Positions 1 to 64,000 of a stretch of DNA of 64,000 nucleotides are shown piece by piece. The stretch comes from Streptomyces luomodiensis. Lineage in GTDB: Bacteria > Actinomycetota > Actinomycetes > Streptomycetales > Streptomycetaceae. The notes below the pieces were generated by a model that was given only the letters and a program-made list of their open reading frames with translations, made no database searches and was not told where the DNA came from. The DNA lies in the NCBI RefSeq assembly GCF_031679605.1, contig NZ_CP117522.1:620001-684000 (forward strand), read 5' to 3'. Positions within the stretch are counted from its first letter, which is position 1. Each line of letters opens with the position of its first letter. Made by a program: the position numbers and the translations under genes.

Positions 1-2
1 CG

Positions 3-494
3 CTCCAAAGCCATCCGCTCCAGGCCCTGGTCTCGGAGCTGCTGGAACCGGTGCACCCGACCGTGGTGATGTCGAACGCCGTGCATGTGTACGTCTCCCA
101 GGCCCACAAGGGCGAGCTCGTCATGGGCGCCGGCATCGACGCTTACAACGGCTACGGGCAGCGCGGCGCGTTCCACATCCTGGAGCGCCAGATGGCCGCC
201 GCGCTGGAGCTCTTCCCCGTCTTCGCGCGCGCCCACATGCTGCGCACCTGGGCCGGGATCGTCGATGTCACTCCGGACGCCTCGCCCATCGTCGGGACGA
301 CCCCCGTCGAGGACCTCTACCTCAACTGCGGCTGGGGCACCGGCGGTTTCAAGGCCACACCGGGCGTCGGCTGGGCTTACGCGCACACCATCGCCACCGG
401 CCGACCGCACCCCCGCATCGCGCCCTTCACCCTCTCCCGCTTCACCACCGGTGCCCTGGTCGACGAGCACGGCGCGGCCGCCGTCGCCCACTGA
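3..494 (+). CDS. soxB: Sarcosine oxidase subunit beta, C-terminal part (5' end outside window)
   Basis: This is the C-terminal ~163 residues of the FAD-containing beta subunit of heterotetrameric sarcosine oxidase, which oxidatively demethylates sarcosine to glycine in the cytoplasm. The frame is open from the first bases of the window and ends at a TGA at 492-494. The tail [18 protein letters not shown] is typical of the FAD-binding end of DAO-fold subunits. It is followed after 26 bp by soxD, then soxA and soxG, which is the usual sox order and fixes the identity. The start lies upstream of base 1, so length and N-terminal Rossmann motif cannot be judged. Confidence 0.9.
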
Positions 495-520
495 CCACCG
501 CCCCGGCCAAGGAGGTCGAC

Positions 521-844
521 ATGCAGCTCATAGCCTGCCCCTGGTGCGGTGAGCGCGAGGACATCGAATTCCACTACGGCGGGCAGGCGCATGTCGCCTA
601 TCCCGACGACCCCTACGCGCTCGATGACGAGCAGTGGGCCCAGTACGTCTTCTTCCGCGACAACCCCAAGGGCCCGTTCGCCGAGCGGTGGGTGCACACG
701 GCCGGCTGCCGGCGCTGGTTCAACGCCCTGCGCGACACCGTCACCCACGAGTTCCTGGCGGTCTACGACATCCGCGCCACGCACCCCGCCACCACCGGCG
801 CCGCACCCGCCGCGCACCGGCGAAAGGACCAGGAGGCCGGCTGA
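521..844 (+). CDS. soxD: Sarcosine oxidase subunit delta
   Basis: A 107-residue small subunit of heterotetrameric sarcosine oxidase. In this family delta is a structural zinc-binding subunit. The expected ligands are visible: Cys6 and Cys9 in CPWC, and His59 and Cys63 near HTAGC. An AAGGAGG-like ribosome site lies just before ATG 521. The last base of the stop codon is the first base of the soxA ATG (TGATG), so translation of the two is probably coupled. The C-terminal ~20 residues (rich in Ala, Pro, Arg) form a poorly conserved tail. Confidence 0.93.
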   Translation: MQLIACPWCGEREDIEFHYGGQAHVAYPDDPYALDDEQWAQYVFFRDNPKGPFAERWVHTAGCRRWFNALRDTVTHEFLAVYDIRATHPATTGAAPAAHRRKDQEAG

Positions 845-3705
845 TGAACAACCCGTTCCGTGCCCCCGGCCACGGTCGCATCGACCGCGCCACCACACTC
901 TCCTTCACCTTCGACGGCACCGCCTACACCGGGCACCCCGGCGACACGCTCGCCTCGGCCCTGCTGGCGAACGGTGTGCACCACGTGGCACGCGGCATCA
1001 CCTACGGACGGCCGCGCGGTGTCCTGGCCGCCGGAGCCGAAGAGCCCAACGCGCTCGTACAGATCGAGGTCCCCTTCCCCGAGCCCATGCTCACCGCCAC
1101 CACCGTGGAGCTGTACGAGGGCCTCGTCGCCCGGGGCCTGTCCGGCCGGGGCCGGCTGAGCAGCCGGCCGGATCCGGCCCGCTACGACACCATGCACGCC
1201 CACTGCGACCTGCTGGTCGTCGGCGCGGGCCCGGCGGGGCTGGCCGCCACGCTGGCGGCTGCCCGGTCCGGAGCCCGCGTAATCCTCGTCGACGAACTCC
1301 CGCAGCCCGGCGGGTCGCTGCTCGGCAGCCAGGAGCTGCTCGACGGCGCACCGGCGACCGCATGGGCCGGCGAGGTGGCCGCGGAACTCGACACCCGCGA
1401 CGACGTGCGGGTCCTGCGGCGCACCACCGCCTTCGGCCACTACGACGACGGGCTCGTCCTGGCCCTGGAGAAGCGCACGGACCACCTCGGTGCCGCGGCG
1501 CCCGCCCACATCTCGCGGCAGAGGGTCTGGCGCATCCGTGCCCGGCAGGTCGTGTACGCCACCGGAGCCTACGAGCGTCCGGTCGCCTTCGACGACAACG
1601 ACCGCCCCGGGATCATGCTGGCCGGCGCGGCGCGCACCTACCTCAACCGCTTCGGTGTACGTCCCGGGCGGCAGGCCGTCGTCTTCACCACGAACGACAG
1701 CGCCTATCCGGCAGCGCTCGAACTGGCCGACGCGGGCGTGCGGGTCGCCGCGGTGATCGACGCCCGCGAGGAGGTGCCGGCGCACTGGCGCACCGCCTGC
1801 GACGAACGCGGCATCGGCGTCCGCGCCGGGCACGTCGTCACCGGCACCAGCGGCACCGACCACATCTCCCGTGCCCATGTCGCCGCCTTCCGCCGGGGAC
1901 GCCTCGGCGACCGCCAGGGCATCGAGTGTGATCTGCTGCTGGTCTCCGGCGGCTGGAACCCCGCGGTGGCTCTGTTCAGCCAGGCCCGCGGCACCCTGCG
2001 GTACGACGCCGGAACCGGCGCCTTCGTCCCCGCGCACGCGCCGGACAGCGTCCGTACGGCGGGATCGGCCGGCGGTACGTTCACCCTGGCCGGCTGTCTC
2101 GCCGACGGCGTGGACGCCGCCCGGCGGGCCCTGTCGGCCATCGGCAGGGCCTGCGGGACGGTCGCCCTGCCGGCCGCCCCTGTGCTGCCGGAGGGGGCGC
2201 CCACCCGGGTGCTCTGGCGGGTGCCGAGCCCGCAGGACGGCCAGGACGGCTCGCGGCAGTTCGTCGACCTCCAGCGCGACGCCCTCGTCTCCGACGTGCT
2301 GAGGGCGACCGGGGCGGGGTTGCGGTCGGTGGAGCACGTCAAGCGCTACACCACCATCGGCACCGCCCATGACCAGGGCCGCACATCGGGCGTCATGACC
2401 TCGGGCATCCTCGCCGAGGCGCTGGGGGTGGACGTCGCCGACCTCGGCACCACCCGTTTCCGGCCGCCTGCCGTGCCGGTCGCCTTCGCCGCCCTCGCGG
2501 GCCGCGACCGCGGGGAACTGTTCGACCCGGTCCGGGTGACCGCGCTGCATCCGTGGCATGTCGCGCACGGCGCCCTGTTCGAGGACGTCGGCCAGTGGAA
2601 ACGTCCCTGGTACTACCCCCAGCCGGGCGAGACCATGGAGGAGGCGGTGCTGCGCGAGTGCCGGGCCGCCCGCACCGGCGTCGCGATGATGGACGGCTCC
2701 ACGCTCGGCACGATCGATGTGCAGGGCCCGGACGCCGGTGTACTGCTGGACCGGCTCTACACGAACATGATGAGCACCCTCGCGGTGGGCCGGATCCGCT
2801 ACGGCGTGATGTGCGGCGTCGACGGCATGGTCATCGACGACGGCACCGTGATCCGCGTGGCCGAGCGGGAGTTCCTGCTGACCACGACCACCGGCAACGC
2901 GGCCAAGGTCCTGGCCTGGATGGAGGAGTGGCTCCAGACGGAGTGGCCCGGCCTGCGCGTGCACCTCACCTCGGTCACCGAGCACTGGGCGACCATCCCG
3001 CTGGTGGGCCCCCGCTCCCGCGACGTCCTGGCCCTGGTGGCGCCCGGCCTGGACGTCGGCAAGGCCGCGTTCCCGTTCATGTCATGGCGCGACGCCACCG
3101 TCGCCGGTGTCCCGGCGCGGGTGTGCCGCATCAGCTTCTCCGGTGAACTCGCCTACGAGATCAACGTCCCCGCCTGGGACGGCCTCACGGTGTGGCAGGC
3201 CCTCCTCACGGCCGGCGGCCCGTTCGGCATCACCCCGTACGGCACCGAGACCATGCACGTGCTGCGCGCCGAGAAGGCGTACCCGATCATCGGGCAGGAC
3301 ACCGACGGCACCATCACCCCGCAGGACCTGGGCATGTCGTGGGTCGTGTCCAAGAAGAAGCCGGACTTCATCGGCAAGCGGTCCTTCACCCGTGCGGAGA
3401 ACCAGCGCGAGGACCGCAAGCAGCTGGTGGGCCTGCTGCCGGCCGACGAACGGGTCCTGCTGCCCGAAGGCGCCCAGATCATCGCCACCAGCAGCGTTCC
3501 CCAGCCGCCGGTGCCCATGCTGGGCCATGTCACCTCCAGCTACCGCAGCGACGCCCTCCGGCGCACGTTCGCCCTGGCCCTGGTGCGCTCGGGAACCCGG
3601 CGCATCGGCGAAACCCTCTACGTCCCGCTGGATGGCCGGACCGTCCCGGTGACCGTGACCGACCCCGTGCTCTTCGACAAGGAGGGAACTCGCCGTGACG
3701 GTTGA
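844..3705 (+). CDS. soxA: Sarcosine oxidase subunit alpha
   Basis: A 953-residue large subunit that binds NAD+ and carries the folate-dependent half of the reaction, passing the one-carbon unit from sarcosine to tetrahydrofolate. An N-terminal ferredoxin-like fold (about 15-75) lacks cluster cysteines, as usual for the family. It is followed by a Rossmann dinucleotide site with GAGPAG at residues 128-133, a pyridine-nucleotide oxidoreductase domain to about 480, and a C-terminal GcvT/aminomethyltransferase-like folate domain (about 570-950). The open frame extends upstream to 634, but ATG 844 is chosen because it overlaps the soxD stop and begins the conserved N-terminus. The C-terminus overlaps the soxG start by 11 bp. 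Confidence 0.94.
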   Translation: MNNPFRAPGHGRIDRATTLSFTFDGTAYTGHPGDTLASALLANGVHHVARGITYGRPRGVLAAGAEEPNALVQIEVPFPEPMLTATTVELYEGLVARGLSGRGRLSSRPDPARYDTMHAHCDLLVVGAGPAGLAATLAAARSGARVILVDELPQPGGSLLGSQELLDGAPATAWAGEVAAELDTRDDVRVLRRTTAFGHYDDGLVLALEKRTDHLGAAAPAHISRQRVWRIRARQVVYATGAYERPVAFDDNDRPGIMLAGAARTYLNRFGVRPGRQAVVFTTNDSAYPAALELADAGVRVAAVIDAREEVPAHWRTACDERGIGVRAGHVVTGTSGTDHISRAHVAAFRRGRLGDRQGIECDLLLVSGGWNPAVALFSQARGTLRYDAGTGAFVPAHAPDSVRTAGSAGGTFTLAGCLADGVDAARRALSAIGRACGTVALPAAPVLPEGAPTRVLWRVPSPQDGQDGSRQFVDLQRDALVSDVLRATGAGLRSVEHVKRYTTIGTAHDQGRTSGVMTSGILAEALGVDVADLGTTRFRPPAVPVAFAALAGRDRGELFDPVRVTALHPWHVAHGALFEDVGQWKRPWYYPQPGETMEEAVLRECRAARTGVAMMDGSTLGTIDVQGPDAGVLLDRLYTNMMSTLAVGRIRYGVMCGVDGMVIDDGTVIRVAEREFLLTTTTGNAAKVLAWMEEWLQTEWPGLRVHLTSVTEHWATIPLVGPRSRDVLALVAPGLDVGKAAFPFMSWRDATVAGVPARVCRISFSGELAYEINVPAWDGLTVWQALLTAGGPFGITPYGTETMHVLRAEKAYPIIGQDTDGTITPQDLGMSWVVSKKKPDFIGKRSFTRAENQREDRKQLVGLLPADERVLLPEGAQIIATSSVPQPPVPMLGHVTSSYRSDALRRTFALALVRSGTRRIGETLYVPLDGRTVPVTVTDPVLFDKEGTRRDG

Positions 3706-4288
3706 GACGTCCACGCGTGTCAGTCCCCTGTCCGCGTGGCAGGACCGCCTGGCGCGGCTGCCGGCCGGGCTGCGGGTGCGGGAACTGCCCTTCCTGACCC
3801 AGCTCACCCTGCGGGTGGAGCCGGGCGGTGCCGCGGCGAAGGCCGTCGAGGCCGCCCTGGACACCGCCCTGCCGGGCCCGGTGCGCGCCGAGTCGTCGGG
3901 CGACGTCACGGTGGTGTGGCTGGGCCCGGACGAATGGCTGCTGGTGGCCCCCGACGGCCGGCGGCACGAGCTGCTCACCCGGCTGCGTACGGCCATCGGG
4001 GAGGAGTTCGCCACCGTCACCGACGTCTCGGCGCAGCGCACCACGCTGGCCCTGTCCGGGCCTCTCGTCCGCACGGTGCTGGCCCACGGCTGTGCCATCG
4101 ATCTGGATCCGCGGGTGACACCCGTCGGCGCCTGTCCGACCACACTGCTGGCGCGGGCCCCGGTCACCCTCGTGGTGCGCGCGGAGGGGGCGTCCGCCGT
4201 CTGGCTGCTGGTCCGCTCGTCCTTCGCCTCCTACCTGGCCACCTGGCTGCTCGACGCCTGCACGGAATACCGGGGAGGCGCTGGGTGA
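3695..4288 (+). CDS. soxG: Sarcosine oxidase subunit gamma
   Basis: A 197-residue gamma subunit, the fourth and smallest catalytic-complex component after delta; it packs against alpha and has a GcvT-like fold in solved family structures. Conserved features seen are WLGPDEWLL near residue 70 and TDVSAQRTTLALSG in the middle. The GTG start at 3695 overlaps the end of soxA by 11 bp, and a GGAGG lies just upstream (3682-3686). This completes a soxBDAG operon. No formyl-THF deformylase or glyA follows on this side; the next sequence is a pseudogene scrap on the other strand. Confidence 0.88.
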   Translation: MTVETSTRVSPLSAWQDRLARLPAGLRVRELPFLTQLTLRVEPGGAAAKAVEAALDTALPGPVRAESSGDVTVVWLGPDEWLLVAPDGRRHELLTRLRTAIGEEFATVTDVSAQRTTLALSGPLVRTVLAHGCAIDLDPRVTPVGACPTTLLARAPVTLVVRAEGASAVWLLVRSSFASYLATWLLDACTEYRGGAG

Positions 4289-4298
4289 GCGGCCCGGT

Positions 4299-4470
4299 TC
4301 AGGTCGCGGTCGCGGCCGCCGCGGCCCGGCCGGCGGCGCGGCCCGAGAACAGGCAGCCGCACGAGGAAGGTGCCCTCCAGGGAGCGGTAGCCGTGCACTC
4401 CGCCGCCGCCGAAGCCCGACACCTCGCCGGCCGCGTACAGGCCGGTGACCGGCGGCTGATCCCGGCGGGG
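4299..4470 (-). pseudogene. C-terminal remnant of an FAD-binding dehydrogenase (KstD/fumarate-reductase flavoprotein type)
   Basis: Read on the minus strand, about 4440 to 4350 encodes LYAAGEVSGFGGGGVHGYR followed by SLEGTFL. That is the hallmark C-terminal FAD-binding segment of 3-ketosteroid-dehydrogenase-like flavoproteins. The expected continuation, GCLFSGRAAGRAAA, is present but in a different frame, so an indel falls at about 4367-4371. Nothing homologous is seen upstream: before about 4470 the frame turns into unrelated sequence. This is therefore a broken C-terminal scrap left by a deletion, convergent with the sox operon. It is unlikely to be expressed as a functional protein. Confidence 0.65.
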
Positions 4471-4648
4471 GAGGCGGAATTGTCTGTGGGGTTCTCCATG
4501 GGCTGCCTTCCGGAAGGGGGGTTCGAAAGGGTGCGGGAGACACGAGGGGGTTGCCGCGGCGGCAACGTGTTACCGACGGTAGCCCAGAGGGTGCGGGGCC
4601 GCCAGAGTCCTGTCCCAGGAGCGATGCGGTGTCCCGGAGCGCGGCCGG

Positions 4649-5038
4649 TCAGCCCCCGCCGCCCGGTGACGTCCCGGGCGAGGCGCGCCGCTGCCGCGGG
4701 GTGAAGGTGTACAGGTCGAGGATGTCGGGCAGCGGTGCGACACCGGGGCCGCCCGCCCGGATCCAGGCCGCGATGTCCTCGGTCGCGTCCGGGTCGTTGA
4801 CCAGGCCGAGCCACACCGGCCTGGCGCCGGCGGCGCGCCCGGCGGCCGACGGCTGCACCACGATCACATTGGCCTGATCGCACACGTCCAGGCACCCGGA
4901 GACGCGCACGGGCGCCTCCTGCCCCAGGCGCGCGGTCTGCGCGGTGTGGTCGATCCCGGTCACCTTGGGGCTGCCGCAGCAGCAGTCCCGGCACATGGTC
5001 ACCCGGCACGGCACCGGGTCGCTCGGCCCGTTGGGCAT
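4649..5038 (-). CDS. (2Fe-2S) ferredoxin domain protein under B12 riboswitch control
   Basis: A 129-residue thioredoxin-fold 2Fe-2S ferredoxin. Cysteines in CRDCCCGS (16, 19, 20, 21) and in GCLDVC (49 and 53) resemble the cluster ligands of this small ferredoxin family found near cobalamin genes in actinomycetes. ATG 5038 is preferred because it begins the conserved N-terminus and has GGAGGAGGG 10-18 bp upstream; the open frame continues to 5278 but would run through the riboswitch. The upstream leader is a cobalamin riboswitch, so expression should fall when B12 is plentiful. Its electron partner is unknown; no other B12 gene is adjacent in this window. Confidence 0.82.
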   Translation of the reverse strand: MPNGPSDPVPCRVTMCRDCCCGSPKVTGIDHTAQTARLGQEAPVRVSGCLDVCDQANVIVVQPSAAGRAAGARPVWLGLVNDPDATEDIAAWIRAGGPGVAPLPDILDLYTFTPRQRRASPGTSPGGGG

Positions 5039-5088
5039 GGCGCATCGCCCTCCTCCGGGGAAGTCCGCCCCGGTTGCGTCGAGGAGGC

Positions 5089-5295
5089 GACCGCGTGAGT
5101 CTCCTGGCTCTCGGGTCGATGCTCGTCCCGGCCTTCCCACCCGCGTGCGGGCAGTGGCCTGTTCGGGATCCGCTCGCCGATCACAGTGGCGGTACCGCGC
5201 CGGATTCACACCGGCTTCCTCGTTCCGCCGTCGCCCATGTCGCCCGGCATCATCCCATCCCGGGCTCCGCCATGCCACGGGACCCCCGCCGCGGC
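5089..5295 (-). ncRNA. Cobalamin (B12) riboswitch
   Basis: On the minus strand the leader contains, in order, the conserved blocks GAAGCCGGTGTGAATCC (near 5220-5203), GCCACTGTGA (5190-5181) and the B12-box-like GCCAGGAGACTCACGC (5108-5093). These are diagnostic of the class-I cobalamin aptamer. Downstream, CCTCCTC (complement of 5081-5087) can pair with the GAGGAGG ribosome site of the ferredoxin gene (complement of about 5049-5055). This suggests control of translation by sequestering the ribosome site rather than by a terminator. Confidence 0.92.
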
Positions 5296-5318
5296 CCCGG
5301 GCGAGGGCGATGGGCAGG

Positions 5319-7289
5319 TCAGTTCCGGCGGACCGGTGCGCCCGCGAGCAGTTCGGCCAGGCCCTGGCGGGTGGCCGCCAGCACCACGCGGTCCTGTGGC
5401 CGCAGGACGTAACCGGGGTGCAGGTCCCACACCAGGGCGGGTTCCTGGGCGACGCCGTCGTGCGAGGGTGCCGCGGCGAGGTCGCGCTGCCGGTCCGCGG
5501 GTTCCGCCGCGTCCAGTGCGATCACCCGCCAGGCGCCCGGCGCGAACGCCTCGGCGACGGTACGGCCCTCCAGCCGCGGATGTCCGGCCACATGCAGGGC
5601 GGCGAAGAGCAGCACCCTGCGCTCGATCGGTATGGCACCGAGGACCTGACGCCCCATCATCGCCCCGGCGAAGGCGGGCGCCGCCAGGGAGGAGACGCTG
5701 CGGCTGCGGGTCAGGGCCTGCGGATGGGCCGCGCGCAGGGTGCGGTAGACGGCGGTGGCGAAGCCGTCGTCGTACAGGCGCAGCGCCACCCGCAGACGGG
5801 GTTTGACCGAGCGGGCGTACAGCGTCGCCTCCAGGTTGGTGGTGTCCACGCTGGTCAGGGCCAGCAGGGCATGGGCTCGCTGGATCTTGGCGGCCTCCAG
5901 GACGCCCTCCTGGGTGACATCGCCGACCACGGTCGGCACCCCCAGCTCGCGGGCCAGCGGGATGCCACGCGCACCGGGGTCCTCTTCCACGCACACCACG
6001 GGGATGTCCATCTCCCGGAGTCTGGCCAGCACACGGGTGCCGATTTTGCCGAGTCCGAGCAGGACGACATGGCCGGAGAGGCCGCGTGGCGGGCGGCGCA
6101 GCGTGGAGGCGGTGCGGAAGGTGCCCAGCGCCTCGAGCGCGGCGGCCACCAGGACGGGCAGCAGGAGCAGTCCGGCCAGCCCGGACAGCAATTGGACGAT
6201 CTTGCGTGCGGTCGGCTCGTCGAGCGCCGGATCGTCGATGGCCAGCACGTCCAGCACCGTCAGGTAGGCCGCGCGGAGCAGACCGACCCCGGTGACCTGC
6301 CAGGAGACGAGGGTGAGCGCGAGCACGGCGGCCGCCATTCCGGCGACGGACCAGCGCAGCCGGCGGGAGAACAGCGAGGCGAGCGGAAGTCTGCGGCTGC
6401 CCAGCCGGCGTGGCGGCAGTGGCGGGCCGATGGCGGAGATGGCCTCGAGCACCACCGTGTCGCGGCCGGTGGCGGCGGCGACCTCCGCGTCGCCGGGCAG
6501 CAGCATGGGCCGCTCGTCCCCGCTGCTGTCCGAGCCCTCACTGCCGCCGGGGTCGCTGGTGGTGGACGACAGCAGGGCGAGGGTGCACAGTCCGGGGCGG
6601 GCGACCTCGTCCGGGCCGGACGGGCTGCGCTCGGCCGCGCGCAGCAGCAGCCCGTCGGCCTGGAGCACCTTGCTGGTGCCCGCGACGGCGGTGGCCGCCA
6701 GGGCGGGGGCCACGGTGTCGGCGTCCGACAGCACGGTGGTGGTGGCGTCCAGCTCCGCGGCGTCGATGCCGGGGTCGGCGACCCGTGCCGCCTCGTCGAG
6801 GAGTTCCTCCAGGTGCTGGCCGAGTTTGCGGTTGTAGAGCCGGATGACCAGCCGCAGCCGGGGGTTGAGGCGGCGGGCCCGCAGCGCCGCGTGGATGTTG
6901 GTCTCGTCGTCCTCGTGGACCAGGGCGAGCGCCGTCGCCTGTGCCGCGCCCGCCTCGGTCAGCACCTCGTCGTCCAGGTCGGGGGCCTCCATGACCCGCA
7001 CTCCCCCGTCCGAGGCGGTGTGGTCGGTGGTCTGCCGGGGCACCGGGACCCGGCCGACCGCCGCGGTGAACCGGCCGAAGAACGCGGAGGTGCGGCCGCC
7101 GGACCGCCATCCCACCGTCCCCCGCCCGGTGGGGTCGGCCAGGGGGACACCGCCCGGGATGACGACCGTCACCCGCGCCCGGTAGACGTCGTGGAGCTCG
7201 GCGGCCAGGCGGTGGGCGAGCGCGTCGTCACCGCAGACGACCATGTGTGCCGCCCCCGAGGGGGACGGCGGGGTGGAGGTGGAGAACAC
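5319..7289 (-). CDS. TrkA/RCK double NAD-binding domain membrane protein
   Basis: About 656 residues. An N-terminal RCK/TrkA-N Rossmann domain (MVVCGDDALAHRLAAEL) is followed by a linker, two membrane segments in the middle (one in LRWSVAGMAAAVLALTLV, one in LLSGLAGLLLLPVLVAAAL), then a second RCK domain starting HVVLLGLGKIGTRVLA. The layout resembles a two-TM potassium channel embedded between RCK domains, but no TVGYG-type selectivity filter is seen between the helices. It may be a regulatory or CASTOR/POLLUX-like ion-flux protein. The start is uncertain: GTG 7289 has GGGGGG about 10 bp upstream, ATG 7244 begins the Rossmann strand, and the frame is open to 7457. Confidence 0.75.
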   Translation of the reverse strand: MFSTSTPPSPSGAAHMVVCGDDALAHRLAAELHDVYRARVTVVIPGGVPLADPTGRGTVGWRSGGRTSAFFGRFTAAVGRVPVPRQTTDHTASDGGVRVMEAPDLDDEVLTEAGAAQATALALVHEDDETNIHAALRARRLNPRLRLVIRLYNRKLGQHLEELLDEAARVADPGIDAAELDATTTVLSDADTVAPALAATAVAGTSKVLQADGLLLRAAERSPSGPDEVARPGLCTLALLSSTTSDPGGSEGSDSSGDERPMLLPGDAEVAAATGRDTVVLEAISAIGPPLPPRRLGSRRLPLASLFSRRLRWSVAGMAAAVLALTLVSWQVTGVGLLRAAYLTVLDVLAIDDPALDEPTARKIVQLLSGLAGLLLLPVLVAAALEALGTFRTASTLRRPPRGLSGHVVLLGLGKIGTRVLARLREMDIPVVCVEEDPGARGIPLARELGVPTVVGDVTQEGVLEAAKIQRAHALLALTSVDTTNLEATLYARSVKPRLRVALRLYDDGFATAVYRTLRAAHPQALTRSRSVSSLAAPAFAGAMMGRQVLGAIPIERRVLLFAALHVAGHPRLEGRTVAEAFAPGAWRVIALDAAEPADRQRDLAAAPSHDGVAQEPALVWDLHPGYVLRPQDRVVLAATRQGLAELLAGAPVRRN

Positions 7290-7466
7290 GACGGCGAAGC
7301 CCCCCGTTGGTCCATGGTGTTCGTTGATCAGCTCCGGGCGGGGTACGACGGCCACAGGCGTCCGGCGGCCGGCGCGTCCGTCCCGGCGGTCATGATCAGA
7401 CCGTACCTGGTGGACGGTTGCGGGGAGTTGGCCACGGGCGCGGGACGGTCCGGGCACCCCGGCCCC

Positions 7467-7643
7467 TCACTCCCTGGCGGCTCCGCAACGCGCGCAGCGG
7501 TCGAAGGGGGCGGTGTCCTGGATCGCGCCACATGCGGCGCAGACCTTGTCCAGCCAGCAGGCGGACTCCCCGCCCTCGGGCTCCGCGGGCGCCGGGCGTG
7601 CCGCCTCCGGGTCCGGGCCGTCGGGCCGAGCCGTACCGCTCAT
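7467..7643 (-). CDS. Small zinc-ribbon protein
   Basis: A 58-residue ORF starting ATG 7643 and ending TGA at 7467. An acidic, proline-rich N-terminal half (Pro, Glu, Gly, Ala) is followed by a compact four-cysteine zinc ribbon: CAAC (residues 35 and 38) and CARC (50 and 53). GGAGGCGC lies just upstream of the start. Codon third positions are G/C, supporting coding. Such mini zinc ribbons are common and mostly uncharacterised in actinomycetes. It sits between the PHP protein and the RCK protein on the same strand. Function unknown. Confidence 0.7.
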   Translation of the reverse strand: MSGTARPDGPDPEAARPAPAEPEGGESACWLDKVCAACGAIQDTAPFDRCARCGAARE

Positions 7644-7718
7644 CGTGTGCGCCTCCCCTGCGGACCGTGTGTGCGGCAGATCCTACCGACGCCCCCGCGC
7701 GGTGGCTCGTCGCGGACC

Positions 7719-8765
7719 TCAGCTCGTGCGGCTCGGCCGGCGCGGGGGCCGCCGGGTACGGGTCCACTCCACCAGCTGCCGGGCCGTCCAGGTGGTGATG
7801 ACGCGCTCCTTCGGCACCCCGCAGGCGGTGGCCCGGTCGCATCCGTAGGGCTGCCAGTCGAGCTGGCCGGGCGCGTGCGCGTCGGTGTCGATGGAGAAAT
7901 ACGTCCCCGCCCGCACGGCCTCCCGGAGCAGCCGGCGCGGTGGATCCAGCCGCTCCGGACGGCAGTTGATCTCCACGGCGGTGCCCTTCGCCGCGCAGGC
8001 GCCGAAGACCTCCTCGTGGTCGAAGGCCGACTCCGGGCGTTTCCCGCCGACCAGCCGTCCGGTGCAGTGGCCCAGCACATCGACCAGCGGATCGCTGACG
8101 GCGGTGACCATCCGGCGGGTCATCTGGCGGGCCTCCATCCGCAGCTTGGAGTGGACCGAGGCCACCACCACATCCAGCCGGTCCAGCAACTCCGGCTCCT
8201 GGTCCAGGGAGCCGTCGGGCAGGATGTCCACCTCGATCCCGGTGAGCAGCCGGAAGGGGGCGAGCTTGTCGCGCAGCTCCGCCACCACCTCCAGCTGAGC
8301 GCGCAGCCGGTCCGCCGAGAGGCCGCGGGCCACCGTCAGCCGCGGGGAGTGGTCGGTGAGCACCGCCCACTGGTGGCCCAGCCGCGCCGCCGTACGGGCC
8401 ATCAGCTCGATCGGGGAACCGCCGTCGGACCAGTCCGAGTGCATATGGCAGTCGCCGCGCAGCGCGGCGCGCAGCCGCGCCGCGTCCCGGTCGAGCTCAC
8501 ACCCGGTCCCGGCGGCCTCGGCCTCCAGCTTCGCCAGGTAGCCGGGCACCTCTCCGGTCAGCGCCTCCTGGACCACCTGGGAGGTCTTCGGGCCGAGCCC
8601 CTTCAGCGACCGGAGGGTGCCGTTCGCGGCACGCCGCTCCACCTCCTGGGGGTCCAGTGCGGCGAGCACCTCCTGGGCCGTGCGGAAGGCGCGCACCCGG
8701 TAGGTCGGCGACTGGGCGCGCTCCAGCAGGAACCCGATGCGGTCCAGGGCCTCCAGCGGGTCCAT
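7719..8765 (-). CDS. PHP-domain phosphoesterase with N-terminal HhH (PolX-like) module
   Basis: A 348-residue protein. The N-terminal ~90 residues resemble the helix-hairpin-helix 8-kDa region of family X polymerases (LKGLGPKTSQVVQEAL). The rest is a PHP domain with metal-ligand motifs: GDCHMHSDWSDGG, LTDHSPR, GIEVDI, HSK, GHCTG, INC and DTDAH. There is no polymerase palm, so it looks like a PolX C-terminal PHP fused to HhH, probably a DNA-repair-associated or general metallo-phosphoesterase. It follows the GH65 gene by 33 bp and may be co-transcribed. Substrate not predictable from sequence alone. Confidence 0.85.
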   Translation of the reverse strand: MDPLEALDRIGFLLERAQSPTYRVRAFRTAQEVLAALDPQEVERRAANGTLRSLKGLGPKTSQVVQEALTGEVPGYLAKLEAEAAGTGCELDRDAARLRAALRGDCHMHSDWSDGGSPIELMARTAARLGHQWAVLTDHSPRLTVARGLSADRLRAQLEVVAELRDKLAPFRLLTGIEVDILPDGSLDQEPELLDRLDVVVASVHSKLRMEARQMTRRMVTAVSDPLVDVLGHCTGRLVGGKRPESAFDHEEVFGACAAKGTAVEINCRPERLDPPRRLLREAVRAGTYFSIDTDAHAPGQLDWQPYGCDRATACGVPKERVITTWTARQLVEWTRTRRPPRRPSRTS

Positions 8766-8797
8766 CGCGCACTCCTCGCTCGGTGGGCGTCCGCGTC

Positions 8798-11143
8798 TCA
8801 GGCGCGGCGGTTCGGGCGTCGGCCGGGTGGCTGACGGGGTTCGGGGCGGGCCGTCAGCTCGGGGATGTCGCGGGTCTGGGGGTTCTTGTCGGAGACGGTG
8901 AGGCGCTCACCGTAGTGCCGGATCTCCAGGGGGGCGCCCTCGGTCAGGGAGTAGGTGACCCTGCGGTCGGTGATCTCCACGCGCAGCCGCCGGCGCAGCA
9001 CCTGCATGGTGAAAGCGAGCCGGGCCAGCTTCTCGGGCAGCTTGGGCGAGAACTCCAGCCAGCCGTCGCGGTGCCGCATCCCGCCGAATCCGGCGACCAG
9101 GGCGATCCAGGTGCCGGCGAGCGAGGCGATGTGCAGACCGTCGCGGGTGTTGTGCTCCAGGTCCCGCAGGTCCATCAGGGCCGCCTCGCCCAGGTAGTCG
9201 TAGGCGAGCCGCAGATGGCCGACCTCGGCGGCCATGACGGCCTGGGAGGACGCGGACAGGGAGGAGTCCCGGACCGTCAGCCGCTCGTAGTAGTCGAAGT
9301 TGCGGGCCTTCTGCTCCTCGGTGAAGCACTCGCCGCGCAGATACATCGCCAGCACCAGGTCGGCCTGTTTGACCACCTGCTTGCGGTACAGGTCGAAGTA
9401 GGGGAAGTGGAGCATCAGCGGGTACTGGTCGGGGCGGGTGCCCTGGAAGTCCCACTCCTGGTGGCCGGTGAAGTCCGCGGACTGCTCGTGGACCCCCATG
9501 GACTTGTTGTACGGGACCGACATGGACTCGGCGGCGTCCCGCCACGCGGCTGCCTCCTCGTCGTCGACGCCCAGTTCGGCGCCCTTGTCCGGGTGGCGTT
9601 CGACGATGTCCGCGGCGGCCCGCAGGTTCGACTGGGCCATCAGGTTGGTGTAGACGTTGTCGTCGGCGATGGCGCTGTACTCGTCCGGGCCGGTCACCCC
9701 GTCGATGTGGAAGCGGCCGTGGTGGTCGTGGTGGCCCAGCGAACGCCACAGCCGGGCAGTCTCCACCAGCAGCTCCACGGCGGAATCGCGCTCGAACTCG
9801 TCGTCCCCGCTGGCCGCCACATAGCGCACCACCGCGTCCGCCACATCGGCGTTGACGTGGAAGGCCGCGGTGCCGGCCGGCCAGTAGCCGGAGCATTCGG
9901 AGCCGTCGATGGTGCGCCAGGGGAAGGCGGCGCCCTCGTGGTTCAGCTGCCGGGCCCGCTCCCGGGCGGCGGGCAGGATGGACTGGCGCCAGCGCAGCGC
10001 CTCGGCCACGGACTCGGGGAAGGTGTAGGTGAGCAGGGGCAGCACGAAGGTGTCGGTGTCCCAGAAGGAGTGGCCGTCGTAGCCGGAGCCGGTGAGGCCC
10101 TTGGCGGGGATGGCCCGTTCCTCGGCACGGGCACCGGCCTGAAGGACGTGGAAGAGGGCGAAGCGCACGGCCTGCTGGATCTCGGCGTCGCCGTCGACCT
10201 CCACATCGGACCGGGACCAGAAGTCCTCCAGCCAATCGCGCTGCTGGTCCACCAGGCCCCGCCAGCCGGTGCTGGCGGCCCCGGCCAGCGCGGCCTCGAC
10301 CTGGTCCCGTACGGCCGGCAGCGAGCGGGCGCCGGACCAGCCGTAGGCGACCAGTTTCTCCAGCCGCAGGACCTGGCCCGGCTCCAGTACCGAGGTGACG
10401 GTCAGACGGGCGACGTCGTCGGTGCTCTCGCTGGCGTGGCGGGTCGGCGGCGGCCCCGTGATCAGGTGGTCCGCGGCGGCCGCGACCCGCAGACAGCTGG
10501 CCTCGGTGCAGTGGATCAGCCGCAGCCGCTTGTCGTCGGCGGCGTTCTCCTCGGGGTTCAGCGGGGACTCCAGGGCCTCGGCCACCCGGGGGTCGCCCCC
10601 GCGCTCGGGCAGCTGCTCGTTGGCGACCAGTTCGGACTGGACGACGACGCGGACGCGGGCGTCCAGGGCCTCGACCTCGTAGGCGATGGCGCCGATGGCC
10701 CGCTGGGTGAGGGAGACCAGCCGGGTGGAGCGGACCCGGACGCTGGTGCCGGACGGCGAGGTCCACTCGCAGGTGCGGTGCAGCACTCCCCCGCGCAGAT
10801 CGAGCACGCGTTCATGGGAGCGCAGCCGTCCGTAGCGCAGATCGAAGGGCTCGTCGTCCACCAGCAGCCGGATGATCTTGCCGTTGGTGACGTTGATCAT
10901 CGTCTGGCCGGCCTCGGGATAGCCGTACCCGGCCTCGGCGTAGGGCAGGGGACGCCGTTCGTACACCCCGTTGAGGTACGAGCCGGGGAGGCCGTGGGGC
11001 TCTCCCTCGTCGAGATTGGCGCGCCAGCCGATATGGCCGTTGGAGAGCGCGAAGACCGATTCGCTCTGGGGCAGCAGATCCAGCCGGAGATCGGTCTCCC
11101 GCAGCAGCCAGGGGTCGACGGCGTACGAGGAATCGGTGATCAC
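8798..11143 (-). CDS. Glycoside hydrolase family 65 (alpha-glucoside phosphorylase)
   Basis: A 781-residue GH65 enzyme: N-terminal beta-sandwich, (alpha/alpha)6 barrel with FWDTD (360-364) and the catalytic acid Glu488 in TGPDEYS, then a small C-terminal beta domain. GH65 phosphorylases split maltose, trehalose, kojibiose or nigerose with phosphate to give beta-glucose 1-phosphate and glucose. The adjacent beta-phosphoglucomutase supports a phosphorylase. Which disaccharide is used cannot be told from sequence. GTG 11143 is the start because GTGA overlaps the mutase stop codon. The open frame runs far upstream to 12115, but that part is antisense noise to the mutase gene. No signal peptide: cytoplasmic. 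Confidence 0.9.
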   Translation of the reverse strand: MITDSSYAVDPWLLRETDLRLDLLPQSESVFALSNGHIGWRANLDEGEPHGLPGSYLNGVYERRPLPYAEAGYGYPEAGQTMINVTNGKIIRLLVDDEPFDLRYGRLRSHERVLDLRGGVLHRTCEWTSPSGTSVRVRSTRLVSLTQRAIGAIAYEVEALDARVRVVVQSELVANEQLPERGGDPRVAEALESPLNPEENAADDKRLRLIHCTEASCLRVAAAADHLITGPPPTRHASESTDDVARLTVTSVLEPGQVLRLEKLVAYGWSGARSLPAVRDQVEAALAGAASTGWRGLVDQQRDWLEDFWSRSDVEVDGDAEIQQAVRFALFHVLQAGARAEERAIPAKGLTGSGYDGHSFWDTDTFVLPLLTYTFPESVAEALRWRQSILPAARERARQLNHEGAAFPWRTIDGSECSGYWPAGTAAFHVNADVADAVVRYVAASGDDEFERDSAVELLVETARLWRSLGHHDHHGRFHIDGVTGPDEYSAIADDNVYTNLMAQSNLRAAADIVERHPDKGAELGVDDEEAAAWRDAAESMSVPYNKSMGVHEQSADFTGHQEWDFQGTRPDQYPLMLHFPYFDLYRKQVVKQADLVLAMYLRGECFTEEQKARNFDYYERLTVRDSSLSASSQAVMAAEVGHLRLAYDYLGEAALMDLRDLEHNTRDGLHIASLAGTWIALVAGFGGMRHRDGWLEFSPKLPEKLARLAFTMQVLRRRLRVEITDRRVTYSLTEGAPLEIRHYGERLTVSDKNPQTRDIPELTARPEPRQPPGRRPNRRA

Positions 11144-11901
11144 GAGTCGCCCTCCGCGTTCTGTGCGTTCCCCAGCAGCTCGGCGAGGTCCTGGACCACG
11201 GTGTCGGCGCCGTGTGCGCGCAGCGCGTCGGCCTGGCCGACCCGGTCCACGCCGATGACCTGGCCGAAGTGCCCGGCGCGCCCGGCCTCCATGCCCGCCA
11301 GGGCGTCCTCGAAGACGGCGGCCGCCCCGGGGGCGACCTCCAGCTCCCGGGCGGCCTCCAGGAAGGTGTCGGGGCGCGGTTTGCCGGGCAGCTTGCGCTC
11401 GGCGGCGACCACACCGTCGATCCGCACCTCGAAGAGGGGCTCGATACCGGCGGCGATCAGCACATCGCGGCAGTTGGCGCTGGAGGAGACGACCGCGGTG
11501 CGCAGCCCCGCGGCGCGCGTGGCCCGCACGAAGCGCACCGAGCCGGGATACGCCTCCACCCCCTCCTGCCGGATCTTCTCCAGGACCAGGATGTTCTTGC
11601 GGTTGCCCAGGCCGTGCACGGTGTCCTTGTCCGGCGGATCGTCCGGGTCTCCCTCGGGGAGGTCGATGCCCCGGGAGGCCAGGAAGGTGCGCACCCCGTC
11701 GGCGCGTGGCCTGCCGTCCACGTATTCGTCGTAGTCGCGGGTCGAGTCGAAGGGGCGGAAGGAGGGGCCGTCGCGCCGCCGCAGATACTCGTCGAACGTC
11801 TGCTTCCACGCCGCCGCGTGCACCACCGCCGTCCGGGTCAGCACGCCGTCGAGATCGAACAGGCAGGCCCGGATGGAATCGGGCAGGCAGAGGTCGGTCA
11901 T
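11140..11901 (-). CDS. pgmB: Beta-phosphoglucomutase (HAD superfamily)
   Basis: A 253-residue HAD hydrolase with nucleophile motif FDLDGV (Asp16, Asp18), a motif II serine in VVSSSANC, Lys in the KLPGKPRPD segment, and motif III acidic residues in AVFEDALAG. The helical cap carries the HAAAWKQTFDEYL signature of beta-PGM. It converts beta-glucose 1-phosphate to glucose 6-phosphate, the step after GH65 phosphorolysis. The stop codon overlaps the GH65 GTG by 4 bp, so the two are translationally coupled and stoichiometric production is expected. Some family members are trehalose- or sugar-phosphate phosphatases, but the pairing argues for the mutase. Confidence 0.87.
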   Translation of the reverse strand: MTDLCLPDSIRACLFDLDGVLTRTAVVHAAAWKQTFDEYLRRRDGPSFRPFDSTRDYDEYVDGRPRADGVRTFLASRGIDLPEGDPDDPPDKDTVHGLGNRKNILVLEKIRQEGVEAYPGSVRFVRATRAAGLRTAVVSSSANCRDVLIAAGIEPLFEVRIDGVVAAERKLPGKPRPDTFLEAARELEVAPGAAAVFEDALAGMEAGRAGHFGQVIGVDRVGQADALRAHGADTVVQDLAELLGNAQNAEGDS

Positions 11902-11937
11902 GGCCCCCGATTCCCCCGGAACGGCCGGAGTATGCCC

Positions 11938-12020
11938 GGGAACCGGCCGACCGGGCGGGGAACCGGCCGGACCGGACCGGGTACCGACCAGACCGGGAAC
12001 CGGCCGGACCGGGAGCCGGC
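11938..12020. repeat. Degenerate GC-rich tandem repeat, about 16-19 bp unit
   Basis: Four to five imperfect copies of a unit close to GGGAACCGGCCGGACC fill the spacer between the end of the Gfo/Idh gene and the beta-PGM start on the minus strand. Unit lengths vary (15-22 bp). It may be slippage-derived spacer DNA. No obvious regulatory role is visible. Confidence 0.6.
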
Positions 12021-12026
12021 TGCGGC

Positions 12027-12926
12027 TCAGCGCGGTACGGCGGTGCGTCCCTCGCGGCGGGAGCGGTCGGCGGCCTCCAGGACGGCGACGACCTCACGGC
12101 CGAACCGTACGTCACAGGGGTCGGCCGCCCCGCCGTCGCGCGCGCCGCTCAGCAGCCGGTCGACGGCCGTGGTGAAGGCCGCCACCGCGGTGGTGTCCGC
12201 GTCGGGGATCGTGACGGTCCCCCGCTCACCGTAGAAGTCGCCGGAGAATCCCTGGGCGGCGGGCCGGGCGTCCAGGGTGAGCGCGAGCGTGCCGATCGCG
12301 CCGCGGTGGTGGCGCAGCAGCACATGCGCGGCCCCGCGCGGCCCGCCGAGTGCGGTGACCTCGGCCACCGGGCCGAGGACCGGCAGCAGGACGGACAGGG
12401 CGTGCGGGCCGACGTCCCACAGCCCGCCCCGCTCCCGCCGCCAGTGGGAGTCGCGGTAGCGGCCGTCGGGCTGGAATATCGAGGCGAAGTGGGTGACACG
12501 GCCGCCGTCCCAGCCGCCGGCCGCCGCGGCCTCCTGGAGGAAGGTCTCGACGGGTGCCGCGAAGCGCTTGGTGAAGAACACGACCGAGGCCAGTGAGCGC
12601 TCGTCCACGGCGCGCACGATCCGGTCGGCCGCCTCGGTGGTGAAGGCCAGCGGCTTGTCCAGGAGCAGATGGCGCCCGGCCAGCGCGGCCCGCTCGGCGA
12701 GGTCGCTCTGGATGTCCGGCGGCAGCGCGATGGCGACGGCGTCCACATCGGCGATCAGCGCGTCGGCGTGCGGGTAGGCACGGGTGCCCCAGCGGTCCGC
12801 CAGCGCCTGTGCCTTCGCCGGATCGCGCCCCCAGATCCCGGCGAGTTCGGCCACGGGGTGCGCGGTGAGCGCCGCCGCGTGGGTCTCGGCCGCCCAGTGT
12901 CCGGTGCCCAGCAGTCCGAACCGCAC
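12027..12926 (-). CDS. Gfo/Idh/MocA family NAD(P)-dependent oxidoreductase
   Basis: A 299-residue oxidoreductase with Rossmann fingerprint RFGLLGTGHWA at the N-terminus, the conserved Lys in LLLDKPLAF (the catalytic EKP-type motif reads DKP here) and a C-terminal alpha/beta domain with GGLWDVGPHALS. Members oxidise or reduce sugars and inositols, or act as sugar-acid dehydrogenases. GTG 12926 is chosen: GGAGGGGG lies about 7 bp upstream and it begins the Rossmann strand, whereas the longer frame to 13160 adds a low-complexity tail. It lies upstream of the GH65 operon, separated by the tandem-repeat spacer, so a role in disaccharide metabolism is possible but unproven. Confidence 0.85.
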   Translation of the reverse strand: MRFGLLGTGHWAAETHAAALTAHPVAELAGIWGRDPAKAQALADRWGTRAYPHADALIADVDAVAIALPPDIQSDLAERAALAGRHLLLDKPLAFTTEAADRIVRAVDERSLASVVFFTKRFAAPVETFLQEAAAAGGWDGGRVTHFASIFQPDGRYRDSHWRRERGGLWDVGPHALSVLLPVLGPVAEVTALGGPRGAAHVLLRHHRGAIGTLALTLDARPAAQGFSGDFYGERGTVTIPDADTTAVAAFTTAVDRLLSGARDGGAADPCDVRFGREVVAVLEAADRSRREGRTAVPR

Positions 12927-13514
12927 TGTCCGTCCCCCTCCGTACGAAGCCCCACCGGTGCCTCCGGCGTCGGCCGCGATCCTACGGGGGCCGGGGAGCG
13001 TCCTCCCAGGGGGTGTCCCCGCGTCCATCACGCGCCGCCGGCTTCGGGGTGGAGCCGCGCACCGCACCCCGGAACCGCGCCGGAGAGGCGTCTCCCGGCG
13101 GCCGGCCGCACGTCCGGGACCAGTGGTTGGCCCCCGCCCCGGCGGACCGGGGACCGGCACACCGGGAAGCGGGTGCGTACCACCAGCCCTGACACCACGG
13201 GACGGAGGGCCGGCGGCCGCACCGCCCAGCCCGCGCGTCGGCCAGGCAACCTCGGGCGAGGCGATGCGAGGCGAGGCTCCCGGCGGGGCCCGCTCGGAGG
13301 TACCCCGGCGACGCGGCCGGGCCCCGGGCCGGGGGTCGCGGGCTCACGGCGGCCCGGGCCGGACGTGCCCCGGCCGCTTCGGCCGGGGGCGGGACGTCCC
13401 TCCCCCGCTCGGCCGCGGGCGGATGCCGGTGGGCGGGGGCGGTGCCAGGGTGAGGCCATGGCCGGCCGCGGTGCGGGTGACGGCCGAAGCCCACCCTCAC
13501 CGCCGGAGGCACCC
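12927..13514. other. Gene-free divergent intergenic region
   Basis: A 588-bp very GC-rich stretch between two divergent genes. It holds the GGAGG-type ribosome sites of both flanking genes. Several open frames cross it, but none has a plausible start, ribosome site or recognisable product. No tRNA, repeat or clear promoter consensus was recognised. Confidence 0.6.
13505..13509 (+). promoter_or_regulatory. Ribosome site that decides the YVTN start
   Basis: GGAGG 5 bp upstream of GTG 13515. The alternative ATG 13458 has no comparable site and would add a 19-residue low-complexity extension before the signal peptide. Confidence 0.7.
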
Positions 13515-14762
13515 GTGGTCCGTGGCTCGTCCCGCTCCCTCTCCCCCGCGTACCGGCACCGCGCCACGGTCCGGGCCGCGGTGGCCCTGCTGCTGTGCGG
13601 GGCCGCGGTCCCCTCCTGTGCCTCCGGCGAGCACAAGCCCGACCGGGCGAGGTCGGCGTCGGCACGGGCGAGCGCGGCGGCGGCGTCCGCGGCCGCGTCG
13701 GCGGCGGCGAAGAGGAGAGCCGCGCGCGCCCGGCTGCTGCCGGGGATGCCACCGCCGCTGGACCCCCAGGACCTGTACGCGGCCGACCGGCCGGGGAAGC
13801 TGTCCCGGGTGGTGGAGGACTTTCCGTCGCGGGTGTACGTGCCCAATACGCTCTCGGACACGGTGAGCGTCATCGATCCGGAGAAGTTCAAGGTCATCCG
13901 CACAATTCCGGTGGGCCGTCAGCCGCAGCACGTGGTGCCGTCGTGGGATCTGAAGACGCTGTGGGTCAACAACGACCTGGGCAACACCCTCACCCCCATC
14001 AATCCCGCCAACGGCCGGGCCGGCCGCCCGGTGGACGTCCATGACCCGTACAACCTCTACTTCACCCCGGACGGCAAGTACGCCGTGGTGATGGCCTCCA
14101 AGGACCGGGCCCTGGTCTTCCGGGACGCGCACAGCATGAAGGTGGTGAAGTCGGTGCCGGTGGACTGCTACGGCGTCAACCACGCCGACTTCTCCCCCGA
14201 CGGGCGCTACTTCATCGTCTCGTGCGAGTTCTCCGGTGAGCTGCTGAAGGTGGACACGGCGAAGCGGAAGGTGATCGCCAAGCAGCGGCTGCCGATCGCC
14301 GGGGCCATGCCGCAGGACGTCAAGATCTCACCGAACGGCAAGACCTGGTATATCGCCGACATGGTGGCGAACGGCCTGTGGGTGCTCAACGGCGACACCT
14401 TCGGCACGCCACGGCTGCTGCCCACCGGGAAGGGCACCCACGGCCTCTACGTCAGCCGCGACTCCCGCTCCATGTACATCTCCAACCGCGGCGAGGGCAC
14501 CATCTCGGTGCTGTCCTTCAAGACCGGCAAGCTCGTCCAGCGCTGGCGGCTCCCCGGCGGCGGCAGCCCCGACATGGGCGGGGTGTCCAGCGACGGCAAG
14601 GTGCTGTGGCTGTCGGGGCGGTACAACGGCGAGGTGTACGCGATCGACACCCGCAACGGCCGGCTGCGCGCCCGGATCCCGGTCGGCGGCGGCCCGCACG
14701 GGCTCGCGGTCTACCCCCAGCCCGGCCGCTACTCCCTCGGCCACACCGGGATCTTCCGCTGA
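13515..14762 (+). CDS. Secreted YVTN-family beta-propeller protein (YncE-like)
   Basis: About 415 residues. The N-terminus has a basic stretch, a hydrophobic core AAVALLLCGAAV and a cysteine in VPSC that could be a lipobox, followed by an Ala/Arg-rich linker (about 45-75) of the kind that spans the cell wall. The rest is a seven-bladed YVTN/NHL-type propeller with recurring patterns: YVPNTLSDTVSVID, LTPINPANGR, YISNRGEGTISVL and YAIDTRNGRL. Such proteins are surface or secreted; ligands are usually unknown. It stands alone, 52 bp before the marR gene. Assignment to family is firm, function unknown. Confidence 0.82.
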   Translation: MVRGSSRSLSPAYRHRATVRAAVALLLCGAAVPSCASGEHKPDRARSASARASAAAASAAASAAAKRRAARARLLPGMPPPLDPQDLYAADRPGKLSRVVEDFPSRVYVPNTLSDTVSVIDPEKFKVIRTIPVGRQPQHVVPSWDLKTLWVNNDLGNTLTPINPANGRAGRPVDVHDPYNLYFTPDGKYAVVMASKDRALVFRDAHSMKVVKSVPVDCYGVNHADFSPDGRYFIVSCEFSGELLKVDTAKRKVIAKQRLPIAGAMPQDVKISPNGKTWYIADMVANGLWVLNGDTFGTPRLLPTGKGTHGLYVSRDSRSMYISNRGEGTISVLSFKTGKLVQRWRLPGGGSPDMGGVSSDGKVLWLSGRYNGEVYAIDTRNGRLRARIPVGGGPHGLAVYPQPGRYSLGHTGIFR

Positions 14763-14770
14763 GAAGGCAC

Positions 14771-14813
14771 TTGCATAGCCTGCCTATATAGAGGCGTGAT
14801 ATAAAATCTGGAT
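14771..14813 (+). promoter_or_regulatory. Promoter/operator of marR, probably giving a leaderless transcript
   Basis: An AT-rich island in GC-rich DNA. TATAAA at 14800-14805 lies 8 bp before the GTG start, so transcription would begin at or next to the start codon. Short repeats ATAG/CTAT (around 14776-14787) and TATA/TATA lie within it and are plausible MarR contact sites. No convincing -35 was found at 16-18 bp. Confidence 0.5.
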
Positions 14814-15317
14814 GTGGAGTACACACAGCAGTCCGGTCCCCGGGAAACCGACGCCCCCGTGACCCGTGAGGAGGTCGCGGAGGCGCTGGAGCAGCTGGCG
14901 TTCCTCGCGGTGCGCCATCTGACCAACCGGGACATCAGTTTCACCGCCGCCTCGACCCTTGGCCGGCTCAGCCGGGAGGGCCCGTCCCGGCTGACGGCCC
15001 TCGCCTCCGACGAGGGTGTCACCCAGCCCTCGATGACCCAGCTGATCCAGCGACTGGAGCGGCAGGGCCTGGTGACCCGGGTCGACGATCCCCACGACGG
15101 CCGGGTGGTGCTGGTGGCGATCTCCGACGCCGGCCGGGAGCTGCTCGCCGAGCGGCGCCGCGACCGTACGGAACGTCTCGCCGAACTGCTGGCCACTCTC
15201 TCCCCCGAGGACCAACAGGCACTCGCCACCGCCGTCCGCGCCGCCACCCCCGCCTTCCAGCGGCTGGTCGAGAGCGCGGCACGGACACGGAAGGCCCCGG
15301 GGGGCACCGCTTCCTGA
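14814..15317 (+). CDS. MarR-family transcriptional regulator
   Basis: A 167-residue winged-helix regulator with dimerising N- and C-terminal helices. The recognition region is ASDEGVTQPSMTQLIQRL followed by the wing VDDPHDGRVVLVAIS, containing the conserved DxRxxxV-like wing signature. MarR proteins repress nearby genes and release DNA on binding phenolics, antibiotics or oxidants. The MFS gene 72 bp downstream on the same strand is the obvious target. GTG 14814 lacks a ribosome site, consistent with leaderless expression. Confidence 0.9.
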   Translation: MEYTQQSGPRETDAPVTREEVAEALEQLAFLAVRHLTNRDISFTAASTLGRLSREGPSRLTALASDEGVTQPSMTQLIQRLERQGLVTRVDDPHDGRVVLVAISDAGRELLAERRRDRTERLAELLATLSPEDQQALATAVRAATPAFQRLVESAARTRKAPGGTAS

Positions 15318-15388
15318 TCACTCGGCACCCTGCCGCGCCACGGCTTGCCATGTCGTCACGGCTCGGGCCCTGACCGACGGAGCCCTTC

Positions 15389-16669
15389 TTGTCCGCTCAT
15401 CCCGCTCATCCCCGCACCACCAACCCCTTCAAGCAGCCGAAGGCCGTATGGGCGGTCGCCTTCGCCTGCGTGATCTCCTTCATGGGCATCGGCCTGGTGG
15501 ATCCGATCCTGCCCTCCCTCTCCGCTCAGCTGCACGCCACGCCGAGCCAGGTGTCGCTGCTGTTCACCAGCTATCTGGTGGTCACCGCCGTCGCCATGCT
15601 GATCACCGGTTTCGTCTCCAGCCGGATCGGCGCCAAGCGCACTCTGGTGGCCGGTCTGGTGCTCATCGTGGTCTTCGCCGCGGCGGCCGGGGCGTCCGGC
15701 AGCATCGACGGCATCGTCGGCTTCCGCGCCGGCTGGGGCCTGGGCAACGCGCTGTTCATCGCCACCTCGCTCGCCGTCATCGTCGGCTCGGCCAGCGGTG
15801 GCTTCGCCGGCGCGATCATCCTCTACGAGACCGCCCTGGGCATCGGCATCGCGGTCGGGCCGCTGCTCGGCGGTGAGCTCGGCGGGATCAGCTGGCGCGG
15901 GCCGTTCTTCGGCGTGGCGGTCCTGATGGCCATCGCGTTGATCGCGACCATCGTGCTGGTCCAGCCCACCCCGACCCCGGCACGCCGGGCCTCGGTCGCC
16001 GATCCGATCAAGGCGCTGCGCCACCGCGGACTGCTCACCATGGGGCTGACCGCGCTCTGCTACAACTGGGGCTTCTTCACGGTGCTGGGCTATGCGCCGT
16101 TCCCGATGGACCTGGGCACCCATGAGCTCGGCTATGTCTTCACCGGCTGGGGTCTGCTCGTCGCCTTCTTCTCGGTCTTCGGCGCCCCCTGGCTCCAGGC
16201 GCGGCTCGGCATAGCCCGTTCGCTGTATCTGAATCTGGCGCTGTTCGCGCTCGACATCCTCGTCATCGGCCTCTTCACCGACTCCAAGACGACGCTGATC
16301 GTGGCGGTGATCGTGGCCGGTGCCTTCATCGGGATCAACAACACGATCACCACCCAGGCGGTGATGACCGTCGCCCCGGTCGAACGGCCCGTGGCCTCCG
16401 CCTCCTACGGTTTCGTCCGCTTCATCGGCGGCGGTCTGGCCCCGTACGCCGCGGGCAAGATCGCCGAGCACAACGGTGTGCATCTGCCGTTCTACATCGG
16501 TGCCGCCGCGGTCGCGCTGGGCATCGGCGTCCTGGCCACCGGGCACTCGCTGCTCGCCGAGGCCGAGCGGGTCCAGGCGGCGGAGGCGGCCGGTCACACC
16601 CCGGCCGAGGAGCGGCGGGAGACGCTGGAGCAGCAGGCGCTGGCCGAGGAGCTCGGCTCGGCCGGCTGA
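15389..16669 (+). CDS. MFS drug/metabolite exporter
   Basis: A 426-residue major facilitator with about 12 membrane segments and a charged C-terminal tail (about 395-426). Signatures include SFMGIGLVDPILPSLSAQL in TM1, the loop 2-3 motif SRIGAKRTLV, and an ETALGIGIAVGPLLGG motif-C-like stretch in TM5, which is typical of antiporter-type drug exporters. The start is TTG 15389, preceded by GGAG at 15379-15382. Placement directly behind marR suggests a MarR-controlled efflux system for a small toxic molecule. The substrate is not predictable. Confidence 0.87.
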   Translation: MSAHPAHPRTTNPFKQPKAVWAVAFACVISFMGIGLVDPILPSLSAQLHATPSQVSLLFTSYLVVTAVAMLITGFVSSRIGAKRTLVAGLVLIVVFAAAAGASGSIDGIVGFRAGWGLGNALFIATSLAVIVGSASGGFAGAIILYETALGIGIAVGPLLGGELGGISWRGPFFGVAVLMAIALIATIVLVQPTPTPARRASVADPIKALRHRGLLTMGLTALCYNWGFFTVLGYAPFPMDLGTHELGYVFTGWGLLVAFFSVFGAPWLQARLGIARSLYLNLALFALDILVIGLFTDSKTTLIVAVIVAGAFIGINNTITTQAVMTVAPVERPVASASYGFVRFIGGGLAPYAAGKIAEHNGVHLPFYIGAAAVALGIGVLATGHSLLAEAERVQAAEAAGHTPAEERRETLEQQALAEELGSAG

Positions 16670-16735
16670 CGGCGAGGGGCGGGCCCGGCGCGCTCACGGT
16701 CCGCCCCGCACGGCGCCGGACCACTGCTCCGAGGT

Positions 16736-16763
16736 ACCCGCGGCCGCCCTCACGGCCGCGGGT
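16736..16763. terminator. Bidirectional terminator hairpin
   Basis: Perfect 10-bp stem ACCCGCGGCC / GGCCGCGGGT with an 8-nt loop, lying between the convergent MFS gene and the toxin gene. No U-tract, as usual in high-GC actinomycetes. Confidence 0.75.
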
Positions 16764-16784
16764 CTCCGCGTACGGAGGGTTCCC

Positions 16785-17168
16785 TCAGATCCGCCAGGAG
16801 CGGATGCGGACCGCCGCGTCGAAACAGTCGACCTTGCCCGAGAGGATGTCGCGGACCAGGTCGATCAGCGCCCCGTACGGCGGGTCGATGCCCTCGCCCG
16901 AGGCGTGCATATAGGCGACCGCGGTCGCGCTGGCGAACAGCGCGTTGCTCGCCGGGAGCGGCCTGAGCAGGGCGAGGGTGTGCAGCAGGGCCGCGGCCCG
17001 CCACGCGGGGTCGGGATCGACACCCAGGCGCGGCGGGTCGACACGGTGCCGGGCCACCGCGGCGACCAGCCCTGAGAAGTCCGAGATGGCCGGCTGTTCC
17101 GGCATGACCTCCTCATGGCGCTGGAGCAGCCAGGGGACGTCGATGTGCAGCAGCGGGGCCGTGGTCAC
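16785..17168 (-). CDS. Doc/Fic-related toxin of a toxin-antitoxin pair, degenerate Fic motif
   Basis: A 127-residue protein with the all-helical layout of Doc-type toxins (VPWLLQRHEEV..., AALLHTLALLRPLPASNALFASATAVAYM). Doc proteins phosphorylate EF-Tu through an HxFx(D/G)xNK motif. Here the aligned stretch reads RPLPASNAL: Asn is kept but the His and Lys/Arg are absent. The GTG start at 17168 overlaps the antitoxin stop by 4 bp (GTGA), the usual antitoxin-first order. The protein may be inactive as a kinase, use another mechanism, or bind a target without modifying it. Family call rests on overall pattern and context. Confidence 0.65.
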   Translation of the reverse strand: MTTAPLLHIDVPWLLQRHEEVMPEQPAISDFSGLVAAVARHRVDPPRLGVDPDPAWRAAALLHTLALLRPLPASNALFASATAVAYMHASGEGIDPPYGALIDLVRDILSGKVDCFDAAVRIRSWRI

Positions 17169-17404
17169 GCGGCCTGCCCGGGGTTGCGGTGCTCATCGTC
17201 GGGGAACGCGTCCGCGAAGGCGTCGGCGTTGTCCGCGAAGAACCGCCGGAAGACCTCGGCACCCTCCTGAAGAGCGCGGTGCCGCGCGATGTCGGCCACG
17301 GTCGCCTCACGGACGAGGGCCTTCATCGTCGTACCGCGTTCCTTCGCGATCTGGCGGAGGTCCTCAAGTTCCCGATCGCTGAATTCCACGTTGAGTGCTG
17401 ACAT
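17165..17404 (-). CDS. Ribbon-helix-helix antitoxin
   Basis: A 79-residue protein. The N-terminus MSALNVEFSDRELEDLRQIA followed by KERGTTMKALVREA fits a ribbon-helix-helix (CopG/Arc) DNA-binding domain. The acidic C-terminal half (FFADNADAFADAFPDDE) is the expected toxin-wrapping tail. ATG 17404 is preferred over the upstream 17440 because the beta-strand starts there. Translation is coupled to the toxin by a 4-bp overlap. It probably autoregulates the pair from the AT-richer region at 17405-17490. Confidence 0.8.
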   Translation of the reverse strand: MSALNVEFSDRELEDLRQIAKERGTTMKALVREATVADIARHRALQEGAEVFRRFFADNADAFADAFPDDEHRNPGQAA

Positions 17405-17512
17405 GCGGGACACCCTACTCAGCAGGTACCCGGGCAGCAATCGCCCCAGCTCAGATCAGGTTTTTGTAGGTACTGGACAATCATTTCGCGGGTGGTGAGT
17501 GGTCGCGAGCGG

Positions 17513-18487
17513 TTACGGACGGCTGCGGCCGGGGACCGGAGCGCCGTCGGGCCCCACCCGGACGAAGGGTCCGCGCACCGTGCGGCCGGTCAGGCTGCGG
17601 TAGGCGGCGGGGCGGCGGAAGGCGTCCCCCCAGGTCTCCCGGCGCCGGTAGTCGCGCAGCGCGTCGAGGTCGAAGACCGCCGGATAGATCCCCTCGGCCT
17701 CGCCCGCCTCGATCACCAGGGTGTTCCGCGACCGGCCGTCGGCGAAGGCGACGCCGTCGTGGGCGACGGAGTGGCCCCAGCCGGGACCGGCGTAGTTGGC
17801 CAGGGCCATCCCGGTCATGTTCTCCGTGGCGCGGGAGCGGAACTGGGAGAGCCGGTTGCTCTCCAGCTCGCAGGCGTTCGGGGTGAGGACGATCTCCGCT
17901 CCGGCGAGCATCAGGGCGCGGGCGCTCTCCGGGAACTCACGGTCGTAGCAGATCATCACCCCGGTCAGCACCTCGCCCACCGCCGTGTCCAGGGCGCATA
18001 CCTCGAACCCCGTCCCCGGGGTCAGGGCGGCCTCGGGCAGGTCGAAGGCGCAGGTGTGCACCTTGGCGTAGGTCAGGACCAGCCGGCCGTGCCGGTCGAT
18101 GAGGGAGCAGGTGTTGCGCGGCGGCCCGTCCCAGCGCTCCAGATAGGTGAGCGCGATCGCCATCCCGAGTTCGGCGGCCAGCTCGCGGAAGCGGGTGACG
18201 AAGGGCGAGTCGCGGGTGATCGGCTCGCCGAGCCAGACGGGTTCGGGCCGCGGTGCGGCCGAGGGGCGGGCGCCGTCCCACAGCGACGGATGACGGTAGA
18301 GATCGCCGTCGGCGGAGCCGTCCGGGACGGCGGAGCGGTAGCCGTTGCTCCACATCTCGGGGAAGAGCGCGATGTCCGCGCCGAGGGCCCTGGCCCGGCG
18401 GCAGGCCGCCTCGCCGAGGGCGAGGTTCGTGCGCGGGTCGTGGCCGGGCGGGGCGAGCTGGAGCAGGGCGACGGTGAGGGTGGTCAT
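17513..18487 (-). CDS. Carbon-nitrogen hydrolase (nitrilase superfamily)
   Basis: A 324-residue cytoplasmic amidase-type enzyme with the Glu-Lys-Cys triad: Glu44 in LFPEMWSNGY, Lys142 in AKVHTCAFD and Cys180 in MICYDREFPE. Members hydrolyse aliphatic amides, carbamoylated amines or nitriles. The CYDREFPES context is typical of amidases such as N-carbamoyl-amino-acid or omega-amidase groups rather than true nitrilases. GGAGGCATCC stands just before ATG 18487. It is followed on the opposite flank by unrelated secreted glycosidases, so no pathway is suggested by context. Confidence 0.86.
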   Translation of the reverse strand: MTTLTVALLQLAPPGHDPRTNLALGEAACRRARALGADIALFPEMWSNGYRSAVPDGSADGDLYRHPSLWDGARPSAAPRPEPVWLGEPITRDSPFVTRFRELAAELGMAIALTYLERWDGPPRNTCSLIDRHGRLVLTYAKVHTCAFDLPEAALTPGTGFEVCALDTAVGEVLTGVMICYDREFPESARALMLAGAEIVLTPNACELESNRLSQFRSRATENMTGMALANYAGPGWGHSVAHDGVAFADGRSRNTLVIEAGEAEGIYPAVFDLDALRDYRRRETWGDAFRRPAAYRSLTGRTVRGPFVRVGPDGAPVPGRSRP

Positions 18488-18655
18488 GGCGGATGCCTCC
18501 TTCGGTCTTCGATGGCGTGCGGACGGTGCGAAGGAGGTTTCCGGCGGACCCCGGGGGCGGGGCGGGCGTCACAGCATGCCGCCACGCTACCTGCGGGCGG
18601 GGTGAGTTGACGAGGGGCCGGGGGCCGGGGGCCGGGCGTACGGAGAGTGCGGGGC

Positions 18656-20599
18656 TCAGAAGCCGGCGTCCGCGGCCCACCGGGTGAGTTCGCTCTGGGC
18701 GGCCGCGCGCAGCTCGGCCGAGGGACCGGCGGTGCCGTCGGCGATCAGCGCGTAATGCACGGTGCCCGCGTCGGCCGGGGCGGAGAGCACCAGCCGGTGC
18801 CCGTCGGCGTCGCCGGGCTCCGCGGCGGTGGCGATGGGGTGGTCGGCGGTGTGGCCGTGTGCGGTGTAGGCGGGCGGTCCGGTGACGGTGCCCAGATCGG
18901 AGACGACGGTGGTCCGGGCGGGGTCGAAGTCGCGTGGCAGGCGCAGTTCGGTGGGCGCGTCGGTGCCGCCGTCGGAGCGCCACACCAGCATGCCGTAGCG
19001 GCCGGAGCCGGTGAGCTTCGCGACGTTCGGCAGGCTGCTGGGGATGCGGTCCCAGCTGAGCGTGGTGGAACCGTCCCGGGAGCGGTCCTCGAAGGTGAAG
19101 GCGAGGGTGGTGCCCGCGACGGCGCGCGGGTAGAGCCGGTCGAGCAGCCGGGTGTCCTGGCGCAGCGCGGCGTCGCCGGAGTCGTCGAGGCGGACGGCCG
19201 AGAGGTCCTCGCCGTTCCAGGCGTCGCCCTCGGTGAGGATCTCCCCGGTGTCGCCGTTCATGGCCTCGTGGTGGCGGCCGCTGTAGATGTCCCACTGCCA
19301 CTGGGTGGAGGAGAGCACGGCGCCGGAGCCGGCCGGCCGGGTCCACCAGGTGGCGCCGGGGAGGCGGGAGTCGAGCGCCTGGTACATGCCCTTGACGACG
19401 GTGGGGGCCTTGTCGGAGGTGAAGCCGGTCAGCGGATGGCCGAACTCGCTCATGACGGCGGGGAGGTCCAGGGCGGCGGAGCGGTCGCGCAGGGCGCCGA
19501 AGTCGGCCGCGTACTGGCCGTCGGCCGCCTTGCCGGGCATGAAGACGCCGGAGATGGCCTTCTGGTCGTAGTAGTGGGTGTTGAGGACGTAGTCGGGGCC
19601 CGGCTTCGCGGTGTCGAGGAAGCCGCCTTCCTGGCGCTGGAAGTCCAGGTTGGAGTTCCAGAACATGTTGGGCTCCACGAAGGCGGGTTTGTCCTGCCAG
19701 CCCGCGGCGTCCATCCGGGCGCGGAACTTCTCGTAGAAGGGCCACAGCACGCTCTTCTCCCAGGTGCGGCTGTTCTGGCCGGCGTCGTAGACGCCCGCGT
19801 AGGGCTCGTTGAGCGGGTCGAAGCCGACGACGCGGGTGAACTCGTCGTCGGTGAGGTGCCGCGACAGGTGGCTCATGGTCTTCTCGGCCGTGTCCAGGAA
19901 GGCGTCCTGGACCCCGATGGTGCCCGCGTCGGTGGTCAGGGCGCGGTTGTGCCAGAAGTCGCGAGTGGCGGTCATGACGGCCTGGTTCTGGGTGATGTTC
20001 TGGCCCCAGTGGAAGCAGATGCCGCAGGACTCCTTCGGGTATCCGCCCGCGTCGACGACCCATTCCGGTGCGCCGTCGCCGCTGTACCAGCTGTCCTCGT
20101 CGAAGAGGTGGCGGGAGTACAGGTCCTGGTGGAAGTCGGGGAAGACCCGGATTCCGGCGTCGAGGAACGCCTTCATCTGTGCGGTGGCCCGCTCCAGGTA
20201 GCCGGTGTCCACCTGGCCGGGCCGGGGCTCGGCGCGGGCCCAGGAGAGCAGGAAGCGCACCGCGTTGGCGCCGGTCAGGTCGCGCATGGCGGCGGCGGAT
20301 GTCCTGGCGTCGGCGGTGGTGGCGAAGGGCAGTCCGCCGTTCTCCTCCAGTTTGGTCTCGCCGGAGACGTTGAACCCGCGCAGCACGACCTCGCGGCCGT
20401 GGCCGTCGGCGAACCGGGTGCCGTCCACGGTCACCCGGTCCGCCGCCCGCCCGTCGAACCAGGGCGCCTCGGCCGCGGCCGCCGGGGTGCCCGGGGCCGC
20501 GGCGGCCGCCGCCAGCAGCGCCACGGCCGCCCCGAGCAACCGGGTGCGACCCGGTCGGGGGCGGCCGGTCCGTGTCCCTCGCGTCTCATGAGTCGGCAT
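18656..20599 (-). CDS. Secreted GH5 glycosidase (endoglycoceramidase-like)
   Basis: A 647-residue protein with an N-terminal signal peptide (basic GRTR, hydrophobic LLGAAVALLAAAAAA, then PAAAAEA cleavage region). The GH5 (beta/alpha)8 barrel has the acid/base in GFDPLNEPYAG and the nucleophile in VMSEFGHPL; DFHQDLYSRHLF and the C-terminal beta-sandwich match the endoglycosylceramidase-like subset rather than classical cellulases. Its likely role is extracellular release of glycans from glycolipids or related beta-glycosides. ATG 20599 is chosen as the first start that gives a normal signal peptide; the frame is open to 20644. Confidence 0.83.
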   Translation of the reverse strand: MPTHETRGTRTGRPRPGRTRLLGAAVALLAAAAAAPGTPAAAAEAPWFDGRAADRVTVDGTRFADGHGREVVLRGFNVSGETKLEENGGLPFATTADARTSAAAMRDLTGANAVRFLLSWARAEPRPGQVDTGYLERATAQMKAFLDAGIRVFPDFHQDLYSRHLFDEDSWYSGDGAPEWVVDAGGYPKESCGICFHWGQNITQNQAVMTATRDFWHNRALTTDAGTIGVQDAFLDTAEKTMSHLSRHLTDDEFTRVVGFDPLNEPYAGVYDAGQNSRTWEKSVLWPFYEKFRARMDAAGWQDKPAFVEPNMFWNSNLDFQRQEGGFLDTAKPGPDYVLNTHYYDQKAISGVFMPGKAADGQYAADFGALRDRSAALDLPAVMSEFGHPLTGFTSDKAPTVVKGMYQALDSRLPGATWWTRPAGSGAVLSSTQWQWDIYSGRHHEAMNGDTGEILTEGDAWNGEDLSAVRLDDSGDAALRQDTRLLDRLYPRAVAGTTLAFTFEDRSRDGSTTLSWDRIPSSLPNVAKLTGSGRYGMLVWRSDGGTDAPTELRLPRDFDPARTTVVSDLGTVTGPPAYTAHGHTADHPIATAAEPGDADGHRLVLSAPADAGTVHYALIADGTAGPSAELRAAAQSELTRWAADAGF

Positions 20600-20676
20600 G
20601 GACCTACCGTCCAGTAAAGCTGAGGGGCCGTCAACTCCTCGCACATGGACGGTTGTTCAGCGCGACGGCGACGCGG

Positions 20677-22131
20677 TTACCGCTGGAATCCGGCACCCAG
20701 GGTCGCACTGGCCTCCGGCGCGCCGAGGGCGTTGGGCCCGAAGGAGACGACGCCGTCGGTGGTGAGCCCGCCGGCCTGGCCGCGCAGCACCCATGCCGCG
20801 CCGCTGCCGGTCTGGGCGCCGTCCTCGTCGGGGGCGCCCACGACCAGGTCGTCCTTGCCGTCGCCGTCGGTGTCGGCGAGCCCGACCGCCATGCCGAAGT
20901 GGTCGCCCGCCTCGGCGGCGCCGGGGACCCCGGCGGTGGCCTGGGTGAACGCCTGGGCTCCGGTGCCGGACAGCCCGTTCGGGCCGCCGTAGAGCTGGAC
21001 GACGCTGCCCGCCTCGTCCTGGCCGGCCTCCAGGTCCTCGTACGGGATGCCGACGGCGATGTCCGCGTAGCCGTCGCCGTTGACGTCGCCGGAGCTGAGC
21101 GCGTAGCCGAACTGGTCGCCGTCCTCGTTGACGCCCGGGACGCCCGCGGTGTTCTGGTCGATGGTCGTGGTGCGGGTGGCGCTCGGCCCCGACGCGGTGC
21201 CGTAGAGGACCTTGAGGGTGCCGTGGTCGTACGGCAGCTCCTCGACCACGCCACCGGGCACGGTGCGCAGGATCAGATCGCCGTAGCCGTCCTTGTCGAC
21301 GTCGCCGATGGCCGCGGAGGCGGCGTCGGTGATGTCGGTGTGCTCCGGCGACAGGCCCTGCTCGTCGCCCTTGAAGAACAGGCTGGTCTGGGACATCTCC
21401 TCGAAGGCGTGGGTGGAGACCAGGTCGTCCTTGCCGTCGCCGGTGATGTCGCCCGCGGTCAGGCTGGTCGGTCCGTCGAACCGGCCGGTGTCGGAGAAGG
21501 AGCTGCCCGCCTCCTTGCCGTCGCGGGTGAAGGGGCCGAGGCGGACGCGCACTCCGGTCCGCTCGTCCTCCGAGCCCTCGTTGACGGTGACCACGTCGAC
21601 GAGGTCGGCCTGGCCGTCGCCGTTGAAGTCACCCCCCACGATGTCGCTGTCGCCCCAGTGGTCGCCATTGCCGGCGGGCAGCTCGGTGCCGCCGGTCAGC
21701 CCGTTCGCCGAACCCCACAGGACCGTGATGGCCGGGGTGTCGCCGCTCTGGACCGCCAGGTCGGTGTAGCCGTCGCCGTCCAGGTCGCGGGCGACGGTGT
21801 GGGCCCCGAAGCGCGCCGACGCGGTGGGGTCGCCGGGTACGCCCTCGGTCGCCTGGCTGATGACCTGGCGGTGGGCGGTGTCCGCGCCGGAGGCGGAGCC
21901 GTAGACCACGGCGACGTAGCCCGCCTTGGCCTTGCCGTCCACCGTGCCGCCCGGGGCGGAGACGGCGAGGTCGGCGTGTCCGTCGTGGTTGAAGTCGGTC
22001 TTCGGGGCCGCGGCCGCGGTGGTGCGGACCTCAGCGGCGCTCGCGGAGGGCACGGCGAGCACAACGGGGGTGGTCACGAGTGCGACCACCGTCGCGCAGC
22101 GCGCGACGGTGGTAAGGGAACGGGGGCGCAC
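20677..22131 (-). CDS. Secreted FG-GAP/VCBS repeat (integrin-alpha-like) protein
   Basis: About 484 residues. The start is GTG 22131 with GGAGG 4 bp before it; the signal peptide core is ATVVALVTTPVVLAV with an SASAAE cleavage site. About seven FG-GAP blades follow, each with a calcium-loop motif: DFNHDGHADLAVS, DLDGDGYTDLAV, DFNGDGQADLV, DITGDGKDDLV, DVDKDGYGDLIL, DVNGDGYADIAVG and DTDGDGKDDLVVG. It should fold as a calcium-binding seven-bladed propeller outside the cell. No enzymatic domain is seen; adhesion or glycan binding is the usual guess for this family. Confidence 0.88.
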   Translation of the reverse strand: MRPRSLTTVARCATVVALVTTPVVLAVPSASAAEVRTTAAAAPKTDFNHDGHADLAVSAPGGTVDGKAKAGYVAVVYGSASGADTAHRQVISQATEGVPGDPTASARFGAHTVARDLDGDGYTDLAVQSGDTPAITVLWGSANGLTGGTELPAGNGDHWGDSDIVGGDFNGDGQADLVDVVTVNEGSEDERTGVRVRLGPFTRDGKEAGSSFSDTGRFDGPTSLTAGDITGDGKDDLVSTHAFEEMSQTSLFFKGDEQGLSPEHTDITDAASAAIGDVDKDGYGDLILRTVPGGVVEELPYDHGTLKVLYGTASGPSATRTTTIDQNTAGVPGVNEDGDQFGYALSSGDVNGDGYADIAVGIPYEDLEAGQDEAGSVVQLYGGPNGLSGTGAQAFTQATAGVPGAAEAGDHFGMAVGLADTDGDGKDDLVVGAPDEDGAQTGSGAAWVLRGQAGGLTTDGVVSFGPNALGAPEASATLGAGFQR

Positions 22132-22227
22132 ACATCCTCCAGCTCGTTGATGAGCGTTTACCTGATGTACACCCACGAGGACTGGTGGCGCCGCCGCGAG
22201 GTTGTACCGCTCGTCCTGGGATTTTCC

Positions 22228-23262
22228 CTAGTCCGCCGCGTCCACGTAGCGCAACACGCCCATCATGTGCGTTTCGTCGATCTCCTCCGTGGCGGTCACC
22301 GCACATTCCGCCAGCCGCTTGGTGAGGGCGTCGGCGTCGATCCCGGTGCCGATCAGCACCAGCTGGGTGACCCGGGGCTCGCCGGGCTCCCAGGGCGAGG
22401 GCTGGAAGCGGAGGTACGACCCGACCGCGTGCAGTCCGAACTTCCGCTCCGAGCCCGCGCCCGCGAAGTGGAGGAAGCCCTTGACGCGGTAGAGGCCCAC
22501 CGGGCGGCTGTCGAGGAATGCCATCAGCCGCTGCGGATGGAGCGGCTCGGCCGAGGTGAACTCCACGCTGTCGTACGCGGCGTGGAGGTGGTGGCCGTGC
22601 TCGTGGCCGTCGGCGCAGACATCGGCGAACGACAGTTGCCGGAAGCGCTCCTCGGAGGCCTCGCGGGGCTGGTGGTCGAACAGCAGAGCGGGGTCGACGC
22701 GTCCGTGCGCGGCGGTCAGCACCGGCGCGCCGGGGGCGATCTCCTGGAGGGTCTCCAGGAGATCGTCCCGCTCGTCCTCGGTGACGCGGTCGGTCTTGTT
22801 GAGCACCACGAGGTCGGCGGCGCGGACATGGCGATCGAGCTCGGGATGGCGGGCGCGGGTGTCCCCGAACTCCGCCGCGTCCACGACCTCCACCAGCCCG
22901 CCGTAGACGATCCGCTCATTGGTGCTGGACAGCAGCGCACGGATCATGCTCTGCGGCTCGGCCAGACCGCTGGCCTCGATCACCACGACATCGATGCGCA
23001 GCTCCGGCTCGGTGAGCCGGGCGAGCATCTCGTCCATCTCGGAGGCGTCCGCCGCGCAGCACAGACAGCCGTTCTCGATCGGGATCATCGAGTCGACCTG
23101 TCCGGCGACGGCCAGGGCGTCGATGTTGATGGACCCGAAGTCGTTGACGATGACCCCGATCCGGGTGTCCGCGCTGTCCCGCATCAGATGGTTGAGCATC
23201 GTGGTCTTCCCGGAGCCCAGAAAACCCGTGACGAGGATGACCGGAATCCGTTGTGTGGCCAA
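22228..23262 (-). CDS. CobW/COG0523-family G3E GTPase (metallochaperone)
   Basis: A 344-residue P-loop GTPase with Walker A GFLGSGKTT (13-21), the family-defining metal motif CLCC (Cys66, 68, 69), the switch-II-equivalent EASGLAEP, guanine specificity NKTD and a C-terminal CobW_C domain. A His-rich stretch DGHEHGHHLH lies mid-protein and fits zinc or another divalent metal. Members deliver metal to apo-enzymes, often under zinc limitation. Neither ribosomal-protein paralogues nor a Zur box was recognised beside it, so the client protein is unknown. Confidence 0.87.
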   Translation of the reverse strand: MATQRIPVILVTGFLGSGKTTMLNHLMRDSADTRIGVIVNDFGSINIDALAVAGQVDSMIPIENGCLCCAADASEMDEMLARLTEPELRIDVVVIEASGLAEPQSMIRALLSSTNERIVYGGLVEVVDAAEFGDTRARHPELDRHVRAADLVVLNKTDRVTEDERDDLLETLQEIAPGAPVLTAAHGRVDPALLFDHQPREASEERFRQLSFADVCADGHEHGHHLHAAYDSVEFTSAEPLHPQRLMAFLDSRPVGLYRVKGFLHFAGAGSERKFGLHAVGSYLRFQPSPWEPGEPRVTQLVLIGTGIDADALTKRLAECAVTATEEIDETHMMGVLRYVDAAD

Positions 23263-23338
23263 GGCGCGTCTCTCCGTGCGGGGTGTCGGTGTTCGCGGAC
23301 GGACCGCTCATGCTATCCGGCCACCGGCCGGCCGGCCG

Positions 23339-24346
23339 TCAGGGGATGTCCACCCCCGCCTCCGCCGAGAGACGGTCGATCTCGGCCAGCTCGGCGTCGC
23401 TGAAGCCGGGCGAGTCCAGGACCGCGATGTTCTGCTCCAGCTGGGCGACGCCGCTCGCGCCGATCAGCACCGAGACCACCCGCGGATCGCGCAGCACCCA
23501 TGCGAGCGCCAGCTGGGCGAGGGTCTGGCCGCGCCCCTCGGCGAGCTTGTTCAGGGCGTGCAGCAGGGTCAGCCGCTCCTCGGTGAGCGTCTCGCGCTTG
23601 AGGAAGTGGCCGAGCGCCATGCGCGAATCGGCGGGCACCCCGTGCAGATAGCGGTCGGTGAGCTGTCCCTGCGCGAGCGGCGAGTAGGCGATGACCCCGA
23701 CGCCCGCCTCGGCCGACGCCTGGAGCACCCCGCCCTCGACGTCGCGCTGGAGGATCGAGTACGGATGCTGGTTGATCAGGTACGGGGTGCGCAGGTCCGT
23801 CAGGATCGCGGCGGCCTCGGCGATCGCCTCCGGCGGGTAGTTGGACAGGCCGACGTAGAGCGCCTTGCCCTGCCGCACCGCGGTGTCGAGGGCCCCCATG
23901 GTCTCCTCGAGCGGGGTCTCGGGGTCGAAGCGGTGCGAGTAGAAGACGTCGACGTAGTCCAGGCCCATCCGGGACAGCGACTGGTCGAGGCTGGCGAGGA
24001 CGTACTTGCGCGAACCCCATTCGCCGTACGGCCCCGGCCACATGAGGTATCCGGCCTTGCTGGCGATGAAGAGCTCATCGCGATAGGGGCGGAAGTCCTG
24101 GGCGAAGAGCGCGCCGAAGTTGGTCTCGGCGCTGCCGGGCGGCGGACCGTAGTTGTTGGCCAGGTCGATGTGGGTGACGCCGAGGTCGAAGGCGCGGCGC
24201 AGCACCGCGCGCTGGGTCTCCAGGGGGTGGGTGTCGCCGAAGTTGTGCCACAGCCCGAGCGAGACCTTCGGCAGCAGCACACCGCTGCGTCCGCAGCGCT
24301 GGTACTGCATGGAGTCGTAGCGGTTCTCGGCGGCGAGGTGGACCAT
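23339..24346 (-). CDS. Aldo/keto reductase (YghZ/GPR type)
   Basis: A 335-residue NADPH-dependent reductase of the L-glyceraldehyde-3-phosphate reductase group. The tetrad is visible: Asp and Tyr in HIDLANNYGPPPG, Lys in IASKAGY and His in VFYSHRFDP. The C-terminal NADPH site is in VLIGASGVAQLEQN. Members detoxify aldehydes such as methylglyoxal. It follows the GH operon but is separated from it by a strong hairpin, so it probably has its own promoter. Confidence 0.9.
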   Translation of the reverse strand: MVHLAAENRYDSMQYQRCGRSGVLLPKVSLGLWHNFGDTHPLETQRAVLRRAFDLGVTHIDLANNYGPPPGSAETNFGALFAQDFRPYRDELFIASKAGYLMWPGPYGEWGSRKYVLASLDQSLSRMGLDYVDVFYSHRFDPETPLEETMGALDTAVRQGKALYVGLSNYPPEAIAEAAAILTDLRTPYLINQHPYSILQRDVEGGVLQASAEAGVGVIAYSPLAQGQLTDRYLHGVPADSRMALGHFLKRETLTEERLTLLHALNKLAEGRGQTLAQLALAWVLRDPRVVSVLIGASGVAQLEQNIAVLDSPGFSDAELAEIDRLSAEAGVDIP

Positions 24347-24381
24347 GCGCGTCGTCCTTGTCCGTGCGGTGCGGTCGGGGG

Positions 24382-24409
24382 CGGGCGGGCCGTGGGCACG
24401 GCCCGCCCG
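24382..24409 (-). terminator. Terminator of the arabinan-degrading operon
   Basis: Perfect 11-bp stem CGGGCGGGCCG / CGGCCCGCCCG with a 6-nt loop, starting 11 bp after the last gene of the four-gene minus-strand glycosidase operon. Confidence 0.8.
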
Positions 24410-24419
24410 CCCGAGCTTG

Positions 24420-26963
24420 TCAGCTTTGGGCCAAGGTGGCGACCTCCTGCGCGCTCAGTGTTCTGCCGTAGATCCGGAAGTCGTCGAACGCGGCCTTGAG
24501 ATACGGGTCCGGGTACTGCGATTTGCCGAGGTAGCCGGCGCGGATGTGGTTGCCGAAGTGGACGGGCTCGACGGTGATGGCGGTGTTGCGTCCCACCTCG
24601 CGCCCGTCGGTGTAGAGGACGGCCGTGCCGTCGCCGTAGGTGAGGGCGACATGGACCCACTGGCCGGTGGGCAGCGGGTCGGCCTCGATGCGCTGTTCGG
24701 CTCCGCCGCCGCCCGCGGTGATGGCGAAGCGCAGCTTTCCGGAGTCGGCGACGGGGGTGAGGAACATATTGGCGGTGACCCCGGTGCCGATGTCGAAGAT
24801 CCGGGTCCAGGTGGCGGGTGTGCCGTCCAGCCGGACCCAGGTGGCCAGGGAGTACGCGCCGGCGCCGGCGAGGACGTCGTCGGCCAGGGCGACATGGCCG
24901 TCCGTGCCGTTCAGGGCGACCGCACCGCCGGTCCGGCCCGTCGTCCAGGTGGCGCCGCCGGTGAGCCGGGCGGTCATGCCGTGGCCGGTTGCGTCGGCGG
25001 CGGTGGTGCCGGAGGTCTCGTCGAAGCGGTGCCAGGCGGCGAAGGCGGGCGGCGGGCTGGGCGGCTCGCCGGTCAGCCAGTAGACGTTGTAGTACTGGTG
25101 GTGGACGCGGGCGACCGGCAGCAGGGTCACGCTCTCCCCGTCGGCCGTGGCGCCGAACCGCAGGGGGTTGGTGGCCTTCTGGGTGACCGAGCCGGTATCC
25201 AGGCGCGGCATGGTCATCCCGGCGCCGCTGCCGTACGCCCCGGCGAGCACGACGGGTCCGTAGAGCACGGCCTGGACATCGGGGTCGTCGGGGGTCGGCT
25301 CGAACGCCGGCGTCATCGGCAGGGTCACCTCGACCCGGTCGCCGGTCTTCCACCGGCGGTCGATGATCAGCCAGCTGCCGGGCTCCGGCCGGTCGGCGAG
25401 GGTGGTGCCGTTGAGCTTGGCGCGGGCCCCCGCCGCCCAGGAGGGGACGCGGACGCGCAGTTCGAGCGAGGCGCCGCCGGAGGCGACGGTGAGGGTGGTG
25501 GCCTGCTGGTCGGGGAAGCCGGTGGTCTGGCGCCAGGTAATGCCCTTCTCCCGCCAGCGCAGCTCGGAGGGGATGAAGAGGTTCACCAGCAGGGTGCGGT
25601 CGGCGTGGGTGTAGATGGTGTCGGCGAACTTGGCCTGGGTCTCCATGCCGCTGCCGTGGTCGCAGGAGAAGTTGTCGTAGTCGGTGGAGTACTGGTTCGG
25701 ATCGGTGCCCATGAAGGACGGCTGCTGTTTGAAGGAGCCGGGGGCGAGGCCGGTGTAGTAGATGTTGAAGCCGTGGGCCGAGTCCGGGTCCTGCTCCCCC
25801 AGCATCTGGTTGAACAGGGTGCGCTCGTAGTAGTCGAGCAGTTCGGTGCGGTCCGGCGCGTGGAAGTGGATCAGCCGGGTGAGCTTGAGCATGTTGTAGC
25901 TGTTGCAGTTCTCGCAGCAGGTGTTGGACAGCTGGGCGGCGATGGCGTCCGGCTCGTGGAACGCCTCCCCGTTGCTGTTCCCGCCGATGACATAGGTGTG
26001 ATGATCGGTGACGATCTTCCAGAAGTTCTCCCCGATGGTGCGGTAGCGGCTGTCGAGTCCCTCCTCCCACAGCCGCATGGCGCCGACCATCTTGGGGATC
26101 TGGGTGTTGGCGTGCAGCCCGGCGAGCTGGTCCTCGTTCCGGGCGAGGGGGTCGAAGACGCGGGCGTGGGTGAAGCGTTCGGCGACCTCCAGCCAGCGGC
26201 TGTCACCGGTGATCGCGTGCAGATCGGCGAGGACGTCGTTCATACCGCCGAACTCGGTCTGGAGCACGCGCTGCATCTGGTCGTAGCCGAGCTTCCCGGT
26301 ACGGGTGTCGACCCAGGCGGCCTGGCGTTTCACGGTCTCCAGGGCCTCGGCGTTGCCGGTGAGCCGGTACTGGTCGACGAGTCCGGCCATGATCTTGTGG
26401 ATGGTGTAGTACGGGGCCCACACCCCGGTGCCGGCCTCCAGCCGGTCGAAGAAGCTCTCGGGGAAGGCCGAGAGATAGCCCTCGCCGTAGCCCGCGGCCG
26501 GGGACTTCGCCTGGCAGGCGGCGAGCGCCGAGACCAGGGTGCGGCTCTTGTCGAGCAGTGCGGTGTCGCCGGTGTTGGCGTAGGTCAGGGCCAGTCCGGA
26601 CAGCAGGTGGCCGGTGCTGTGGCCGCGCAGTTCGGTGCTGGGGCTCTCCCAGCCGCCGCAGGGCTGGGCGCTGCTGGGGAGGCCGACGTTGAGCCGGAAG
26701 GTGTGCAGCAGCCGGTCGATGTCGACGAAGCGCAGATAGGCGGTGTTGCGGGCCTGGTTGTCCTGGAAGGCGCCGGGGAGCAGGGTCACGGCGGTGAGCG
26801 GGAAGGGCCGGACGCCGGTCAGCGCCTTGGGTTTGCGGGAGGCCGCGGCGGGGGCCGGGGCGGCCGCCTCGGCGGTGCCCGCTCCGGCGGCGGTGAGTGC
26901 CACGGCCGCGGTGCCTGCGGCGGCGGTGGTGATGAAGTGCCGTCGGTTGACTGGTTCGCTCAT
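24420..26963 (-). CDS. Secreted GH127/GH146-type beta-L-arabinofuranosidase with LamG domain
   Basis: 847 residues. The N-terminus has a Tat signal (NRRHFITTAAAG). The DUF1680 (alpha/alpha)6 barrel carries FGGMNDVLADL, the Zn/catalytic cysteine stretch SNTCCENCNSYNMLKLTR and a beta-sandwich. A C-terminal LamG/concanavalin-like domain (about 650-847; WHRFDETSGTTAAD, WVHVALTYGDG) probably binds glycan. Family enzymes remove beta-L-arabinofuranose from plant hydroxyproline-rich glycoproteins or pectin side chains. It is the last gene of the operon, 49 bp after the galactanase-like gene. ATG 26963 is chosen because the Tat motif follows directly; the frame is open to 27149. Confidence 0.87.
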   Translation of the reverse strand: MSEPVNRRHFITTAAAGTAAVALTAAGAGTAEAAAPAPAAASRKPKALTGVRPFPLTAVTLLPGAFQDNQARNTAYLRFVDIDRLLHTFRLNVGLPSSAQPCGGWESPSTELRGHSTGHLLSGLALTYANTGDTALLDKSRTLVSALAACQAKSPAAGYGEGYLSAFPESFFDRLEAGTGVWAPYYTIHKIMAGLVDQYRLTGNAEALETVKRQAAWVDTRTGKLGYDQMQRVLQTEFGGMNDVLADLHAITGDSRWLEVAERFTHARVFDPLARNEDQLAGLHANTQIPKMVGAMRLWEEGLDSRYRTIGENFWKIVTDHHTYVIGGNSNGEAFHEPDAIAAQLSNTCCENCNSYNMLKLTRLIHFHAPDRTELLDYYERTLFNQMLGEQDPDSAHGFNIYYTGLAPGSFKQQPSFMGTDPNQYSTDYDNFSCDHGSGMETQAKFADTIYTHADRTLLVNLFIPSELRWREKGITWRQTTGFPDQQATTLTVASGGASLELRVRVPSWAAGARAKLNGTTLADRPEPGSWLIIDRRWKTGDRVEVTLPMTPAFEPTPDDPDVQAVLYGPVVLAGAYGSGAGMTMPRLDTGSVTQKATNPLRFGATADGESVTLLPVARVHHQYYNVYWLTGEPPSPPPAFAAWHRFDETSGTTAADATGHGMTARLTGGATWTTGRTGGAVALNGTDGHVALADDVLAGAGAYSLATWVRLDGTPATWTRIFDIGTGVTANMFLTPVADSGKLRFAITAGGGGAEQRIEADPLPTGQWVHVALTYGDGTAVLYTDGREVGRNTAITVEPVHFGNHIRAGYLGKSQYPDPYLKAAFDDFRIYGRTLSAQEVATLAQS

Positions 26964-27012
26964 GACTTCCCTCACTGAGGTTCGTGAACGCTGGGTCGGT
27001 CGGCGGGGTCGG

Positions 27013-28455
27013 TCAGCCGCGCTGCCACTGCTGGTTGGCGCCGCCGGTGCAGCTCCACTGGATGAGCGCGGCCTTGTCGGCCGTGGACTCGTCCGCGACG
27101 TCCAGGCACTTGCCGCTGGAGCGGGCGGTGAACCGGACGTAGCCGTCACCGGTGTCGGTGGCCCGCCACTGCTGGTTCGTCCCCGTGCCGCAGGCCGCCT
27201 GGACCACGGTGGCGCCGTCGCCGGTGGAGCCGCCGGCCACCGTCAGGCACTGGGAGCTGTGCCGGGCGATCAGCTGGACGTATCCGCCGCCCGCGTCCTT
27301 GGCCCAGAACAGCTGATTGCCGCCGCCGTTGCAGGTGTACTGCACAGCCGCCGTGCCCTCGGTCTGCGAGGCGGCGGTGATGTCGGCGCATTTGCCGCTG
27401 TGCCGGGCCTTGAGGGTGGTGTACGGGCCGCCGGAGCCGGTCACGGTGCCCGCCGCGGTGTCGATGGTGAGCTGCGGATACCAGTCCATGGTCAGGGTGG
27501 TGGCGGTGGGGAAGGCCAGCGGCAGCCAGACGTAGCGCGAGTCGTTGACCGTGCCGCCGAAGGAGTTGCCCCAGCGGTCGCCCAGGTAGAGGTAGGAGGT
27601 GGTACCGCTGCCCTGCACCGGCAGGACGTAGGCGGTCTGCGAGCCGTAGGCGGTGGCGTCGCCGACGTCGCGCATCCCGCTCCAGGGGCCGGCCAGGCTG
27701 GTGGCGGTGGCGTACTGCTGCTGGTTGGGGTTCCAGCCGGTGGCGCCGGAGGTCAGCATGAAGTACACGTTGCCGCGTTTGAAGAGCGCCGGTGCCTCGC
27801 GGTGGCCGCCGGGCCAGGGGTTGGCCACCAGGCTCGCCACCCCGGTGTAGTCGTCGGTCAGCCGGTAGATCTGCAGGTCGTAGTTCTCCCGGGCGGCCGA
27901 GACCATGTAACCGGTGCCGTCGCTGTCCTGGAACAGGGTGATGTCACGGGACATGTGCGTATCCAGCGGGCGGAAGCTGCCCTGCCAGGTGTAGTCGCCG
28001 TCGACGGTGGCGGAGGTGGCGACGGCCGCGCGCGCCTCGCTGTAGTCACTGCCGTTCTCCTTGTGCATCCACATCACGAACCGCTGGGTCCGCTGGTTGT
28101 AGAGCACCTTGGGCCGCTCGATATTGGCGGTGGCCAGTTCGGGGTCGGTGGCCTGGGTGAGGACGTGGCGGCGGAACTCCCAGGTCTTCAGGTCCGTGGA
28201 GCGGTAGGCGGACACATAGCGGAAGGTGTTGTCGGCGTTGCGGTTCTCACCGAACCAGTAGTAGTAGGCGCCGACCTTGATGACTCCCCCGCCGTGGGCG
28301 TGCACCGCCTCGCCCGTGGTGGTGGTGAACTGGGTGGCGTTGGCGACGGTGACGGGGGCGGCCTGTGCCGCGCCGGCTCCCGTCAGCGGGGCCAGCAGCC
28401 CGAGGAGCGCGGCCACGAGGAAGGACCATGGACGGGTCCGGGGACGCCCGCGCAT
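27013..28455 (-). CDS. Secreted GH43 (exo-beta-1,3-galactanase-like) with ricin-type CBM13
   Basis: About 480 residues: signal peptide (WSFLVAALLGLLAPLTGAGA), GH43 five-bladed propeller (about 35-345) and a C-terminal beta-trefoil (about 350-480) with three QxW-type repeats (GNQLFWA, TNQQWRA, ANQQWQ). The N-terminal HAHGGGVIKVGAYYYWFGE matches the exo-beta-1,3-galactanase subgroup (GH43_24), which trims the beta-1,3-galactan backbone of arabinogalactan proteins past side chains. ATG 28455 shares a base with the previous gene's stop (TGATG); a GTG one codon earlier gives a 4-bp overlap. The subgroup assignment is by motif only. Confidence 0.8.
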   Translation of the reverse strand: MRGRPRTRPWSFLVAALLGLLAPLTGAGAAQAAPVTVANATQFTTTTGEAVHAHGGGVIKVGAYYYWFGENRNADNTFRYVSAYRSTDLKTWEFRRHVLTQATDPELATANIERPKVLYNQRTQRFVMWMHKENGSDYSEARAAVATSATVDGDYTWQGSFRPLDTHMSRDITLFQDSDGTGYMVSAARENYDLQIYRLTDDYTGVASLVANPWPGGHREAPALFKRGNVYFMLTSGATGWNPNQQQYATATSLAGPWSGMRDVGDATAYGSQTAYVLPVQGSGTTSYLYLGDRWGNSFGGTVNDSRYVWLPLAFPTATTLTMDWYPQLTIDTAAGTVTGSGGPYTTLKARHSGKCADITAASQTEGTAAVQYTCNGGGNQLFWAKDAGGGYVQLIARHSSQCLTVAGGSTGDGATVVQAACGTGTNQQWRATDTGDGYVRFTARSSGKCLDVADESTADKAALIQWSCTGGANQQWQRG

Positions 28456-30359
28456 CACACGGTCTCCTTCAGGACGGTGAAGTGGCGGGCGAATCCGGTG
28501 AGTCCGGGCAGTTCCCGGACCGGGGTCCAGGTCCGGAAGCCGTCCAGGCTGTCGCTGTAGTAGTACTTCTGCTCGGTATAGCCGTCGAAGTAGATCCGCC
28601 AGCCGCCGTTGTCCAGGCGCACCAGCGCCGGCCCCTCACGCCAGCTGCCCCAGCCGGCCCAGTCCCCCGTGCCGCGGAAGGTGTACGGCCCGCCGAGGCT
28701 GGTGGCGGTGGCGTGCTCGATGTACCTGGTCGTCTCCTGCTTGGTGAAGGCGTGGTACTGCCCGGCGTGGCGGACGACGAAGGTGTCGATGTAGTTGGAG
28801 GTGTCCAGGCCCGTCAGCGGTCGGGGCGTCGTCCAGGCGGACAGCGACGCGTTGGTGGCGGTGAGCAGATGCGGCCGGAAGATGTAATCGGCTGTGGCGG
28901 TGGTGTCGAGCGAGACGACGATGTGGACGCTGCCGTCGTCGTCCACGAAGAACTCGGGCGCCCAGGTCCGCTCCAGCCCGGACACCGGCAGGGTGTGGTT
29001 GCGGACGAAGGTCCAGTTGACGCGGTCGCGGCTGCGCGCGAAACCGATGGTGTTCCCGGTCCAGTCGGTCGTGTAGACGATGTAGTAGTAGCCGTCGGTG
29101 TGCTTGATGACGCTGGGGTCGCGGATGAGCCCGGACGGCGGGGTGTAGGCGGGGCCCTTGAGCAGCGTGTACGTGGTCGCGTCGGACGACTGGTAGACGT
29201 ACATGTTCGACTCGCTGCTGTTGGTGAACGCCGTCATGGTGTAGCGGGTGGCGGCCGTGGTGTCCCGGGTGGGCGCGTCGGCCACCGGCACGCCGAAGTC
29301 CGGGGTGCCGTCGGTCTTCCAGCCGAGGGCCTGGACGCGGGTGTGCCGGTTGGGGTCGTTCAGCGGGTCGCCGGTGATGTCCTTGTACTGGCGGGCGTGG
29401 TAGACGAGGAGGTCGGTGCGGCCGTCCTCGGCGACGGTGAAGGAGTTGTGGCCGGGGCCGTACTGCTGGGTGGTGTCATTGCTCGAGAACACCGGCTGTG
29501 GGCTCTTCTGCCAGGACGCGGCGGCCAGCGGGTCGCTGTCGGCGGAGGCGGTCAGCAGTCCCATGCAGTAGTGGGCGTCGGTGGCGCTGGCGGAGTAGGT
29601 GAGGAAGAGCCTGCCGTGTCTGCGCAGGACCGAGGGGCCCTCGTTGACCTTGTAGCCGATGGTCTCCCAGTCGTACGTCGGCCGGGAGATCTCCACCTGG
29701 GGCCCGGTGACGGTCCACGGGTTGGCCATCCGGGCGATGTAGATGCTCGAGTTGTTGCCGACGTCCGGGTTGCTCTGGGCCCAGACGAGGTAGCGGGTGC
29801 CGCCCAGGGCGAAGGTGGAGGCGTCGAGGGAGAAGGAGTCGATGGGCGTGACGATGCGGCCCTTCTCGGTCCAGGTCCCGGTGAGGGGGTTGGCGCTGGC
29901 GTTCTCCAGCACCCACATCCGGATCTTCCAGACGTCCTCGGCGGGCGCCGCGGCGAAGTAGACGTACCACTTTCCGTCGATGAAGTGGAGTTCCGGGGCC
30001 CAGATGTGGGCGCCCATGTCGCCGCTGGTGTGCTTCTTCCAGATCACCGACTCGGCGGCGGTGGCCAGACCGGCGATGGTCCGGGAGCGGCGCAGGACGA
30101 TGCGGTCGTACTCGGGGACGGTGGCCGTGAAGTAGTAGTAGCCGTCGGTGTGCTTGACGATGTGCGGATCGGCGCGCTGCCGCACCAGCGGATTGGCGTA
30201 GGAGGCGGCCTTGGCGGCCGCCCGCGGCGCGGTGGGAGCGGCGGGGGTGGCGGCGGTGGCGGCCTGCGCGACACCGGTGGTTCCCGCGGCCGCGCCCAGG
30301 GCGAGGGCGCCCATCAGCACGTATCTGCGGCTGGGCGGGGGTGCTTTGCTGCGGCTCAT
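28455..30359 (-). CDS. Secreted two-module GH43 protein (arabinofuranosidase module first)
   Basis: 634 residues with a Tat signal (SRRYVLMGALALG). Module 1 (about 50-350) is a GH43 propeller with Asp in QRADPHI, Asp in FSLDAST and Glu in VNEGPSV, resembling GH43_26 exo-alpha-1,5-L-arabinofuranosidases. Module 2 (about 370-634) begins FTNSSESNMYVYQSSD and is a second GH43-like propeller that also has potential catalytic acids (IRDPSV, YIDTFV, REGPAL). The gene upstream carries the same two module types in the reverse order. Location after that gene with 33 bp spacing shows co-transcription. Likely role: release of arabinose from arabinan or arabinogalactan outside the cell. Confidence 0.85.
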   Translation of the reverse strand: MSRSKAPPPSRRYVLMGALALGAAAGTTGVAQAATAATPAAPTAPRAAAKAASYANPLVRQRADPHIVKHTDGYYYFTATVPEYDRIVLRRSRTIAGLATAAESVIWKKHTSGDMGAHIWAPELHFIDGKWYVYFAAAPAEDVWKIRMWVLENASANPLTGTWTEKGRIVTPIDSFSLDASTFALGGTRYLVWAQSNPDVGNNSSIYIARMANPWTVTGPQVEISRPTYDWETIGYKVNEGPSVLRRHGRLFLTYSASATDAHYCMGLLTASADSDPLAAASWQKSPQPVFSSNDTTQQYGPGHNSFTVAEDGRTDLLVYHARQYKDITGDPLNDPNRHTRVQALGWKTDGTPDFGVPVADAPTRDTTAATRYTMTAFTNSSESNMYVYQSSDATTYTLLKGPAYTPPSGLIRDPSVIKHTDGYYYIVYTTDWTGNTIGFARSRDRVNWTFVRNHTLPVSGLERTWAPEFFVDDDGSVHIVVSLDTTATADYIFRPHLLTATNASLSAWTTPRPLTGLDTSNYIDTFVVRHAGQYHAFTKQETTRYIEHATATSLGGPYTFRGTGDWAGWGSWREGPALVRLDNGGWRIYFDGYTEQKYYYSDSLDGFRTWTPVRELPGLTGFARHFTVLKETV

Positions 30360-30392
30360 ATGGTCTCTCCTGCTCTGGCTTGTAGTGCGCGG

Positions 30393-32249
30393 CTAGGCGG
30401 GCCCGATGCGGACGGGCTGGATACCGGCCTGCGTCGGGCGGATCTTCCGGATGGTGCCGTCGGGGTCGAACCGCATCCGGTCGATGGCGACCTCGCGGTG
30501 GGTGCCGTCGCCGCCGGGGCGGGCGAAGCGGTGGTAGACGATGTACCACTCGTCACGGCCCGGGACCTGGATGACGGAGTTGTGACCGGTGCCGAGGATC
30601 TGGTCAGCGGTGTCCTTGCTGAGGACCGGGTTGCCCTCCGCCTTGGTGAAGGGGCCCAGCGGTGAGTCGGAGACTCCGTAGGCCACGCGGTAGTCGGGGC
30701 TGCGGGTGTCGTTCTCCGACCACATCGCGTAGTAGCGGCCCGCGCGTGTGAAGACGGTCGGTGCCTCGTTGTAGCCGGGCGGAGTGATCCGCACCGGCTG
30801 GGTGGCGAAGGAGACCATGTCCTCGTTCAGCCTGGCCGCCTCCAACGCGCCCTGCCCGAAGTAGAGGTAGGGGGTTCCGTCGTCGTCGATGAAGGCGTCC
30901 GGGTCGATCGACTGGTGGCCGAACTGTCCCTTGGTGATAAGCGGTCTGCCGAGGGCGTCGGTGAACGGCCCCTGGGGACTGGTGGACTTGGCCACGCCGA
31001 TGGACTGGCAGGCGCTGAAGTACATCCAGTAGGTGTCGCCCTTGCGGACCACCGAGGGGGCCCAGGCGTTCTCGTGGCACCAGGAGACATCGGCGAGATC
31101 CAGGGCGGTACCGTGGTGGGTCCAGTGGACCAGGTCGGGTGAGGAGAAGCTGCTGAAGCGGGTGCCGCTCCAGCCGGGATGGCCGTCCTCGGTGGGATGG
31201 ATCCAGTACCGGCCCTCGGCGTACATCACATCGGGGTCGGCGTGGTAGCCGGGCAGGGCGGGGTTGGAGTCGCCGGGCCGTACGGTGGCGGTCTCCCGGA
31301 TGACGGTGCCGTGGCGCACGACACCGGACAGGCCGGGCAGCTCCCGCTTGGGCGTCCAGTGTTCCAGGTCGGCGCTGTCGCTGTAGTAGTACTTCCGGAC
31401 GGTGTAGCCGTCCATGAACATGCGGTAGCCCCCGCCGGGGAGGGCGACGACGGTCTGGCCCTCCAGCAGGCCGCCCCAGCCCGCCCAGTCGCCCTTGCCG
31501 GTGAAGTGGTACGGGCCGGTGATGCGGTCGGCCACGGCGTGCTCGATGAGTTCGCCCGTGGCGTTCTTGGTGAACGCGTGGTAGGTGGTGCCCTTGCGGA
31601 CCACGAACGTGTCGATGTAGCCGTTGTCGTCGCTCTCGCTCGGGGAGATGCCCTCCAGCGGCCGCGGCTCGCTCCATCGGGTGAGCGTGTCGTCCAGGGC
31701 GGTGAGGACGTAGGGCTGGAAGTGCCGGTAGGCGGTGGGCCCGGTGGACATCGAGACGACGATGCGGACCTTGCCGTCCGGCGCGTCGGTGAAGAACTCC
31801 GGTGCCCAGGTGTTGTTGGCGGCCACGCCGTGGTCGACGTCGGTGAGGTGGGTCCAGGTGCGGCGGTCGTCACTGACGGCGAGGCCGAAGGTGGTGCCGG
31901 TCCATCCGGTGGTGTAGGCGACGTAGTAGCGGCCGCCGCGGTGGATGACGCTGGGGTCGCGGACCAGACCGGACGGCGGGGTGTACGCCTTGTCCTGGAC
32001 CGACCAGAACGCGCGCGCGTCGTCGGAACCGTAGACGTACATATTGCTCTCGCTGCTGTTCGTGAAGGCGGTGAACAGATAGCGGGAGACGGTGGTGGGC
32101 TGCCGCACGGCGCGTCCGCTCCCCTCGCTCCGGTCGTGCTCCGCGGCGTGCGCACGGCTCGCGGAGAGGGGCACCGCCAGCGCGAGGGCGGCCAGCAGCG
32201 CGAGCAGCACTGCCGACGCTCTCCAGGGTCGGGTGGCATGCGGGGGCAT
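30393..32249 (-). CDS. Secreted two-module GH43 protein (SSESNMYVY module first)
   Basis: 618 residues with a Sec signal peptide (ASAVLLALLAALALAVPL, cleavage near AHAAE). Module 1 (about 55-320) starts FTNSSESNMYVYGSDD and is homologous to module 2 of the next gene, with VRDPSV and YIDTFV. Module 2 (about 325-618) is a typical GH43 propeller with Asp in YHADPDV, Asp in SIDPDAF and Glu in YNEAPTV. It probably acts on arabinan or arabinogalactan side chains. It is the first gene of a four-gene operon (32249 to 24420), directly behind candidate operators at 32264-32343. Confidence 0.84.
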   Translation of the reverse strand: MPPHATRPWRASAVLLALLAALALAVPLSASRAHAAEHDRSEGSGRAVRQPTTVSRYLFTAFTNSSESNMYVYGSDDARAFWSVQDKAYTPPSGLVRDPSVIHRGGRYYVAYTTGWTGTTFGLAVSDDRRTWTHLTDVDHGVAANNTWAPEFFTDAPDGKVRIVVSMSTGPTAYRHFQPYVLTALDDTLTRWSEPRPLEGISPSESDDNGYIDTFVVRKGTTYHAFTKNATGELIEHAVADRITGPYHFTGKGDWAGWGGLLEGQTVVALPGGGYRMFMDGYTVRKYYYSDSADLEHWTPKRELPGLSGVVRHGTVIRETATVRPGDSNPALPGYHADPDVMYAEGRYWIHPTEDGHPGWSGTRFSSFSSPDLVHWTHHGTALDLADVSWCHENAWAPSVVRKGDTYWMYFSACQSIGVAKSTSPQGPFTDALGRPLITKGQFGHQSIDPDAFIDDDGTPYLYFGQGALEAARLNEDMVSFATQPVRITPPGYNEAPTVFTRAGRYYAMWSENDTRSPDYRVAYGVSDSPLGPFTKAEGNPVLSKDTADQILGTGHNSVIQVPGRDEWYIVYHRFARPGGDGTHREVAIDRMRFDPDGTIRKIRPTQAGIQPVRIGPA

Positions 32250-32263
32250 CAGAGGCTCCTGCG

Positions 32264-32280
32264 ATTCGAAGTGATCGAAT
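32264..32280. promoter_or_regulatory. Inverted repeat in front of the GH43 operon
   Basis: ATTCGAAGTGATCGAAT: perfect 6-bp arms ATTCGA/TCGAAT with a 5-bp spacer, ending 15 bp before the start codon of the first GH43 gene. Position fits a repressor site over the 5' leader. The binding protein is unknown. Confidence 0.5.
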
Positions 32281-32332
32281 TTGTTCGGAGATTAAGGGTT
32301 CTGATGACTTCCGACATCCCCTGGTAAGGGTG

Positions 32333-32343
32333 CGAAAGTTTCG
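32333..32343. promoter_or_regulatory. CGAAA-N-TTTCG operator candidate
   Basis: CGAAAGTTTCG is a perfect 11-bp palindrome about 85 bp upstream of the GH43 operon start and within the divergent spacer to the MerR-PP2C gene. It resembles the CGAA-N-TTCG type element reported for LacI-family control of xylan genes in streptomycetes. A LacI gene lies at 38476. Confidence 0.55.
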
Positions 32344-32488
32344 AAAACCATGGAGCCCTGGCGGACGCGCCATGGGGCGGTGCGGGACGGGCGGGTCGGA
32401 CGAAGGTGCGGGCCGTTGACCTTCTCCAAGGGGGAAGCCCCAGCATCGTGGTGACCGGGCGAGGCGCCCGGCGACGAGGAGGACGGGC

Positions 32489-33574
32489 ATGGGGCTGCTG
32501 ACGATCGGCGCGTTCGCGAGGGCATCGCGGCTGTCCCCCAAGGCACTTCGCCTCTACGACGAACTCGGGCTGCTGCCGCCCGCCCACGTCGATCCGCACT
32601 CCGGCTACCGCCGCTACGATCCGGCACAGCTGGAGCGGGCCCGCCTGGTGGCGTGGCTGAGGCGGCTCGGCATGCCGCTGGCGGACATCCGCGCGGTGTG
32701 CGAGCTGACACCGCGGGCGGCGGCGCGCGAGGTGCGCGCGTACTGGGCGCGGGTCGAGGCCGACACCGCGGCCAGGCGGGACCTGGCCGCCTTCCTCGTC
32801 GACCATCTGTCCGGAAGGGACTCCACGATGTCTGACACCGCGACCTCCGCCGCCCACGGCACACTGGGCATCCGCTACGCCGTGCTCTCCGACACCGGCT
32901 CGGTCCGGGAGCGCAACGACGACGCCGGCTATGCCGGTCCGCGGCTGCTCGCCGTGGCCGACGGCTTCGGCGGACGGCACGCCAGCGAGGCGGCGATCGA
33001 GGCGCTCAAACCGCTGGACGCGGGTGTGCCGGGCGGGGAACTGCTGAGCGCCCTGGAGGACGCGGCGCACCGGGCCCGGGAGTCGGTGTCCGCGCTGGCC
33101 GCGTCCGACCCCGCGCTGCGGGACGTCGGGACGACGCTCACCGCGATGGTGTGGTCGGGCTCCCGGCTGGGGCTGGTCCATATCGGCGACTCGCGGGCCT
33201 ATGTGCTGCGCGACGGCGGACTCTTCCAGATCACCCATGACCACACCGTGGTCCAGTCGCTGATCGACGAGGGGCGCATCACCGAGGAGGAGGCCGCCTC
33301 GCACCCCCAGCGGGCGCTGCTGCTGCGCGCCGTGGGCGGCGATGCGGCGTTCGAGCCGGACCTCGCCCTGCGGGACGCCCGCGCCGGGGACCGCTATCTG
33401 CTGTGCTCGGACGGGCTGACGAAAGTCGTGCCCGCCGAGGAGATCCAGCACGTCCTCGCCTCGGAGGCCGATCCGGGCGGGGCCGTACGGGAGCTGGTCG
33501 CCCTCGCGATCCGCGCGGGCGGGCCCGACAACGTCACCTGCGCGGTGGCCCATGTGCTCGAGCAGCGGCGCTGA
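32489..33574 (+). CDS. MerR-type DNA-binding domain fused to PP2C phosphatase
   Basis: 361 residues. The N-terminal ~75 residues are a MerR helix-turn-helix (IGAFARASRLSPKALRLYDE, GYRRYDPAQLERA) with a dimer helix to about 110. The C-terminal ~235 residues are a complete PP2C Ser/Thr phosphatase: RERNDDAGY, ADGFGGRH, GDSRAYVLRDG, LCSDGLT and GGPDNVTCAV, with the metal aspartates present. This links protein dephosphorylation to DNA binding in one chain. ATG 32489 has GAGGAGG just before it; an internal ATG at 32828 could give a phosphatase-only product. Divergent from the GH43 operon. The target promoter is unknown. Confidence 0.85.
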   Translation: MGLLTIGAFARASRLSPKALRLYDELGLLPPAHVDPHSGYRRYDPAQLERARLVAWLRRLGMPLADIRAVCELTPRAAAREVRAYWARVEADTAARRDLAAFLVDHLSGRDSTMSDTATSAAHGTLGIRYAVLSDTGSVRERNDDAGYAGPRLLAVADGFGGRHASEAAIEALKPLDAGVPGGELLSALEDAAHRARESVSALAASDPALRDVGTTLTAMVWSGSRLGLVHIGDSRAYVLRDGGLFQITHDHTVVQSLIDEGRITEEEAASHPQRALLLRAVGGDAAFEPDLALRDARAGDRYLLCSDGLTKVVPAEEIQHVLASEADPGGAVRELVALAIRAGGPDNVTCAVAHVLEQRR

Positions 33575-33647
33575 CGCCGCATCAGCCGCCGTGAAAGCCT
33601 CCGTATGAGCCGCCGCCCTGCCCGTCCGGCCCGCACACTGTGACCGA

Positions 33648-33665
33648 TTGTTGAACGTTGTTGAA
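33648..33665. promoter_or_regulatory. Direct repeat TTGTTGAA-CG-TTGTTGAA
   Basis: Two identical 8-bp units with a 10-bp period (one helical turn), about 125 bp upstream of the intracellular GH127 gene. This is the spacing of a regulator that binds tandem half sites on one DNA face. The binding protein is unknown. Confidence 0.5.
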
Positions 33666-33717
33666 TGGTGTGTGCAAACTCTTGTCGACCGGACGAATGC
33701 CTCCATATGCTCACGGC

Positions 33718-33731
33718 GGAAACCGATTTCC
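33718..33731. promoter_or_regulatory. LacI-like operator candidate GGAAACCGATTTCC
   Basis: Inverted repeat GGAAA-CCGA-TTTCC, 57 bp before the GH127 start. It resembles the AAACCGNTTT-type sites of LacI/GalR regulators and the AACCGGTT at the lacI-type gene (38420). Confidence 0.45.
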
Positions 33732-33788
33732 ACTCCTGATGACCGGGTGACAGGCACGCCCGGCGGCGCGCGGCGAAGGGGTAGGCGG

Positions 33789-35747
33789 ATGTCCGCAGGT
33801 CCGATCCGGCTCTCACCAGGAGCGCACACCGCCCTCCGCCCGGCCACCGCGGCGCGGATCACCGGGGGTTTCTGGGCCGCCAGACGGCGCGTCAACGCCG
33901 AGGTGAGCCTCCCGCAGGGGCCGGACCGGCTGGAGCGGGCGGGCAACCTGGCCAATCTGCGGGCCGCCGCGGGAGCGGCGCCGGCCCAGTCCGGTTTCCG
34001 GGGCGACTTCCCGTTCCAGGACTCCGATGTGCACAAGTGGCTGGAGGCGGCGTCCTGGCAGCTGGCGGACGGTGGCGGGGGGCCCGCCGAGGAGGAGTTG
34101 TCCCGGCAGGTGGAACGACTGGCCGGGATGGTCGCGGCCGCCCAGGCCGAGGACGGCTATCTCCAGACGTACTACCAGTTGGGACCGGATGCCCGGCGGT
34201 GGGCGGAACCGCACTGGGGGCACGAGCTGTACTGCGCCGGGCATCTCCTCCAGGCCGCGGTCGCACACCGCCGGGCCACCGGCGGGGACGGACTGCTCGA
34301 TGTGGCGGTGCGGTGCGCCGATCTCATCGGCACCAGGTTCGGCCCCGGCAAGGACGAGACGGTGTGCGGCCATCCGGAGATCGAGACGGCGCTGGTCGAG
34401 CTGTACCGGGAAACCGGTGACCGGCGCCATCTCGATCTGGCGGCGTACTTCGTGGAGCGGCGCGGGCAGGGCAGTCTCGGCGACGGCCCGGCGGACGGCG
34501 CGGCCGGCCCCCGGCCCGGGGCGCCCTACTGGCAGGACCACGTCCGGGTGCGCGACGCGACGGCGGTCGCCGGGCACGCGGTGCGCCAGCTGTATCTCCT
34601 GGCCGGGGCCGCGGACGTGGCGGCGGAGACCGGTGACGCGGGACTGCGGGACGCCCTGGTGCGGCTGTGGGAGGACATGGCCGCGACGAAGACCTATCTG
34701 ACGGGCGGGGTGGGCTCCCGGCACGACCTGGAGTCCTTCGGGGACGCGTACGAGCTGCCGCCGGACCGGGCGTACGCGGAGACCTGCGCGGCCGTCGCCG
34801 CCATCCACTTCGGATGGCGGATGGCGCTGCTGACGGGGGACGCCCGCTACAGCGACCTGGTGGAGCGGACCCTGTTCAACGGCTTCGCCTCGGGCATGTC
34901 GCTGGACGGCGAGCGCTGGCTCTATGTCAATCCGCTTCAGGTACGCCAGGACGAGGAGGGCCGTAAGGCCACCGCCGGTGACCGAAGTCCCCACCGGACG
35001 CCGTGGTTCCGCTGTGCCTGCTGCCCGCCCAACGTGATGCGGCTGCTGGCCTCGCTGCCGCACTACATGGCCAGCGGTGACGCCGAGGGGCTCCAGCTGC
35101 ACCAGTACGCCTCCGGCTCGTACGAGGCGGGCGGCGGAGCGGTGCGGGTGGGGACCGGCTACCCCTGGGAGGGGCGCATCGCGGTGGTCGTGGACCAGGT
35201 CCCGAAGGACACCGACTGGACGCTGTCGCTGCGCATCCCGCACTGGGCTCGGACGTACGAGGTGACGGTCGGCGGGGAGCCGGTGGCCGAACAGGCGGAA
35301 CACGGCTGGCTGCGGCTGCGGCGGCGCTGGCGGCCCGGTGAGACCGTCGTCCTGAGCCTGCCGCTGGACGCCCGGCTCACCCGGCCCGATCCGCGGGTCG
35401 ACGCGGTGCGCGGCTGCGCCGCGATCGAGCGCGGCCCGCTGGTGTACTGCCTGGAACAGCCCGACCAGCCCGCCGGGCTGCGGCTGGACGAGATCGCCCT
35501 CGTCGCGGGCGCCGCGCTGCACCACGAGCACCGGCCGGAGCTGCTCGGCGGGGTGACCGTGATCACCACGCCGGCCCTGCGCCGTACCGCCTGGCGCGAC
35601 GGCTGGTGGCCGTACCGGAACGGCGGGGGCTCCGGCGGGGACACGGGCGGCACGCAGACCTCCGCGCCGGTCCGGGTGACCGCGATCCCGTACTACGCCT
35701 GGGCGAACCGCGAGCCCGGCGCGATGCGGGTGTGGATTCCGGTATAG
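33789..35747 (+). CDS. GH127 beta-L-arabinofuranosidase (cytoplasmic)
   Basis: 652 residues and no signal peptide. This is a clear GH127 enzyme: the Zn-bound catalytic cysteine motif reads CACCPPNVMRLLASLPHY, and the other zinc ligands are in YAETCAAVAAIHFG (Glu and Cys), as in HypBA1. FRGDFPFQDSDVHKWLEA near residue 65 is the family N-terminal signature. It removes beta-L-arabinofuranose from short imported arabino-oligosaccharides. ATG 33789 is chosen after GGGGTAGGCGG; the frame is open to 33648 across the promoter repeats. Its cytoplasmic location contrasts with the secreted DUF1680 paralogue at 24420, suggesting sequential outside-inside processing. Confidence 0.92.
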   Translation: MSAGPIRLSPGAHTALRPATAARITGGFWAARRRVNAEVSLPQGPDRLERAGNLANLRAAAGAAPAQSGFRGDFPFQDSDVHKWLEAASWQLADGGGGPAEEELSRQVERLAGMVAAAQAEDGYLQTYYQLGPDARRWAEPHWGHELYCAGHLLQAAVAHRRATGGDGLLDVAVRCADLIGTRFGPGKDETVCGHPEIETALVELYRETGDRRHLDLAAYFVERRGQGSLGDGPADGAAGPRPGAPYWQDHVRVRDATAVAGHAVRQLYLLAGAADVAAETGDAGLRDALVRLWEDMAATKTYLTGGVGSRHDLESFGDAYELPPDRAYAETCAAVAAIHFGWRMALLTGDARYSDLVERTLFNGFASGMSLDGERWLYVNPLQVRQDEEGRKATAGDRSPHRTPWFRCACCPPNVMRLLASLPHYMASGDAEGLQLHQYASGSYEAGGGAVRVGTGYPWEGRIAVVVDQVPKDTDWTLSLRIPHWARTYEVTVGGEPVAEQAEHGWLRLRRRWRPGETVVLSLPLDARLTRPDPRVDAVRGCAAIERGPLVYCLEQPDQPAGLRLDEIALVAGAALHHEHRPELLGGVTVITTPALRRTAWRDGWWPYRNGGGSGGDTGGTQTSAPVRVTAIPYYAWANREPGAMRVWIPV

Positions 35748-35825
35748 CCCGCGCGGCACCTCCGGTGGGAGGATGCGGCCGACTCATTGATCATGTGGTT
35801 CACGGTCGTTCGCCGACCCTGCCCC

Positions 35826-35830
35826 GGAGG
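35826..35830 (+). promoter_or_regulatory. Ribosome site that decides the ABC lipoprotein start
   Basis: GGAGG 4 bp before GTG 35835. This gives a normal 16-residue lipoprotein signal; the upstream ATG 35787 would add an unnatural extension. Confidence 0.7.
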
Positions 35831-35834
35831 TGCC

Positions 35835-36629
35835 GTGTTCGCTCGCTCCGCGTTGCCCGTCATAGCCGTCGCCGCCGTATCCGCCCTGCTGGCCGGGTGC
35901 ACGAGTACCAAGTCGTCGGGGTCCGGCGGTTCGGACATCAGCCTGGTGAAGCCCGGGAAGCTCACGACCTGTACCCATCTGCCCTATCCGCCCTTCCAGT
36001 CCACACAGGGCAAGAAGATCGTCGGTTTCGATGTGGACATCGTCGATCTCGTCGCCTCGGCGCTCGATGTGCGGCAGGAGATCGTGGACACGCCCTTCGA
36101 GGGCATCCAGTCCGGTGAGGACCTCAACACCAACCAGTGCGACGTGGCCGCCGCCGGGATGACCATCACCGAGGTGCGCGAGAAGAACCTGGACTTCTCC
36201 GCCCCGTATTTCGAGGCCACCCAGGCCCTGCTCACCGCCAAGGGCAAGCCCTACAAGACCCTCGCCGACCTCAAGGGCAAGAAGCTCGCGGTCCAGCAGG
36301 GGACCACCGGCGAGAGTTACGCCCAGAAGCACGCCAAGGGCGCCGAACTGGTCCAGTTCGAGGACCTCGCGCTGCTGCTGACCGCCGTCAAGACCGGACA
36401 GACCGACGCGGGCATCAACGACAACGGGGTGCTCTACGACTACGTCAAGGACAACCCCGACACCGCCGTGACGGCCGAGTTCGACACCGGCGAGCAGTAC
36501 GGCATCGCCGTGCGGACCGGCAATGACGCACTGCGCAAGAAGATCAACGCGGTGCTGGAGGACGCCCGTGCGGATGGCTCCTACGACCGCGTCTACAAGA
36601 AGTGGTTCGGCACCGCGCCCAAGAAATGA
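35835..36629 (+). CDS. Amino-acid ABC transporter substrate-binding lipoprotein
   Basis: 264 residues. Lipoprotein signal ARSALPVIAVAAVSALLAGC, with the lipobox LLAGC giving an acylated cysteine at the outer face of the membrane. The mature part is a periplasmic-binding-protein type 2 fold (SBP_bac_3): YPPFQ, GFDVDIVDLVA, CDVAAAGMTIT, VQQGTTGESY and GINDNGVLYDYV. These bind polar amino acids or their derivatives. It starts a three-gene operon with permease and ATPase. The exact ligand (Glu, Gln, Arg, cystine or other) is not predictable. Confidence 0.9.
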   Translation: MFARSALPVIAVAAVSALLAGCTSTKSSGSGGSDISLVKPGKLTTCTHLPYPPFQSTQGKKIVGFDVDIVDLVASALDVRQEIVDTPFEGIQSGEDLNTNQCDVAAAGMTITEVREKNLDFSAPYFEATQALLTAKGKPYKTLADLKGKKLAVQQGTTGESYAQKHAKGAELVQFEDLALLLTAVKTGQTDAGINDNGVLYDYVKDNPDTAVTAEFDTGEQYGIAVRTGNDALRKKINAVLEDARADGSYDRVYKKWFGTAPKK

Positions 36630-36689
36630 CGCCCCCGACGGCCGGCCCGGACGGCCAACGGAACGTCGGAACCGAGGAGTCCCGCACTT

Positions 36690-37475
36690 ATGGCAATGAC
36701 CCGCCGACAGCGGACGCGGGCGATACGGGCGGTGCAGTACGCCGTGCTCATCGCCCTGCTGCTCGCCATCGTCCTGGCCGCGGACTGGGGTGAGCTGCGG
36801 CGCGCGTTCTTCGACGCCGAGGTGGCCCGGTCGCTGTTCCCCGACATCATCACCACCGCCCTGGTCAACACCGTCGTCTACACCCTGCTCGGCTTCGGGT
36901 TCGGGCTCGTGCTCGGGGTGGTGCTGGCGCTGATGCGGCTCTCGCGGGTGCCGCCGTACCGCTGGCTGGCGGTCGCCTACATCGAGTTCTTCCGCGGGGT
37001 GCCCGCGCTGCTGGTGTTCATCGCGCTGGGCTTCGGGGTACCGCTCGCCTTCCAGGTGGCGCTGGACCGGTATGTCACGGTCATGCTGGCGCTGGGGCTC
37101 GTCGGCGCCGCCTATATCGCCGAGACGATGCGGGCCGGCATCCAGGCGGTGCCCAAGGGGCAGATGGAGGCGGCGCGTTCGCTGGGCATGTCCCACAGCC
37201 GGGCGATGGCCTCGATCATCATCCCGCAGGCGTTCCGGATCGTCCTGCCGCCGCTGACCAATGAACTGGTGCTGCTGACCAAGGACTCGTCCCTGGTCTA
37301 TCTGCTGGGGCTCTCCCTGGACCAGTACGAACTGGCCAAGTTCGGCCGGGACGCGCTGAATCAGCATCGCAGCCTCACCCCGATCCTGGTCGCCGGGGTG
37401 TGCTACCTGATCATCACCGTTCCGCTCGGCCATCTGGTGCGCCGGCTCGAGGCCCGTGCGGCGAAGGCGAGGTGA
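36690..37475 (+). CDS. Amino-acid ABC transporter permease
   Basis: 261 residues with about five membrane helices and the HisM/GlnP EAA loop in [24 protein letters not shown], which docks the ATPase. The N-terminal TMD signature [22 protein letters not shown] is typical of polar amino acid importers. Only one permease gene is present, so it probably works as a homodimer. It ends in GGTGACC, where the TGA overlaps one of two possible ATPase starts. Confidence 0.9.
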
Positions 37476-37480
37476 CCGGA

Positions 37481-38317
37481 GTGAAGAGGACGACGGAGGT
37501 ACCCGAGACCGGCGAGGCGGACGGCATCGCCATCCGGGTGGAGGGGCTGCACAAGTCCTTCGGCGCGCTGGAGGTGCTCAAGGGCATCGATCTCACCGTC
37601 CGGCGGGGCGAGGTGGTCTGTGTCATCGGCCCGTCCGGGTCCGGCAAGTCGACGCTGCTGCGCTGTGTCAACCTGCTGGAGGAGCCGACCTCGGGTTCGG
37701 TCACCGTGGCGGGGACCGAGGTCACCGACCCGGATGTGGACATCGACCGGGTGCGGCGGCGGATCGGCATGGTGTTCCAGGCGTTCAATCTCTTTCCCCA
37801 TCTGACCGCCCTGGAGAACCTCACGATCGCCCAGCGACGGGTGTTGCGCCGCGACAAGGCGGAGGCGGTGCGCATCGGGCGGGAGACACTGCGCCGGGTC
37901 GGCCTGGGCGACAAGGAGTCGGCCTATCCGGCGCAGCTGTCGGGCGGCCAGCAGCAGCGGGTGGCCATCGCCCGCGCGCTGTCGATGGGCCCGGAGCTGA
38001 TGCTCTTCGACGAGCCGACCTCGGCGCTCGATCCGGAACTGGTCGGGGATGTGCTCGCGGTGATGCGCGCCCTGGCCGACGAGGGGATGACGATGCTGGT
38101 CGTCACCCATGAGATGAGCTTCGCCAGGGAGGTCGCCGACCGGGTCGTCTTCATGGACGACGGGGTGATCGTGGAGGAGGGCGGTCCGGAGCGGGTCATC
38201 GCCGACCCGGTCCACCCCCGCACCCGGGCCTTTCTCACCCGGGTGCTCAACCCGGCCGCGGCACGGGTGGAGGAGGCGCCGGACACCGGCCCGCACGGAG
38301 CGCGGATCGACACGTGA
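37481..38317 (+). CDS. Amino-acid ABC transporter ATP-binding protein
   Basis: 278 residues. Full ABC ATPase: Walker [11 protein letters not shown]-loop FQAFNLFPH, signature LSGGQQQR, Walker [15 protein letters not shown] and H-loop VVTHE. It is closest to GlnQ/HisP-type subunits. GTG 37481 is preferred because GAGGTGA stands 5 bp upstream, an excellent ribosome site; GTG 37472, which overlaps the permease stop by 4 bp, is an alternative. It energises import by the preceding lipoprotein and permease. Confidence 0.93.
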
Positions 38318-38391
38318 GCATCGCCGCGACTCGCCCAGCCGACGACGGCGGGCAGGCCCGCGCATCCCGCCTCGATCCCTGGGTCTTCCCG

Positions 38392-38427
38392 GTGACATGA
38401 GGCGGCCTTAGGGTATAGAAACCGGTT
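38392..38427 (+). promoter_or_regulatory. Promoter and operator of the lacI-type gene
   Basis: -35 GTGACA (38392-38397), 16-bp spacer, -10 TATAGA (38414-38419), directly followed by the palindrome AACCGGTT (38420-38427) where transcription should start. The palindrome matches the CG-centred operators of LacI/GalR proteins, so autorepression is likely. Confidence 0.6.
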
Positions 38428-38475
38428 GCTGCCCGGTCTGGATTCCGCGTGGGCGACGAGAGAAGGGGAGTCTCG

Positions 38476-39519
38476 ATGGCTCGTTCCTCGGGATCGACGG
38501 GGCCCACCCTGGCGGTCGTCGCCCGTGAGGCGGGTGTGTCGGTGCCGACCGCTTCGAAGGTGGTCAACGGCCGGGAGGACGTGGCCCCCGACACCCGGCG
38601 CCGGGTCACCGAGGTCCTGGACCGCCTGGGGTACATCCGCAGGCCGCGCTGCGAGGCGCCCAAGCCGACCGCGATGGTCGACCTGGTGGTGCACTCACTC
38701 GACAGCGCCTGGTCGGGGGCGGTGCTGCACGGCGCCGCGGAGGCCGCGCACGAGGCGGGGCTGGAGGTGGTGGTCTCCGCCGCGGCCACCCGCACCCGCG
38801 GCGGCCGGCTCGACCCCGGCCGGCTGGACAAGCTGTACGCGCGGGGCAGTTCGGGGGTGCTGTTCCATCTCACGTCGCTCGCGCCCGCCCAGTACCTCTG
38901 GCTCGACGAGCGGCGGATCCCGTTCGTGCTGATCGACCCCGCGGACGACCCGCCGCCCGGGGTGCCGTCCGTGGCGGCCGCCAACTGGCAGGGCGGGATG
39001 GCCGCCACCGAGCACCTCATCGAGCTGGGACACCGCCGGATCGCGGTGATCGGCGGCCACGGGCGGACGGTGCGCGACGGTGGCCGGGTCGCCGGATACC
39101 GTTCGGCGATGGCGGCGGCCGGGTTGCCGGTGCCGTCCGCGTATGTGCGCTACTGCGACATCAGCGAGGCGGCGGCGCGCCACCGGATGGGTGAGCTGCT
39201 GGATCTGGCCGAGCCGCCCACGGCCGTCTTCGTCTGCTCCGACCAGATGGCGCTGGGTGTGTACCAGGCGGTCAGGGAGTGGGGTCTGAGGGTGCCGCGG
39301 GACATCAGTGTCGTGGGCTTCGACGATCTGCCGCAGGCCCGCTGGATCACGCCCGCGCTCACGACGGTCCGGCAGCCGCTGGCGGAGATGGCGGCCGCGG
39401 CGCTGCGCACGCTGGTGCGGCTGATGACCGGCGAGGTGCCGGAGGCCACCCGCACCGAGCTGTCCACCCGGCTCATGGTCCGGTCCAGTACCGCGCCCCC
39501 ACTCCGGGCTCCGTCATGA
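38476..39519 (+). CDS. LacI/GalR-family transcriptional regulator
   Basis: 347 residues. N-terminal helix-turn-helix TLAVVAREAGVSVPTASKVVNGRE followed by hinge, then a periplasmic-binding-protein-like effector domain (HLIELGHRRIAVIGG, CSDQMALGVYQAV, VGFDDLPQARWITPALTTVRQP). ATG 38476 follows AAGGGGAG with good spacing. The neighbours (CE7 esterase, endo-arabinanase, GH43s, GH127) make it the likely sugar-responsive repressor of this block. Candidate operators are AACCGGTT at its own promoter and related sites at 32333 and 33718. Confidence 0.9.
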   Translation: MARSSGSTGPTLAVVAREAGVSVPTASKVVNGREDVAPDTRRRVTEVLDRLGYIRRPRCEAPKPTAMVDLVVHSLDSAWSGAVLHGAAEAAHEAGLEVVVSAAATRTRGGRLDPGRLDKLYARGSSGVLFHLTSLAPAQYLWLDERRIPFVLIDPADDPPPGVPSVAAANWQGGMAATEHLIELGHRRIAVIGGHGRTVRDGGRVAGYRSAMAAAGLPVPSAYVRYCDISEAAARHRMGELLDLAEPPTAVFVCSDQMALGVYQAVREWGLRVPRDISVVGFDDLPQARWITPALTTVRQPLAEMAAAALRTLVRLMTGEVPEATRTELSTRLMVRSSTAPPLRAPS

Positions 39520-39672
39520 CCGAGGACTCGAACACTGCACGGAGATCCGAACGCACCGGCGCCCTCGGCGCACCGCCCACCCCCGTCTCCCGTCCCCGTC
39601 CCCGAACCGTGTCTCCGCCCCGTCCTGGCCCCCGCTCATCGCCGCACCGATCGCTACGGAGGTCCACCCACC

Positions 39673-40641
39673 GTGTTCATCGACCTGCCCCTGGAGCAGC
39701 TGCGCAGCTATCAGCCCCCGCTGCCCGAGCCGGACGGCTTCGACACCTTCTGGAAGCGGACCCTCGCCGAGGCCCGCGCCGCGGAGCTGGACGCGGTGTT
39801 CACCGGGACCGACGCCGGGCTGACCCGTCTGCACACCTATGACGTGGAGTTCTCCGGCTTCGGCGGGCACCGGATACGCGGCTGGCTGCTGGCCCCTCGG
39901 GACGTGCCGGGCCCGCTGCCGTGCGTGGTGCAGTACCTCGGCTACAGCGGCGGCCGGGGGCTGCCGCACAACTGGCTGCTGTGGCCGTCGGTCGGCTATG
40001 CGGTCTTCGTGATGGACAGCCGGGGCCAGGGGTGGGTCCAGCACTCCCCCGGCGACACCCCCGATCCGGTCGGCGGCACCGGGCCCGAGACGCCGGGCAA
40101 GATGACCCAGGGTGTCCTGTCCCCGGACGACTACTACTACCGCCGGCTCTACACGGACGCGGTGCGGGCGGTGGAGGCCGCCCGGGTCCATCCGCTGGTG
40201 GACAGCGAGCGGATCGTGGTCAGCGGGGGCAGTCAGGGCGGTGCGCTGGCCCTGGCGGCGGCCGGGCTGGTGCCGGATCTGGCGGCGGCGCTGGTGGATG
40301 TGCCGTTCATGACGCACATCCGGCGCGCGGTCGAGATCACCGACGCCGATCCCTATGGCGAACTGGCCCGGTTCTGCGCCGGCCGGCGTGATCTGACCGA
40401 GCGGGTGTTCGCCACGCTCGACCACTTCGACGGCCTCAACTTCGCGGCCCGCGCGAACGCGCCGGCGCTGTTCTCGACCGCCCTGCGCGATGAGATCACC
40501 CCGACCTCCTGCGGCTTCGCCGCCTATCACCACTACGCCGGTGAGAAGGACATCAGGGTGTGGCCCTTCAACGGCCACGAGGGCGGGTCCACACATCAGC
40601 AGGCCGAACAGATCGCCTTCCTGCGGGCGCTGCTGGGCTGA
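39673..40641 (+). CDS. CE7 acetyl esterase (acetylxylan esterase / cephalosporin-C deacetylase)
   Basis: 322 residues, cytoplasmic (no signal). The CE7 markers are all present: RGQ in MDSRGQGW, the serine nucleophile in VSGGSQGGALAL, Asp in TALRDEITP and His in FNGHEGGS. CE7 enzymes deacetylate short xylo- or arabino-oligosaccharides after uptake. GTG 39673 has GGAGG 8 bp upstream. It lies between the LacI gene and the endo-arabinanase, so it is probably part of the same regulon. Confidence 0.9.
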   Translation: MFIDLPLEQLRSYQPPLPEPDGFDTFWKRTLAEARAAELDAVFTGTDAGLTRLHTYDVEFSGFGGHRIRGWLLAPRDVPGPLPCVVQYLGYSGGRGLPHNWLLWPSVGYAVFVMDSRGQGWVQHSPGDTPDPVGGTGPETPGKMTQGVLSPDDYYYRRLYTDAVRAVEAARVHPLVDSERIVVSGGSQGGALALAAAGLVPDLAAALVDVPFMTHIRRAVEITDADPYGELARFCAGRRDLTERVFATLDHFDGLNFAARANAPALFSTALRDEITPTSCGFAAYHHYAGEKDIRVWPFNGHEGGSTHQQAEQIAFLRALLG

Positions 40642-40649
40642 GCGAGCGC

Positions 40650-40678
40650 GGCGGGCGGCGTTTCGATCGCCACCCGCC
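40650..40678 (+). terminator. Hairpin after the esterase gene
   Basis: Stem GGCGGG-C-GGCG / CGCC-A-CCCGCC with one mismatch and a 7-nt loop, 8 bp after the CE7 stop. It suggests that the endo-arabinanase has its own promoter. Confidence 0.55.
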
Positions 40679-40802
40679 GGTCCGGACGCCCGGGTCAGGC
40701 CGGTGTCTCCGTACCCCGTCCGGCGCCTGTCGGCGTCGGAGAACGCGCACGTCCCCAGGCACAGACGCGCACATCCCCAGGTACCGAAGAGGAGAACCGC
40801 TC

Positions 40803-41774
40803 ATGAAAGCGCACCGCCGCGCCAGATGGCTCATGCTGCCCGCCGCACTCCTGCTCGCCCTGCTCCCCACCAGCGCCTCCGCCTACCCCAACCCCGGCCT
40901 GGTCACGGGCGACATCGTCGTCCACGACCCGACGATGATCCGCGCCACCGACGGCACCTATCTGCTCTACTCCACCCACGGCGGTCTGGAGGCCCGCACC
41001 TCCACCGACCGGATCGCCTTCACCCGCTCGGGCAACGCCTTCACCACCGCGCCCTCCTGGTGGAAGACGTACTCCGCCGACAACGACCCCTGGGCGCCCG
41101 ACATCTCGTACCAGGGCGGCAAGTACCTGATGTACTACGCCGTCTCGTCGTTCGGCTCCAGCAACTCCGCCATCGGTGTCGCCGGCTCCGCCAGCGGCAA
41201 GGCCGGCACCTGGACCGACTACGGCATCGTCCACGCCACCACCAGCAGCAGCGACTACAACGCCATCGACCCCAACCTCTTCGTCGACAGCGACGGCAAG
41301 TGGTGGCTGTCGTTCGGCTCGTGGTGGTCGGGGCTGAAGATGATCCGCCTGGACCCGTCCACCGGTAAGCAGTACGCGGGCGACAAGACCGTCTACAGCA
41401 TCGCCTCCCGGCCCACCGGCACCAAGGCGGTCGAGGGCCCCGCGGTCGTCAAGCGCAACGGCTACTACTACCTGTTCGCGTCGTACGACACCTGCTGCGC
41501 GGGCACCGCCTCCACGTACAAGATCAAGGTCGGCCGCGCCACCAGCCCCACCGGGCCGTACTACGACAAGAACGGGGTGAACATGCTGAACAACGGCGGT
41601 TCCCCGGTGCTGGAGTCCCACGGCCGCTACATCGGTCCCGGCGGCCAGTCCGTGATGAGCGACAGCGACGGCGATCTGCTCGTCTACCACTACTACGACG
41701 GCCAGGACAACGGCACCCCCAAGCTGGGCGTCAACCTGCTGAGCTGGTCCGGCGGCTGGCCGACCGCCTACTGA
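40803..41774 (+). CDS. Secreted arabinan endo-1,5-alpha-L-arabinosidase (GH43)
   Basis: 323 residues. Signal peptide MKAHRRARWLMLPAALLLA... ends at PTSASAY. The GH43 propeller carries the catalytic base Asp in VVHDPTMI, Asp in NAIDPNLF and the acid Glu in KAVEGPAVV. WAPDISYQGGKYLMYYAVS and SHGRYIGPGGQSV are hallmarks of endo-arabinanases. It cuts the alpha-1,5-arabinan backbone outside the cell, feeding the arabinofuranosidases. GAGGAG lies about 10 bp before ATG 40803; the upstream open frame to 40560 is antisense/overlap noise. Confidence 0.91.
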   Translation: MKAHRRARWLMLPAALLLALLPTSASAYPNPGLVTGDIVVHDPTMIRATDGTYLLYSTHGGLEARTSTDRIAFTRSGNAFTTAPSWWKTYSADNDPWAPDISYQGGKYLMYYAVSSFGSSNSAIGVAGSASGKAGTWTDYGIVHATTSSSDYNAIDPNLFVDSDGKWWLSFGSWWSGLKMIRLDPSTGKQYAGDKTVYSIASRPTGTKAVEGPAVVKRNGYYYLFASYDTCCAGTASTYKIKVGRATSPTGPYYDKNGVNMLNNGGSPVLESHGRYIGPGGQSVMSDSDGDLLVYHYYDGQDNGTPKLGVNLLSWSGGWPTAY

Positions 41775-41806
41775 ACCGTCTTCGCCGTCGTCCGCGCGCG
41801 CCCCAC

Positions 41807-41837
41807 GGCTCCCTCCCCGCGGCGCGGGGAGGGAGCC
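41807..41837. terminator. Bidirectional terminator between endo-arabinanase and the aromatic locus
   Basis: Perfect stem GGCTCCCTCCCCGC / GCGGGGAGGGAGCC (14 bp, 3-nt loop) between convergent genes. It cleanly separates the glycan block from the iac-like locus. Confidence 0.85.
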
Positions 41838-41847
41838 ACCGCCGATG

Positions 41848-42402
41848 TCATCGACTGGCTTCCGGTACCGGCGGCGTGGCGTCGAGACGGTGGAACGCGC
41901 GGTTGAAGTAGACCAGGCTCGGCCCGCCGGAGCGGGTGCGGATCTGCTCGATGTCGACGAAGAGCACGCTGTGGGAGCCCATGGGGACGGCGTGCGTGAC
42001 CGTGCCGATGGCGCTCACCAGGGCGTCCTTGAGCACCGGCAGATCGTGCGCGCGGTCCCAGACGTCCCAGGTGAAGCGTTCGGCCATCGGCACCCTGGTG
42101 GCCCCGGCGAAGTGCAGGGCCAGGTCCTGCTGGGCGCCGCCGAGCACATTGACGCAGACCCTTCCGTTGGCCCGGAACACATCGTGCATGGCGCTGCCGC
42201 GGTTGACGCAGACCAGCACGGTCGGCGGATCGTCGGTCACGGAGCAGACCGCGCTGACAGTGATGCCACAGCGTCCCATCGGGCCGTTCGTGGTCAAGAT
42301 GTTGACGGCCGCCGGGAGATGCGCCATCGCCTCCCGGAACTGGGCCTGGTCGGGGGTCACGGCGGGGCCCCTCCTCTCCTGCTTCGGTTCGGTTTCGCTC
42401 AT
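41848..42402 (-). CDS. iacG: Flavin reductase partner of the IacA-type monooxygenase
   Basis: 184 residues of the HpaC/NTAB flavin reductase family, which uses NAD(P)H to make free reduced flavin for a partner oxygenase. Features: FREAMAHLPAAVNILTTNG, the flavin-loop ITVSAVCSVTDDPPTVLVCVN, and the C-terminal HSVLFVDIEQIRTRSGG...LVYFNRAFH. ATG 42402 starts the recognisable protein (frame open to 42486). It is the last gene of the iacA-B-E-G operon, matching IacG, the reductase that supports IacA in IAA hydroxylation. The family is certain; the iac role is inferred from neighbours. Confidence 0.8.
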   Translation of the reverse strand: MSETEPKQERRGPAVTPDQAQFREAMAHLPAAVNILTTNGPMGRCGITVSAVCSVTDDPPTVLVCVNRGSAMHDVFRANGRVCVNVLGGAQQDLALHFAGATRVPMAERFTWDVWDRAHDLPVLKDALVSAIGTVTHAVPMGSHSVLFVDIEQIRTRSGGPSLVYFNRAFHRLDATPPVPEASR

Positions 42403-42433
42403 GTGGCCGTGTCGTTGTCGTCCGGAGGGGACG

Positions 42434-43186
42434 TCAGCGCATGAACAGGCCGCCGTTGGCGTCCCAGCACGCGCCCGTGACCACATCCGCGTGTTCGGCG
42501 GCGAGCAGCACGGCCATGTCGGCGATGAACTCCGGCCGTCCCAACCGCCCTACCGGGACGGCCTGTTCCAGGGCCGCGAGTCTGTCCGGCGGGACGATGT
42601 CGCGGACCGCCGGCAGGTCCTGGGGGCCCGGGGAGATGGCGTTCACCGTCACCCCGTGCGGGGCGAGGTCACGGGCGAACACCTTCGTCAGGGTGGTCAC
42701 TCCCCCCTTGGCCGCCGCGTAGTGCGCACCGGTCGCCGTGCCGCCGTTCTGTCCGGCGAGGGAGGCGATGTTGACGATGCGCCCGTGGCCCCGCCCGGCG
42801 AAGTAGGCGCCGAAGACCTGGCAGCCGAAGAAGGCGCCGTCCAGGTTGGTCGACACCACCTGGTGGAAGCTGTCGGGGCTGATCTCCATCAGCGCTTCGG
42901 CCTTGGCCAGTCCGGCGTTGTTGACCAGCACGTGGACCGCGCCCCAGCGGTCGGCGAGCTGGTCGCGGACGCGGGCGAAGGCGTCCTTGTCGCGCACGTC
43001 CAGGGCGAGTCCGACGGTGGCGCGGCCTTCCGGGTCGAGGGCCGCCGCGGCCTCGGCCGCGGCCTCCTGGTCCAGGTCGGTGAGCGCGACGCGGTAGCCC
43101 CGGTCGTACAGCCGGCCCGCGATGCACGCGCCCAGGCCGCGGGCGGCTCCGGTGACGAGCGCGACCCGCGCGGTCTCCGCGGTCAC
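42434..43186 (-). CDS. iacE: Short-chain dehydrogenase, IacE-like
   Basis: 250 residues. Classical SDR: TGAARGLG cofactor motif near residue 12, NNAG, catalytic Ser in NIASLAGQ and YAAAK, then PGPQDLPA. The start is GTG 43186, overlapping the preceding gene's stop by 4 bp (GTGA). In characterised iac systems the SDR acts with IacA early in indole-ring oxidation. As with most SDRs, substrate cannot be proven from sequence; the assignment rests on gene order. Confidence 0.75.
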   Translation of the reverse strand: MTAETARVALVTGAARGLGACIAGRLYDRGYRVALTDLDQEAAAEAAAALDPEGRATVGLALDVRDKDAFARVRDQLADRWGAVHVLVNNAGLAKAEALMEISPDSFHQVVSTNLDGAFFGCQVFGAYFAGRGHGRIVNIASLAGQNGGTATGAHYAAAKGGVTTLTKVFARDLAPHGVTVNAISPGPQDLPAVRDIVPPDRLAALEQAVPVGRLGRPEFIADMAVLLAAEHADVVTGACWDANGGLFMR

Positions 43187-43551
43187 CGGGCCGCCTCCGG
43201 TTCGGGCAGCGGGCGGCCGATGCGCGCCTCGATCTTCATATAGCGCCACAGGCCGTGCTCGCCGACCTGGACGGTGCGGAAGAGGTCGCAGGCCGCGGCG
43301 ACCGTCGGCTGGTCGACGACGTCGGCGAGGACGTAACAGGTCCAGGGCCAGGAGTCGGAGGGGCCGACCATGTGCCGGTCGTCGTCGACGGTGCCGAGGA
43401 CGGTCACCCCGGGCATGTCGTACAGCTGGGTGAGCATGGACGTGAAGCCGTCCCAGACGGTTGTGCCCTGGCCCGTGGGCAGGTCGAAGAAGTTCTGGTT
43501 GACGCCGACGCAGAACAGCACGCGCAGGGGTGCGCCAGTGGAATCGGGCAT
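43183..43551 (-). CDS. iacB: Small IacB-like protein
   Basis: 122 residues (LRVLFCVGVNQNFFDLP, TVLGTVDDDRHMVGPSDSWPW, HGLWRYMKIEARIGRPL) with a ferredoxin-like dimeric alpha/beta-barrel look and no cofactor motif. Its place directly between the IacA-type oxygenase (16 bp upstream) and the SDR (4-bp overlap) matches iacB, and the related IifD of indole degradation is a cofactor-independent ring-opening oxygenase. A similar ring-cleaving role for an oxidised indole intermediate is plausible but inferred. No close recognition by motif was possible. Confidence 0.6.
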   Translation of the reverse strand: MPDSTGAPLRVLFCVGVNQNFFDLPTGQGTTVWDGFTSMLTQLYDMPGVTVLGTVDDDRHMVGPSDSWPWTCYVLADVVDQPTVAAACDLFRTVQVGEHGLWRYMKIEARIGRPLPEPEAAR

Positions 43552-43567
43552 GGTGGGTTCCTGTCGT

Positions 43568-44731
43568 TCAGAGGTAGCCGGGGAAGGGCTGGACGCCCAT
43601 GAGGACGGCGCCGGCGCCGTCGTACATGCCCTCCTGGAGGAAGGCGTGTTGCGGGACCACCGAGGCGTCGCGCAGATAGCGCTGCATGGGGCCGGCGTCG
43701 GCGATGGCGGCGATGCCACCGAGCTGGTAGGCGGCGCGTACGACCTCGAAGGAGGTCTTCGCGAGGTGGGCGGAGGCGAGCCGCAGCGCACTGGTCTGTC
43801 CGGCACTCGCGGGGTCGCCCGCGACCACGGTGGCCCACACCTCCTCGGTGGCCTCGTAGAAGAAGGCGCGTGCGGACCGGAGCCGGGCCTCGGCCCGCCC
43901 GACCGCGATCCGGTAGGTGGCGCGCTCGGCGGGTTTCGGGGCGCCCGTGTAGCCGGCCCGGCCGCCCTGGGCGATGACGTGGTCGAGCGCGGCCCGCGCC
44001 ACCCCGAGGCCGACGACGGCCAGCACCTGCGCGGCGTAGGGGACGGCCGGGTAGCGGTAGAGCGGTTCGTCGACGGTGGGTTCGCCGCCGCGGACGAACG
44101 TCCACTCCTCGGGGACCACGGCCCCCTCGACCACCAGGTCGTGGCTTCCGGTGCCGCGCATGCCGATGACGTCCCAGTTCTCGGCGATCTCCACCTGACC
44201 GGGCCGCAGCAGGGCGGTGCGCGGCCGGCCGCCGCCGTCCGCACCGTCCTTGATGCCCACGCCGAGGATGTCCGCGCCCTTGCAGCCGCTGGCGAACTTC
44301 CAGCGGCCGCTGACCCGGTGGCCACCGGTGACACGTTCGGCGGGCTGTACCGGGAACAGTCCGGCGGCGAAGACCACATCGGGCCCGTCGGCGTACAGCT
44401 CGGCCTGGGTCTCAAGCGGCAGCGCGGCCAGATAGATCAGCGACGAGCCGAAGCTCGCGACCCAGCCGGCCGATCCGTCCACGGCCGAAATCCGTTCGAT
44501 GAGCCGGAGGAACGCGGCGGGCGGAAGGGCGTCCCCGCCGAATTGTTTGGGTGCGCTCGCCCGGTAGATTCCCGCGCTTTTGAATTCATCGATCACATCC
44601 CGCGGCACATGCCGCTTCTCCTCGAATTCGGCACGCCGCCGGGCGACTACGGCCAGCGCCCGGTCGAACGCCGATCCGGAGGGCGACTGCCCCGCGGCCG
44701 CCGTTTCGGCGGCATCCAGCGTCTGCGTCAT
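43568..44731 (-). CDS. iacA: Acyl-CoA-dehydrogenase-fold flavin monooxygenase, IacA-like
   Basis: 387 residues of the group D two-component monooxygenase family (HpaB C2/HsaA/IacA/IifC). Layout: N-terminal helical domain, central beta domain (GGHRVSGRWKFASGCKGADI, NWDVIGMRGTGSHDLVVEG) and a C-terminal four-helix bundle. The acyl-CoA dehydrogenase catalytic Glu is not evident, as expected for oxygenases. With reduced flavin from the reductase at 41848 it would hydroxylate an aromatic ring. Gene set identity with iac clusters suggests indole-3-acetate. ATG 44731 is chosen; a perfect palindrome lies 100 bp upstream. Confidence 0.8.
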   Translation of the reverse strand: MTQTLDAAETAAAGQSPSGSAFDRALAVVARRRAEFEEKRHVPRDVIDEFKSAGIYRASAPKQFGGDALPPAAFLRLIERISAVDGSAGWVASFGSSLIYLAALPLETQAELYADGPDVVFAAGLFPVQPAERVTGGHRVSGRWKFASGCKGADILGVGIKDGADGGGRPRTALLRPGQVEIAENWDVIGMRGTGSHDLVVEGAVVPEEWTFVRGGEPTVDEPLYRYPAVPYAAQVLAVVGLGVARAALDHVIAQGGRAGYTGAPKPAERATYRIAVGRAEARLRSARAFFYEATEEVWATVVAGDPASAGQTSALRLASAHLAKTSFEVVRAAYQLGGIAAIADAGPMQRYLRDASVVPQHAFLQEGMYDGAGAVLMGVQPFPGYL

Positions 44732-44780
44732 GAGCGATTCTCCTCGCACTGCGAGCGGAACTCCCGCCCGCCTTGCGATC

Positions 44781-44848
44781 ACGCTATGCGCGGCGCCCGA
44801 CCCGCTGCTATTGGGTGTTGGCTGCATCGCGTAGGGGATTTCCCCTAC
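44781..44848 (-). promoter_or_regulatory. iacA promoter region with 18-bp palindrome
   Basis: GTAGGGGATTTCCCCTAC at 44831-44848 (8-bp arms, 2-bp centre) lies 99 bp upstream of the iacA start codon. A -10-like TAGCGT (complement of 44781-44786) lies downstream, placing the palindrome near -65, suitable for an activator such as the response regulator encoded next door. A related site precedes catB. Confidence 0.6.
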
Positions 44849-44875
44849 CCGCGTTCTCGCTTCCGGCCTTTCCGG

Positions 44876-46312
44876 TTACGGGCCGGGAGGGGCCAGCGGC
44901 AGCGCGAAGCGGAAGACCGCGCCGCGCGGCTGGTTGGCCTCGACGTCGATCCGGCCGCCGTGGCGGGTGATGATGCGGTGGCTGAGGGCGAGGCCGATGC
45001 CACTGCCGTTCTCCTTGGAGGTGAAGACACCGTCGAAGAGGCTGTCCTCGCGGGGCGGCCCGTTCCCCCGGTCCCGGACGGCGAGTACGGCGGTCCCCTC
45101 CGCGCCGCGCCGGGTGGTGACCCGCACCGTGCGCTCCTCCTGCGGACGGCCGGCCATCTCGTCCACCGCGTTGAAGGCGAGGTTCATCACGACCTGCCCG
45201 ATGAGCACGTTCTCGCAGCGCACCGGCAGCGGTTCGGCGGTGAGGTCGAACTCGACGGCCACCGCGTGTTCCTGGGCGCGCAGCTCGATGAAGTACGCAC
45301 AGTCGCGCACGATCGCGTTGAGGTCGGTCAGCTGCTCGGACTGCTCCAGGCGGCCGACGTAGCCGCGCAGGCTGGCCAGGATCCGCCGGGCCCGCTCGAT
45401 CTGCCGGGCCGCGTTGTCCAGCCCCCAGGCCACCGCCTGGTCACCGCTGCCGAGCCGGCCGCGGGCTCCTTCGACGAAGTTGTACGCGGCGGCGAGCGGC
45501 TGGCTCACCTCGTGGGCGATCGCCATCGCCATGTCGCCCATGGCGTTGTTGCGGGCCAGGTGGTTCAGGCGCTGGGTGTCGCGGCGGTGCTCCTCCTCGG
45601 TGCGCACCCGGTCGGTGATGTCGTAGAAGAGCAGCATCCGGCCCTGTAGATCGCTCTCGATCTCGATGTACTGGCAGGTCGCGGCGTACCAGCGGGGCTC
45701 GCCGCCGGGTGCGGCGAACCGGTAGCGGCCCTCGCGGTCGGGGACCGGCCCGCCGCAGCAGTAGCCGGTGAAGTCCGCCCCGTGGATGCCGCCGCCGAGC
45801 AGCCTGGCCGCGGACTCGCTGGCGAAGACCACACGGTTCGCGTCGTCGAGGACGACGATCCCCTCGGCCAGACCGCTCAGAAAGGCGCGCAGCCTGCTCT
45901 CGGTGCGGAACAGATCGCGTCGCACCGCCTTCTCCTCGGCGATGTCCCGGAACTGGACCAGCACCACCGCTCGCGTGGGCAGGGCGACGCGGATCGCGAT
46001 GGCCTCGGTGAGGATCTCCTCACCGCTCTTGGACCGATAGCACCACTCGGTGGCGCTGATGCCGTGCTCCACCGCGTGGCCGAGCCAGCGGTGTCCGAGT
46101 TCGCGGCTGTACTGGAGGGCGTTCTTGCTCATGTCCGGCGCCTTGAGGGGCCGGAGCTCGTCGACCGTCCAGCCGAGCAGTTCGCAGGCCGCCCGGTTGG
46201 CCCAGAGGATGTCGTAGGTGCGGGCGTCGTGCAGCAGGACGCAGTACTTCAGACCCTGCATCAGGGTGCGGAAGTCGGACGGTGCGAGCCGGCTCGCGGT
46301 GGTGTCCCTCAT
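44876..46312 (-). CDS. Cytoplasmic PAS-PAS sensor histidine kinase
   Basis: 478 residues with no membrane segment. PAS1 (about 15-125; YDILWANRAACELLGW), PAS2 (about 140-235; GIVVLDDANRVVFAS), HisKA with phosphoacceptor His267 in AIAHEVSQPLAAAYN, and HATPase_c (NLAFNAVDEM, FTSKENGSGIGLALS). The HExxQPL H-box is the FixL/StyS/TodS type. The start overlaps the response regulator stop by 4 bp (ATGA). A soluble PAS kinase inside an aromatic locus probably senses the substrate or an intermediate directly, as TodS and StyS do. Confidence 0.88.
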   Translation of the reverse strand: MRDTTASRLAPSDFRTLMQGLKYCVLLHDARTYDILWANRAACELLGWTVDELRPLKAPDMSKNALQYSRELGHRWLGHAVEHGISATEWCYRSKSGEEILTEAIAIRVALPTRAVVLVQFRDIAEEKAVRRDLFRTESRLRAFLSGLAEGIVVLDDANRVVFASESAARLLGGGIHGADFTGYCCGGPVPDREGRYRFAAPGGEPRWYAATCQYIEIESDLQGRMLLFYDITDRVRTEEEHRRDTQRLNHLARNNAMGDMAMAIAHEVSQPLAAAYNFVEGARGRLGSGDQAVAWGLDNAARQIERARRILASLRGYVGRLEQSEQLTDLNAIVRDCAYFIELRAQEHAVAVEFDLTAEPLPVRCENVLIGQVVMNLAFNAVDEMAGRPQEERTVRVTTRRGAEGTAVLAVRDRGNGPPREDSLFDGVFTSKENGSGIGLALSHRIITRHGGRIDVEANQPRGAVFRFALPLAPPGP

Positions 46313-46926
46313 CGGTCCGCCGAGGGCCGCAGCCCCAGTCGGAGGATGTCGTGCACCAGCGTGGCGATGCTCTCGGCACCGGTCTTCTCCCGGATGCGCG
46401 CGCGATGCACATCGACGGTCTTGGCGCTGATGCCGAGCCGGGTCGCGATGCGTTTGTTCGGCGCGCCGTCGACGGACAGCGCGAGCACTTCCCGTTCACG
46501 GGCGGTCAGGCGGTTCAGGCTGGTGCGCAACGCGCGCTGTCCCGCGGCCCGCTCGAAGCGTTCCCGGGCGGTGCGCCGCGCGGCCTGTACGACGTCGAGC
46601 ATGTGCTGGGGGTCGTACGGCTTCTCCAGGAAGTCGACGGCGCCGTTCTTGAGGGCGCGTACCGACATCCGGATGTCACCGTGGGCCGAGACGAAGACGA
46701 CGGGCAGGGGCGCGCCGGTCTCGTTCAGCAGCTGCTGTACGTCGAATCCGCTGAGCTCGGGCATGCGGACGTCGAGGACCAGACAGGCGGGCTGGTCACG
46801 GTCGTAAGCGCGCAGGAAGTCGCGGGCGTCCCGGAAGCGCTCCGAGCGGATGCCGACCGACTCCAGCAGCCAGGCGAGGGATTCGCTCAGCTCCTCGTCG
46901 TCGTCCAGGATGTAGACGAGGCTCAT
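46309..46926 (-). CDS. FixJ/NarL-type response regulator
   Basis: 205 residues. Receiver domain with acidic pocket DDD (8-10), phospho-acceptor Asp52 in VLDVRMPE, and Lys102 in LEKPYD; LuxR-type helix-turn-helix at about 139-185 (LTAREREVLALSVDGAPNKRIATRL split over the linker). The closest functional analogues are StyR, TodT and FixJ. It is the likely activator of the iac and cat promoters, which share GTAGGG...CCCC(A)TAC palindromes. It is first in a two-gene operon with the kinase. Confidence 0.9.
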   Translation of the reverse strand: MSLVYILDDDEELSESLAWLLESVGIRSERFRDARDFLRAYDRDQPACLVLDVRMPELSGFDVQQLLNETGAPLPVVFVSAHGDIRMSVRALKNGAVDFLEKPYDPQHMLDVVQAARRTARERFERAAGQRALRTSLNRLTAREREVLALSVDGAPNKRIATRLGISAKTVDVHRARIREKTGAESIATLVHDILRLGLRPSADR

Positions 46927-46974
46927 CTCAGCCGCCCCGCCGGCGCGTCCGGTCCGGTCCCGGGGTACGGAAGG

Positions 46975-47142
46975 TCATGCGGCGGTCTCCTTCAGCCGTT
47001 CGGCCCGGCGCCACGCCCGGCGGCCGGGGTCCGGAACCGGCGCCGTGGGCGGCGGCCGCCGCCCGCGGGCGTGTTCCGGACCCTCGGTGACCTGGGCGGC
47101 GGCGCCCGTCTCCACGATGTCGTCACGGTACAACACGGCCAC
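46975..47142 (-). pseudogene. C-terminal remnant of a peptide-type ABC transporter ATPase
   Basis: On the minus strand the frame reads VAVLYRDDIVETGAAAQV, TEGPEHA, a scrambled stretch, then APVPDPGRRAWRRAERL. This matches the C-terminal tail of DppD/DppF-type ATPases (VAVMYRGRIVE...HPYTRALLAAVPVPDP...). The expected HPYTRALL segment is corrupted (HARGRRPPP), consistent with frameshifts, and no Walker motifs exist upstream. It is therefore a decayed fragment stranded between the response regulator and enol-lactonase genes. Confidence 0.5.
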
Positions 47143-47178
47143 GGGGCGGCCGAGGTGCCCGCGATCCGGCCGGTGGTC

Positions 47179-47988
47179 TCATAGGCCGCGCCCGGCCGCA
47201 CCGAGGTGGGCGGTCAGGGCCGCCCCGACGGCATCGGGTTCCTCCACCGCGAGATGGCCGGTGGCGACCGTCTTCAGGGTGGCTCCGGGAATTCCCTCGG
47301 CGAGTTCCCGCGCGTGGTCGAGGGGGGTGGCGAGGTCGTGGACGCCGCCGAGCACCAGCGTGGGAGCGCCGATCCGCGCCAGCTCGCCGCGCAGGTCGTA
47401 GCGTGCCAGGGCATCGCAGCACGCCGCGTAGCCGGCCGGGTCGGTGGTGGCGAGGTCGCGCAGCAGCTCCTTCCCCACGGGGGTCTCGGCCGTCGCGGGG
47501 TCGGCGAACCAGCGGCCCGGCATGGCCGTGAGCAACGCGCCGGTCCCCGCGCGCCGCACCAGGGCCGCGCGCTCGTACCAGGGGCCTGGCGCCCCGAAGT
47601 GGGCGGAGGAGCAGACCAGCGTCAGCGAGGCGACCCGTTCCGGGTGGCGGACGGCGAGCTGGGCCCCGATGGCACCGCCCAGTGAGATGCCCGCGTAGTG
47701 GAACCGGTCCCGGCCGTGGTGGTCGACGAGATCGAGCACCGAGGACGCCAGGTCCTCGACCGTGGTACGGCCGGGGCCCGGTGTGCCCGGCGCCGGTCCG
47801 CCGGACGGATGGCCCGGCGGACCGCCGTGACCGGGCAGGTCGTAGCGCAGCACCCGGTAGTGGCCGGCGAGGGCGGTGGCATGCGGTTCCCACACCGCCG
47901 TCCGTGTGCCCAGGGACGGCCCCAGGACGAGCAACGGCGCCTCGGCCGGGCCGTCGATCCGGTGGTGGAGCGGAGGGCGGGGCGTCAC
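47179..47988 (-). CDS. catD: 3-oxoadipate enol-lactonase (alpha/beta hydrolase)
   Basis: 269 residues. Alpha/beta hydrolase with nucleophile elbow AGISLGGAIG, acid in VLGGVHDLATP and His in VATGHLAVEEP. LRYDLPGHGGP near residue 45 is the PcaD/CatD signature. It hydrolyses the beta-ketoadipate enol-lactone formed by CatC. GTG 47988 overlaps the catC stop by 4 bp. The open frame upstream is antisense to catC and not used. No pcaIJ/pcaF genes are present here, so beta-ketoadipate must be finished elsewhere in the genome. Confidence 0.87.
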   Translation of the reverse strand: MTPRPPLHHRIDGPAEAPLLVLGPSLGTRTAVWEPHATALAGHYRVLRYDLPGHGGPPGHPSGGPAPGTPGPGRTTVEDLASSVLDLVDHHGRDRFHYAGISLGGAIGAQLAVRHPERVASLTLVCSSAHFGAPGPWYERAALVRRAGTGALLTAMPGRWFADPATAETPVGKELLRDLATTDPAGYAACCDALARYDLRGELARIGAPTLVLGGVHDLATPLDHARELAEGIPGATLKTVATGHLAVEEPDAVGAALTAHLGAAGRGL

Positions 47989-48278
47989 GCGGCCTCGCCG
48001 GCCGCCAGGTCGGACGGGTGCTGCGCCAGCGGGGTGACGTCGATCTTCATATACGGGAAGAGCGGCAGACTCCACAGAACGCGGTGCAGCGCCTCGTTGT
48101 CGGCCACGTCGAAGACGCTGATGTTGGCGTACTGCCCGACGCACCGCCAGATGTGCACCCACTCCCCCGACCTTTGCAGTTCCTGGCAGTAGGCCTTCTC
48201 ACGGGCCACCAGGTCCGCGCGGACCTCGGGGTCGAGATCGCGCGGGATGTCAACGTCCATGCGTACCGCGAACAACAC
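47985..48278 (-). CDS. catC: Muconolactone delta-isomerase
   Basis: 97 residues, the usual size of this decameric ferredoxin-fold enzyme. Signature stretches: MLFAVRMDVDIPRDLDPEV, GEWVHIWRCVGQYANISVFD and LPLFPYMKIDVTPL. It isomerises muconolactone to the enol-lactone in the catechol branch of the beta-ketoadipate pathway. GTG 48278 lies 6 bp after catA, with the next gene overlapping, so catB-A-C-D form one operon. Confidence 0.93.
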   Translation of the reverse strand: MLFAVRMDVDIPRDLDPEVRADLVAREKAYCQELQRSGEWVHIWRCVGQYANISVFDVADNEALHRVLWSLPLFPYMKIDVTPLAQHPSDLAAGEAA

Positions 48279-48284
48279 CGGGCA

Positions 48285-49151
48285 TCACGCCTTGTCGAGG
48301 ATGAAGTCGTGACGGACCTGGTGGCCGTTGCCGTCCGCCGCCGGGCCCGGGTCGAGGATGAGCTCGGGCTTCACGGCCTGGGCGATGTCGTCCTCGACGT
48401 GCCGGCCGCCCCGGAAGTACAGCTGGGTCGTGATGAGCTGGTGTCCGGGCGCCGACACCTTCAGATGGAGGTGTGCGGGACGCCAGGCGTGCCAGCCCGC
48501 GGCCTCGATGAGCGAGCCGCAGGCGCCGTCCGTGGGGATCTGGTAGGGCGCGGGCTCAATGGTGTGGATCGCGAAGTTGCCCTGGTCGTCGGCGACGACC
48601 GCGCCGCGCAGGTTCCACTCGGGCAGGCCCGGCGCGAACTGCGAGTAGTAGCCGTCGTCGTCGGCGTGCCACATCTCGATCAGGGCGCCCGCCAGCGGGG
48701 TGCCGTCCACGGAGCTGACCTGGCCGTGGAAGAGCAGCGGGGTGCCCGCTTCGTTCTCCCGCATGGGCAGGGTCGCCTCGGCGGGCAGGCGGGGCGCGCC
48801 GGGGATGTAGTACGGGCCCTCGATGGTGCCCTTGCTGCCCTCGCGGTTCTCGTTCGCCACTTCCTCCACGACGTGCTCGACCCACACATCGAGGAAGAGC
48901 GGCCACTCGCCGTCCTCGCCGACCCGGATCAGCCATGCCTTGAGCGCGTCGTACTCGGCGTAGGTCAGCTTGTGGCGCCGGATGATGTCATGCGTGGCGG
49001 CGAGCAGCTCGGACACCAGGGTGTCCACCCGCCGGGTGTCGACGTCGGCGGTGCCGGTCCGCTGCTTGCTGCGGAACTGCTCGGTGGCGGCGGCTCCGGA
49101 CGCGGCCGCGGTGGCCTGCTCGGCGGGCCGGTCCGGGATGGTCTCGGTCAT
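48285..49151 (-). CDS. catA: Catechol 1,2-dioxygenase
   Basis: 288 residues of the intradiol dioxygenase family. The N-terminal helical dimerisation domain (about 35-100) is followed by the catalytic beta-sandwich with Fe(III) ligands: Tyr in EGPYYIPGAP, a second Tyr in DDGYYSQF, and the two His in RPAHLHLKVSA. It opens catechol to cis,cis-muconate. A ~30-residue Ala-rich N-terminal extension precedes the domain. The presence of catA with catB and catC shows that the upstream enzymes of this locus deliver catechol. Confidence 0.94.
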   Translation of the reverse strand: MTETIPDRPAEQATAAASGAAATEQFRSKQRTGTADVDTRRVDTLVSELLAATHDIIRRHKLTYAEYDALKAWLIRVGEDGEWPLFLDVWVEHVVEEVANENREGSKGTIEGPYYIPGAPRLPAEATLPMRENEAGTPLLFHGQVSSVDGTPLAGALIEMWHADDDGYYSQFAPGLPEWNLRGAVVADDQGNFAIHTIEPAPYQIPTDGACGSLIEAAGWHAWRPAHLHLKVSAPGHQLITTQLYFRGGRHVEDDIAQAVKPELILDPGPAADGNGHQVRHDFILDKA

Positions 49152-49203
49152 GGTCTCGTCCCTTGTGTCGTGGTGCGTGCGTGGTGCACTTCTGGTGCGC
49201 GGA

Positions 49204-50307
49204 TCAGCGGTCCTGGCGGTAGCGGGCCAGCTTGTCGGGGTCGATGTCGATACCGAGCCCGGCGCCCTCGCGGATGCGCAGGGTGCCGGACTCGATGGTC
49301 AGCGGCTCGGTGAGGAGGTCGTCGGTCATGTCGAGGAAGTTCGACAGCTCTCCGGCGTACCGGGCGGACGTCCGGTGGGCGGCGCCGAAGGTCACGGTGC
49401 ACAGCGTGCCGATCTGGCCGTCGATCTGGTTGCCCATCACCACCTCGACACCCAGTCCTTCGCATGCGTGCAGCACGCGCTGGGAGGCGGTGAAGCCGGT
49501 GCGGGCGGTCTTGATGCTGATGGCGGTGGCGGAGCCGCCGAGGAGTTCGCGGGTCACCTCGGCGGCGCGGGTGGCGCTCTCGTCGGCGATGAAGGGGACC
49601 GTGGACTGGGCCACCAGCCAGCGGCGTCCCAGTACGTCGTCGGCGGGGCAGAGTTCCTCGGCGAAGGTCAGGCCGAGGTCGCTCATCTCGCGCAGGGCGC
49701 GGGCGGACTCGGACGCCGTCCAGCCGCGGTTGCCGTCGATGTACAGCTCGACGTCCGGACCCAGCGCCTGGCGCAGTGCGCGACAGGCCGCGACGTCGTC
49801 GCCGTACGGCCGCCGTCCGACCTTCACCTTGAAGGTGGTGATGCCGTAGGTGTCCCGGATCCGCTCCGCCTCGGCCACCATCTGGTCGGCGGGCGCGAAC
49901 CCGACCATGTGGCTCACCCGCATCCGGTCGGTGTAGCCGCCGAGCAGCCCGGACACCGGCATCTGGGCGGCCTTGCCGAGAATGTCCCACAGGGCCATGT
50001 CGATCGCCGCCTTGGCGGTCGGATTGCCGATGGTGCGATCGAGCCTGGCGTGCACGGCCTCGCGCTCGAGCGGTGTCATCCCCAGGATCTGCGGCGCGAA
50101 GATCTTGCCGATCACCGCGACGATGGACTCCTGGGTCTCACCGTAGGTGTACGGGCGGGGTGGCGCCTCGGCGGTGCCGATCAGACCCTCGTCGGTGTGC
50201 ACCCGCACCAGGACATGGTCGGCGGTGTGCACCTCGCCGCTGGCGAATTTCAGGGGTTTGGCGTAGGGAATGGCAAAGGGTATTGCCTCCACTTTGACGA
50301 TCTTCAT
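49204..50307 (-). CDS. catB: Muconate cycloisomerase
   Basis: 367 residues of the enolase superfamily, MLE subgroup. Catalytic lysine motif KVKVG at about 163-167, metal ligands in YIDGNRGW, EELCP and IADES, and the second Lys in SIKTARTG. It lactonises cis,cis-muconate to muconolactone. ATG 50307 follows AAGGAG. It is the first gene of the cat operon and has a 165-bp upstream regulatory region containing a palindrome related to that of iacA. Confidence 0.92.
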   Translation of the reverse strand: MKIVKVEAIPFAIPYAKPLKFASGEVHTADHVLVRVHTDEGLIGTAEAPPRPYTYGETQESIVAVIGKIFAPQILGMTPLEREAVHARLDRTIGNPTAKAAIDMALWDILGKAAQMPVSGLLGGYTDRMRVSHMVGFAPADQMVAEAERIRDTYGITTFKVKVGRRPYGDDVAACRALRQALGPDVELYIDGNRGWTASESARALREMSDLGLTFAEELCPADDVLGRRWLVAQSTVPFIADESATRAAEVTRELLGGSATAISIKTARTGFTASQRVLHACEGLGVEVVMGNQIDGQIGTLCTVTFGAAHRTSARYAGELSNFLDMTDDLLTEPLTIESGTLRIREGAGLGIDIDPDKLARYRQDR

Positions 50308-50407
50308 GCCACTCCTTCAGACCGATGGCGCGTCCTCGGGAATACCGAAAGCGCCTGAATTCCCTCGGGCTTTTCTTTTCCTGTCCCGGGGCCCTCGAAT
50401 GGGCATC

Positions 50408-50437
50408 AGCGTAGGGAGCGCACCCCATACACCACAA
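50408..50437 (-). promoter_or_regulatory. catB promoter/operator
   Basis: GTAGGGAGCGCACCCCATAC (50411-50430) is an imperfect palindrome sharing GTAGGG and CCCC(A)TAC with the iacA site; its near edge is 103 bp from the catB start codon, almost the same distance as at iacA. A possible -35 TTGTGG (complement of 50432-50437) and -10 TACGCT (complement of 50408-50413) with 18-bp spacing overlap it; a further-downstream promoter is also possible. Confidence 0.55.
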
Positions 50438-50472
50438 ATACCAGGTTGGGGCGTATTCAGACGCCACCGATA

Positions 50473-51807
50473 TCAATGCCGACTTTCAATGCCGCCGTTG
50501 TCCGTGCCCTCGTTGTCCGTACCGGCGCGGGCGGCCTTTTCGATGGCGTGGCCGAGCGCGAACAGCCGGTCGAGCCGCTCCGGGTGTCCGATGAGCTGTA
50601 GGCCCAGGGGCAGGCCCGCGCCGTTCCGGTGACCCGGTACGGTCAGCGCCGGCAGTCCCAGGAGCTGCCACGGCCGGCTGAGGACGGGGGATCCGGTGGC
50701 GGCCAGTCCGCTCGGGGCGGGCCCGAGAGCGGCCGGGCCGAGCACGGCGTCCACGTCGCCGAGCAGGGCCAGCATCGCGGCACGCTCCCGTTCGGCGACG
50801 GACAGCGCCCGGCGGTAGTCGGTGGCCGCGATGGAGCGGCCCCGCGCCAGCAGCTCGTTCAGCGGTGTGCTCAGCCGGTCCGGGTGCGCGGCCTCCGCGG
50901 CCAGCGACCGGGCGGCCTCGTACGCCATGACGGTGATGTGCGCGTCCACCAGCCGGGGTGTCCGCTCGGTCCAGTCGAGCTCCACGAGTCTCGCGCCACC
51001 GGCCACGGCGTCCTCGACGGTCCGGGCCAGAGCCGCTCGCATGTCCGCCGCCACCTCGCCCAGTTCGGTGCCCGGCCACACGGCCAGCGTGGGGCGCGCG
51101 GGCGGTGCGACGGGGCCGGGCAGCCGGTCCGCGCCGGTCAGTGCCGCATGGGCCAGCCGCAGGTCGGCGACGGTCGGGGTGAGCAGCCCCGCGGCGTCCA
51201 GGGTGGCGGACAAGCCGGTGAACCCGGTGGTCTCAAGGGGTCCTCCGACGGGTGCCACGAACCCCGCGACCCCGCAGTAGGCGGCGGGCCGGGTCAGCGA
51301 TCCGGCGGTCTGGCTGCCGAGGGCGAGGGGCACCACGCCCGCCGCCACCGCCGCGGCGGAGCCGCTGGAGGAACCGCCGGGGGTGTGCCCGAGGTGGTGC
51401 GGATTCCTGGTGGGGCCGGGGGCGAAGTAGGCGAACTCGGTGGTGACCGTCTTGCCCAGGGGCACGGCGCCGAGCCGCCGGAGCCGGTCGACCAGTACGG
51501 CGTCCGATCCGGCCACGCGTCCCCGGCGCAGGGGCGATCCGCATTCGGTCGGCAGGCCGCGGACGTCGATGATGTCCTTGACCCCGAACGGAATACCCCG
51601 CAGCGGGCCGGCCGCCGGTGCGGTGTCCAGCCGCCGGGCGGCACCCTGTGCCCCGTCCCGGTCGACCCGTACCCAGGCCCGGATACCGGGTTCCGCGGCG
51701 TCGAGGCGTTCCAGCGCGCCACCGATCACCTCGCTGGGGCTCAGTTCGCCCGCGGCCACCCGCGCCACCAGGGCGGACAGGGTGGTCTCGGGCCGTGCTG
51801 ACGGCAT
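50473..51807 (-). CDS. iacH: Amidase, IacH-like
   Basis: About 444 residues of the amidase signature family with the Ser-Ser-Lys triad: Lys in FGVKDIIDV, cis-Ser in TPGGSSSGSAAA and the nucleophile Ser in TAGSLTRPAAYCG. In proteobacterial iac clusters the amidase IacH is an integral member, and no other amide step exists in simple catechol pathways, so its presence is a strong pointer to IAA. The start is uncertain: ATG 51807 or GTG 51861 (GGGGAG 6 bp upstream, 22 bp after the reductase stop). The 165-bp gap to catB holds the next promoter. Confidence 0.82.
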   Translation of the reverse strand: MPSARPETTLSALVARVAAGELSPSEVIGGALERLDAAEPGIRAWVRVDRDGAQGAARRLDTAPAAGPLRGIPFGVKDIIDVRGLPTECGSPLRRGRVAGSDAVLVDRLRRLGAVPLGKTVTTEFAYFAPGPTRNPHHLGHTPGGSSSGSAAAVAAGVVPLALGSQTAGSLTRPAAYCGVAGFVAPVGGPLETTGFTGLSATLDAAGLLTPTVADLRLAHAALTGADRLPGPVAPPARPTLAVWPGTELGEVAADMRAALARTVEDAVAGGARLVELDWTERTPRLVDAHITVMAYEAARSLAAEAAHPDRLSTPLNELLARGRSIAATDYRRALSVAERERAAMLALLGDVDAVLGPAALGPAPSGLAATGSPVLSRPWQLLGLPALTVPGHRNGAGLPLGLQLIGHPERLDRLFALGHAIEKAARAGTDNEGTDNGGIESRH

Positions 51808-51882
51808 GAGGGTTTCTCTCCTTCCGGTCCGGGCGGGGGCCGGTCCGTCGGACTCCGCCACTCGCGACTCCCCAGGGCGGGG

Positions 51883-52830
51883 CTACAGCTCCAGCACCAG
51901 GCGGGGCGTCCTGGCGCGGGACACACACGTGGCGATCTGGTCGCCCGCTGCCTTCTCCTTGCGGGTCAGGCAGTTGTCCCGGTGTTCGGGGACGCCGTCG
52001 AGCACCGGGAGCACACAGGTGCCGCAGATGCCCTCGCGGCATGAGGTGTCGACCTCGATACCGCCCTCCGCCAGCACCTCGACGATGCTGCGGCCGGGCG
52101 GGACGCGGAACACCTCACCGGTGTCCAGCTCCACTTCGAACTCCTCGCCGGCGTCGGCCGTCGGCTCCAGCGGCTGGAAGTGTTCGACGTGGACGTGGTC
52201 CTCCGGCAGCGCGCGGGTCGCCACGTCGACGACACGGTGCATGAACTCCTTGGGACCGCAGGTGTAGACGTGCGTCCCGGTGTCCGCGTCCGCCAGCGCC
52301 GCGGCCAGCACCTCGGGCTGCTCACTCCTGCCGACCCCGAAGTGGAAGGTGACGTCGGCGGCGAAGTCGGCGTTCTCCAGCAGCGGTACGAACGCCGCCT
52401 GCTGCCGGTCGGTGGCGAAGTAGTGCAACCGGAACGGGCTGCCGGTGTGGTGCAGTGCGTACGCCATGCTGAGCAGCGGGGTGATCCCGATGCCCGCGGC
52501 GACCAGCACATGCCGGGCCGCCGCCGGATCGAGGGCGAAGAGGTTGCGCGGTTCGCCGATGGTGAGTTGGTGCCCCACCCGGACCTGGTCGTGCAACGCG
52601 GCGGAGCCGCCCCGGGAGCACTCCTCCCGCTTGACCGCTATCACATAGGAGCCGGTTTCACCGGGCGGGCCGCACAGCGAGTACTGCCGGGTGATCCCGC
52701 TCGGGCCCAGCACATCGACATGGGCCCCCGCCTCGTACGGTGCGAACGGGCGGCCGTCGCTGCGGCACAGCCGGAAGCACTTCACCGCGGCGGTTTCGGC
52801 CGTGATCTCACTGACCGTGACTGTGATCAT
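51883..52830 (-). CDS. iacF: Dioxygenase reductase (PDR type), IacF-like
   Basis: 315 residues. Phthalate-dioxygenase-reductase layout: FMN domain (RQYSLCGPP), NAD domain (LVAAGIGITPLLSMAYAL, YTCGPKEFMH) and a C-terminal plant-type 2Fe-2S domain with CREGICGTC and a distal Cys in HRDNCLT. It carries electrons from NADH to the Rieske centre of the oxygenase encoded just upstream (12 bp after the beta subunit gene). It corresponds to IacF. Confidence 0.88.
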   Translation of the reverse strand: MITVTVSEITAETAAVKCFRLCRSDGRPFAPYEAGAHVDVLGPSGITRQYSLCGPPGETGSYVIAVKREECSRGGSAALHDQVRVGHQLTIGEPRNLFALDPAAARHVLVAAGIGITPLLSMAYALHHTGSPFRLHYFATDRQQAAFVPLLENADFAADVTFHFGVGRSEQPEVLAAALADADTGTHVYTCGPKEFMHRVVDVATRALPEDHVHVEHFQPLEPTADAGEEFEVELDTGEVFRVPPGRSIVEVLAEGGIEVDTSCREGICGTCVLPVLDGVPEHRDNCLTRKEKAAGDQIATCVSRARTPRLVLEL

Positions 52831-52842
52831 CGCGCGCCCCGG

Positions 52843-53340
52843 CTACAGCAGGAAACCGGACGCGTTGACGGCGCCGTCGGAGTTGATCAGCCGGATGACC
52901 TTCTCCTCGATCAGCGGTCCGGCACCGTCCAGCCGGATCCGGTGTGTCACATCCGCGCCGAGGACGAAGGTCTCCTCCCGCCGGTGGCCCACCAGCACCT
53001 GTGCCGAGCCCAGCTCGACGACCGCATCGTCGCGATGCCGGACCACGAACCGGGACAGGGTGCGCACGGTACGCGCCGCCGCGACGGCCGAGATCGAGTA
53101 ACCGGAGGTCAGCCGCTCGATGCGCATCCGGCGCATCCGGTCGTCGTCGTAGACCATGTTCAGCGTGGCGGCGAAGTCCTTGGTCTGCGGATCGATGGGG
53201 ATCACATACCGGCCGCCGGGAGCCCACAGCCGGTCCCACTCCTGGTACTCCTTGCGGTCCAGCAAGTCGGCCTCGTGCCAGACCAGTTCGATCGCCGAGG
53301 CGATCCTAGGGTCCGCCAGGAGTGCGGTGTCAGCGGCCAT
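52843..53340 (-). CDS. iacD: Ring-hydroxylating dioxygenase beta subunit, IacD-like
   Basis: 165 residues, SnoaL/NTF2-like structural subunit of Rieske oxygenases: LVWHEADLLDRKEYQEWDRLW, RYVIPIDPQ, RMRIERLTSGYS and VRTLSRFVV. It has no catalytic metal; it stabilises an alpha3beta3 assembly. The start ATG 53340 overlaps the end of the alpha gene by 11 bp, ensuring paired synthesis. Confidence 0.88.
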   Translation of the reverse strand: MAADTALLADPRIASAIELVWHEADLLDRKEYQEWDRLWAPGGRYVIPIDPQTKDFAATLNMVYDDDRMRRMRIERLTSGYSISAVAAARTVRTLSRFVVRHRDDAVVELGSAQVLVGHRREETFVLGADVTHRIRLDGAGPLIEEKVIRLINSDGAVNASGFLL

Positions 53341-54613
53341 CGGTCATCATCGCCTTCCACATCGCGTATGCCTCGCGCATTCCGGTCTCGTCGGTGGCGT
53401 GCGAGACGCGTCCGTCGCCTTCGTGCCGTTCCCGGGGCAGCCCGCGGTTCACCATGATCGGAAGTCCGGGGCCGGCCGTGGCCCCGCGCTGCACCCGGTC
53501 CCATGCCTCGGAGTCGTCGGGGCTGCCGAACCCGAACGGGCCCTGGAAGTGTTCATGGATCCGCAGCCGCTCCCGGTTCACGATCTCGGGTCCGCCGTCC
53601 AGGCCCAGCGCCATGTGCCGGATCTCGGTCTCGGTCACCGAGACCGGGCGCAGCACGCGGAAGAACGACATGGACATCGCCACGTTCGGGAACAGGTTCA
53701 GATTGAATCCCGCGCCATGCAGGGACCGCACGATGCGCCGTACCTTCTCCGGTGCGAACTCCCGCGACAGCTCCTCGACGATATGGCCGAAGCGCTCCTG
53801 CAACTGCTCGGTGCCGTCGTCCTGGTCGAGGTCGACGTGCTCGGGCACCATCACCATGACGCTGTGCCCGTTGCCGAGCGCGTGCGTGACCGCCTTCTCG
53901 TCGGTCATGAACGACAGCATCTCCGCGGTCTCCGCGTCCACCGAGGACATCCAGGACCGGTGCACGATCGGGAAGTGGTAGCCGTCGGTGGTGTTCTCCA
54001 GCTGGATCTTCCAGTTGCCCTTGAACCGGAAGGTGTGCTCGCCCTGCACCTTGATCGGATAGCCGGCGCCCTGCTTCATGAACAGGTCCATCCAGTGCCT
54101 GGCCGGCCCGAGGAAGTCGGCCAGCGGCTGCACCTCGTGGTCGAAGCTCGCGAAGACCATTCCCGCGTAGCTGTCGACCTTCAGCCGGTGCAGCGGGAAG
54201 TCCTTCTTCTCCAGGTCGTCCCCGTAACCGTCCGGGTAGGGGATGCCGCGCAGCTTCCCGTCCAGCGCGTAGGACCACGCGTGGTAGGGGCAGGTGAACC
54301 CGTTCGCATGGCCCCGGGGGGCCTCGCAGACGCTGGCGCCGCGGTGGCGGCAGCGGTTCAGCAGGACGTTGATCCCGCCACGGCGATCGCGTGTCACGAT
54401 CACCGGCTGCCGGCCGACCATGGCCGTCTTGAAGTCCCCGGCGTTCGGGACCTCGCTCTCATGGGCCACCCACACCCAGGTGCGGTTGAAGATGCGGTCC
54501 ATCTCCAGCTCGAACAGGTGCGGGTCGGTGTAGAGGGACACGTCCACCCGGTCGTCCTGGACCAGGGTGGCGATGTCGGTACCGGTGGGACCGGTGGGGG
54601 TGGGTGCGTTCAT
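53330..54613 (-). CDS. iacC: Ring-hydroxylating dioxygenase alpha subunit, IacC-like
   Basis: 427 residues. Rieske 2Fe-2S domain with C88-R-H90 and C108-P-Y-H111 ligands; the mononuclear-iron site is in ENTTDGYHFPIVH (Asp210 bridging, His213 and His218 ligands). It belongs to the benzoate/anthranilate-type oxygenases and in iac systems IacC/D/F are needed to reach catechol. ATG 54613 is chosen: a 23-codon reading frame ends with TGA overlapping it by ATGA, and MGHAG from ATG 54628 would be the alternative start. Confidence 0.88.
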   Translation of the reverse strand: MNAPTPTGPTGTDIATLVQDDRVDVSLYTDPHLFELEMDRIFNRTWVWVAHESEVPNAGDFKTAMVGRQPVIVTRDRRGGINVLLNRCRHRGASVCEAPRGHANGFTCPYHAWSYALDGKLRGIPYPDGYGDDLEKKDFPLHRLKVDSYAGMVFASFDHEVQPLADFLGPARHWMDLFMKQGAGYPIKVQGEHTFRFKGNWKIQLENTTDGYHFPIVHRSWMSSVDAETAEMLSFMTDEKAVTHALGNGHSVMVMVPEHVDLDQDDGTEQLQERFGHIVEELSREFAPEKVRRIVRSLHGAGFNLNLFPNVAMSMSFFRVLRPVSVTETEIRHMALGLDGGPEIVNRERLRIHEHFQGPFGFGSPDDSEAWDRVQRGATAGPGLPIMVNRGLPRERHEGDGRVSHATDETGMREAYAMWKAMMTDGR

Positions 54614-54681
54614 TCCGGCATGTCCCATGCTTTCTCGGGGTCGTTCCCTTGGCTTTTTTGGAGTCGTTCCATTGGCTTCAT
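54610..54681 (-). CDS. Possible 23-residue leader peptide before the dioxygenase gene
   Basis: ATG 54681 opens a short frame MKPMERLQKSQGNDPEKAWD... that ends with TGA overlapping the iacC ATG (ATGA). It lies within the 23-bp tandem repeats, so it could be a chance product of them. If translated it would couple ribosomes onto iacC. No homologue recognised and no strong ribosome site. Confidence 0.25.
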   Translation of the reverse strand: MKPMERLQKSQGNDPEKAWDMPE

Positions 54682-54702
54682 CGGGTTCGTTCCATCGCGT
54701 TC
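54641..54702. repeat. Three tandem 23-bp repeats between operon genes
   Basis: Units starting TCGTTCC at 54641, 54664 and 54687 with exactly 23-bp period; consensus about TCGTTCC(A/C)TTGGCTT, the third copy decaying after TCGTTCCAT. They start directly after the stop of the small gene (minus strand) and run to the dioxygenase alpha leader. AT-richer than surroundings. Confidence 0.75.
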
Positions 54703-54970
54703 AGCCGTCCCATTCGGCGGCGGCCGTCCAGTAGTCGCTGCCGTCGGCCCGGATGCCGTGTCGCCACTCGGTGGTTCTGCGCAGGTCGGGCTCGACGGCC
54801 GCACAGGCGGCGTCCGCGCCGTCCGGGCCCTCCTCGGCGGCCGGCCAGTGCACCCAGTTGACTTCCCTGCCGTCGCGGTCGTGCAGGAACAGATCCACGT
54901 GGTGCCAGCCGTAGTCGCGGATGTCCCGGTAGCAGGTGAGCAGCATCGTCCGGCCGTCGGGTGCGGTCAT
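54701..54970 (-). CDS. Small conserved-looking protein of the iac-like operon
   Basis: 89 residues (MLLTCYRDIRDYGWHHVDLFL, EVNWVHWPAAEEGPDG, DYWTAAAEWDG), rich in Trp, Asp and His, with no signal peptide or known motif that I recognise. ATG 54970 overlaps the upstream gene's stop by ATGA, so it is clearly translated within the operon. It sits just before the Rieske alpha gene. It could correspond to the uncharacterised IacI-type accessory protein or be actinobacterium-specific. Function unknown. Confidence 0.6.
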   Translation of the reverse strand: MTAPDGRTMLLTCYRDIRDYGWHHVDLFLHDRDGREVNWVHWPAAEEGPDGADAACAAVEPDLRRTTEWRHGIRADGSDYWTAAAEWDG

Positions 54971-55455
54971 CGCGGCGCCTCCTGGAGCAGGTCCGACGCG
55001 GACGGGCCCAGGCCGGCGTCGAAGAGCCGCTCGGTGCGGAAGTGGCGGATCCGGGCACCGTCCGCCGCGACGCGGAAGGTCACATCCAGCCTCGCCACGA
55101 TGAGTTCGGCCGCGCCGGACTCGTACCGGGACACCTGCTGCATCAGCCATCTCCCCCGGACCTCGTCGCCCTCGACATGGGTGGTGCCGGGGTGGAGCAG
55201 ATGGGCGTTCGCCCGGAAGTGCGGGTTGGGGCGCAGATAGGCGGCGAGCATCGCCGCGATGGCCGCCGGCCCGGTGGTCCGGCCGAACTTCTCGGTGTAG
55301 AGCGGCCCGACACCTTCCCATACGGCATCCGGGGTGAACAGGTCCGCCAGTGTGCCGGAGGCGTCCGGCGACCGGGGGACGTCGCACAGCTCCAGGTAGC
55401 GGGTCAGCGCCTGGTGCGCCAGGTGCTCGGGCGATGCGGCACTGGTCGAGGGCAT
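54967..55455 (-). CDS. SnoaL/NTF2-fold protein of the iac-like operon
   Basis: 162 residues with the SnoaL_4/NTF2 pattern (ALTRYLELCD, LADLFTPDAVWEGVGPLY, FRANAHLLHPGTTHVEGDEVRGRWLMQQVSRYESG). Such folds act as isomerases, cyclases, dehydratases or structural oxygenase subunits. It resembles ring-hydroxylase beta subunits in fold but has different motifs from the true beta at 52843. It may act on an unstable oxidised indole intermediate; IacI or the IifA-type proteins are possible counterparts. Overlaps the 89-residue protein gene by 4 bp. Confidence 0.65.
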   Translation of the reverse strand: MPSTSAASPEHLAHQALTRYLELCDVPRSPDASGTLADLFTPDAVWEGVGPLYTEKFGRTTGPAAIAAMLAAYLRPNPHFRANAHLLHPGTTHVEGDEVRGRWLMQQVSRYESGAAELIVARLDVTFRVAADGARIRHFRTERLFDAGLGPSASDLLQEAPR

Positions 55456-55469
55456 GCGTGATCGGTCCT

Positions 55470-55529
55470 CCTTGCTACGGGTGCGGGGGGTGCCTTGCCA
55501 CGGGGTGCGGGGGCTGCCTTGCTACGCGG
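55470..55529. repeat. 2.5 copies of a 23-24-bp tandem repeat
   Basis: Units starting CCTTGC at 55470, 55493 and 55517 (CCTTGCTACGGGTGCGGGGG and variants) fill the spacer between the importer stop and the SnoaL-type gene. The period is nearly the same as that of the 54641 repeats, in another junction of the same operon, but the sequence is different. Confidence 0.7.
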
Positions 55530-56876
55530 TCAGCTCCGCAGGCTTCCGGCCACGGCCTCGGCTTCGTCTCGTGTCTCGCGGTCGTCGATCGCCTTGGCGC
55601 GGGTCTCCGGAGCGGCGGCCACCGCGATGACGGTGACCACGCCCATGCCGACCAGGAACAGGGCGATCGGCCAGGACGCCCCGGCCCAGGCGAGCAGCGC
55701 GGTGGCGATGATGGGGGAGAAACCGCCCGCGACCATCGAGGCCAGCTCGTGCCCGAGGGCGACCCCGCTGTAGCGCACCCGGCTGTCGAAGAGCTCGGTG
55801 AAGAACGCGGGCTGGGTGCCGATCATCGCTCCGTGACAGCACACGACCGCCACGAGCACCGCGACGAAGATCAGTACCGGGTCGCGTGAGTCGAACATCG
55901 CGAAGAACGGATACGCCCACACGATCATCCCGATGGCGCCGCCCAGGTAGACCGGGCGGCGTCCGACCCGGTCGGAGAGCGCCCCGAACATCGGCATGGC
56001 GAACGACTCGACCAGCATCCCCACCACGACCGCGCTGAGCACGAGATCGCCGTCCAGCCCGATCTTCGCGGCGTAGGAGAGGCTGAAGGTGAGGAAGACG
56101 TACATCGCGCCGTTCTCGGCGATGCGCGCGCCGAAGGTGATCAGCACCGGCTTGGGGTGGGTGCGGATGACCTCGAGCACCGGCAGCTTGGTCTGCTCCG
56201 GGGCGGGTTTCTTCGAGGCCGTCCGCCGGTACGCGGGGGTTTCCATGACCCGCAGCCGGATCAGCAGTCCCACCACGGTGAGCAGGATGCCGACGACGAA
56301 CGGGATCCGCCATCCCCACGCCAGGAAGGAGTCGTCGGTGGTCACCGCCTTGACCAGCGAATAGACCGACGCGGAGAGCACGAATCCCAGGCCCACTCCG
56401 GTCTGGCTCCAGGCCGAGTAGAAGCCGCGGCGACGGTCCGGCGCGTGTTCGCTCACGATCAGCACACCGCCGCCCCACTCGCCGCCGACGGCGATGCCCT
56501 GCACCACGCGCAGGGTCACCAGCAGCGCCGGCGCCCACAAGCCGATGGCCTGGTACGTGGGCAGTACGCCGATGAGGAAGGTGGCGACGCCCATGATCAT
56601 CAGGGTGATCACAAGGATCGACTTGCGGCCGATCCGGTCACCGAAGTGTCCGAAGATCACGCCGCCCAGTGGCCTGGCGAGGAAGCCCGCCGCGTTGGTG
56701 CCGAAGGCGGCGATGGTGCCCACCAGCGGGTCGAAGGTGGGGAAGAACAGGGTGTTGAACACGAGCGCGGCCGCCGTGCCGTAGAGAAAGAAGTCGTACC
56801 ACTCCAGGGCACTGCCGACCAGACTTGCGATCGCCGCCTTACGCACCTCGCGCGGGGCACGATTCGTTGCTGCCAT
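55530..56876 (-). CDS. MHS-family MFS importer (aromatic acid or auxin uptake candidate)
   Basis: 448 residues, 12 membrane helices. Metabolite:H+ symporter signature: ASLVGSALEWYDFFLYGTAA at the N-terminus, GHFGDRIGRKS loop 2-3 and RVVQGIAVGGEWGGG in TM4. Relatives import shikimate, alpha-ketoglutarate, dicarboxylates or aromatic acids. As first gene of the operon leading into the Rieske and amidase genes it probably brings in the pathway substrate. ATG 56876 has GGAGG 6 bp upstream. A perfect 19-bp palindrome lies about 100 bp upstream. Confidence 0.87.
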   Translation of the reverse strand: MAATNRAPREVRKAAIASLVGSALEWYDFFLYGTAAALVFNTLFFPTFDPLVGTIAAFGTNAAGFLARPLGGVIFGHFGDRIGRKSILVITLMIMGVATFLIGVLPTYQAIGLWAPALLVTLRVVQGIAVGGEWGGGVLIVSEHAPDRRRGFYSAWSQTGVGLGFVLSASVYSLVKAVTTDDSFLAWGWRIPFVVGILLTVVGLLIRLRVMETPAYRRTASKKPAPEQTKLPVLEVIRTHPKPVLITFGARIAENGAMYVFLTFSLSYAAKIGLDGDLVLSAVVVGMLVESFAMPMFGALSDRVGRRPVYLGGAIGMIVWAYPFFAMFDSRDPVLIFVAVLVAVVCCHGAMIGTQPAFFTELFDSRVRYSGVALGHELASMVAGGFSPIIATALLAWAGASWPIALFLVGMGVVTVIAVAAAPETRAKAIDDRETRDEAEAVAGSLRS

Positions 56877-56971
56877 ATTGGCCCTCCATCGGCCGCTCTG
56901 CATGAGATCGCGGACTGCGGCTCAGCTGTTCACGCATTGTTCGCGGCGGCTTCGGCGGAGGGAATGCCGTT

Positions 56972-56990
56972 GGTCCGGTCACCGGACCAC
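56972..56990. promoter_or_regulatory. Perfect 19-bp palindrome, IclR operator candidate
   Basis: TGGTCCGGTCACCGGACCA: 9-bp arms around a central C, between the end of the iclR gene (57005) and the importer start (56876). The position, about 96 bp from the start codon, fits control of the importer operon by the IclR protein. It could alternatively act as a hairpin after iclR, but the one-base centre is better suited to a dimer site. Confidence 0.6.
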
Positions 56991-57004
56991 ACGATGTGCC
57001 GTGC

Positions 57005-57763
57005 TCAGGTGTTCACCCCCTCGACATCGCGGGTCAGCGCCCGGCCGGCCGCTGTCACCATGGGCGCCACCCGGCGCACGTCCATGCGATCGACGGGTCC
57101 CACCACGGTCAGCGTCGCCACCGCGACGCCCTGGGCGAACACGGGCGCGGCGACCGCTCCGTAGCCGACGACCAGCTCCTGGCGGTCGATGGCATAGCCC
57201 TGCCGGCGCACCTCCTCGATCTCGGCCCGCAGCCGGGACGGGTCGGTGATGGTCCACGGGGTACGGCGGCGCAGCGGTGCGCGCATGATGCTCTCGCGCG
57301 TCGACTCGTCGCCGAAGGCCAGCAGTGCCTTGCCGGACGCTCCGCAGTGGAACGGCACCCGGCCTTCCACGTGGGTGACCGCCACGCCTCCCCCGCGCTG
57401 GCTGAAATACTTCTCGACGAAGAGGACGTGATGGTCTCCGGGGAAGGCGAGCACCACGGTCTCCCGGGTGCTGATGGCCAGGTCTTCCAGGTACCGGGCG
57501 GCGATCAGCCGCAACCCCCTGGTCCGGGGCACGCGCTGGCCCAGCTGGAAGAGGAGCGCGCCCAGCTCGTAGCGGCGGTCCCGCCGGTTCAGCAGCCCCA
57601 CGCCGACCATGTCGGTGGCCACGCGGTGCACCGTGGTCTTCGCCAGCGCGGTGCGCCGGGCCAATTCCGACAGACCGAGCACCGGTGCCCCGGTGTCGAA
57701 GGCGTCCAGAATGAGCCGCACCTTGCGCAGCAGGGAGTCGCCCTCCGGTTCGACAGCCACCAT
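57005..57763 (-). CDS. IclR-family transcriptional regulator
   Basis: 252 residues. N-terminal winged helix (LGLSELARRTALAKTTVHRVATDM) and C-terminal IclR effector domain (VPFHCGASGKALLAF, EEVRRQGYAIDRQELVVGYGAVAAPVF). IclR proteins such as PcaU, PobR, CatR-type and MhpR commonly control aromatic catabolism and bind pathway metabolites. It lies at the upstream edge of the iac-like locus in the same direction. The likely operator is the palindrome at 56972. Confidence 0.9.
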   Translation of the reverse strand: MVAVEPEGDSLLRKVRLILDAFDTGAPVLGLSELARRTALAKTTVHRVATDMVGVGLLNRRDRRYELGALLFQLGQRVPRTRGLRLIAARYLEDLAISTRETVVLAFPGDHHVLFVEKYFSQRGGGVAVTHVEGRVPFHCGASGKALLAFGDESTRESIMRAPLRRRTPWTITDPSRLRAEIEEVRRQGYAIDRQELVVGYGAVAAPVFAQGVAVATLTVVGPVDRMDVRRVAPMVTAAGRALTRDVEGVNT

Positions 57764-57872
57764 CGTCGCCCTCCTCGCGCTCGCTCCGGACGGGATCCGA
57801 GCAGGTCAGGTCCTGTGATCGAGCATGAGCATCGCCGAATCTTGCGGTCGGCTCAAGGTGTCCCATACAGCT

Positions 57873-57901
57873 GACCCCCGGCCACTGGCGGGCCGGGGGT
57901 C
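57873..57901 (-). terminator. Terminator of the gap gene
   Basis: Perfect 11-bp stem GACCCCCGGCC / GGCCGGGGGTC with 7-nt loop, 35 bp after the GAPDH stop codon on the minus strand. It insulates iclR and the aromatic locus. Confidence 0.85.
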
Positions 57902-57935
57902 GGGACCGGCAGGCGGTCCGGGCCGTCGCGTCCGA

Positions 57936-59390
57936 TCAGGCCACCGGGGCCGGGTAGGTCGGGTACTCCACCCCGGAGACGTGCTGGACGACGCGGATGA
58001 CCTGGCAGGAGTAGCCGAACTCGTTGTCGTACCAGAGGTAGAGGATCGCGTTGTCGCCCTCGACCTTGGTGGCGCCGGCGTCGACGATCGAGGCGTGGCG
58101 CGAGCCGATGAAGTCGTTCGAGACCGCGTCGGGGGCGCTGGTGAAGTCGATCTGGCGCTTGAGCGGCGAGGTCAGGGACACCTCGCGCAGGTGGTCCAGG
58201 ACCTCCTCGCGGGTGGTCGCGCGGGCGAGCTGGAGGTTGAGGATCGCGATCGACACATCCGGCACCGGGACCCGGATCGAACTGCCGGTGATCTTCGCCT
58301 TGAGGTCGGGCAGGGCCTTGGCGACGGCGGAGGCGGCACCGGTCTCGGTGATGACCATGTTGAGCGGCGCCGAGCGGCCACGGCGGTCGGACTTGTGGTA
58401 GTTGTCCAGCAGGTTCTGGTCGTTGGTGAACGAGTGGACGGTTTCCACATGGCCGCGCAGGACGCCGTACTCGTCCGCCATCGCCTTCAGCGGCGGGACG
58501 ATCGCGTTGGTGGTGCAGGACGCGCAGGACAGGATCCGCTCGTCCGGCTTGATCGTGTCGTGGTTGACGCCGTGGACGATGTTGGGGACATCGCCCTTGC
58601 CCGGCGCGGTCAGGACCACCTTGTCGATGCCGGGGCGCAGATGCTTCGACAGCCCTTCGCGGTCGCGCCACTTGCCGGTGTTGTCGATGAGGATGGCGTC
58701 CTTGATGCCGTACGCCGTGTAGTCCACCGACGTCGGGTCGTCGGCGTAGATCACCGTGATCTCGTTGCCATTGGCGACGATCTTGCTGTTCGCCTCGTCG
58801 ACGGTGATCGTGCCCTGGAACTGGCCGTGGATGGAGTCGCGGCGCAGCAGCGAGGCCCGCTTGACGAGGTCTTCGGCGGCCCGGCCGCCGCCCCCGCGGA
58901 CGACGATGGCCCGCAGCCGCAGGCCGTTGCCGGAACCGGCCTTCTCGATGAGCAGACGGGCGACCAGCCGGCCGATCCGGCCGAATCCGTAGAGGACGAC
59001 GTCGCGCCCCTCGCGGCACTCGATCTTGTTGGCGCCCGTGGCACCGGCGACGGCCTCGGCGGTGAACTCCTCCACCGACAGACCGCGGTCGTCGGCCTCG
59101 TAGGTCTCGGCGAGCATGCCGATGTCGATCTGGGAGGGGCCGAGGTCGAGCGCGGTGAGCGCCCGCAGGAAGGGCAGGGTGTCGGTGACCGAGAGTTCCG
59201 CACCGGCGATCTGGCGGGCGAACCGGTGGGTCTTGAGGATGCTGACGACCGACTTGTTCACCAAGGAGCGGCTGTGCAGCAGGACCGTGACGTCCCGCTC
59301 CCGGTGCAGCTTCCCGATGATGGGGATCATCGACTCCGCGATCTCCTCGCGGTGCTTCCAATTGGTGAACGAGTCCTCGTTGAGAGTCAC
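57936..59390 (-). CDS. Long-form glyceraldehyde-3-phosphate dehydrogenase
   Basis: 484 residues, about 150 longer than glycolytic GapA because of an N-terminal extension (1-130). NAD(P) site GFGRIGR at 135-141 and catalytic Cys292 in SCASCTTN. It resembles the GapB/GapX type of Corynebacterium and Streptomyces, often gluconeogenic. GTG 59390 (GTGACTCTCAACGAGG) is preceded by GAAAGAGAAACC, a weak ribosome site. Divergent from the GH95 gene across 201 bp. Independent transcription unit ended by the 57873 hairpin. Confidence 0.9.
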   Translation of the reverse strand: MTLNEDSFTNWKHREEIAESMIPIIGKLHRERDVTVLLHSRSLVNKSVVSILKTHRFARQIAGAELSVTDTLPFLRALTALDLGPSQIDIGMLAETYEADDRGLSVEEFTAEAVAGATGANKIECREGRDVVLYGFGRIGRLVARLLIEKAGSGNGLRLRAIVVRGGGGRAAEDLVKRASLLRRDSIHGQFQGTITVDEANSKIVANGNEITVIYADDPTSVDYTAYGIKDAILIDNTGKWRDREGLSKHLRPGIDKVVLTAPGKGDVPNIVHGVNHDTIKPDERILSCASCTTNAIVPPLKAMADEYGVLRGHVETVHSFTNDQNLLDNYHKSDRRGRSAPLNMVITETGAASAVAKALPDLKAKITGSSIRVPVPDVSIAILNLQLARATTREEVLDHLREVSLTSPLKRQIDFTSAPDAVSNDFIGSRHASIVDAGATKVEGDNAILYLWYDNEFGYSCQVIRVVQHVSGVEYPTYPAPVA

Positions 59391-59591
59391 AGGTTTCTCT
59401 TTCGAGCTAGGTGGCGCTCATATGCTAACCCGCACGTCAGCGCGGCCCTTCAGGTGGTCCACGGATCGGCTGAAGCCGCCCGCGCCGCCCCGGCCGCCTT
59501 CCGCGGCGCGCCGCCGTCCGGGAGGATCGGCCTGCCGCCACCCGGGCGGCCCTCGTGAGCGGCGGAAGAACGCCCTGCCGAAGGGACAGAC

Positions 59592-62057
59592 GTGAGCGTG
59601 CCGACGCCGCCCGGCCTCCCCCGTCCGGACCTGTGGTTCACCGCCCCGGCATCGGCCTGGGAGGAGGCGCTGCCCGTGGGCAACGGCAGGCTGGGGGCGA
59701 TGGTCCACGGCGGGGTTCCGGCCGAACGGATCAGCCTCAACGAGGACACCTTCTGGTCCGGTCCGGGCGACACCGCCCCGCCCGAGGTGCCCGCGGGACT
59801 GCTGGAGGAGGTGCGCAAACTGGTCCGCGCCGGACGGTCGGTGGCCGCGGGACGGCTGCTGCGGGCGACGCAGGGGGCCGACGCCGAGGCGTATCAGCCG
59901 GTCGGGGATCTGGAGATCAGCCATCTGGACGGGGACGGCGGCGTGGCCGCGTCCTACCGGCGGTCGCTGGATCTGCGCGACGGGGTGGCCCGGGTGGAGC
60001 GTACCGGCGCCGACGGCTTCGCCCGGTGGCAGGAGGTGCTCGCCGGTGTGGCGCACCAGGTCGTGGCGGTGCGGCTGGCCACCGACGGCCCCCGGGGCCT
60101 GGATGTGGACCTGCGCTGGACCACCCCGCAGCGGCGGGCGCGGGTCCGGGCGCACGGCGCCGACGCGCTCGCCCTGTCGCTGGCCGCGCCGCGCCATGTC
60201 GTGCCGTGGCCCCGCCCGGAGGGGGTGGTGGCCGACGACGACGAGCGCCCGTCCCTGCGGGCGGCCGCGCTGTTCGCGGTCACGGCCGAGGGCGAGCGGG
60301 CCCGCGTCGCCGTCGAGGACCGGGCGGACGGACCGGTGGTGGCCGTGCGCGGCGCGGCCGGTGTGACGGTCTGCGTCGCGATCCGCACCGGGTTCCAGGA
60401 CTGGCGGACCCCTCCGGCCGGGAACGCGGAGGGGTGTCTTGCGCGGTGTGCCGAGGACGTGGCCAGGGCTCGGGCGGCCGGGTGGGGGACGATCCGCGCG
60501 GCACATGTCACCGAGCACCGGGCCCTGATGGACCGGGTGACGCTGGTCCTGGACGCTCCGGCGCCCGCCGGGCCCGGGGCGGGGTCCCGGTCCGCCGACC
60601 GGGATCCGGGTCTGCCGACCGATATACGGCTGGCCCGTCGCGCGGAGGGGCATTCCGATGAACACCTCTGCGTGCTCGCCTTCGCTTTCGGCCGCTATCT
60701 GCTCGCCGCCTCGTCCCGGCCGGGAACTCAGGCCGCGCATTTGCAAGGGGTGTGGAACCACCAGGTGACCCCTCCCTGGAATTGCCAATACACGGTCAAT
60801 ATCAACACCGAGATGAACTACTGGCCCGCGGAGACCACCGCCCTGGCCGAATGCCATGAGCCGCTCCTGGGCCTGATCGCGGACCTGGCCCGGTCGGGGC
60901 GGGCGACCGCGCGGGCGGTCTACGGTGCCCGCGGCTGGACCTGCCACCACAACACCGATCTGTGGCGCATCACCGTCCCCGTGGGGATGGGACACGGCGA
61001 TCCCATGTGGGCGCAGTGGCCGATGGGCGGCGCATGGCTGTCGGCACATCTGGCCGAGCGCTGGCGCTTCGGCCGGGACCTGCGTTTCCTCGCCCGGGTG
61101 GCGCTGCCGATCGCGCTCGACGCGGCCCGTTTCGTCCTGGATCTGCTCGTCGAGGACGCCGACGGCCACCTGGTGACATCGCCGTCGACCAGCCCGGAGA
61201 ACCAGTTCCGGACCGAGGACGGCCCGGCGAGCGTGGACACCGGCAGCGCGATGGACCTGACCCTGGCCCGGGAGCTGTTCGCGTTCGTCCTGGAGGCACG
61301 GACCGCGCTGGACGCCGCCGGATACGCCCTCGCGCCCCGGGACACCGCGGCACTGGAGGAGGTCCGGGCCGCGCTCCCCCGCCTCGCACCGGTGCGCACC
61401 GGCTCACGCGGCCAGGTCCTGGAGTGGTCGGCCGAATACCCCGAGGTGGACCCGCACCATCGGCACCTCTCCCACCTCGTCGGCCTGTATCCCGGCCATA
61501 CGATCGCCGCCGACCGGCGGCTCCGGGACGCGGCGCGCCGTTCGCTCGGGGAGCGCGGAGACGCCGGCACCGGCTGGTCGATCGCCTGGAAGATCGGCCT
61601 ATGGGCCCGGCTGGGCGACGGACCCGCCGCACACCGGCTGCTCGGCCGGTACCTCGCCCCGGCCTGGCCGGCCGGGGACGGCGCGGCGCCCGCGCAGGGC
61701 GGTGTCTACCGGTCGCTGCTGTGCGCCCACCCGCCGTTCCAGATCGACGGCAACTTCGGTGTCACCGCCGCGATCGCCGAGATGCTGCTGCAGAGCCACC
61801 TCGTACGGGACGGGGCTCCGCTGATCGACCTGCTGCCCGCGCTGCCTCCGCAGTGGCCGAGCGGCGCGGTGAGCGGTCTGCGCGCCCGTGGCGGGGTCAC
61901 GGTCGAGGAACTGGTCTGGGCGGACGGGAACGTGGTGGCGGCGAAGCTGGCCGCGACCGCCGACACCACCGTCGAGGTCCGGTGGCGGGACGGCGGCGGC
62001 ACGCGCCGCACACGACGGCTCACCCTCACCACCGGGCAGCGCGTCGCGGTCGTCTGA
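59592..62057 (+). CDS. GH95 glycosidase (alpha-L-fucosidase / alpha-L-galactosidase type)
   Basis: 821 residues with no signal peptide. N-terminal beta domain (LPVGNGRLGAMVHGG, ISLNEDTFWSG), (alpha/alpha)6 barrel with VNINTEMNYWPAE and HRHLSHLVGLYPG, and C-terminal beta domain; FQIDGNFGVTAAIAEMLLQS is the family hallmark. GH95 enzymes remove terminal alpha-1,2-L-fucose or alpha-L-galactose from xyloglucan, pectin or glycoproteins. GTG 59592 follows GAAGGGA. The cytoplasmic location implies imported oligosaccharides. Fits the plant-polymer lifestyle of the 24-42 kb block. Confidence 0.92.
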   Translation: MSVPTPPGLPRPDLWFTAPASAWEEALPVGNGRLGAMVHGGVPAERISLNEDTFWSGPGDTAPPEVPAGLLEEVRKLVRAGRSVAAGRLLRATQGADAEAYQPVGDLEISHLDGDGGVAASYRRSLDLRDGVARVERTGADGFARWQEVLAGVAHQVVAVRLATDGPRGLDVDLRWTTPQRRARVRAHGADALALSLAAPRHVVPWPRPEGVVADDDERPSLRAAALFAVTAEGERARVAVEDRADGPVVAVRGAAGVTVCVAIRTGFQDWRTPPAGNAEGCLARCAEDVARARAAGWGTIRAAHVTEHRALMDRVTLVLDAPAPAGPGAGSRSADRDPGLPTDIRLARRAEGHSDEHLCVLAFAFGRYLLAASSRPGTQAAHLQGVWNHQVTPPWNCQYTVNINTEMNYWPAETTALAECHEPLLGLIADLARSGRATARAVYGARGWTCHHNTDLWRITVPVGMGHGDPMWAQWPMGGAWLSAHLAERWRFGRDLRFLARVALPIALDAARFVLDLLVEDADGHLVTSPSTSPENQFRTEDGPASVDTGSAMDLTLARELFAFVLEARTALDAAGYALAPRDTAALEEVRAALPRLAPVRTGSRGQVLEWSAEYPEVDPHHRHLSHLVGLYPGHTIAADRRLRDAARRSLGERGDAGTGWSIAWKIGLWARLGDGPAAHRLLGRYLAPAWPAGDGAAPAQGGVYRSLLCAHPPFQIDGNFGVTAAIAEMLLQSHLVRDGAPLIDLLPALPPQWPSGAVSGLRARGGVTVEELVWADGNVVAAKLAATADTTVEVRWRDGGGTRRTRRLTLTTGQRVAVV

Positions 62058-62150
62058 CCGCCACCCGGATTTCGTATACGACCGGCGTTTCGGCCGCATC
62101 ATGACGACACCGAATATCAGCCGTAAAATTGCACCTTAGTGAGCGTTCAT

Positions 62151-62174
62151 TTTCGGACAACGATCACGCCGAAA
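62151..62174. promoter_or_regulatory. Inverted repeat upstream of asnB
   Basis: TTTCGG (62151-62156) and CCGAAA (62169-62174) with a 12-bp spacer in an AT-rich stretch of the 252-bp spacer before asnB. Possible regulator site. Confidence 0.4.
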
Positions 62175-62257
62175 CTCACTATTAACAGGAATTTACCAGT
62201 GAGAAATACCACCCGCCGAGAGGACAGCGGACGGTAGCGATCCCCCTCCGGAGAGGT

Positions 62258-62282
62258 AGATGGTTCTCACAGGCAACCATCT
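62258..62282 (+). promoter_or_regulatory. Leader hairpin in front of asnB
   Basis: Perfect 8-bp stem AGATGGTT / AACCATCT with a 9-nt loop, ending 27 bp before the asnB GTG and just before its AAAGGGA ribosome site. It could affect translation or mRNA stability. Confidence 0.5.
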
Positions 62283-62309
62283 CCCGTTGAGAGAAAGGGA
62301 TGATGCACT

Positions 62310-64000
62310 GTGTGCGGCATCACCGGCTGGGTCTCCTACCGCCGCGACCTGACCTTTCACCGCCAGCTCGTCGACACCATGACGGAGACGATGGCCTGCC
62401 GGGGCCCGGACGCGGCCGGAGCGTGGGTGACCGGCCGGGCGGCGCTCGGCCACCGCCGGCTGGCCGTCATCGACCTGCCCGGCGGAGCCCAGCCCATGAC
62501 CGTCGACACGGCCGACGGGCCGGTCGGCATGGTCTACTCCGGTGAGGCGTACAACTTCACCGAGCTGCGCGATGAGCTGCGCCGCAGGGGCCACGGCTTC
62601 ACCACCGACTCCGACACCGAGGTCGTCCTGCGCGGCTACCTCGAGTGGGGTGAGTCCCTCACCGAGAAGCTGAACGGCATGTACGCCTTCGCCATCTGGG
62701 ACTCCCGCACCGAGAAGCTGGTGATGGTCCGGGACCGGATGGGCATCAAGCCGTTCTACTACTACGAGACCGACGACGGTGTCCTGTTCGGCTCCGAGCC
62801 CAAGGCCATCCTCGCCAACCCGCTCGCCGCCCCCGTGGTCGGCCTCGACGGGCTGCGGGAGATCTTCTCCTTCGCCAAGACCCCGGGCCATGCGGTCTGG
62901 CGGGGCATGAAGGAACTGCGCCCCGGCCACATCGCCGTCGTCGACCGCAACGGCCTGCGCGAACAGGCGTACTGGCGCCTGGAGGTCTCCGAGCACACCG
63001 ACAGCCAGGAAGCGACCGTCGCCCATGTGCGGGAGCTGCTGGAGGACATCATCGCCCGTCAGCTGGTGGCCGATGTGCCCCGCTGCACCCTGCTCTCCGG
63101 CGGGCTGGACTCCTCGGCGATGACCTCGCTGGCCGCCCGCCGGCTGGGCGAGCAGGGCGAGACCGTGCGCAGCTTCGCCGTGGACTTCCCCAACCAGGTG
63201 GAGAATTTCCGCGCGATCGACGTGGCGCCCAGCGTCGACACGCCCTATGTGCACGCCGTGGCCGAGCATGTGAAGTGCGACCACCGGGACATCGTGCTCG
63301 ACGGCTCCGCGCTGTCCGACCCGGCCGTCAGGCGGGCCGCCATCGCGGCGAGGGACCTGCCGCTCGGGCTCGGCGACCGGGACAACTCGCTCTACCTGCT
63401 GTTCAAGGCCGTGCGCGAACAGTCGACCGTGGCCCTGTCGGGCGAGTCGGCCGATGAGGTGTTCGGCGGTTATCCGTGGTTCCACGACGAGCGGCGCGAG
63501 GCCGACACCTTCCCGTGGCTCGCCGGAGGAGCCACGCTCGGCGAGACCAAGAGCCTGCTGTCCGACGACCTCAAGGAAAAGCTCGACCTGGACACCTACC
63601 TCCATGACCACTACCTCACCGCGGTGAACGAAGCCCCGGTCAAGGACGGTGAGACCGGTCTGGAGAAGCGCATGCGGCAGGTCTGCTATCTGCACCTCAC
63701 CCGCATGGTCAACACGTTGCTGGACCGCAAGGACCGGATGAGCATGGCCGTGGGTCTGGAAGTCAGGGTGCCGTTCTGCGACCACCGCCTCGTCTCCTAC
63801 GTCTTCAACACCCCCTGGTCGCTGAAGACGTTCGACGGGCGGGAGAAGAGCATCCTGCGCGAGGCCACCCGCGATGTGCTGCCCGAATCCGTCGCCAACC
63901 GCAAGAAGAGCGGTTACCCCGGCAGCTTCGACCCCGACTATCTCGCCGCCATCAAGCAGCAGGCGGGCGACCTCCTCACCTCGGGGCACCAGGCCCTCGA
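62310..64000 (+). CDS. asnB: Asparagine synthase (glutamine-hydrolysing), 3' end outside window
   Basis: At least 563 residues, truncated by the window end. The N-terminal glutaminase starts MCGITGW, so Cys becomes residue 1 after Met removal, with RGPDAAG and YSGEAYNF. The synthetase domain has the ATP PP-loop LLSGGLDSSAMTS, SGESADEVFGGYPW and MSMAVGLEVRVPFCDH. It makes asparagine from aspartate and glutamine. GTG 62310 is used: the overlapping ATG at 62300 is out of frame. Several AsnB-type proteins in actinomycetes amidate other acids, but the motifs look like standard AsnB. Confidence 0.93.
   Translation, partial: MCGITGWVSYRRDLTFHRQLVDTMTETMACRGPDAAGAWVTGRAALGHRRLAVIDLPGGAQPMTVDTADGPVGMVYSGEAYNFTELRDELRRRGHGFTTDSDTEVVLRGYLEWGESLTEKLNGMYAFAIWDSRTEKLVMVRDRMGIKPFYYYETDDGVLFGSEPKAILANPLAAPVVGLDGLREIFSFAKTPGHAVWRGMKELRPGHIAVVDRNGLREQAYWRLEVSEHTDSQEATVAHVRELLEDIIARQLVADVPRCTLLSGGLDSSAMTSLAARRLGEQGETVRSFAVDFPNQVENFRAIDVAPSVDTPYVHAVAEHVKCDHRDIVLDGSALSDPAVRRAAIAARDLPLGLGDRDNSLYLLFKAVREQSTVALSGESADEVFGGYPWFHDERREADTFPWLAGGATLGETKSLLSDDLKEKLDLDTYLHDHYLTAVNEAPVKDGETGLEKRMRQVCYLHLTRMVNTLLDRKDRMSMAVGLEVRVPFCDHRLVSYVFNTPWSLKTFDGREKSILREATRDVLPESVANRKKSGYPGSFDPDYLAAIKQQAGDLLTSGHQAL

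Follow-up and report, generated by a model that had tools for sequence, protein, structure and literature searches.

Results

Gene organization of the locus

The window, the whole stretch of 64,000 nucleotides that was analysed, is derived from a chromosome of Streptomyces luomodiensis that is assembled as a single contig of 10.04 Mb, of which it covers positions 620001-684000. Its region from 41848 to 57763 contains 18 genes, all of which are located on the minus strand and have open reading frames without internal stops (Table 1). These genes are arranged in the order IclR-MHS-iacI-u89-iacCDFH-catBACD (the lower module), followed downstream by RR-HK-iacABEG (the upper module). The gene families that the first-pass annotation had named on this strand agree with those detected by Pfam and NCBIfam scans of the gene products, and the two small accessory genes that it had noted are iacI and the 89-aa open reading frame u89. 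The Pfam scan gives no match for IacB and u89. The intergenic gaps are 101, 74, 72, 165, 252 and 144 bp, and all other neighbouring genes are separated by 52 bp or less or overlap. From these gap sizes, it is plausible that the locus comprises approximately four to five transcription units. A 577-aa open reading frame beside the locus (57825-59558, plus strand) is antisense to a GAPDH-like gene (57936-59390, minus strand).

Table 1. Features of the locus. Identities (%) are those to Pseudomonas sp. Root71 (L066) and those in the compared iac stretches (best 80 of at least 533 IacC relatives plus six plasmid stretches).
Feature	Position	Strand	Basis	Root71	iac stretches
IclR-family regulator, PcaR/PcaU-like, first gene of lower module	57005..57763	-	PF01614/PF09339; TIGR02431 121.8 bits, under cut-off		
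MFS permease of the MHS type, candidate importer of IAA/DOAA, positioned like IacT	55530..56903	-	TIGR00883 438.9 bits, slightly under cut-off 443.45		
IacI, SnoaL/NTF2-like	54967..55455	-	PF13577	43	33-76
u89, 89-aa protein	54701..54970	-	actinobacterial iac stretches		
IacC, Rieske oxygenase alpha	53330..54628	-	PF00355/PF00848; Rieske ligands C93, H95, C113, H116 and D215xxHxxxxH	78	60-88 (all 86)
IacD, Rieske oxygenase beta	52843..53340	-	PF00866	54	42-81
IacF, PDR/VanB-type reductase	51883..52830	-	PF00111 (Fer2) + NAD-binding	55	39-82
IacH, amidase-signature protein, actinobacterial type	50473..51861	-	PF01425; VKD and GGSSSG motifs	31	48-80 actinobacterial, 29-34 proteobacterial (at least 60% aligned)
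CatB, muconate cycloisomerase (MLE-type)	49204..50307	-	PF13378/PF02746; TIGR02534 under cut-off		
CatA, catechol 1,2-dioxygenase	48285..49151	-	TIGR02438 474.3 bits vs cut-off 404.4		
CatC, muconolactone isomerase	47985..48278	-	PF02426 143.8 bits		
CatD/PcaD, 3-oxoadipate enol-lactonase, putative GTG start at CatC overlap	47179..47988	-	TIGR02427 228.8 bits vs cut-off 255.85		
RR, FixJ/LuxR-type response regulator of iac two-component system	46309..46926	-	PF00072+PF00196; Asp motif	57	54-66 outside Streptomyces, 54-58 proteobacterial
HK, PAS histidine kinase, IacS-like	44876..46312	-	PF13188/PF02518; H, N and G boxes	50	44-59 outside Streptomyces
Palindrome TAGGGG(N4)CCCCTA (TAGGGGNNNNCCCCTA), candidate response-regulator operator	44832..44847	.	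101 bp before iacA		
IacA, group D flavin monooxygenase, acyl-CoA-dehydrogenase fold	43568..44731	-	PF08028	62	46-68 outside Streptomyces
IacB	43183..43551	-	plasmid-record matches	60	
IacE, SDR, putative GTG start overlapping iacB	42434..43186	-	PF13561; TGxxxGxG and YxxxK	63	47-86 in iacA-holding stretches, where found
IacG, flavin reductase, putative start	41848..42402	-	PF01613; HpaC-like, under HpaC cut-off	64	

Relationship to other iac loci

The locus encodes orthologues of the nine Iac proteins (a putative one in the case of IacH), CatB, CatA, CatC and an enol-lactonase, and in iac loci the orthologues of the Iac proteins are arranged collinearly. Ten of the eleven proteins compared with those of Pseudomonas sp. 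Root71 show identities of 43-78%, the exception being IacH (31%). The nearest other relatives of IacC and IacA in the same genome show identities of 35% and 31%, respectively. The best-scoring other Rieske alpha subunit in 199 Streptomyces genomes is 35% identical to IacC over 403 residues, and shorter alignments reach 44%. Both oxygenases are distant from their nearest paralogues. The IacC tree contains iac loci only, and the distinction of the Iac clade from other Rieske groups rests on these gaps in identity and score. The matches to the Root71 locus, together with the distance from the paralogues in the same genome, indicate that this locus is an actinobacterial iac locus. It was previously described as a complete iac-type locus for IAA or a close indole relative, and the orthology supports this description. 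The locus very probably represents a complete pathway from IAA through catechol to 3-oxoadipate, which would be encoded in two modules with separate regulators.

When genome contigs were scanned by alignment with IacC, at least 533 confirmed relatives were obtained, the best 80 of which were kept. These and six plasmid stretches constitute the 86 iac stretches, in which all window proteins were scored. Homologues of iacA-I are clustered in nearly all sufficiently long stretches of this set (best 80 of at least 533 plus six plasmid stretches). In the window, iacA for the group D monooxygenase is accompanied by iacG for the reductase, the Iac-type Rieske genes iacC and iacD adjoin each other, iacB, iacE, iacF and iacI are all present, and the genes for ortho-cleavage of catechol are linked to them. 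The locus belongs to the two-component class of iac loci, as judged from the identities of its HK and RR to those outside Streptomyces (Table 1). A kinase match is present in 48 of the 56 proteobacterial and 24 of the 30 actinobacterial stretches (best 80 of at least 533 plus six plasmid stretches). No MarR-type regulator is found among the proteins scanned at 37403-62057, which sets the locus apart from the MarR-regulated iac and iad loci, and the presence of iacA excludes it from the iad type, in which iacA is absent. The first-pass annotation listed a two-component system and IclR in place of MarR as a difference in organization. The absence of MarR is confirmed, but the difference is overstated for the two-component system, because such a system is common to Pseudomonas, Herbaspirillum, Cupriavidus and others.

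IacA is 71-90% identical to its counterparts in other Streptomyces loci, except for that of the second locus of G745 (49%). The IclR regulator is matched in L030 (72%, 58% covered) and L031 (81%), and the MHS permease is 45-48% identical to the permeases of the iac stretches L086 and L098. When plasmid records were searched with IacC by tblastn, matches were obtained in Streptomyces NBC_00564 (79%), Cupriavidus P-10 (78%) and Klebsiella (62%), with IacB nearby. The small gene previously described as IacB-like is matched in 28 plasmid records, at 83.6% in Streptomyces NBC_00564 and at 40.7-62.6% in the other 27, and four of the matches, at 51-57%, are annotated as 'IacB protein'.

Palindrome upstream of iacA

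The palindrome TAGGGG(N4)CCCCTA occurs once in the window, where 0.02 matches to the exact 16-mer with up to three mismatches are expected. The gapped pattern has 18 matches in 2.34 Mb of fetched DNA, which was mostly selected for iac genes and is partly overlapping. With the overlaps taken into account, these matches represent approximately eleven distinct loci. All 18 matches are located upstream of an iacA start, at a distance of 7-104 bp, and loci of all three kinds (full, split and upper-only) have the palindrome before iacA. It is absent before the lower module, which is in keeping with separate control of this module by IclR. Of 52 proteobacterial loci, 44 have a half-site in the 350 bp that precede iacA, matching TAGGGGATT with no more than one mismatch, and the 17-mers around this half-site give the consensus CTAGGGGATTTCTTTAG, which is an imperfect palindrome. 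The exact half-site AATCCCCTA occurs in 32 of 81 upstream stretches, as compared to 0.53 expected. A matrix trained on the proteobacterial sites fails to pick out the site of the window, and homology of the actinobacterial and proteobacterial forms is therefore suggestive, no more. The palindrome is a defined candidate target site of the iac two-component system. The position of this motif leads to the prediction that the upper module is probably switched on through the palindrome by the two-component system, and that IclR is the probable regulator of the lower module.

Separation of the two modules in Streptomyces

IacB matches are found in 20 of 392 Streptomyces genomes (12 strong and 8 weak), nine of which contain IacC at a threshold of 1e-60. 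In the 12 genomes with a strong match, iacB is followed by iacE in eight and by iacC in four, indicating that neither layout is the rule. In S. himastatinicus (G180), RR-HK-iacABEG is located at 1.3 Mb and the lower set at 9.55 Mb, approximately 8 Mb apart. Nine of ten Streptomyces stretches, which were picked through IacC, contain a single compact ABCDEFGH run, which suggests that the split arrangement is a derived form.

The upper module is present alone in three of the 392 genomes (G150, G769 and G757), all of which have RR-HK-iacABEG and belong to the 12 with a strong IacB match. In these three genomes, neither IacC at 1e-60, IacI at 1e-5 nor u89 is detected, and none of their amidases exceeds 42% identity. 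The G769 genome consists of one contig and is 100% complete. The GAPDH-like gene flanking the locus in the window is also close to the upper modules of G150, as detected by Pfam, and of G757, as detected by tblastn. All nine genomes that contain u89 also contain IacB, and thus the upper module is seen alone but the lower module is never alone in the 392 genomes.

IacA and IacE together convert IAA to dioxindole-3-acetate (DOAA) in E. coli (PMC7225977), and the partition between the upper and lower modules therefore matches the biochemistry. We tentatively propose that the two-component system, the predicted palindromic operator and iacABEG may form a free-standing module that converts IAA to inactive DOAA without consuming it, and that DOAA may be consumed by a second, separate module, which has a regulator and an importer of its own as well as u89. 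The separation may instead have no functional meaning, if the genomes with only the upper module represent full loci in decay. This explanation is consistent with the small number of such genomes and with the frequent occurrence of compact loci. It is unlikely, however, because G150, G769 and G757 keep RR, HK, iacA, iacB, iacE and iacG at 79-95% identity over 86-100% of the window proteins, the palindrome is in place in all three genomes, and the missing genes are those for the later steps. A universal ABEG unit is argued against by Paraburkholderia phytofirmans PsJN and strain LB400, in which iacB and iacE are beside iacCDFHI rather than iacAG (PMC11676955). If the proposal of a free-standing upper module is correct, different strains could divide the degradation between them, and a streptomycete could alter plant auxin levels without carbon gain. 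The natural separation also sorts the genes of unclear role, in that IacB accompanies IacA, IacE and IacG in these Streptomyces and IacI, IacC, IacD, IacF, IacH and u89 stay together.

u89 and the actinobacterial type of IacH

u89 is present in 25 of the 30 actinobacterial stretches and in none of the 56 proteobacterial ones (best 80 of at least 533 plus six plasmid stretches), and its gene adjoins either iacI or iacH, depending on the locus. It is found in only one of 396 genomes sampled evenly across the phylum, which is the genome of the window itself. Among the 392 Streptomyces genomes it is found in nine, which are precisely the nine IacC carriers among the 20 genomes with an IacB match (9/9 versus 0/11, p ~6e-6 on the assumption that the genomes are independent, which they are not). 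Thirty-one positions are invariant across 22 u89 sequences. The structure model is confident (pLDDT 89.6), and a structural search with this model gives no convincing match.

The first-pass annotation correctly reported an amidase in the locus. This amidase is of the actinobacterial type, and its identity to proteobacterial IacH is low where at least 60% is aligned (Table 1; best 80 of at least 533 plus six plasmid stretches). The phylum distribution of u89 and the split in IacH identity suggest that u89 and the actinobacterial type of IacH go together. The amidase step in the actinobacterial locus may differ from the proteobacterial one, as judged from this sequence divergence. According to PMC7225977, IAA breakdown has a gap between DOAA and catechol, and it is unclear what IacB does. 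u89 is a new candidate, in Actinobacteria, for this gap.

Discussion

In the proposed pathway, IacA with IacG would oxidize IAA to 2-oxo-IAA, which IacE, perhaps aided by IacB, would convert to DOAA. These reactions of IacA and IacE are taken by analogy from published work on other bacteria. The MHS permease would import IAA or DOAA, the Rieske oxygenase IacCDF, the amidase IacH, IacI and u89 would convert DOAA to catechol, and CatABCD would convert catechol to 3-oxoadipate. In the literature searched, no growth or induction on IAA was found for any Streptomyces, and we infer from orthology that IAA is the substrate in this host. Pseudomonas strains are reported to consume or degrade IAA, and the iac-like operon of Root71_Pseudomonas, which corresponds to our Root71 stretch by strain name only, is IAA-induced in RNA-seq (PMC11630574).

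The natural substrate could instead be a relative of IAA, such as indole-3-propionate, indole-3-butyrate, an auxin conjugate or an indole antibiotic, because IacA and IacE of C. glathei accept other 3-substituted indoles, indole-3-propionic and indole-3-butyric acid (PMC7225977). The difference in IacH type between phyla and the restriction of u89 to Actinobacteria (best 80 of at least 533 plus six plasmid stretches) are compatible with such a substrate, and a dipeptide-type ABC importer beside the two-component system or the upper module in three related loci could mean amino-acid conjugates. Nevertheless, another indole is rather improbable, because the core proteins, IacH apart, retain 43-78% identity to those of the Root71 locus, and the scan of genes in the window yielded an MHS permease but no ABC importer. 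It is hardly conceivable that the locus is a Rieske cluster of the anthranilate, salicylate or benzoate type whose neighbouring genes are there by chance, because the best NCBIfam models, AntA/BenA-type for IacC and HcaF/BenB-type for IacD, score far under their cut-offs (AntA, 222 of 671.9 bits), IacC is 60-88% identical to iac loci (best 80 of at least 533 plus six plasmid stretches) versus 35% to the best-scoring other Streptomyces Rieske alpha subunit, and we know of no place for IacA, IacB and IacI in such clusters.

Auxin loci in Actinobacteria are already in print (PMC9613470), and the module separation, u89 and the candidate operator are the features of this locus that deserve further attention. 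The split organization, which had been taken as a distinguishing trait, is present but overstated as such, because iacA and iacG of LB400 are located on a different chromosome from the other iac genes and a similar arrangement is reported for PsJN (PMC11676955). The locus resembles the two-component iac loci of Pseudomonas (Root71) and PsJN, in which LuxR and IacS are reported (PMC11630574), in having iacABCDEFGHI homologues, a FixJ/LuxR-type regulator, a PAS kinase and, upstream of iacA, a site whose half-site is related. It differs from them in that its IacH is approximately 30% identical to theirs, its lower module is apart from iacABEG, and those loci lack u89 and a match to IclR. The MarR-regulated iac loci of P. 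putida 1290 and A. baumannii share the iacA-I set, with identities of 39-62% for IacA-F in the A. baumannii and Klebsiella records, but L027 and L028 have no two-component match.

The compact plasmid locus of Streptomyces NBC_00564 (L024) is similar to that of the window in its nine Iac proteins (61-84%), u89 (68%), RR (79%) and catBAC. It differs in having one ABCDEFGH-catBAC run, with IacI, u89 and RR distant from it beside a dipeptide-type ABC importer, and this stretch contains no match to the IclR regulator or the MHS permease of the window. The iad loci of Variovorax and Achromobacter encode Rieske alpha and beta subunits, an SDR and a reductase homologous to IacCDEF (PMC9613470). However, iacA is missing from the iad locus of Variovorax, and the iad pathway ends at anthranilate, whereas the window contains iacA, iacB, iacI and the cat genes.

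Second iac locus in G745 and surroundings of the window's locus

A genome of the same species as that of the window (G745) contains a counterpart of the window's iac locus with identities of 96-100%, and also contains a second, divergent iac locus, in which IacC, IacA and u89 show identities of 66%, 49% and 62% to the window's proteins respectively. A second IacC is not detected in the window's own genome at 1e-60. The coordinates are shown in the table.

The glycoside hydrolase genes at the two flanks of the window's locus suggest that it possibly lies in a plant-polysaccharide neighbourhood. The GAPDH-like gene is also found near the upper-only iac loci of two genomes (G150 and G757).

In three loci, among them that of the Streptomyces NBC_00564 plasmid (L024), the ABC importer is a neighbour either of the iac two-component system or of the upper module. 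Its orthologues share identities of 76-87% (ATPase) and 49-73% (binding protein), and it is a candidate importer of auxin or auxin conjugates.

Coordinates of features (window unless a locus is given)
Feature	Position	Strand	Remark
GH43 gene (arabinanase-like)	40560-41774	plus	one flank of iac locus
ORF, 577 aa	57825-59558	plus	antisense to GAPDH-like gene
GAPDH-like protein, 484 aa	57936-59390	minus	~130 residues precede NAD-binding domain
GH95 gene	59592-62057	plus	other flank of iac locus
Second iac locus (L158)	G745:C1:7416001-7435000		divergent
Dipeptide/nickel-type ABC importer	L024:1368-6514; L149:12687-17879; L150:11547-16651		orthologous in all three loci

iac genes in other contexts

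An IacB-like gene (43-53%) adjoins an IacE-like SDR gene (41-46%) in eight Streptomyces genomes (L140-L147, also L151-L154), with no other iac genes around these pairs within the stretches seen. The surroundings of the pair vary between the three of these genomes looked at.

In one Rhodococcus metagenome bin (L031/L036), the iac genes within the stretch seen of one contig all belong to the lower module (IacC 88% to that of the window), and a second contig carries a full iac locus; this bin may be mixed. Near insertion sequences on a conjugative plasmid of the IncF type (L027), whose record names Klebsiella pneumoniae, there is an iac cluster that includes a MarR gene and an IacB annotation.
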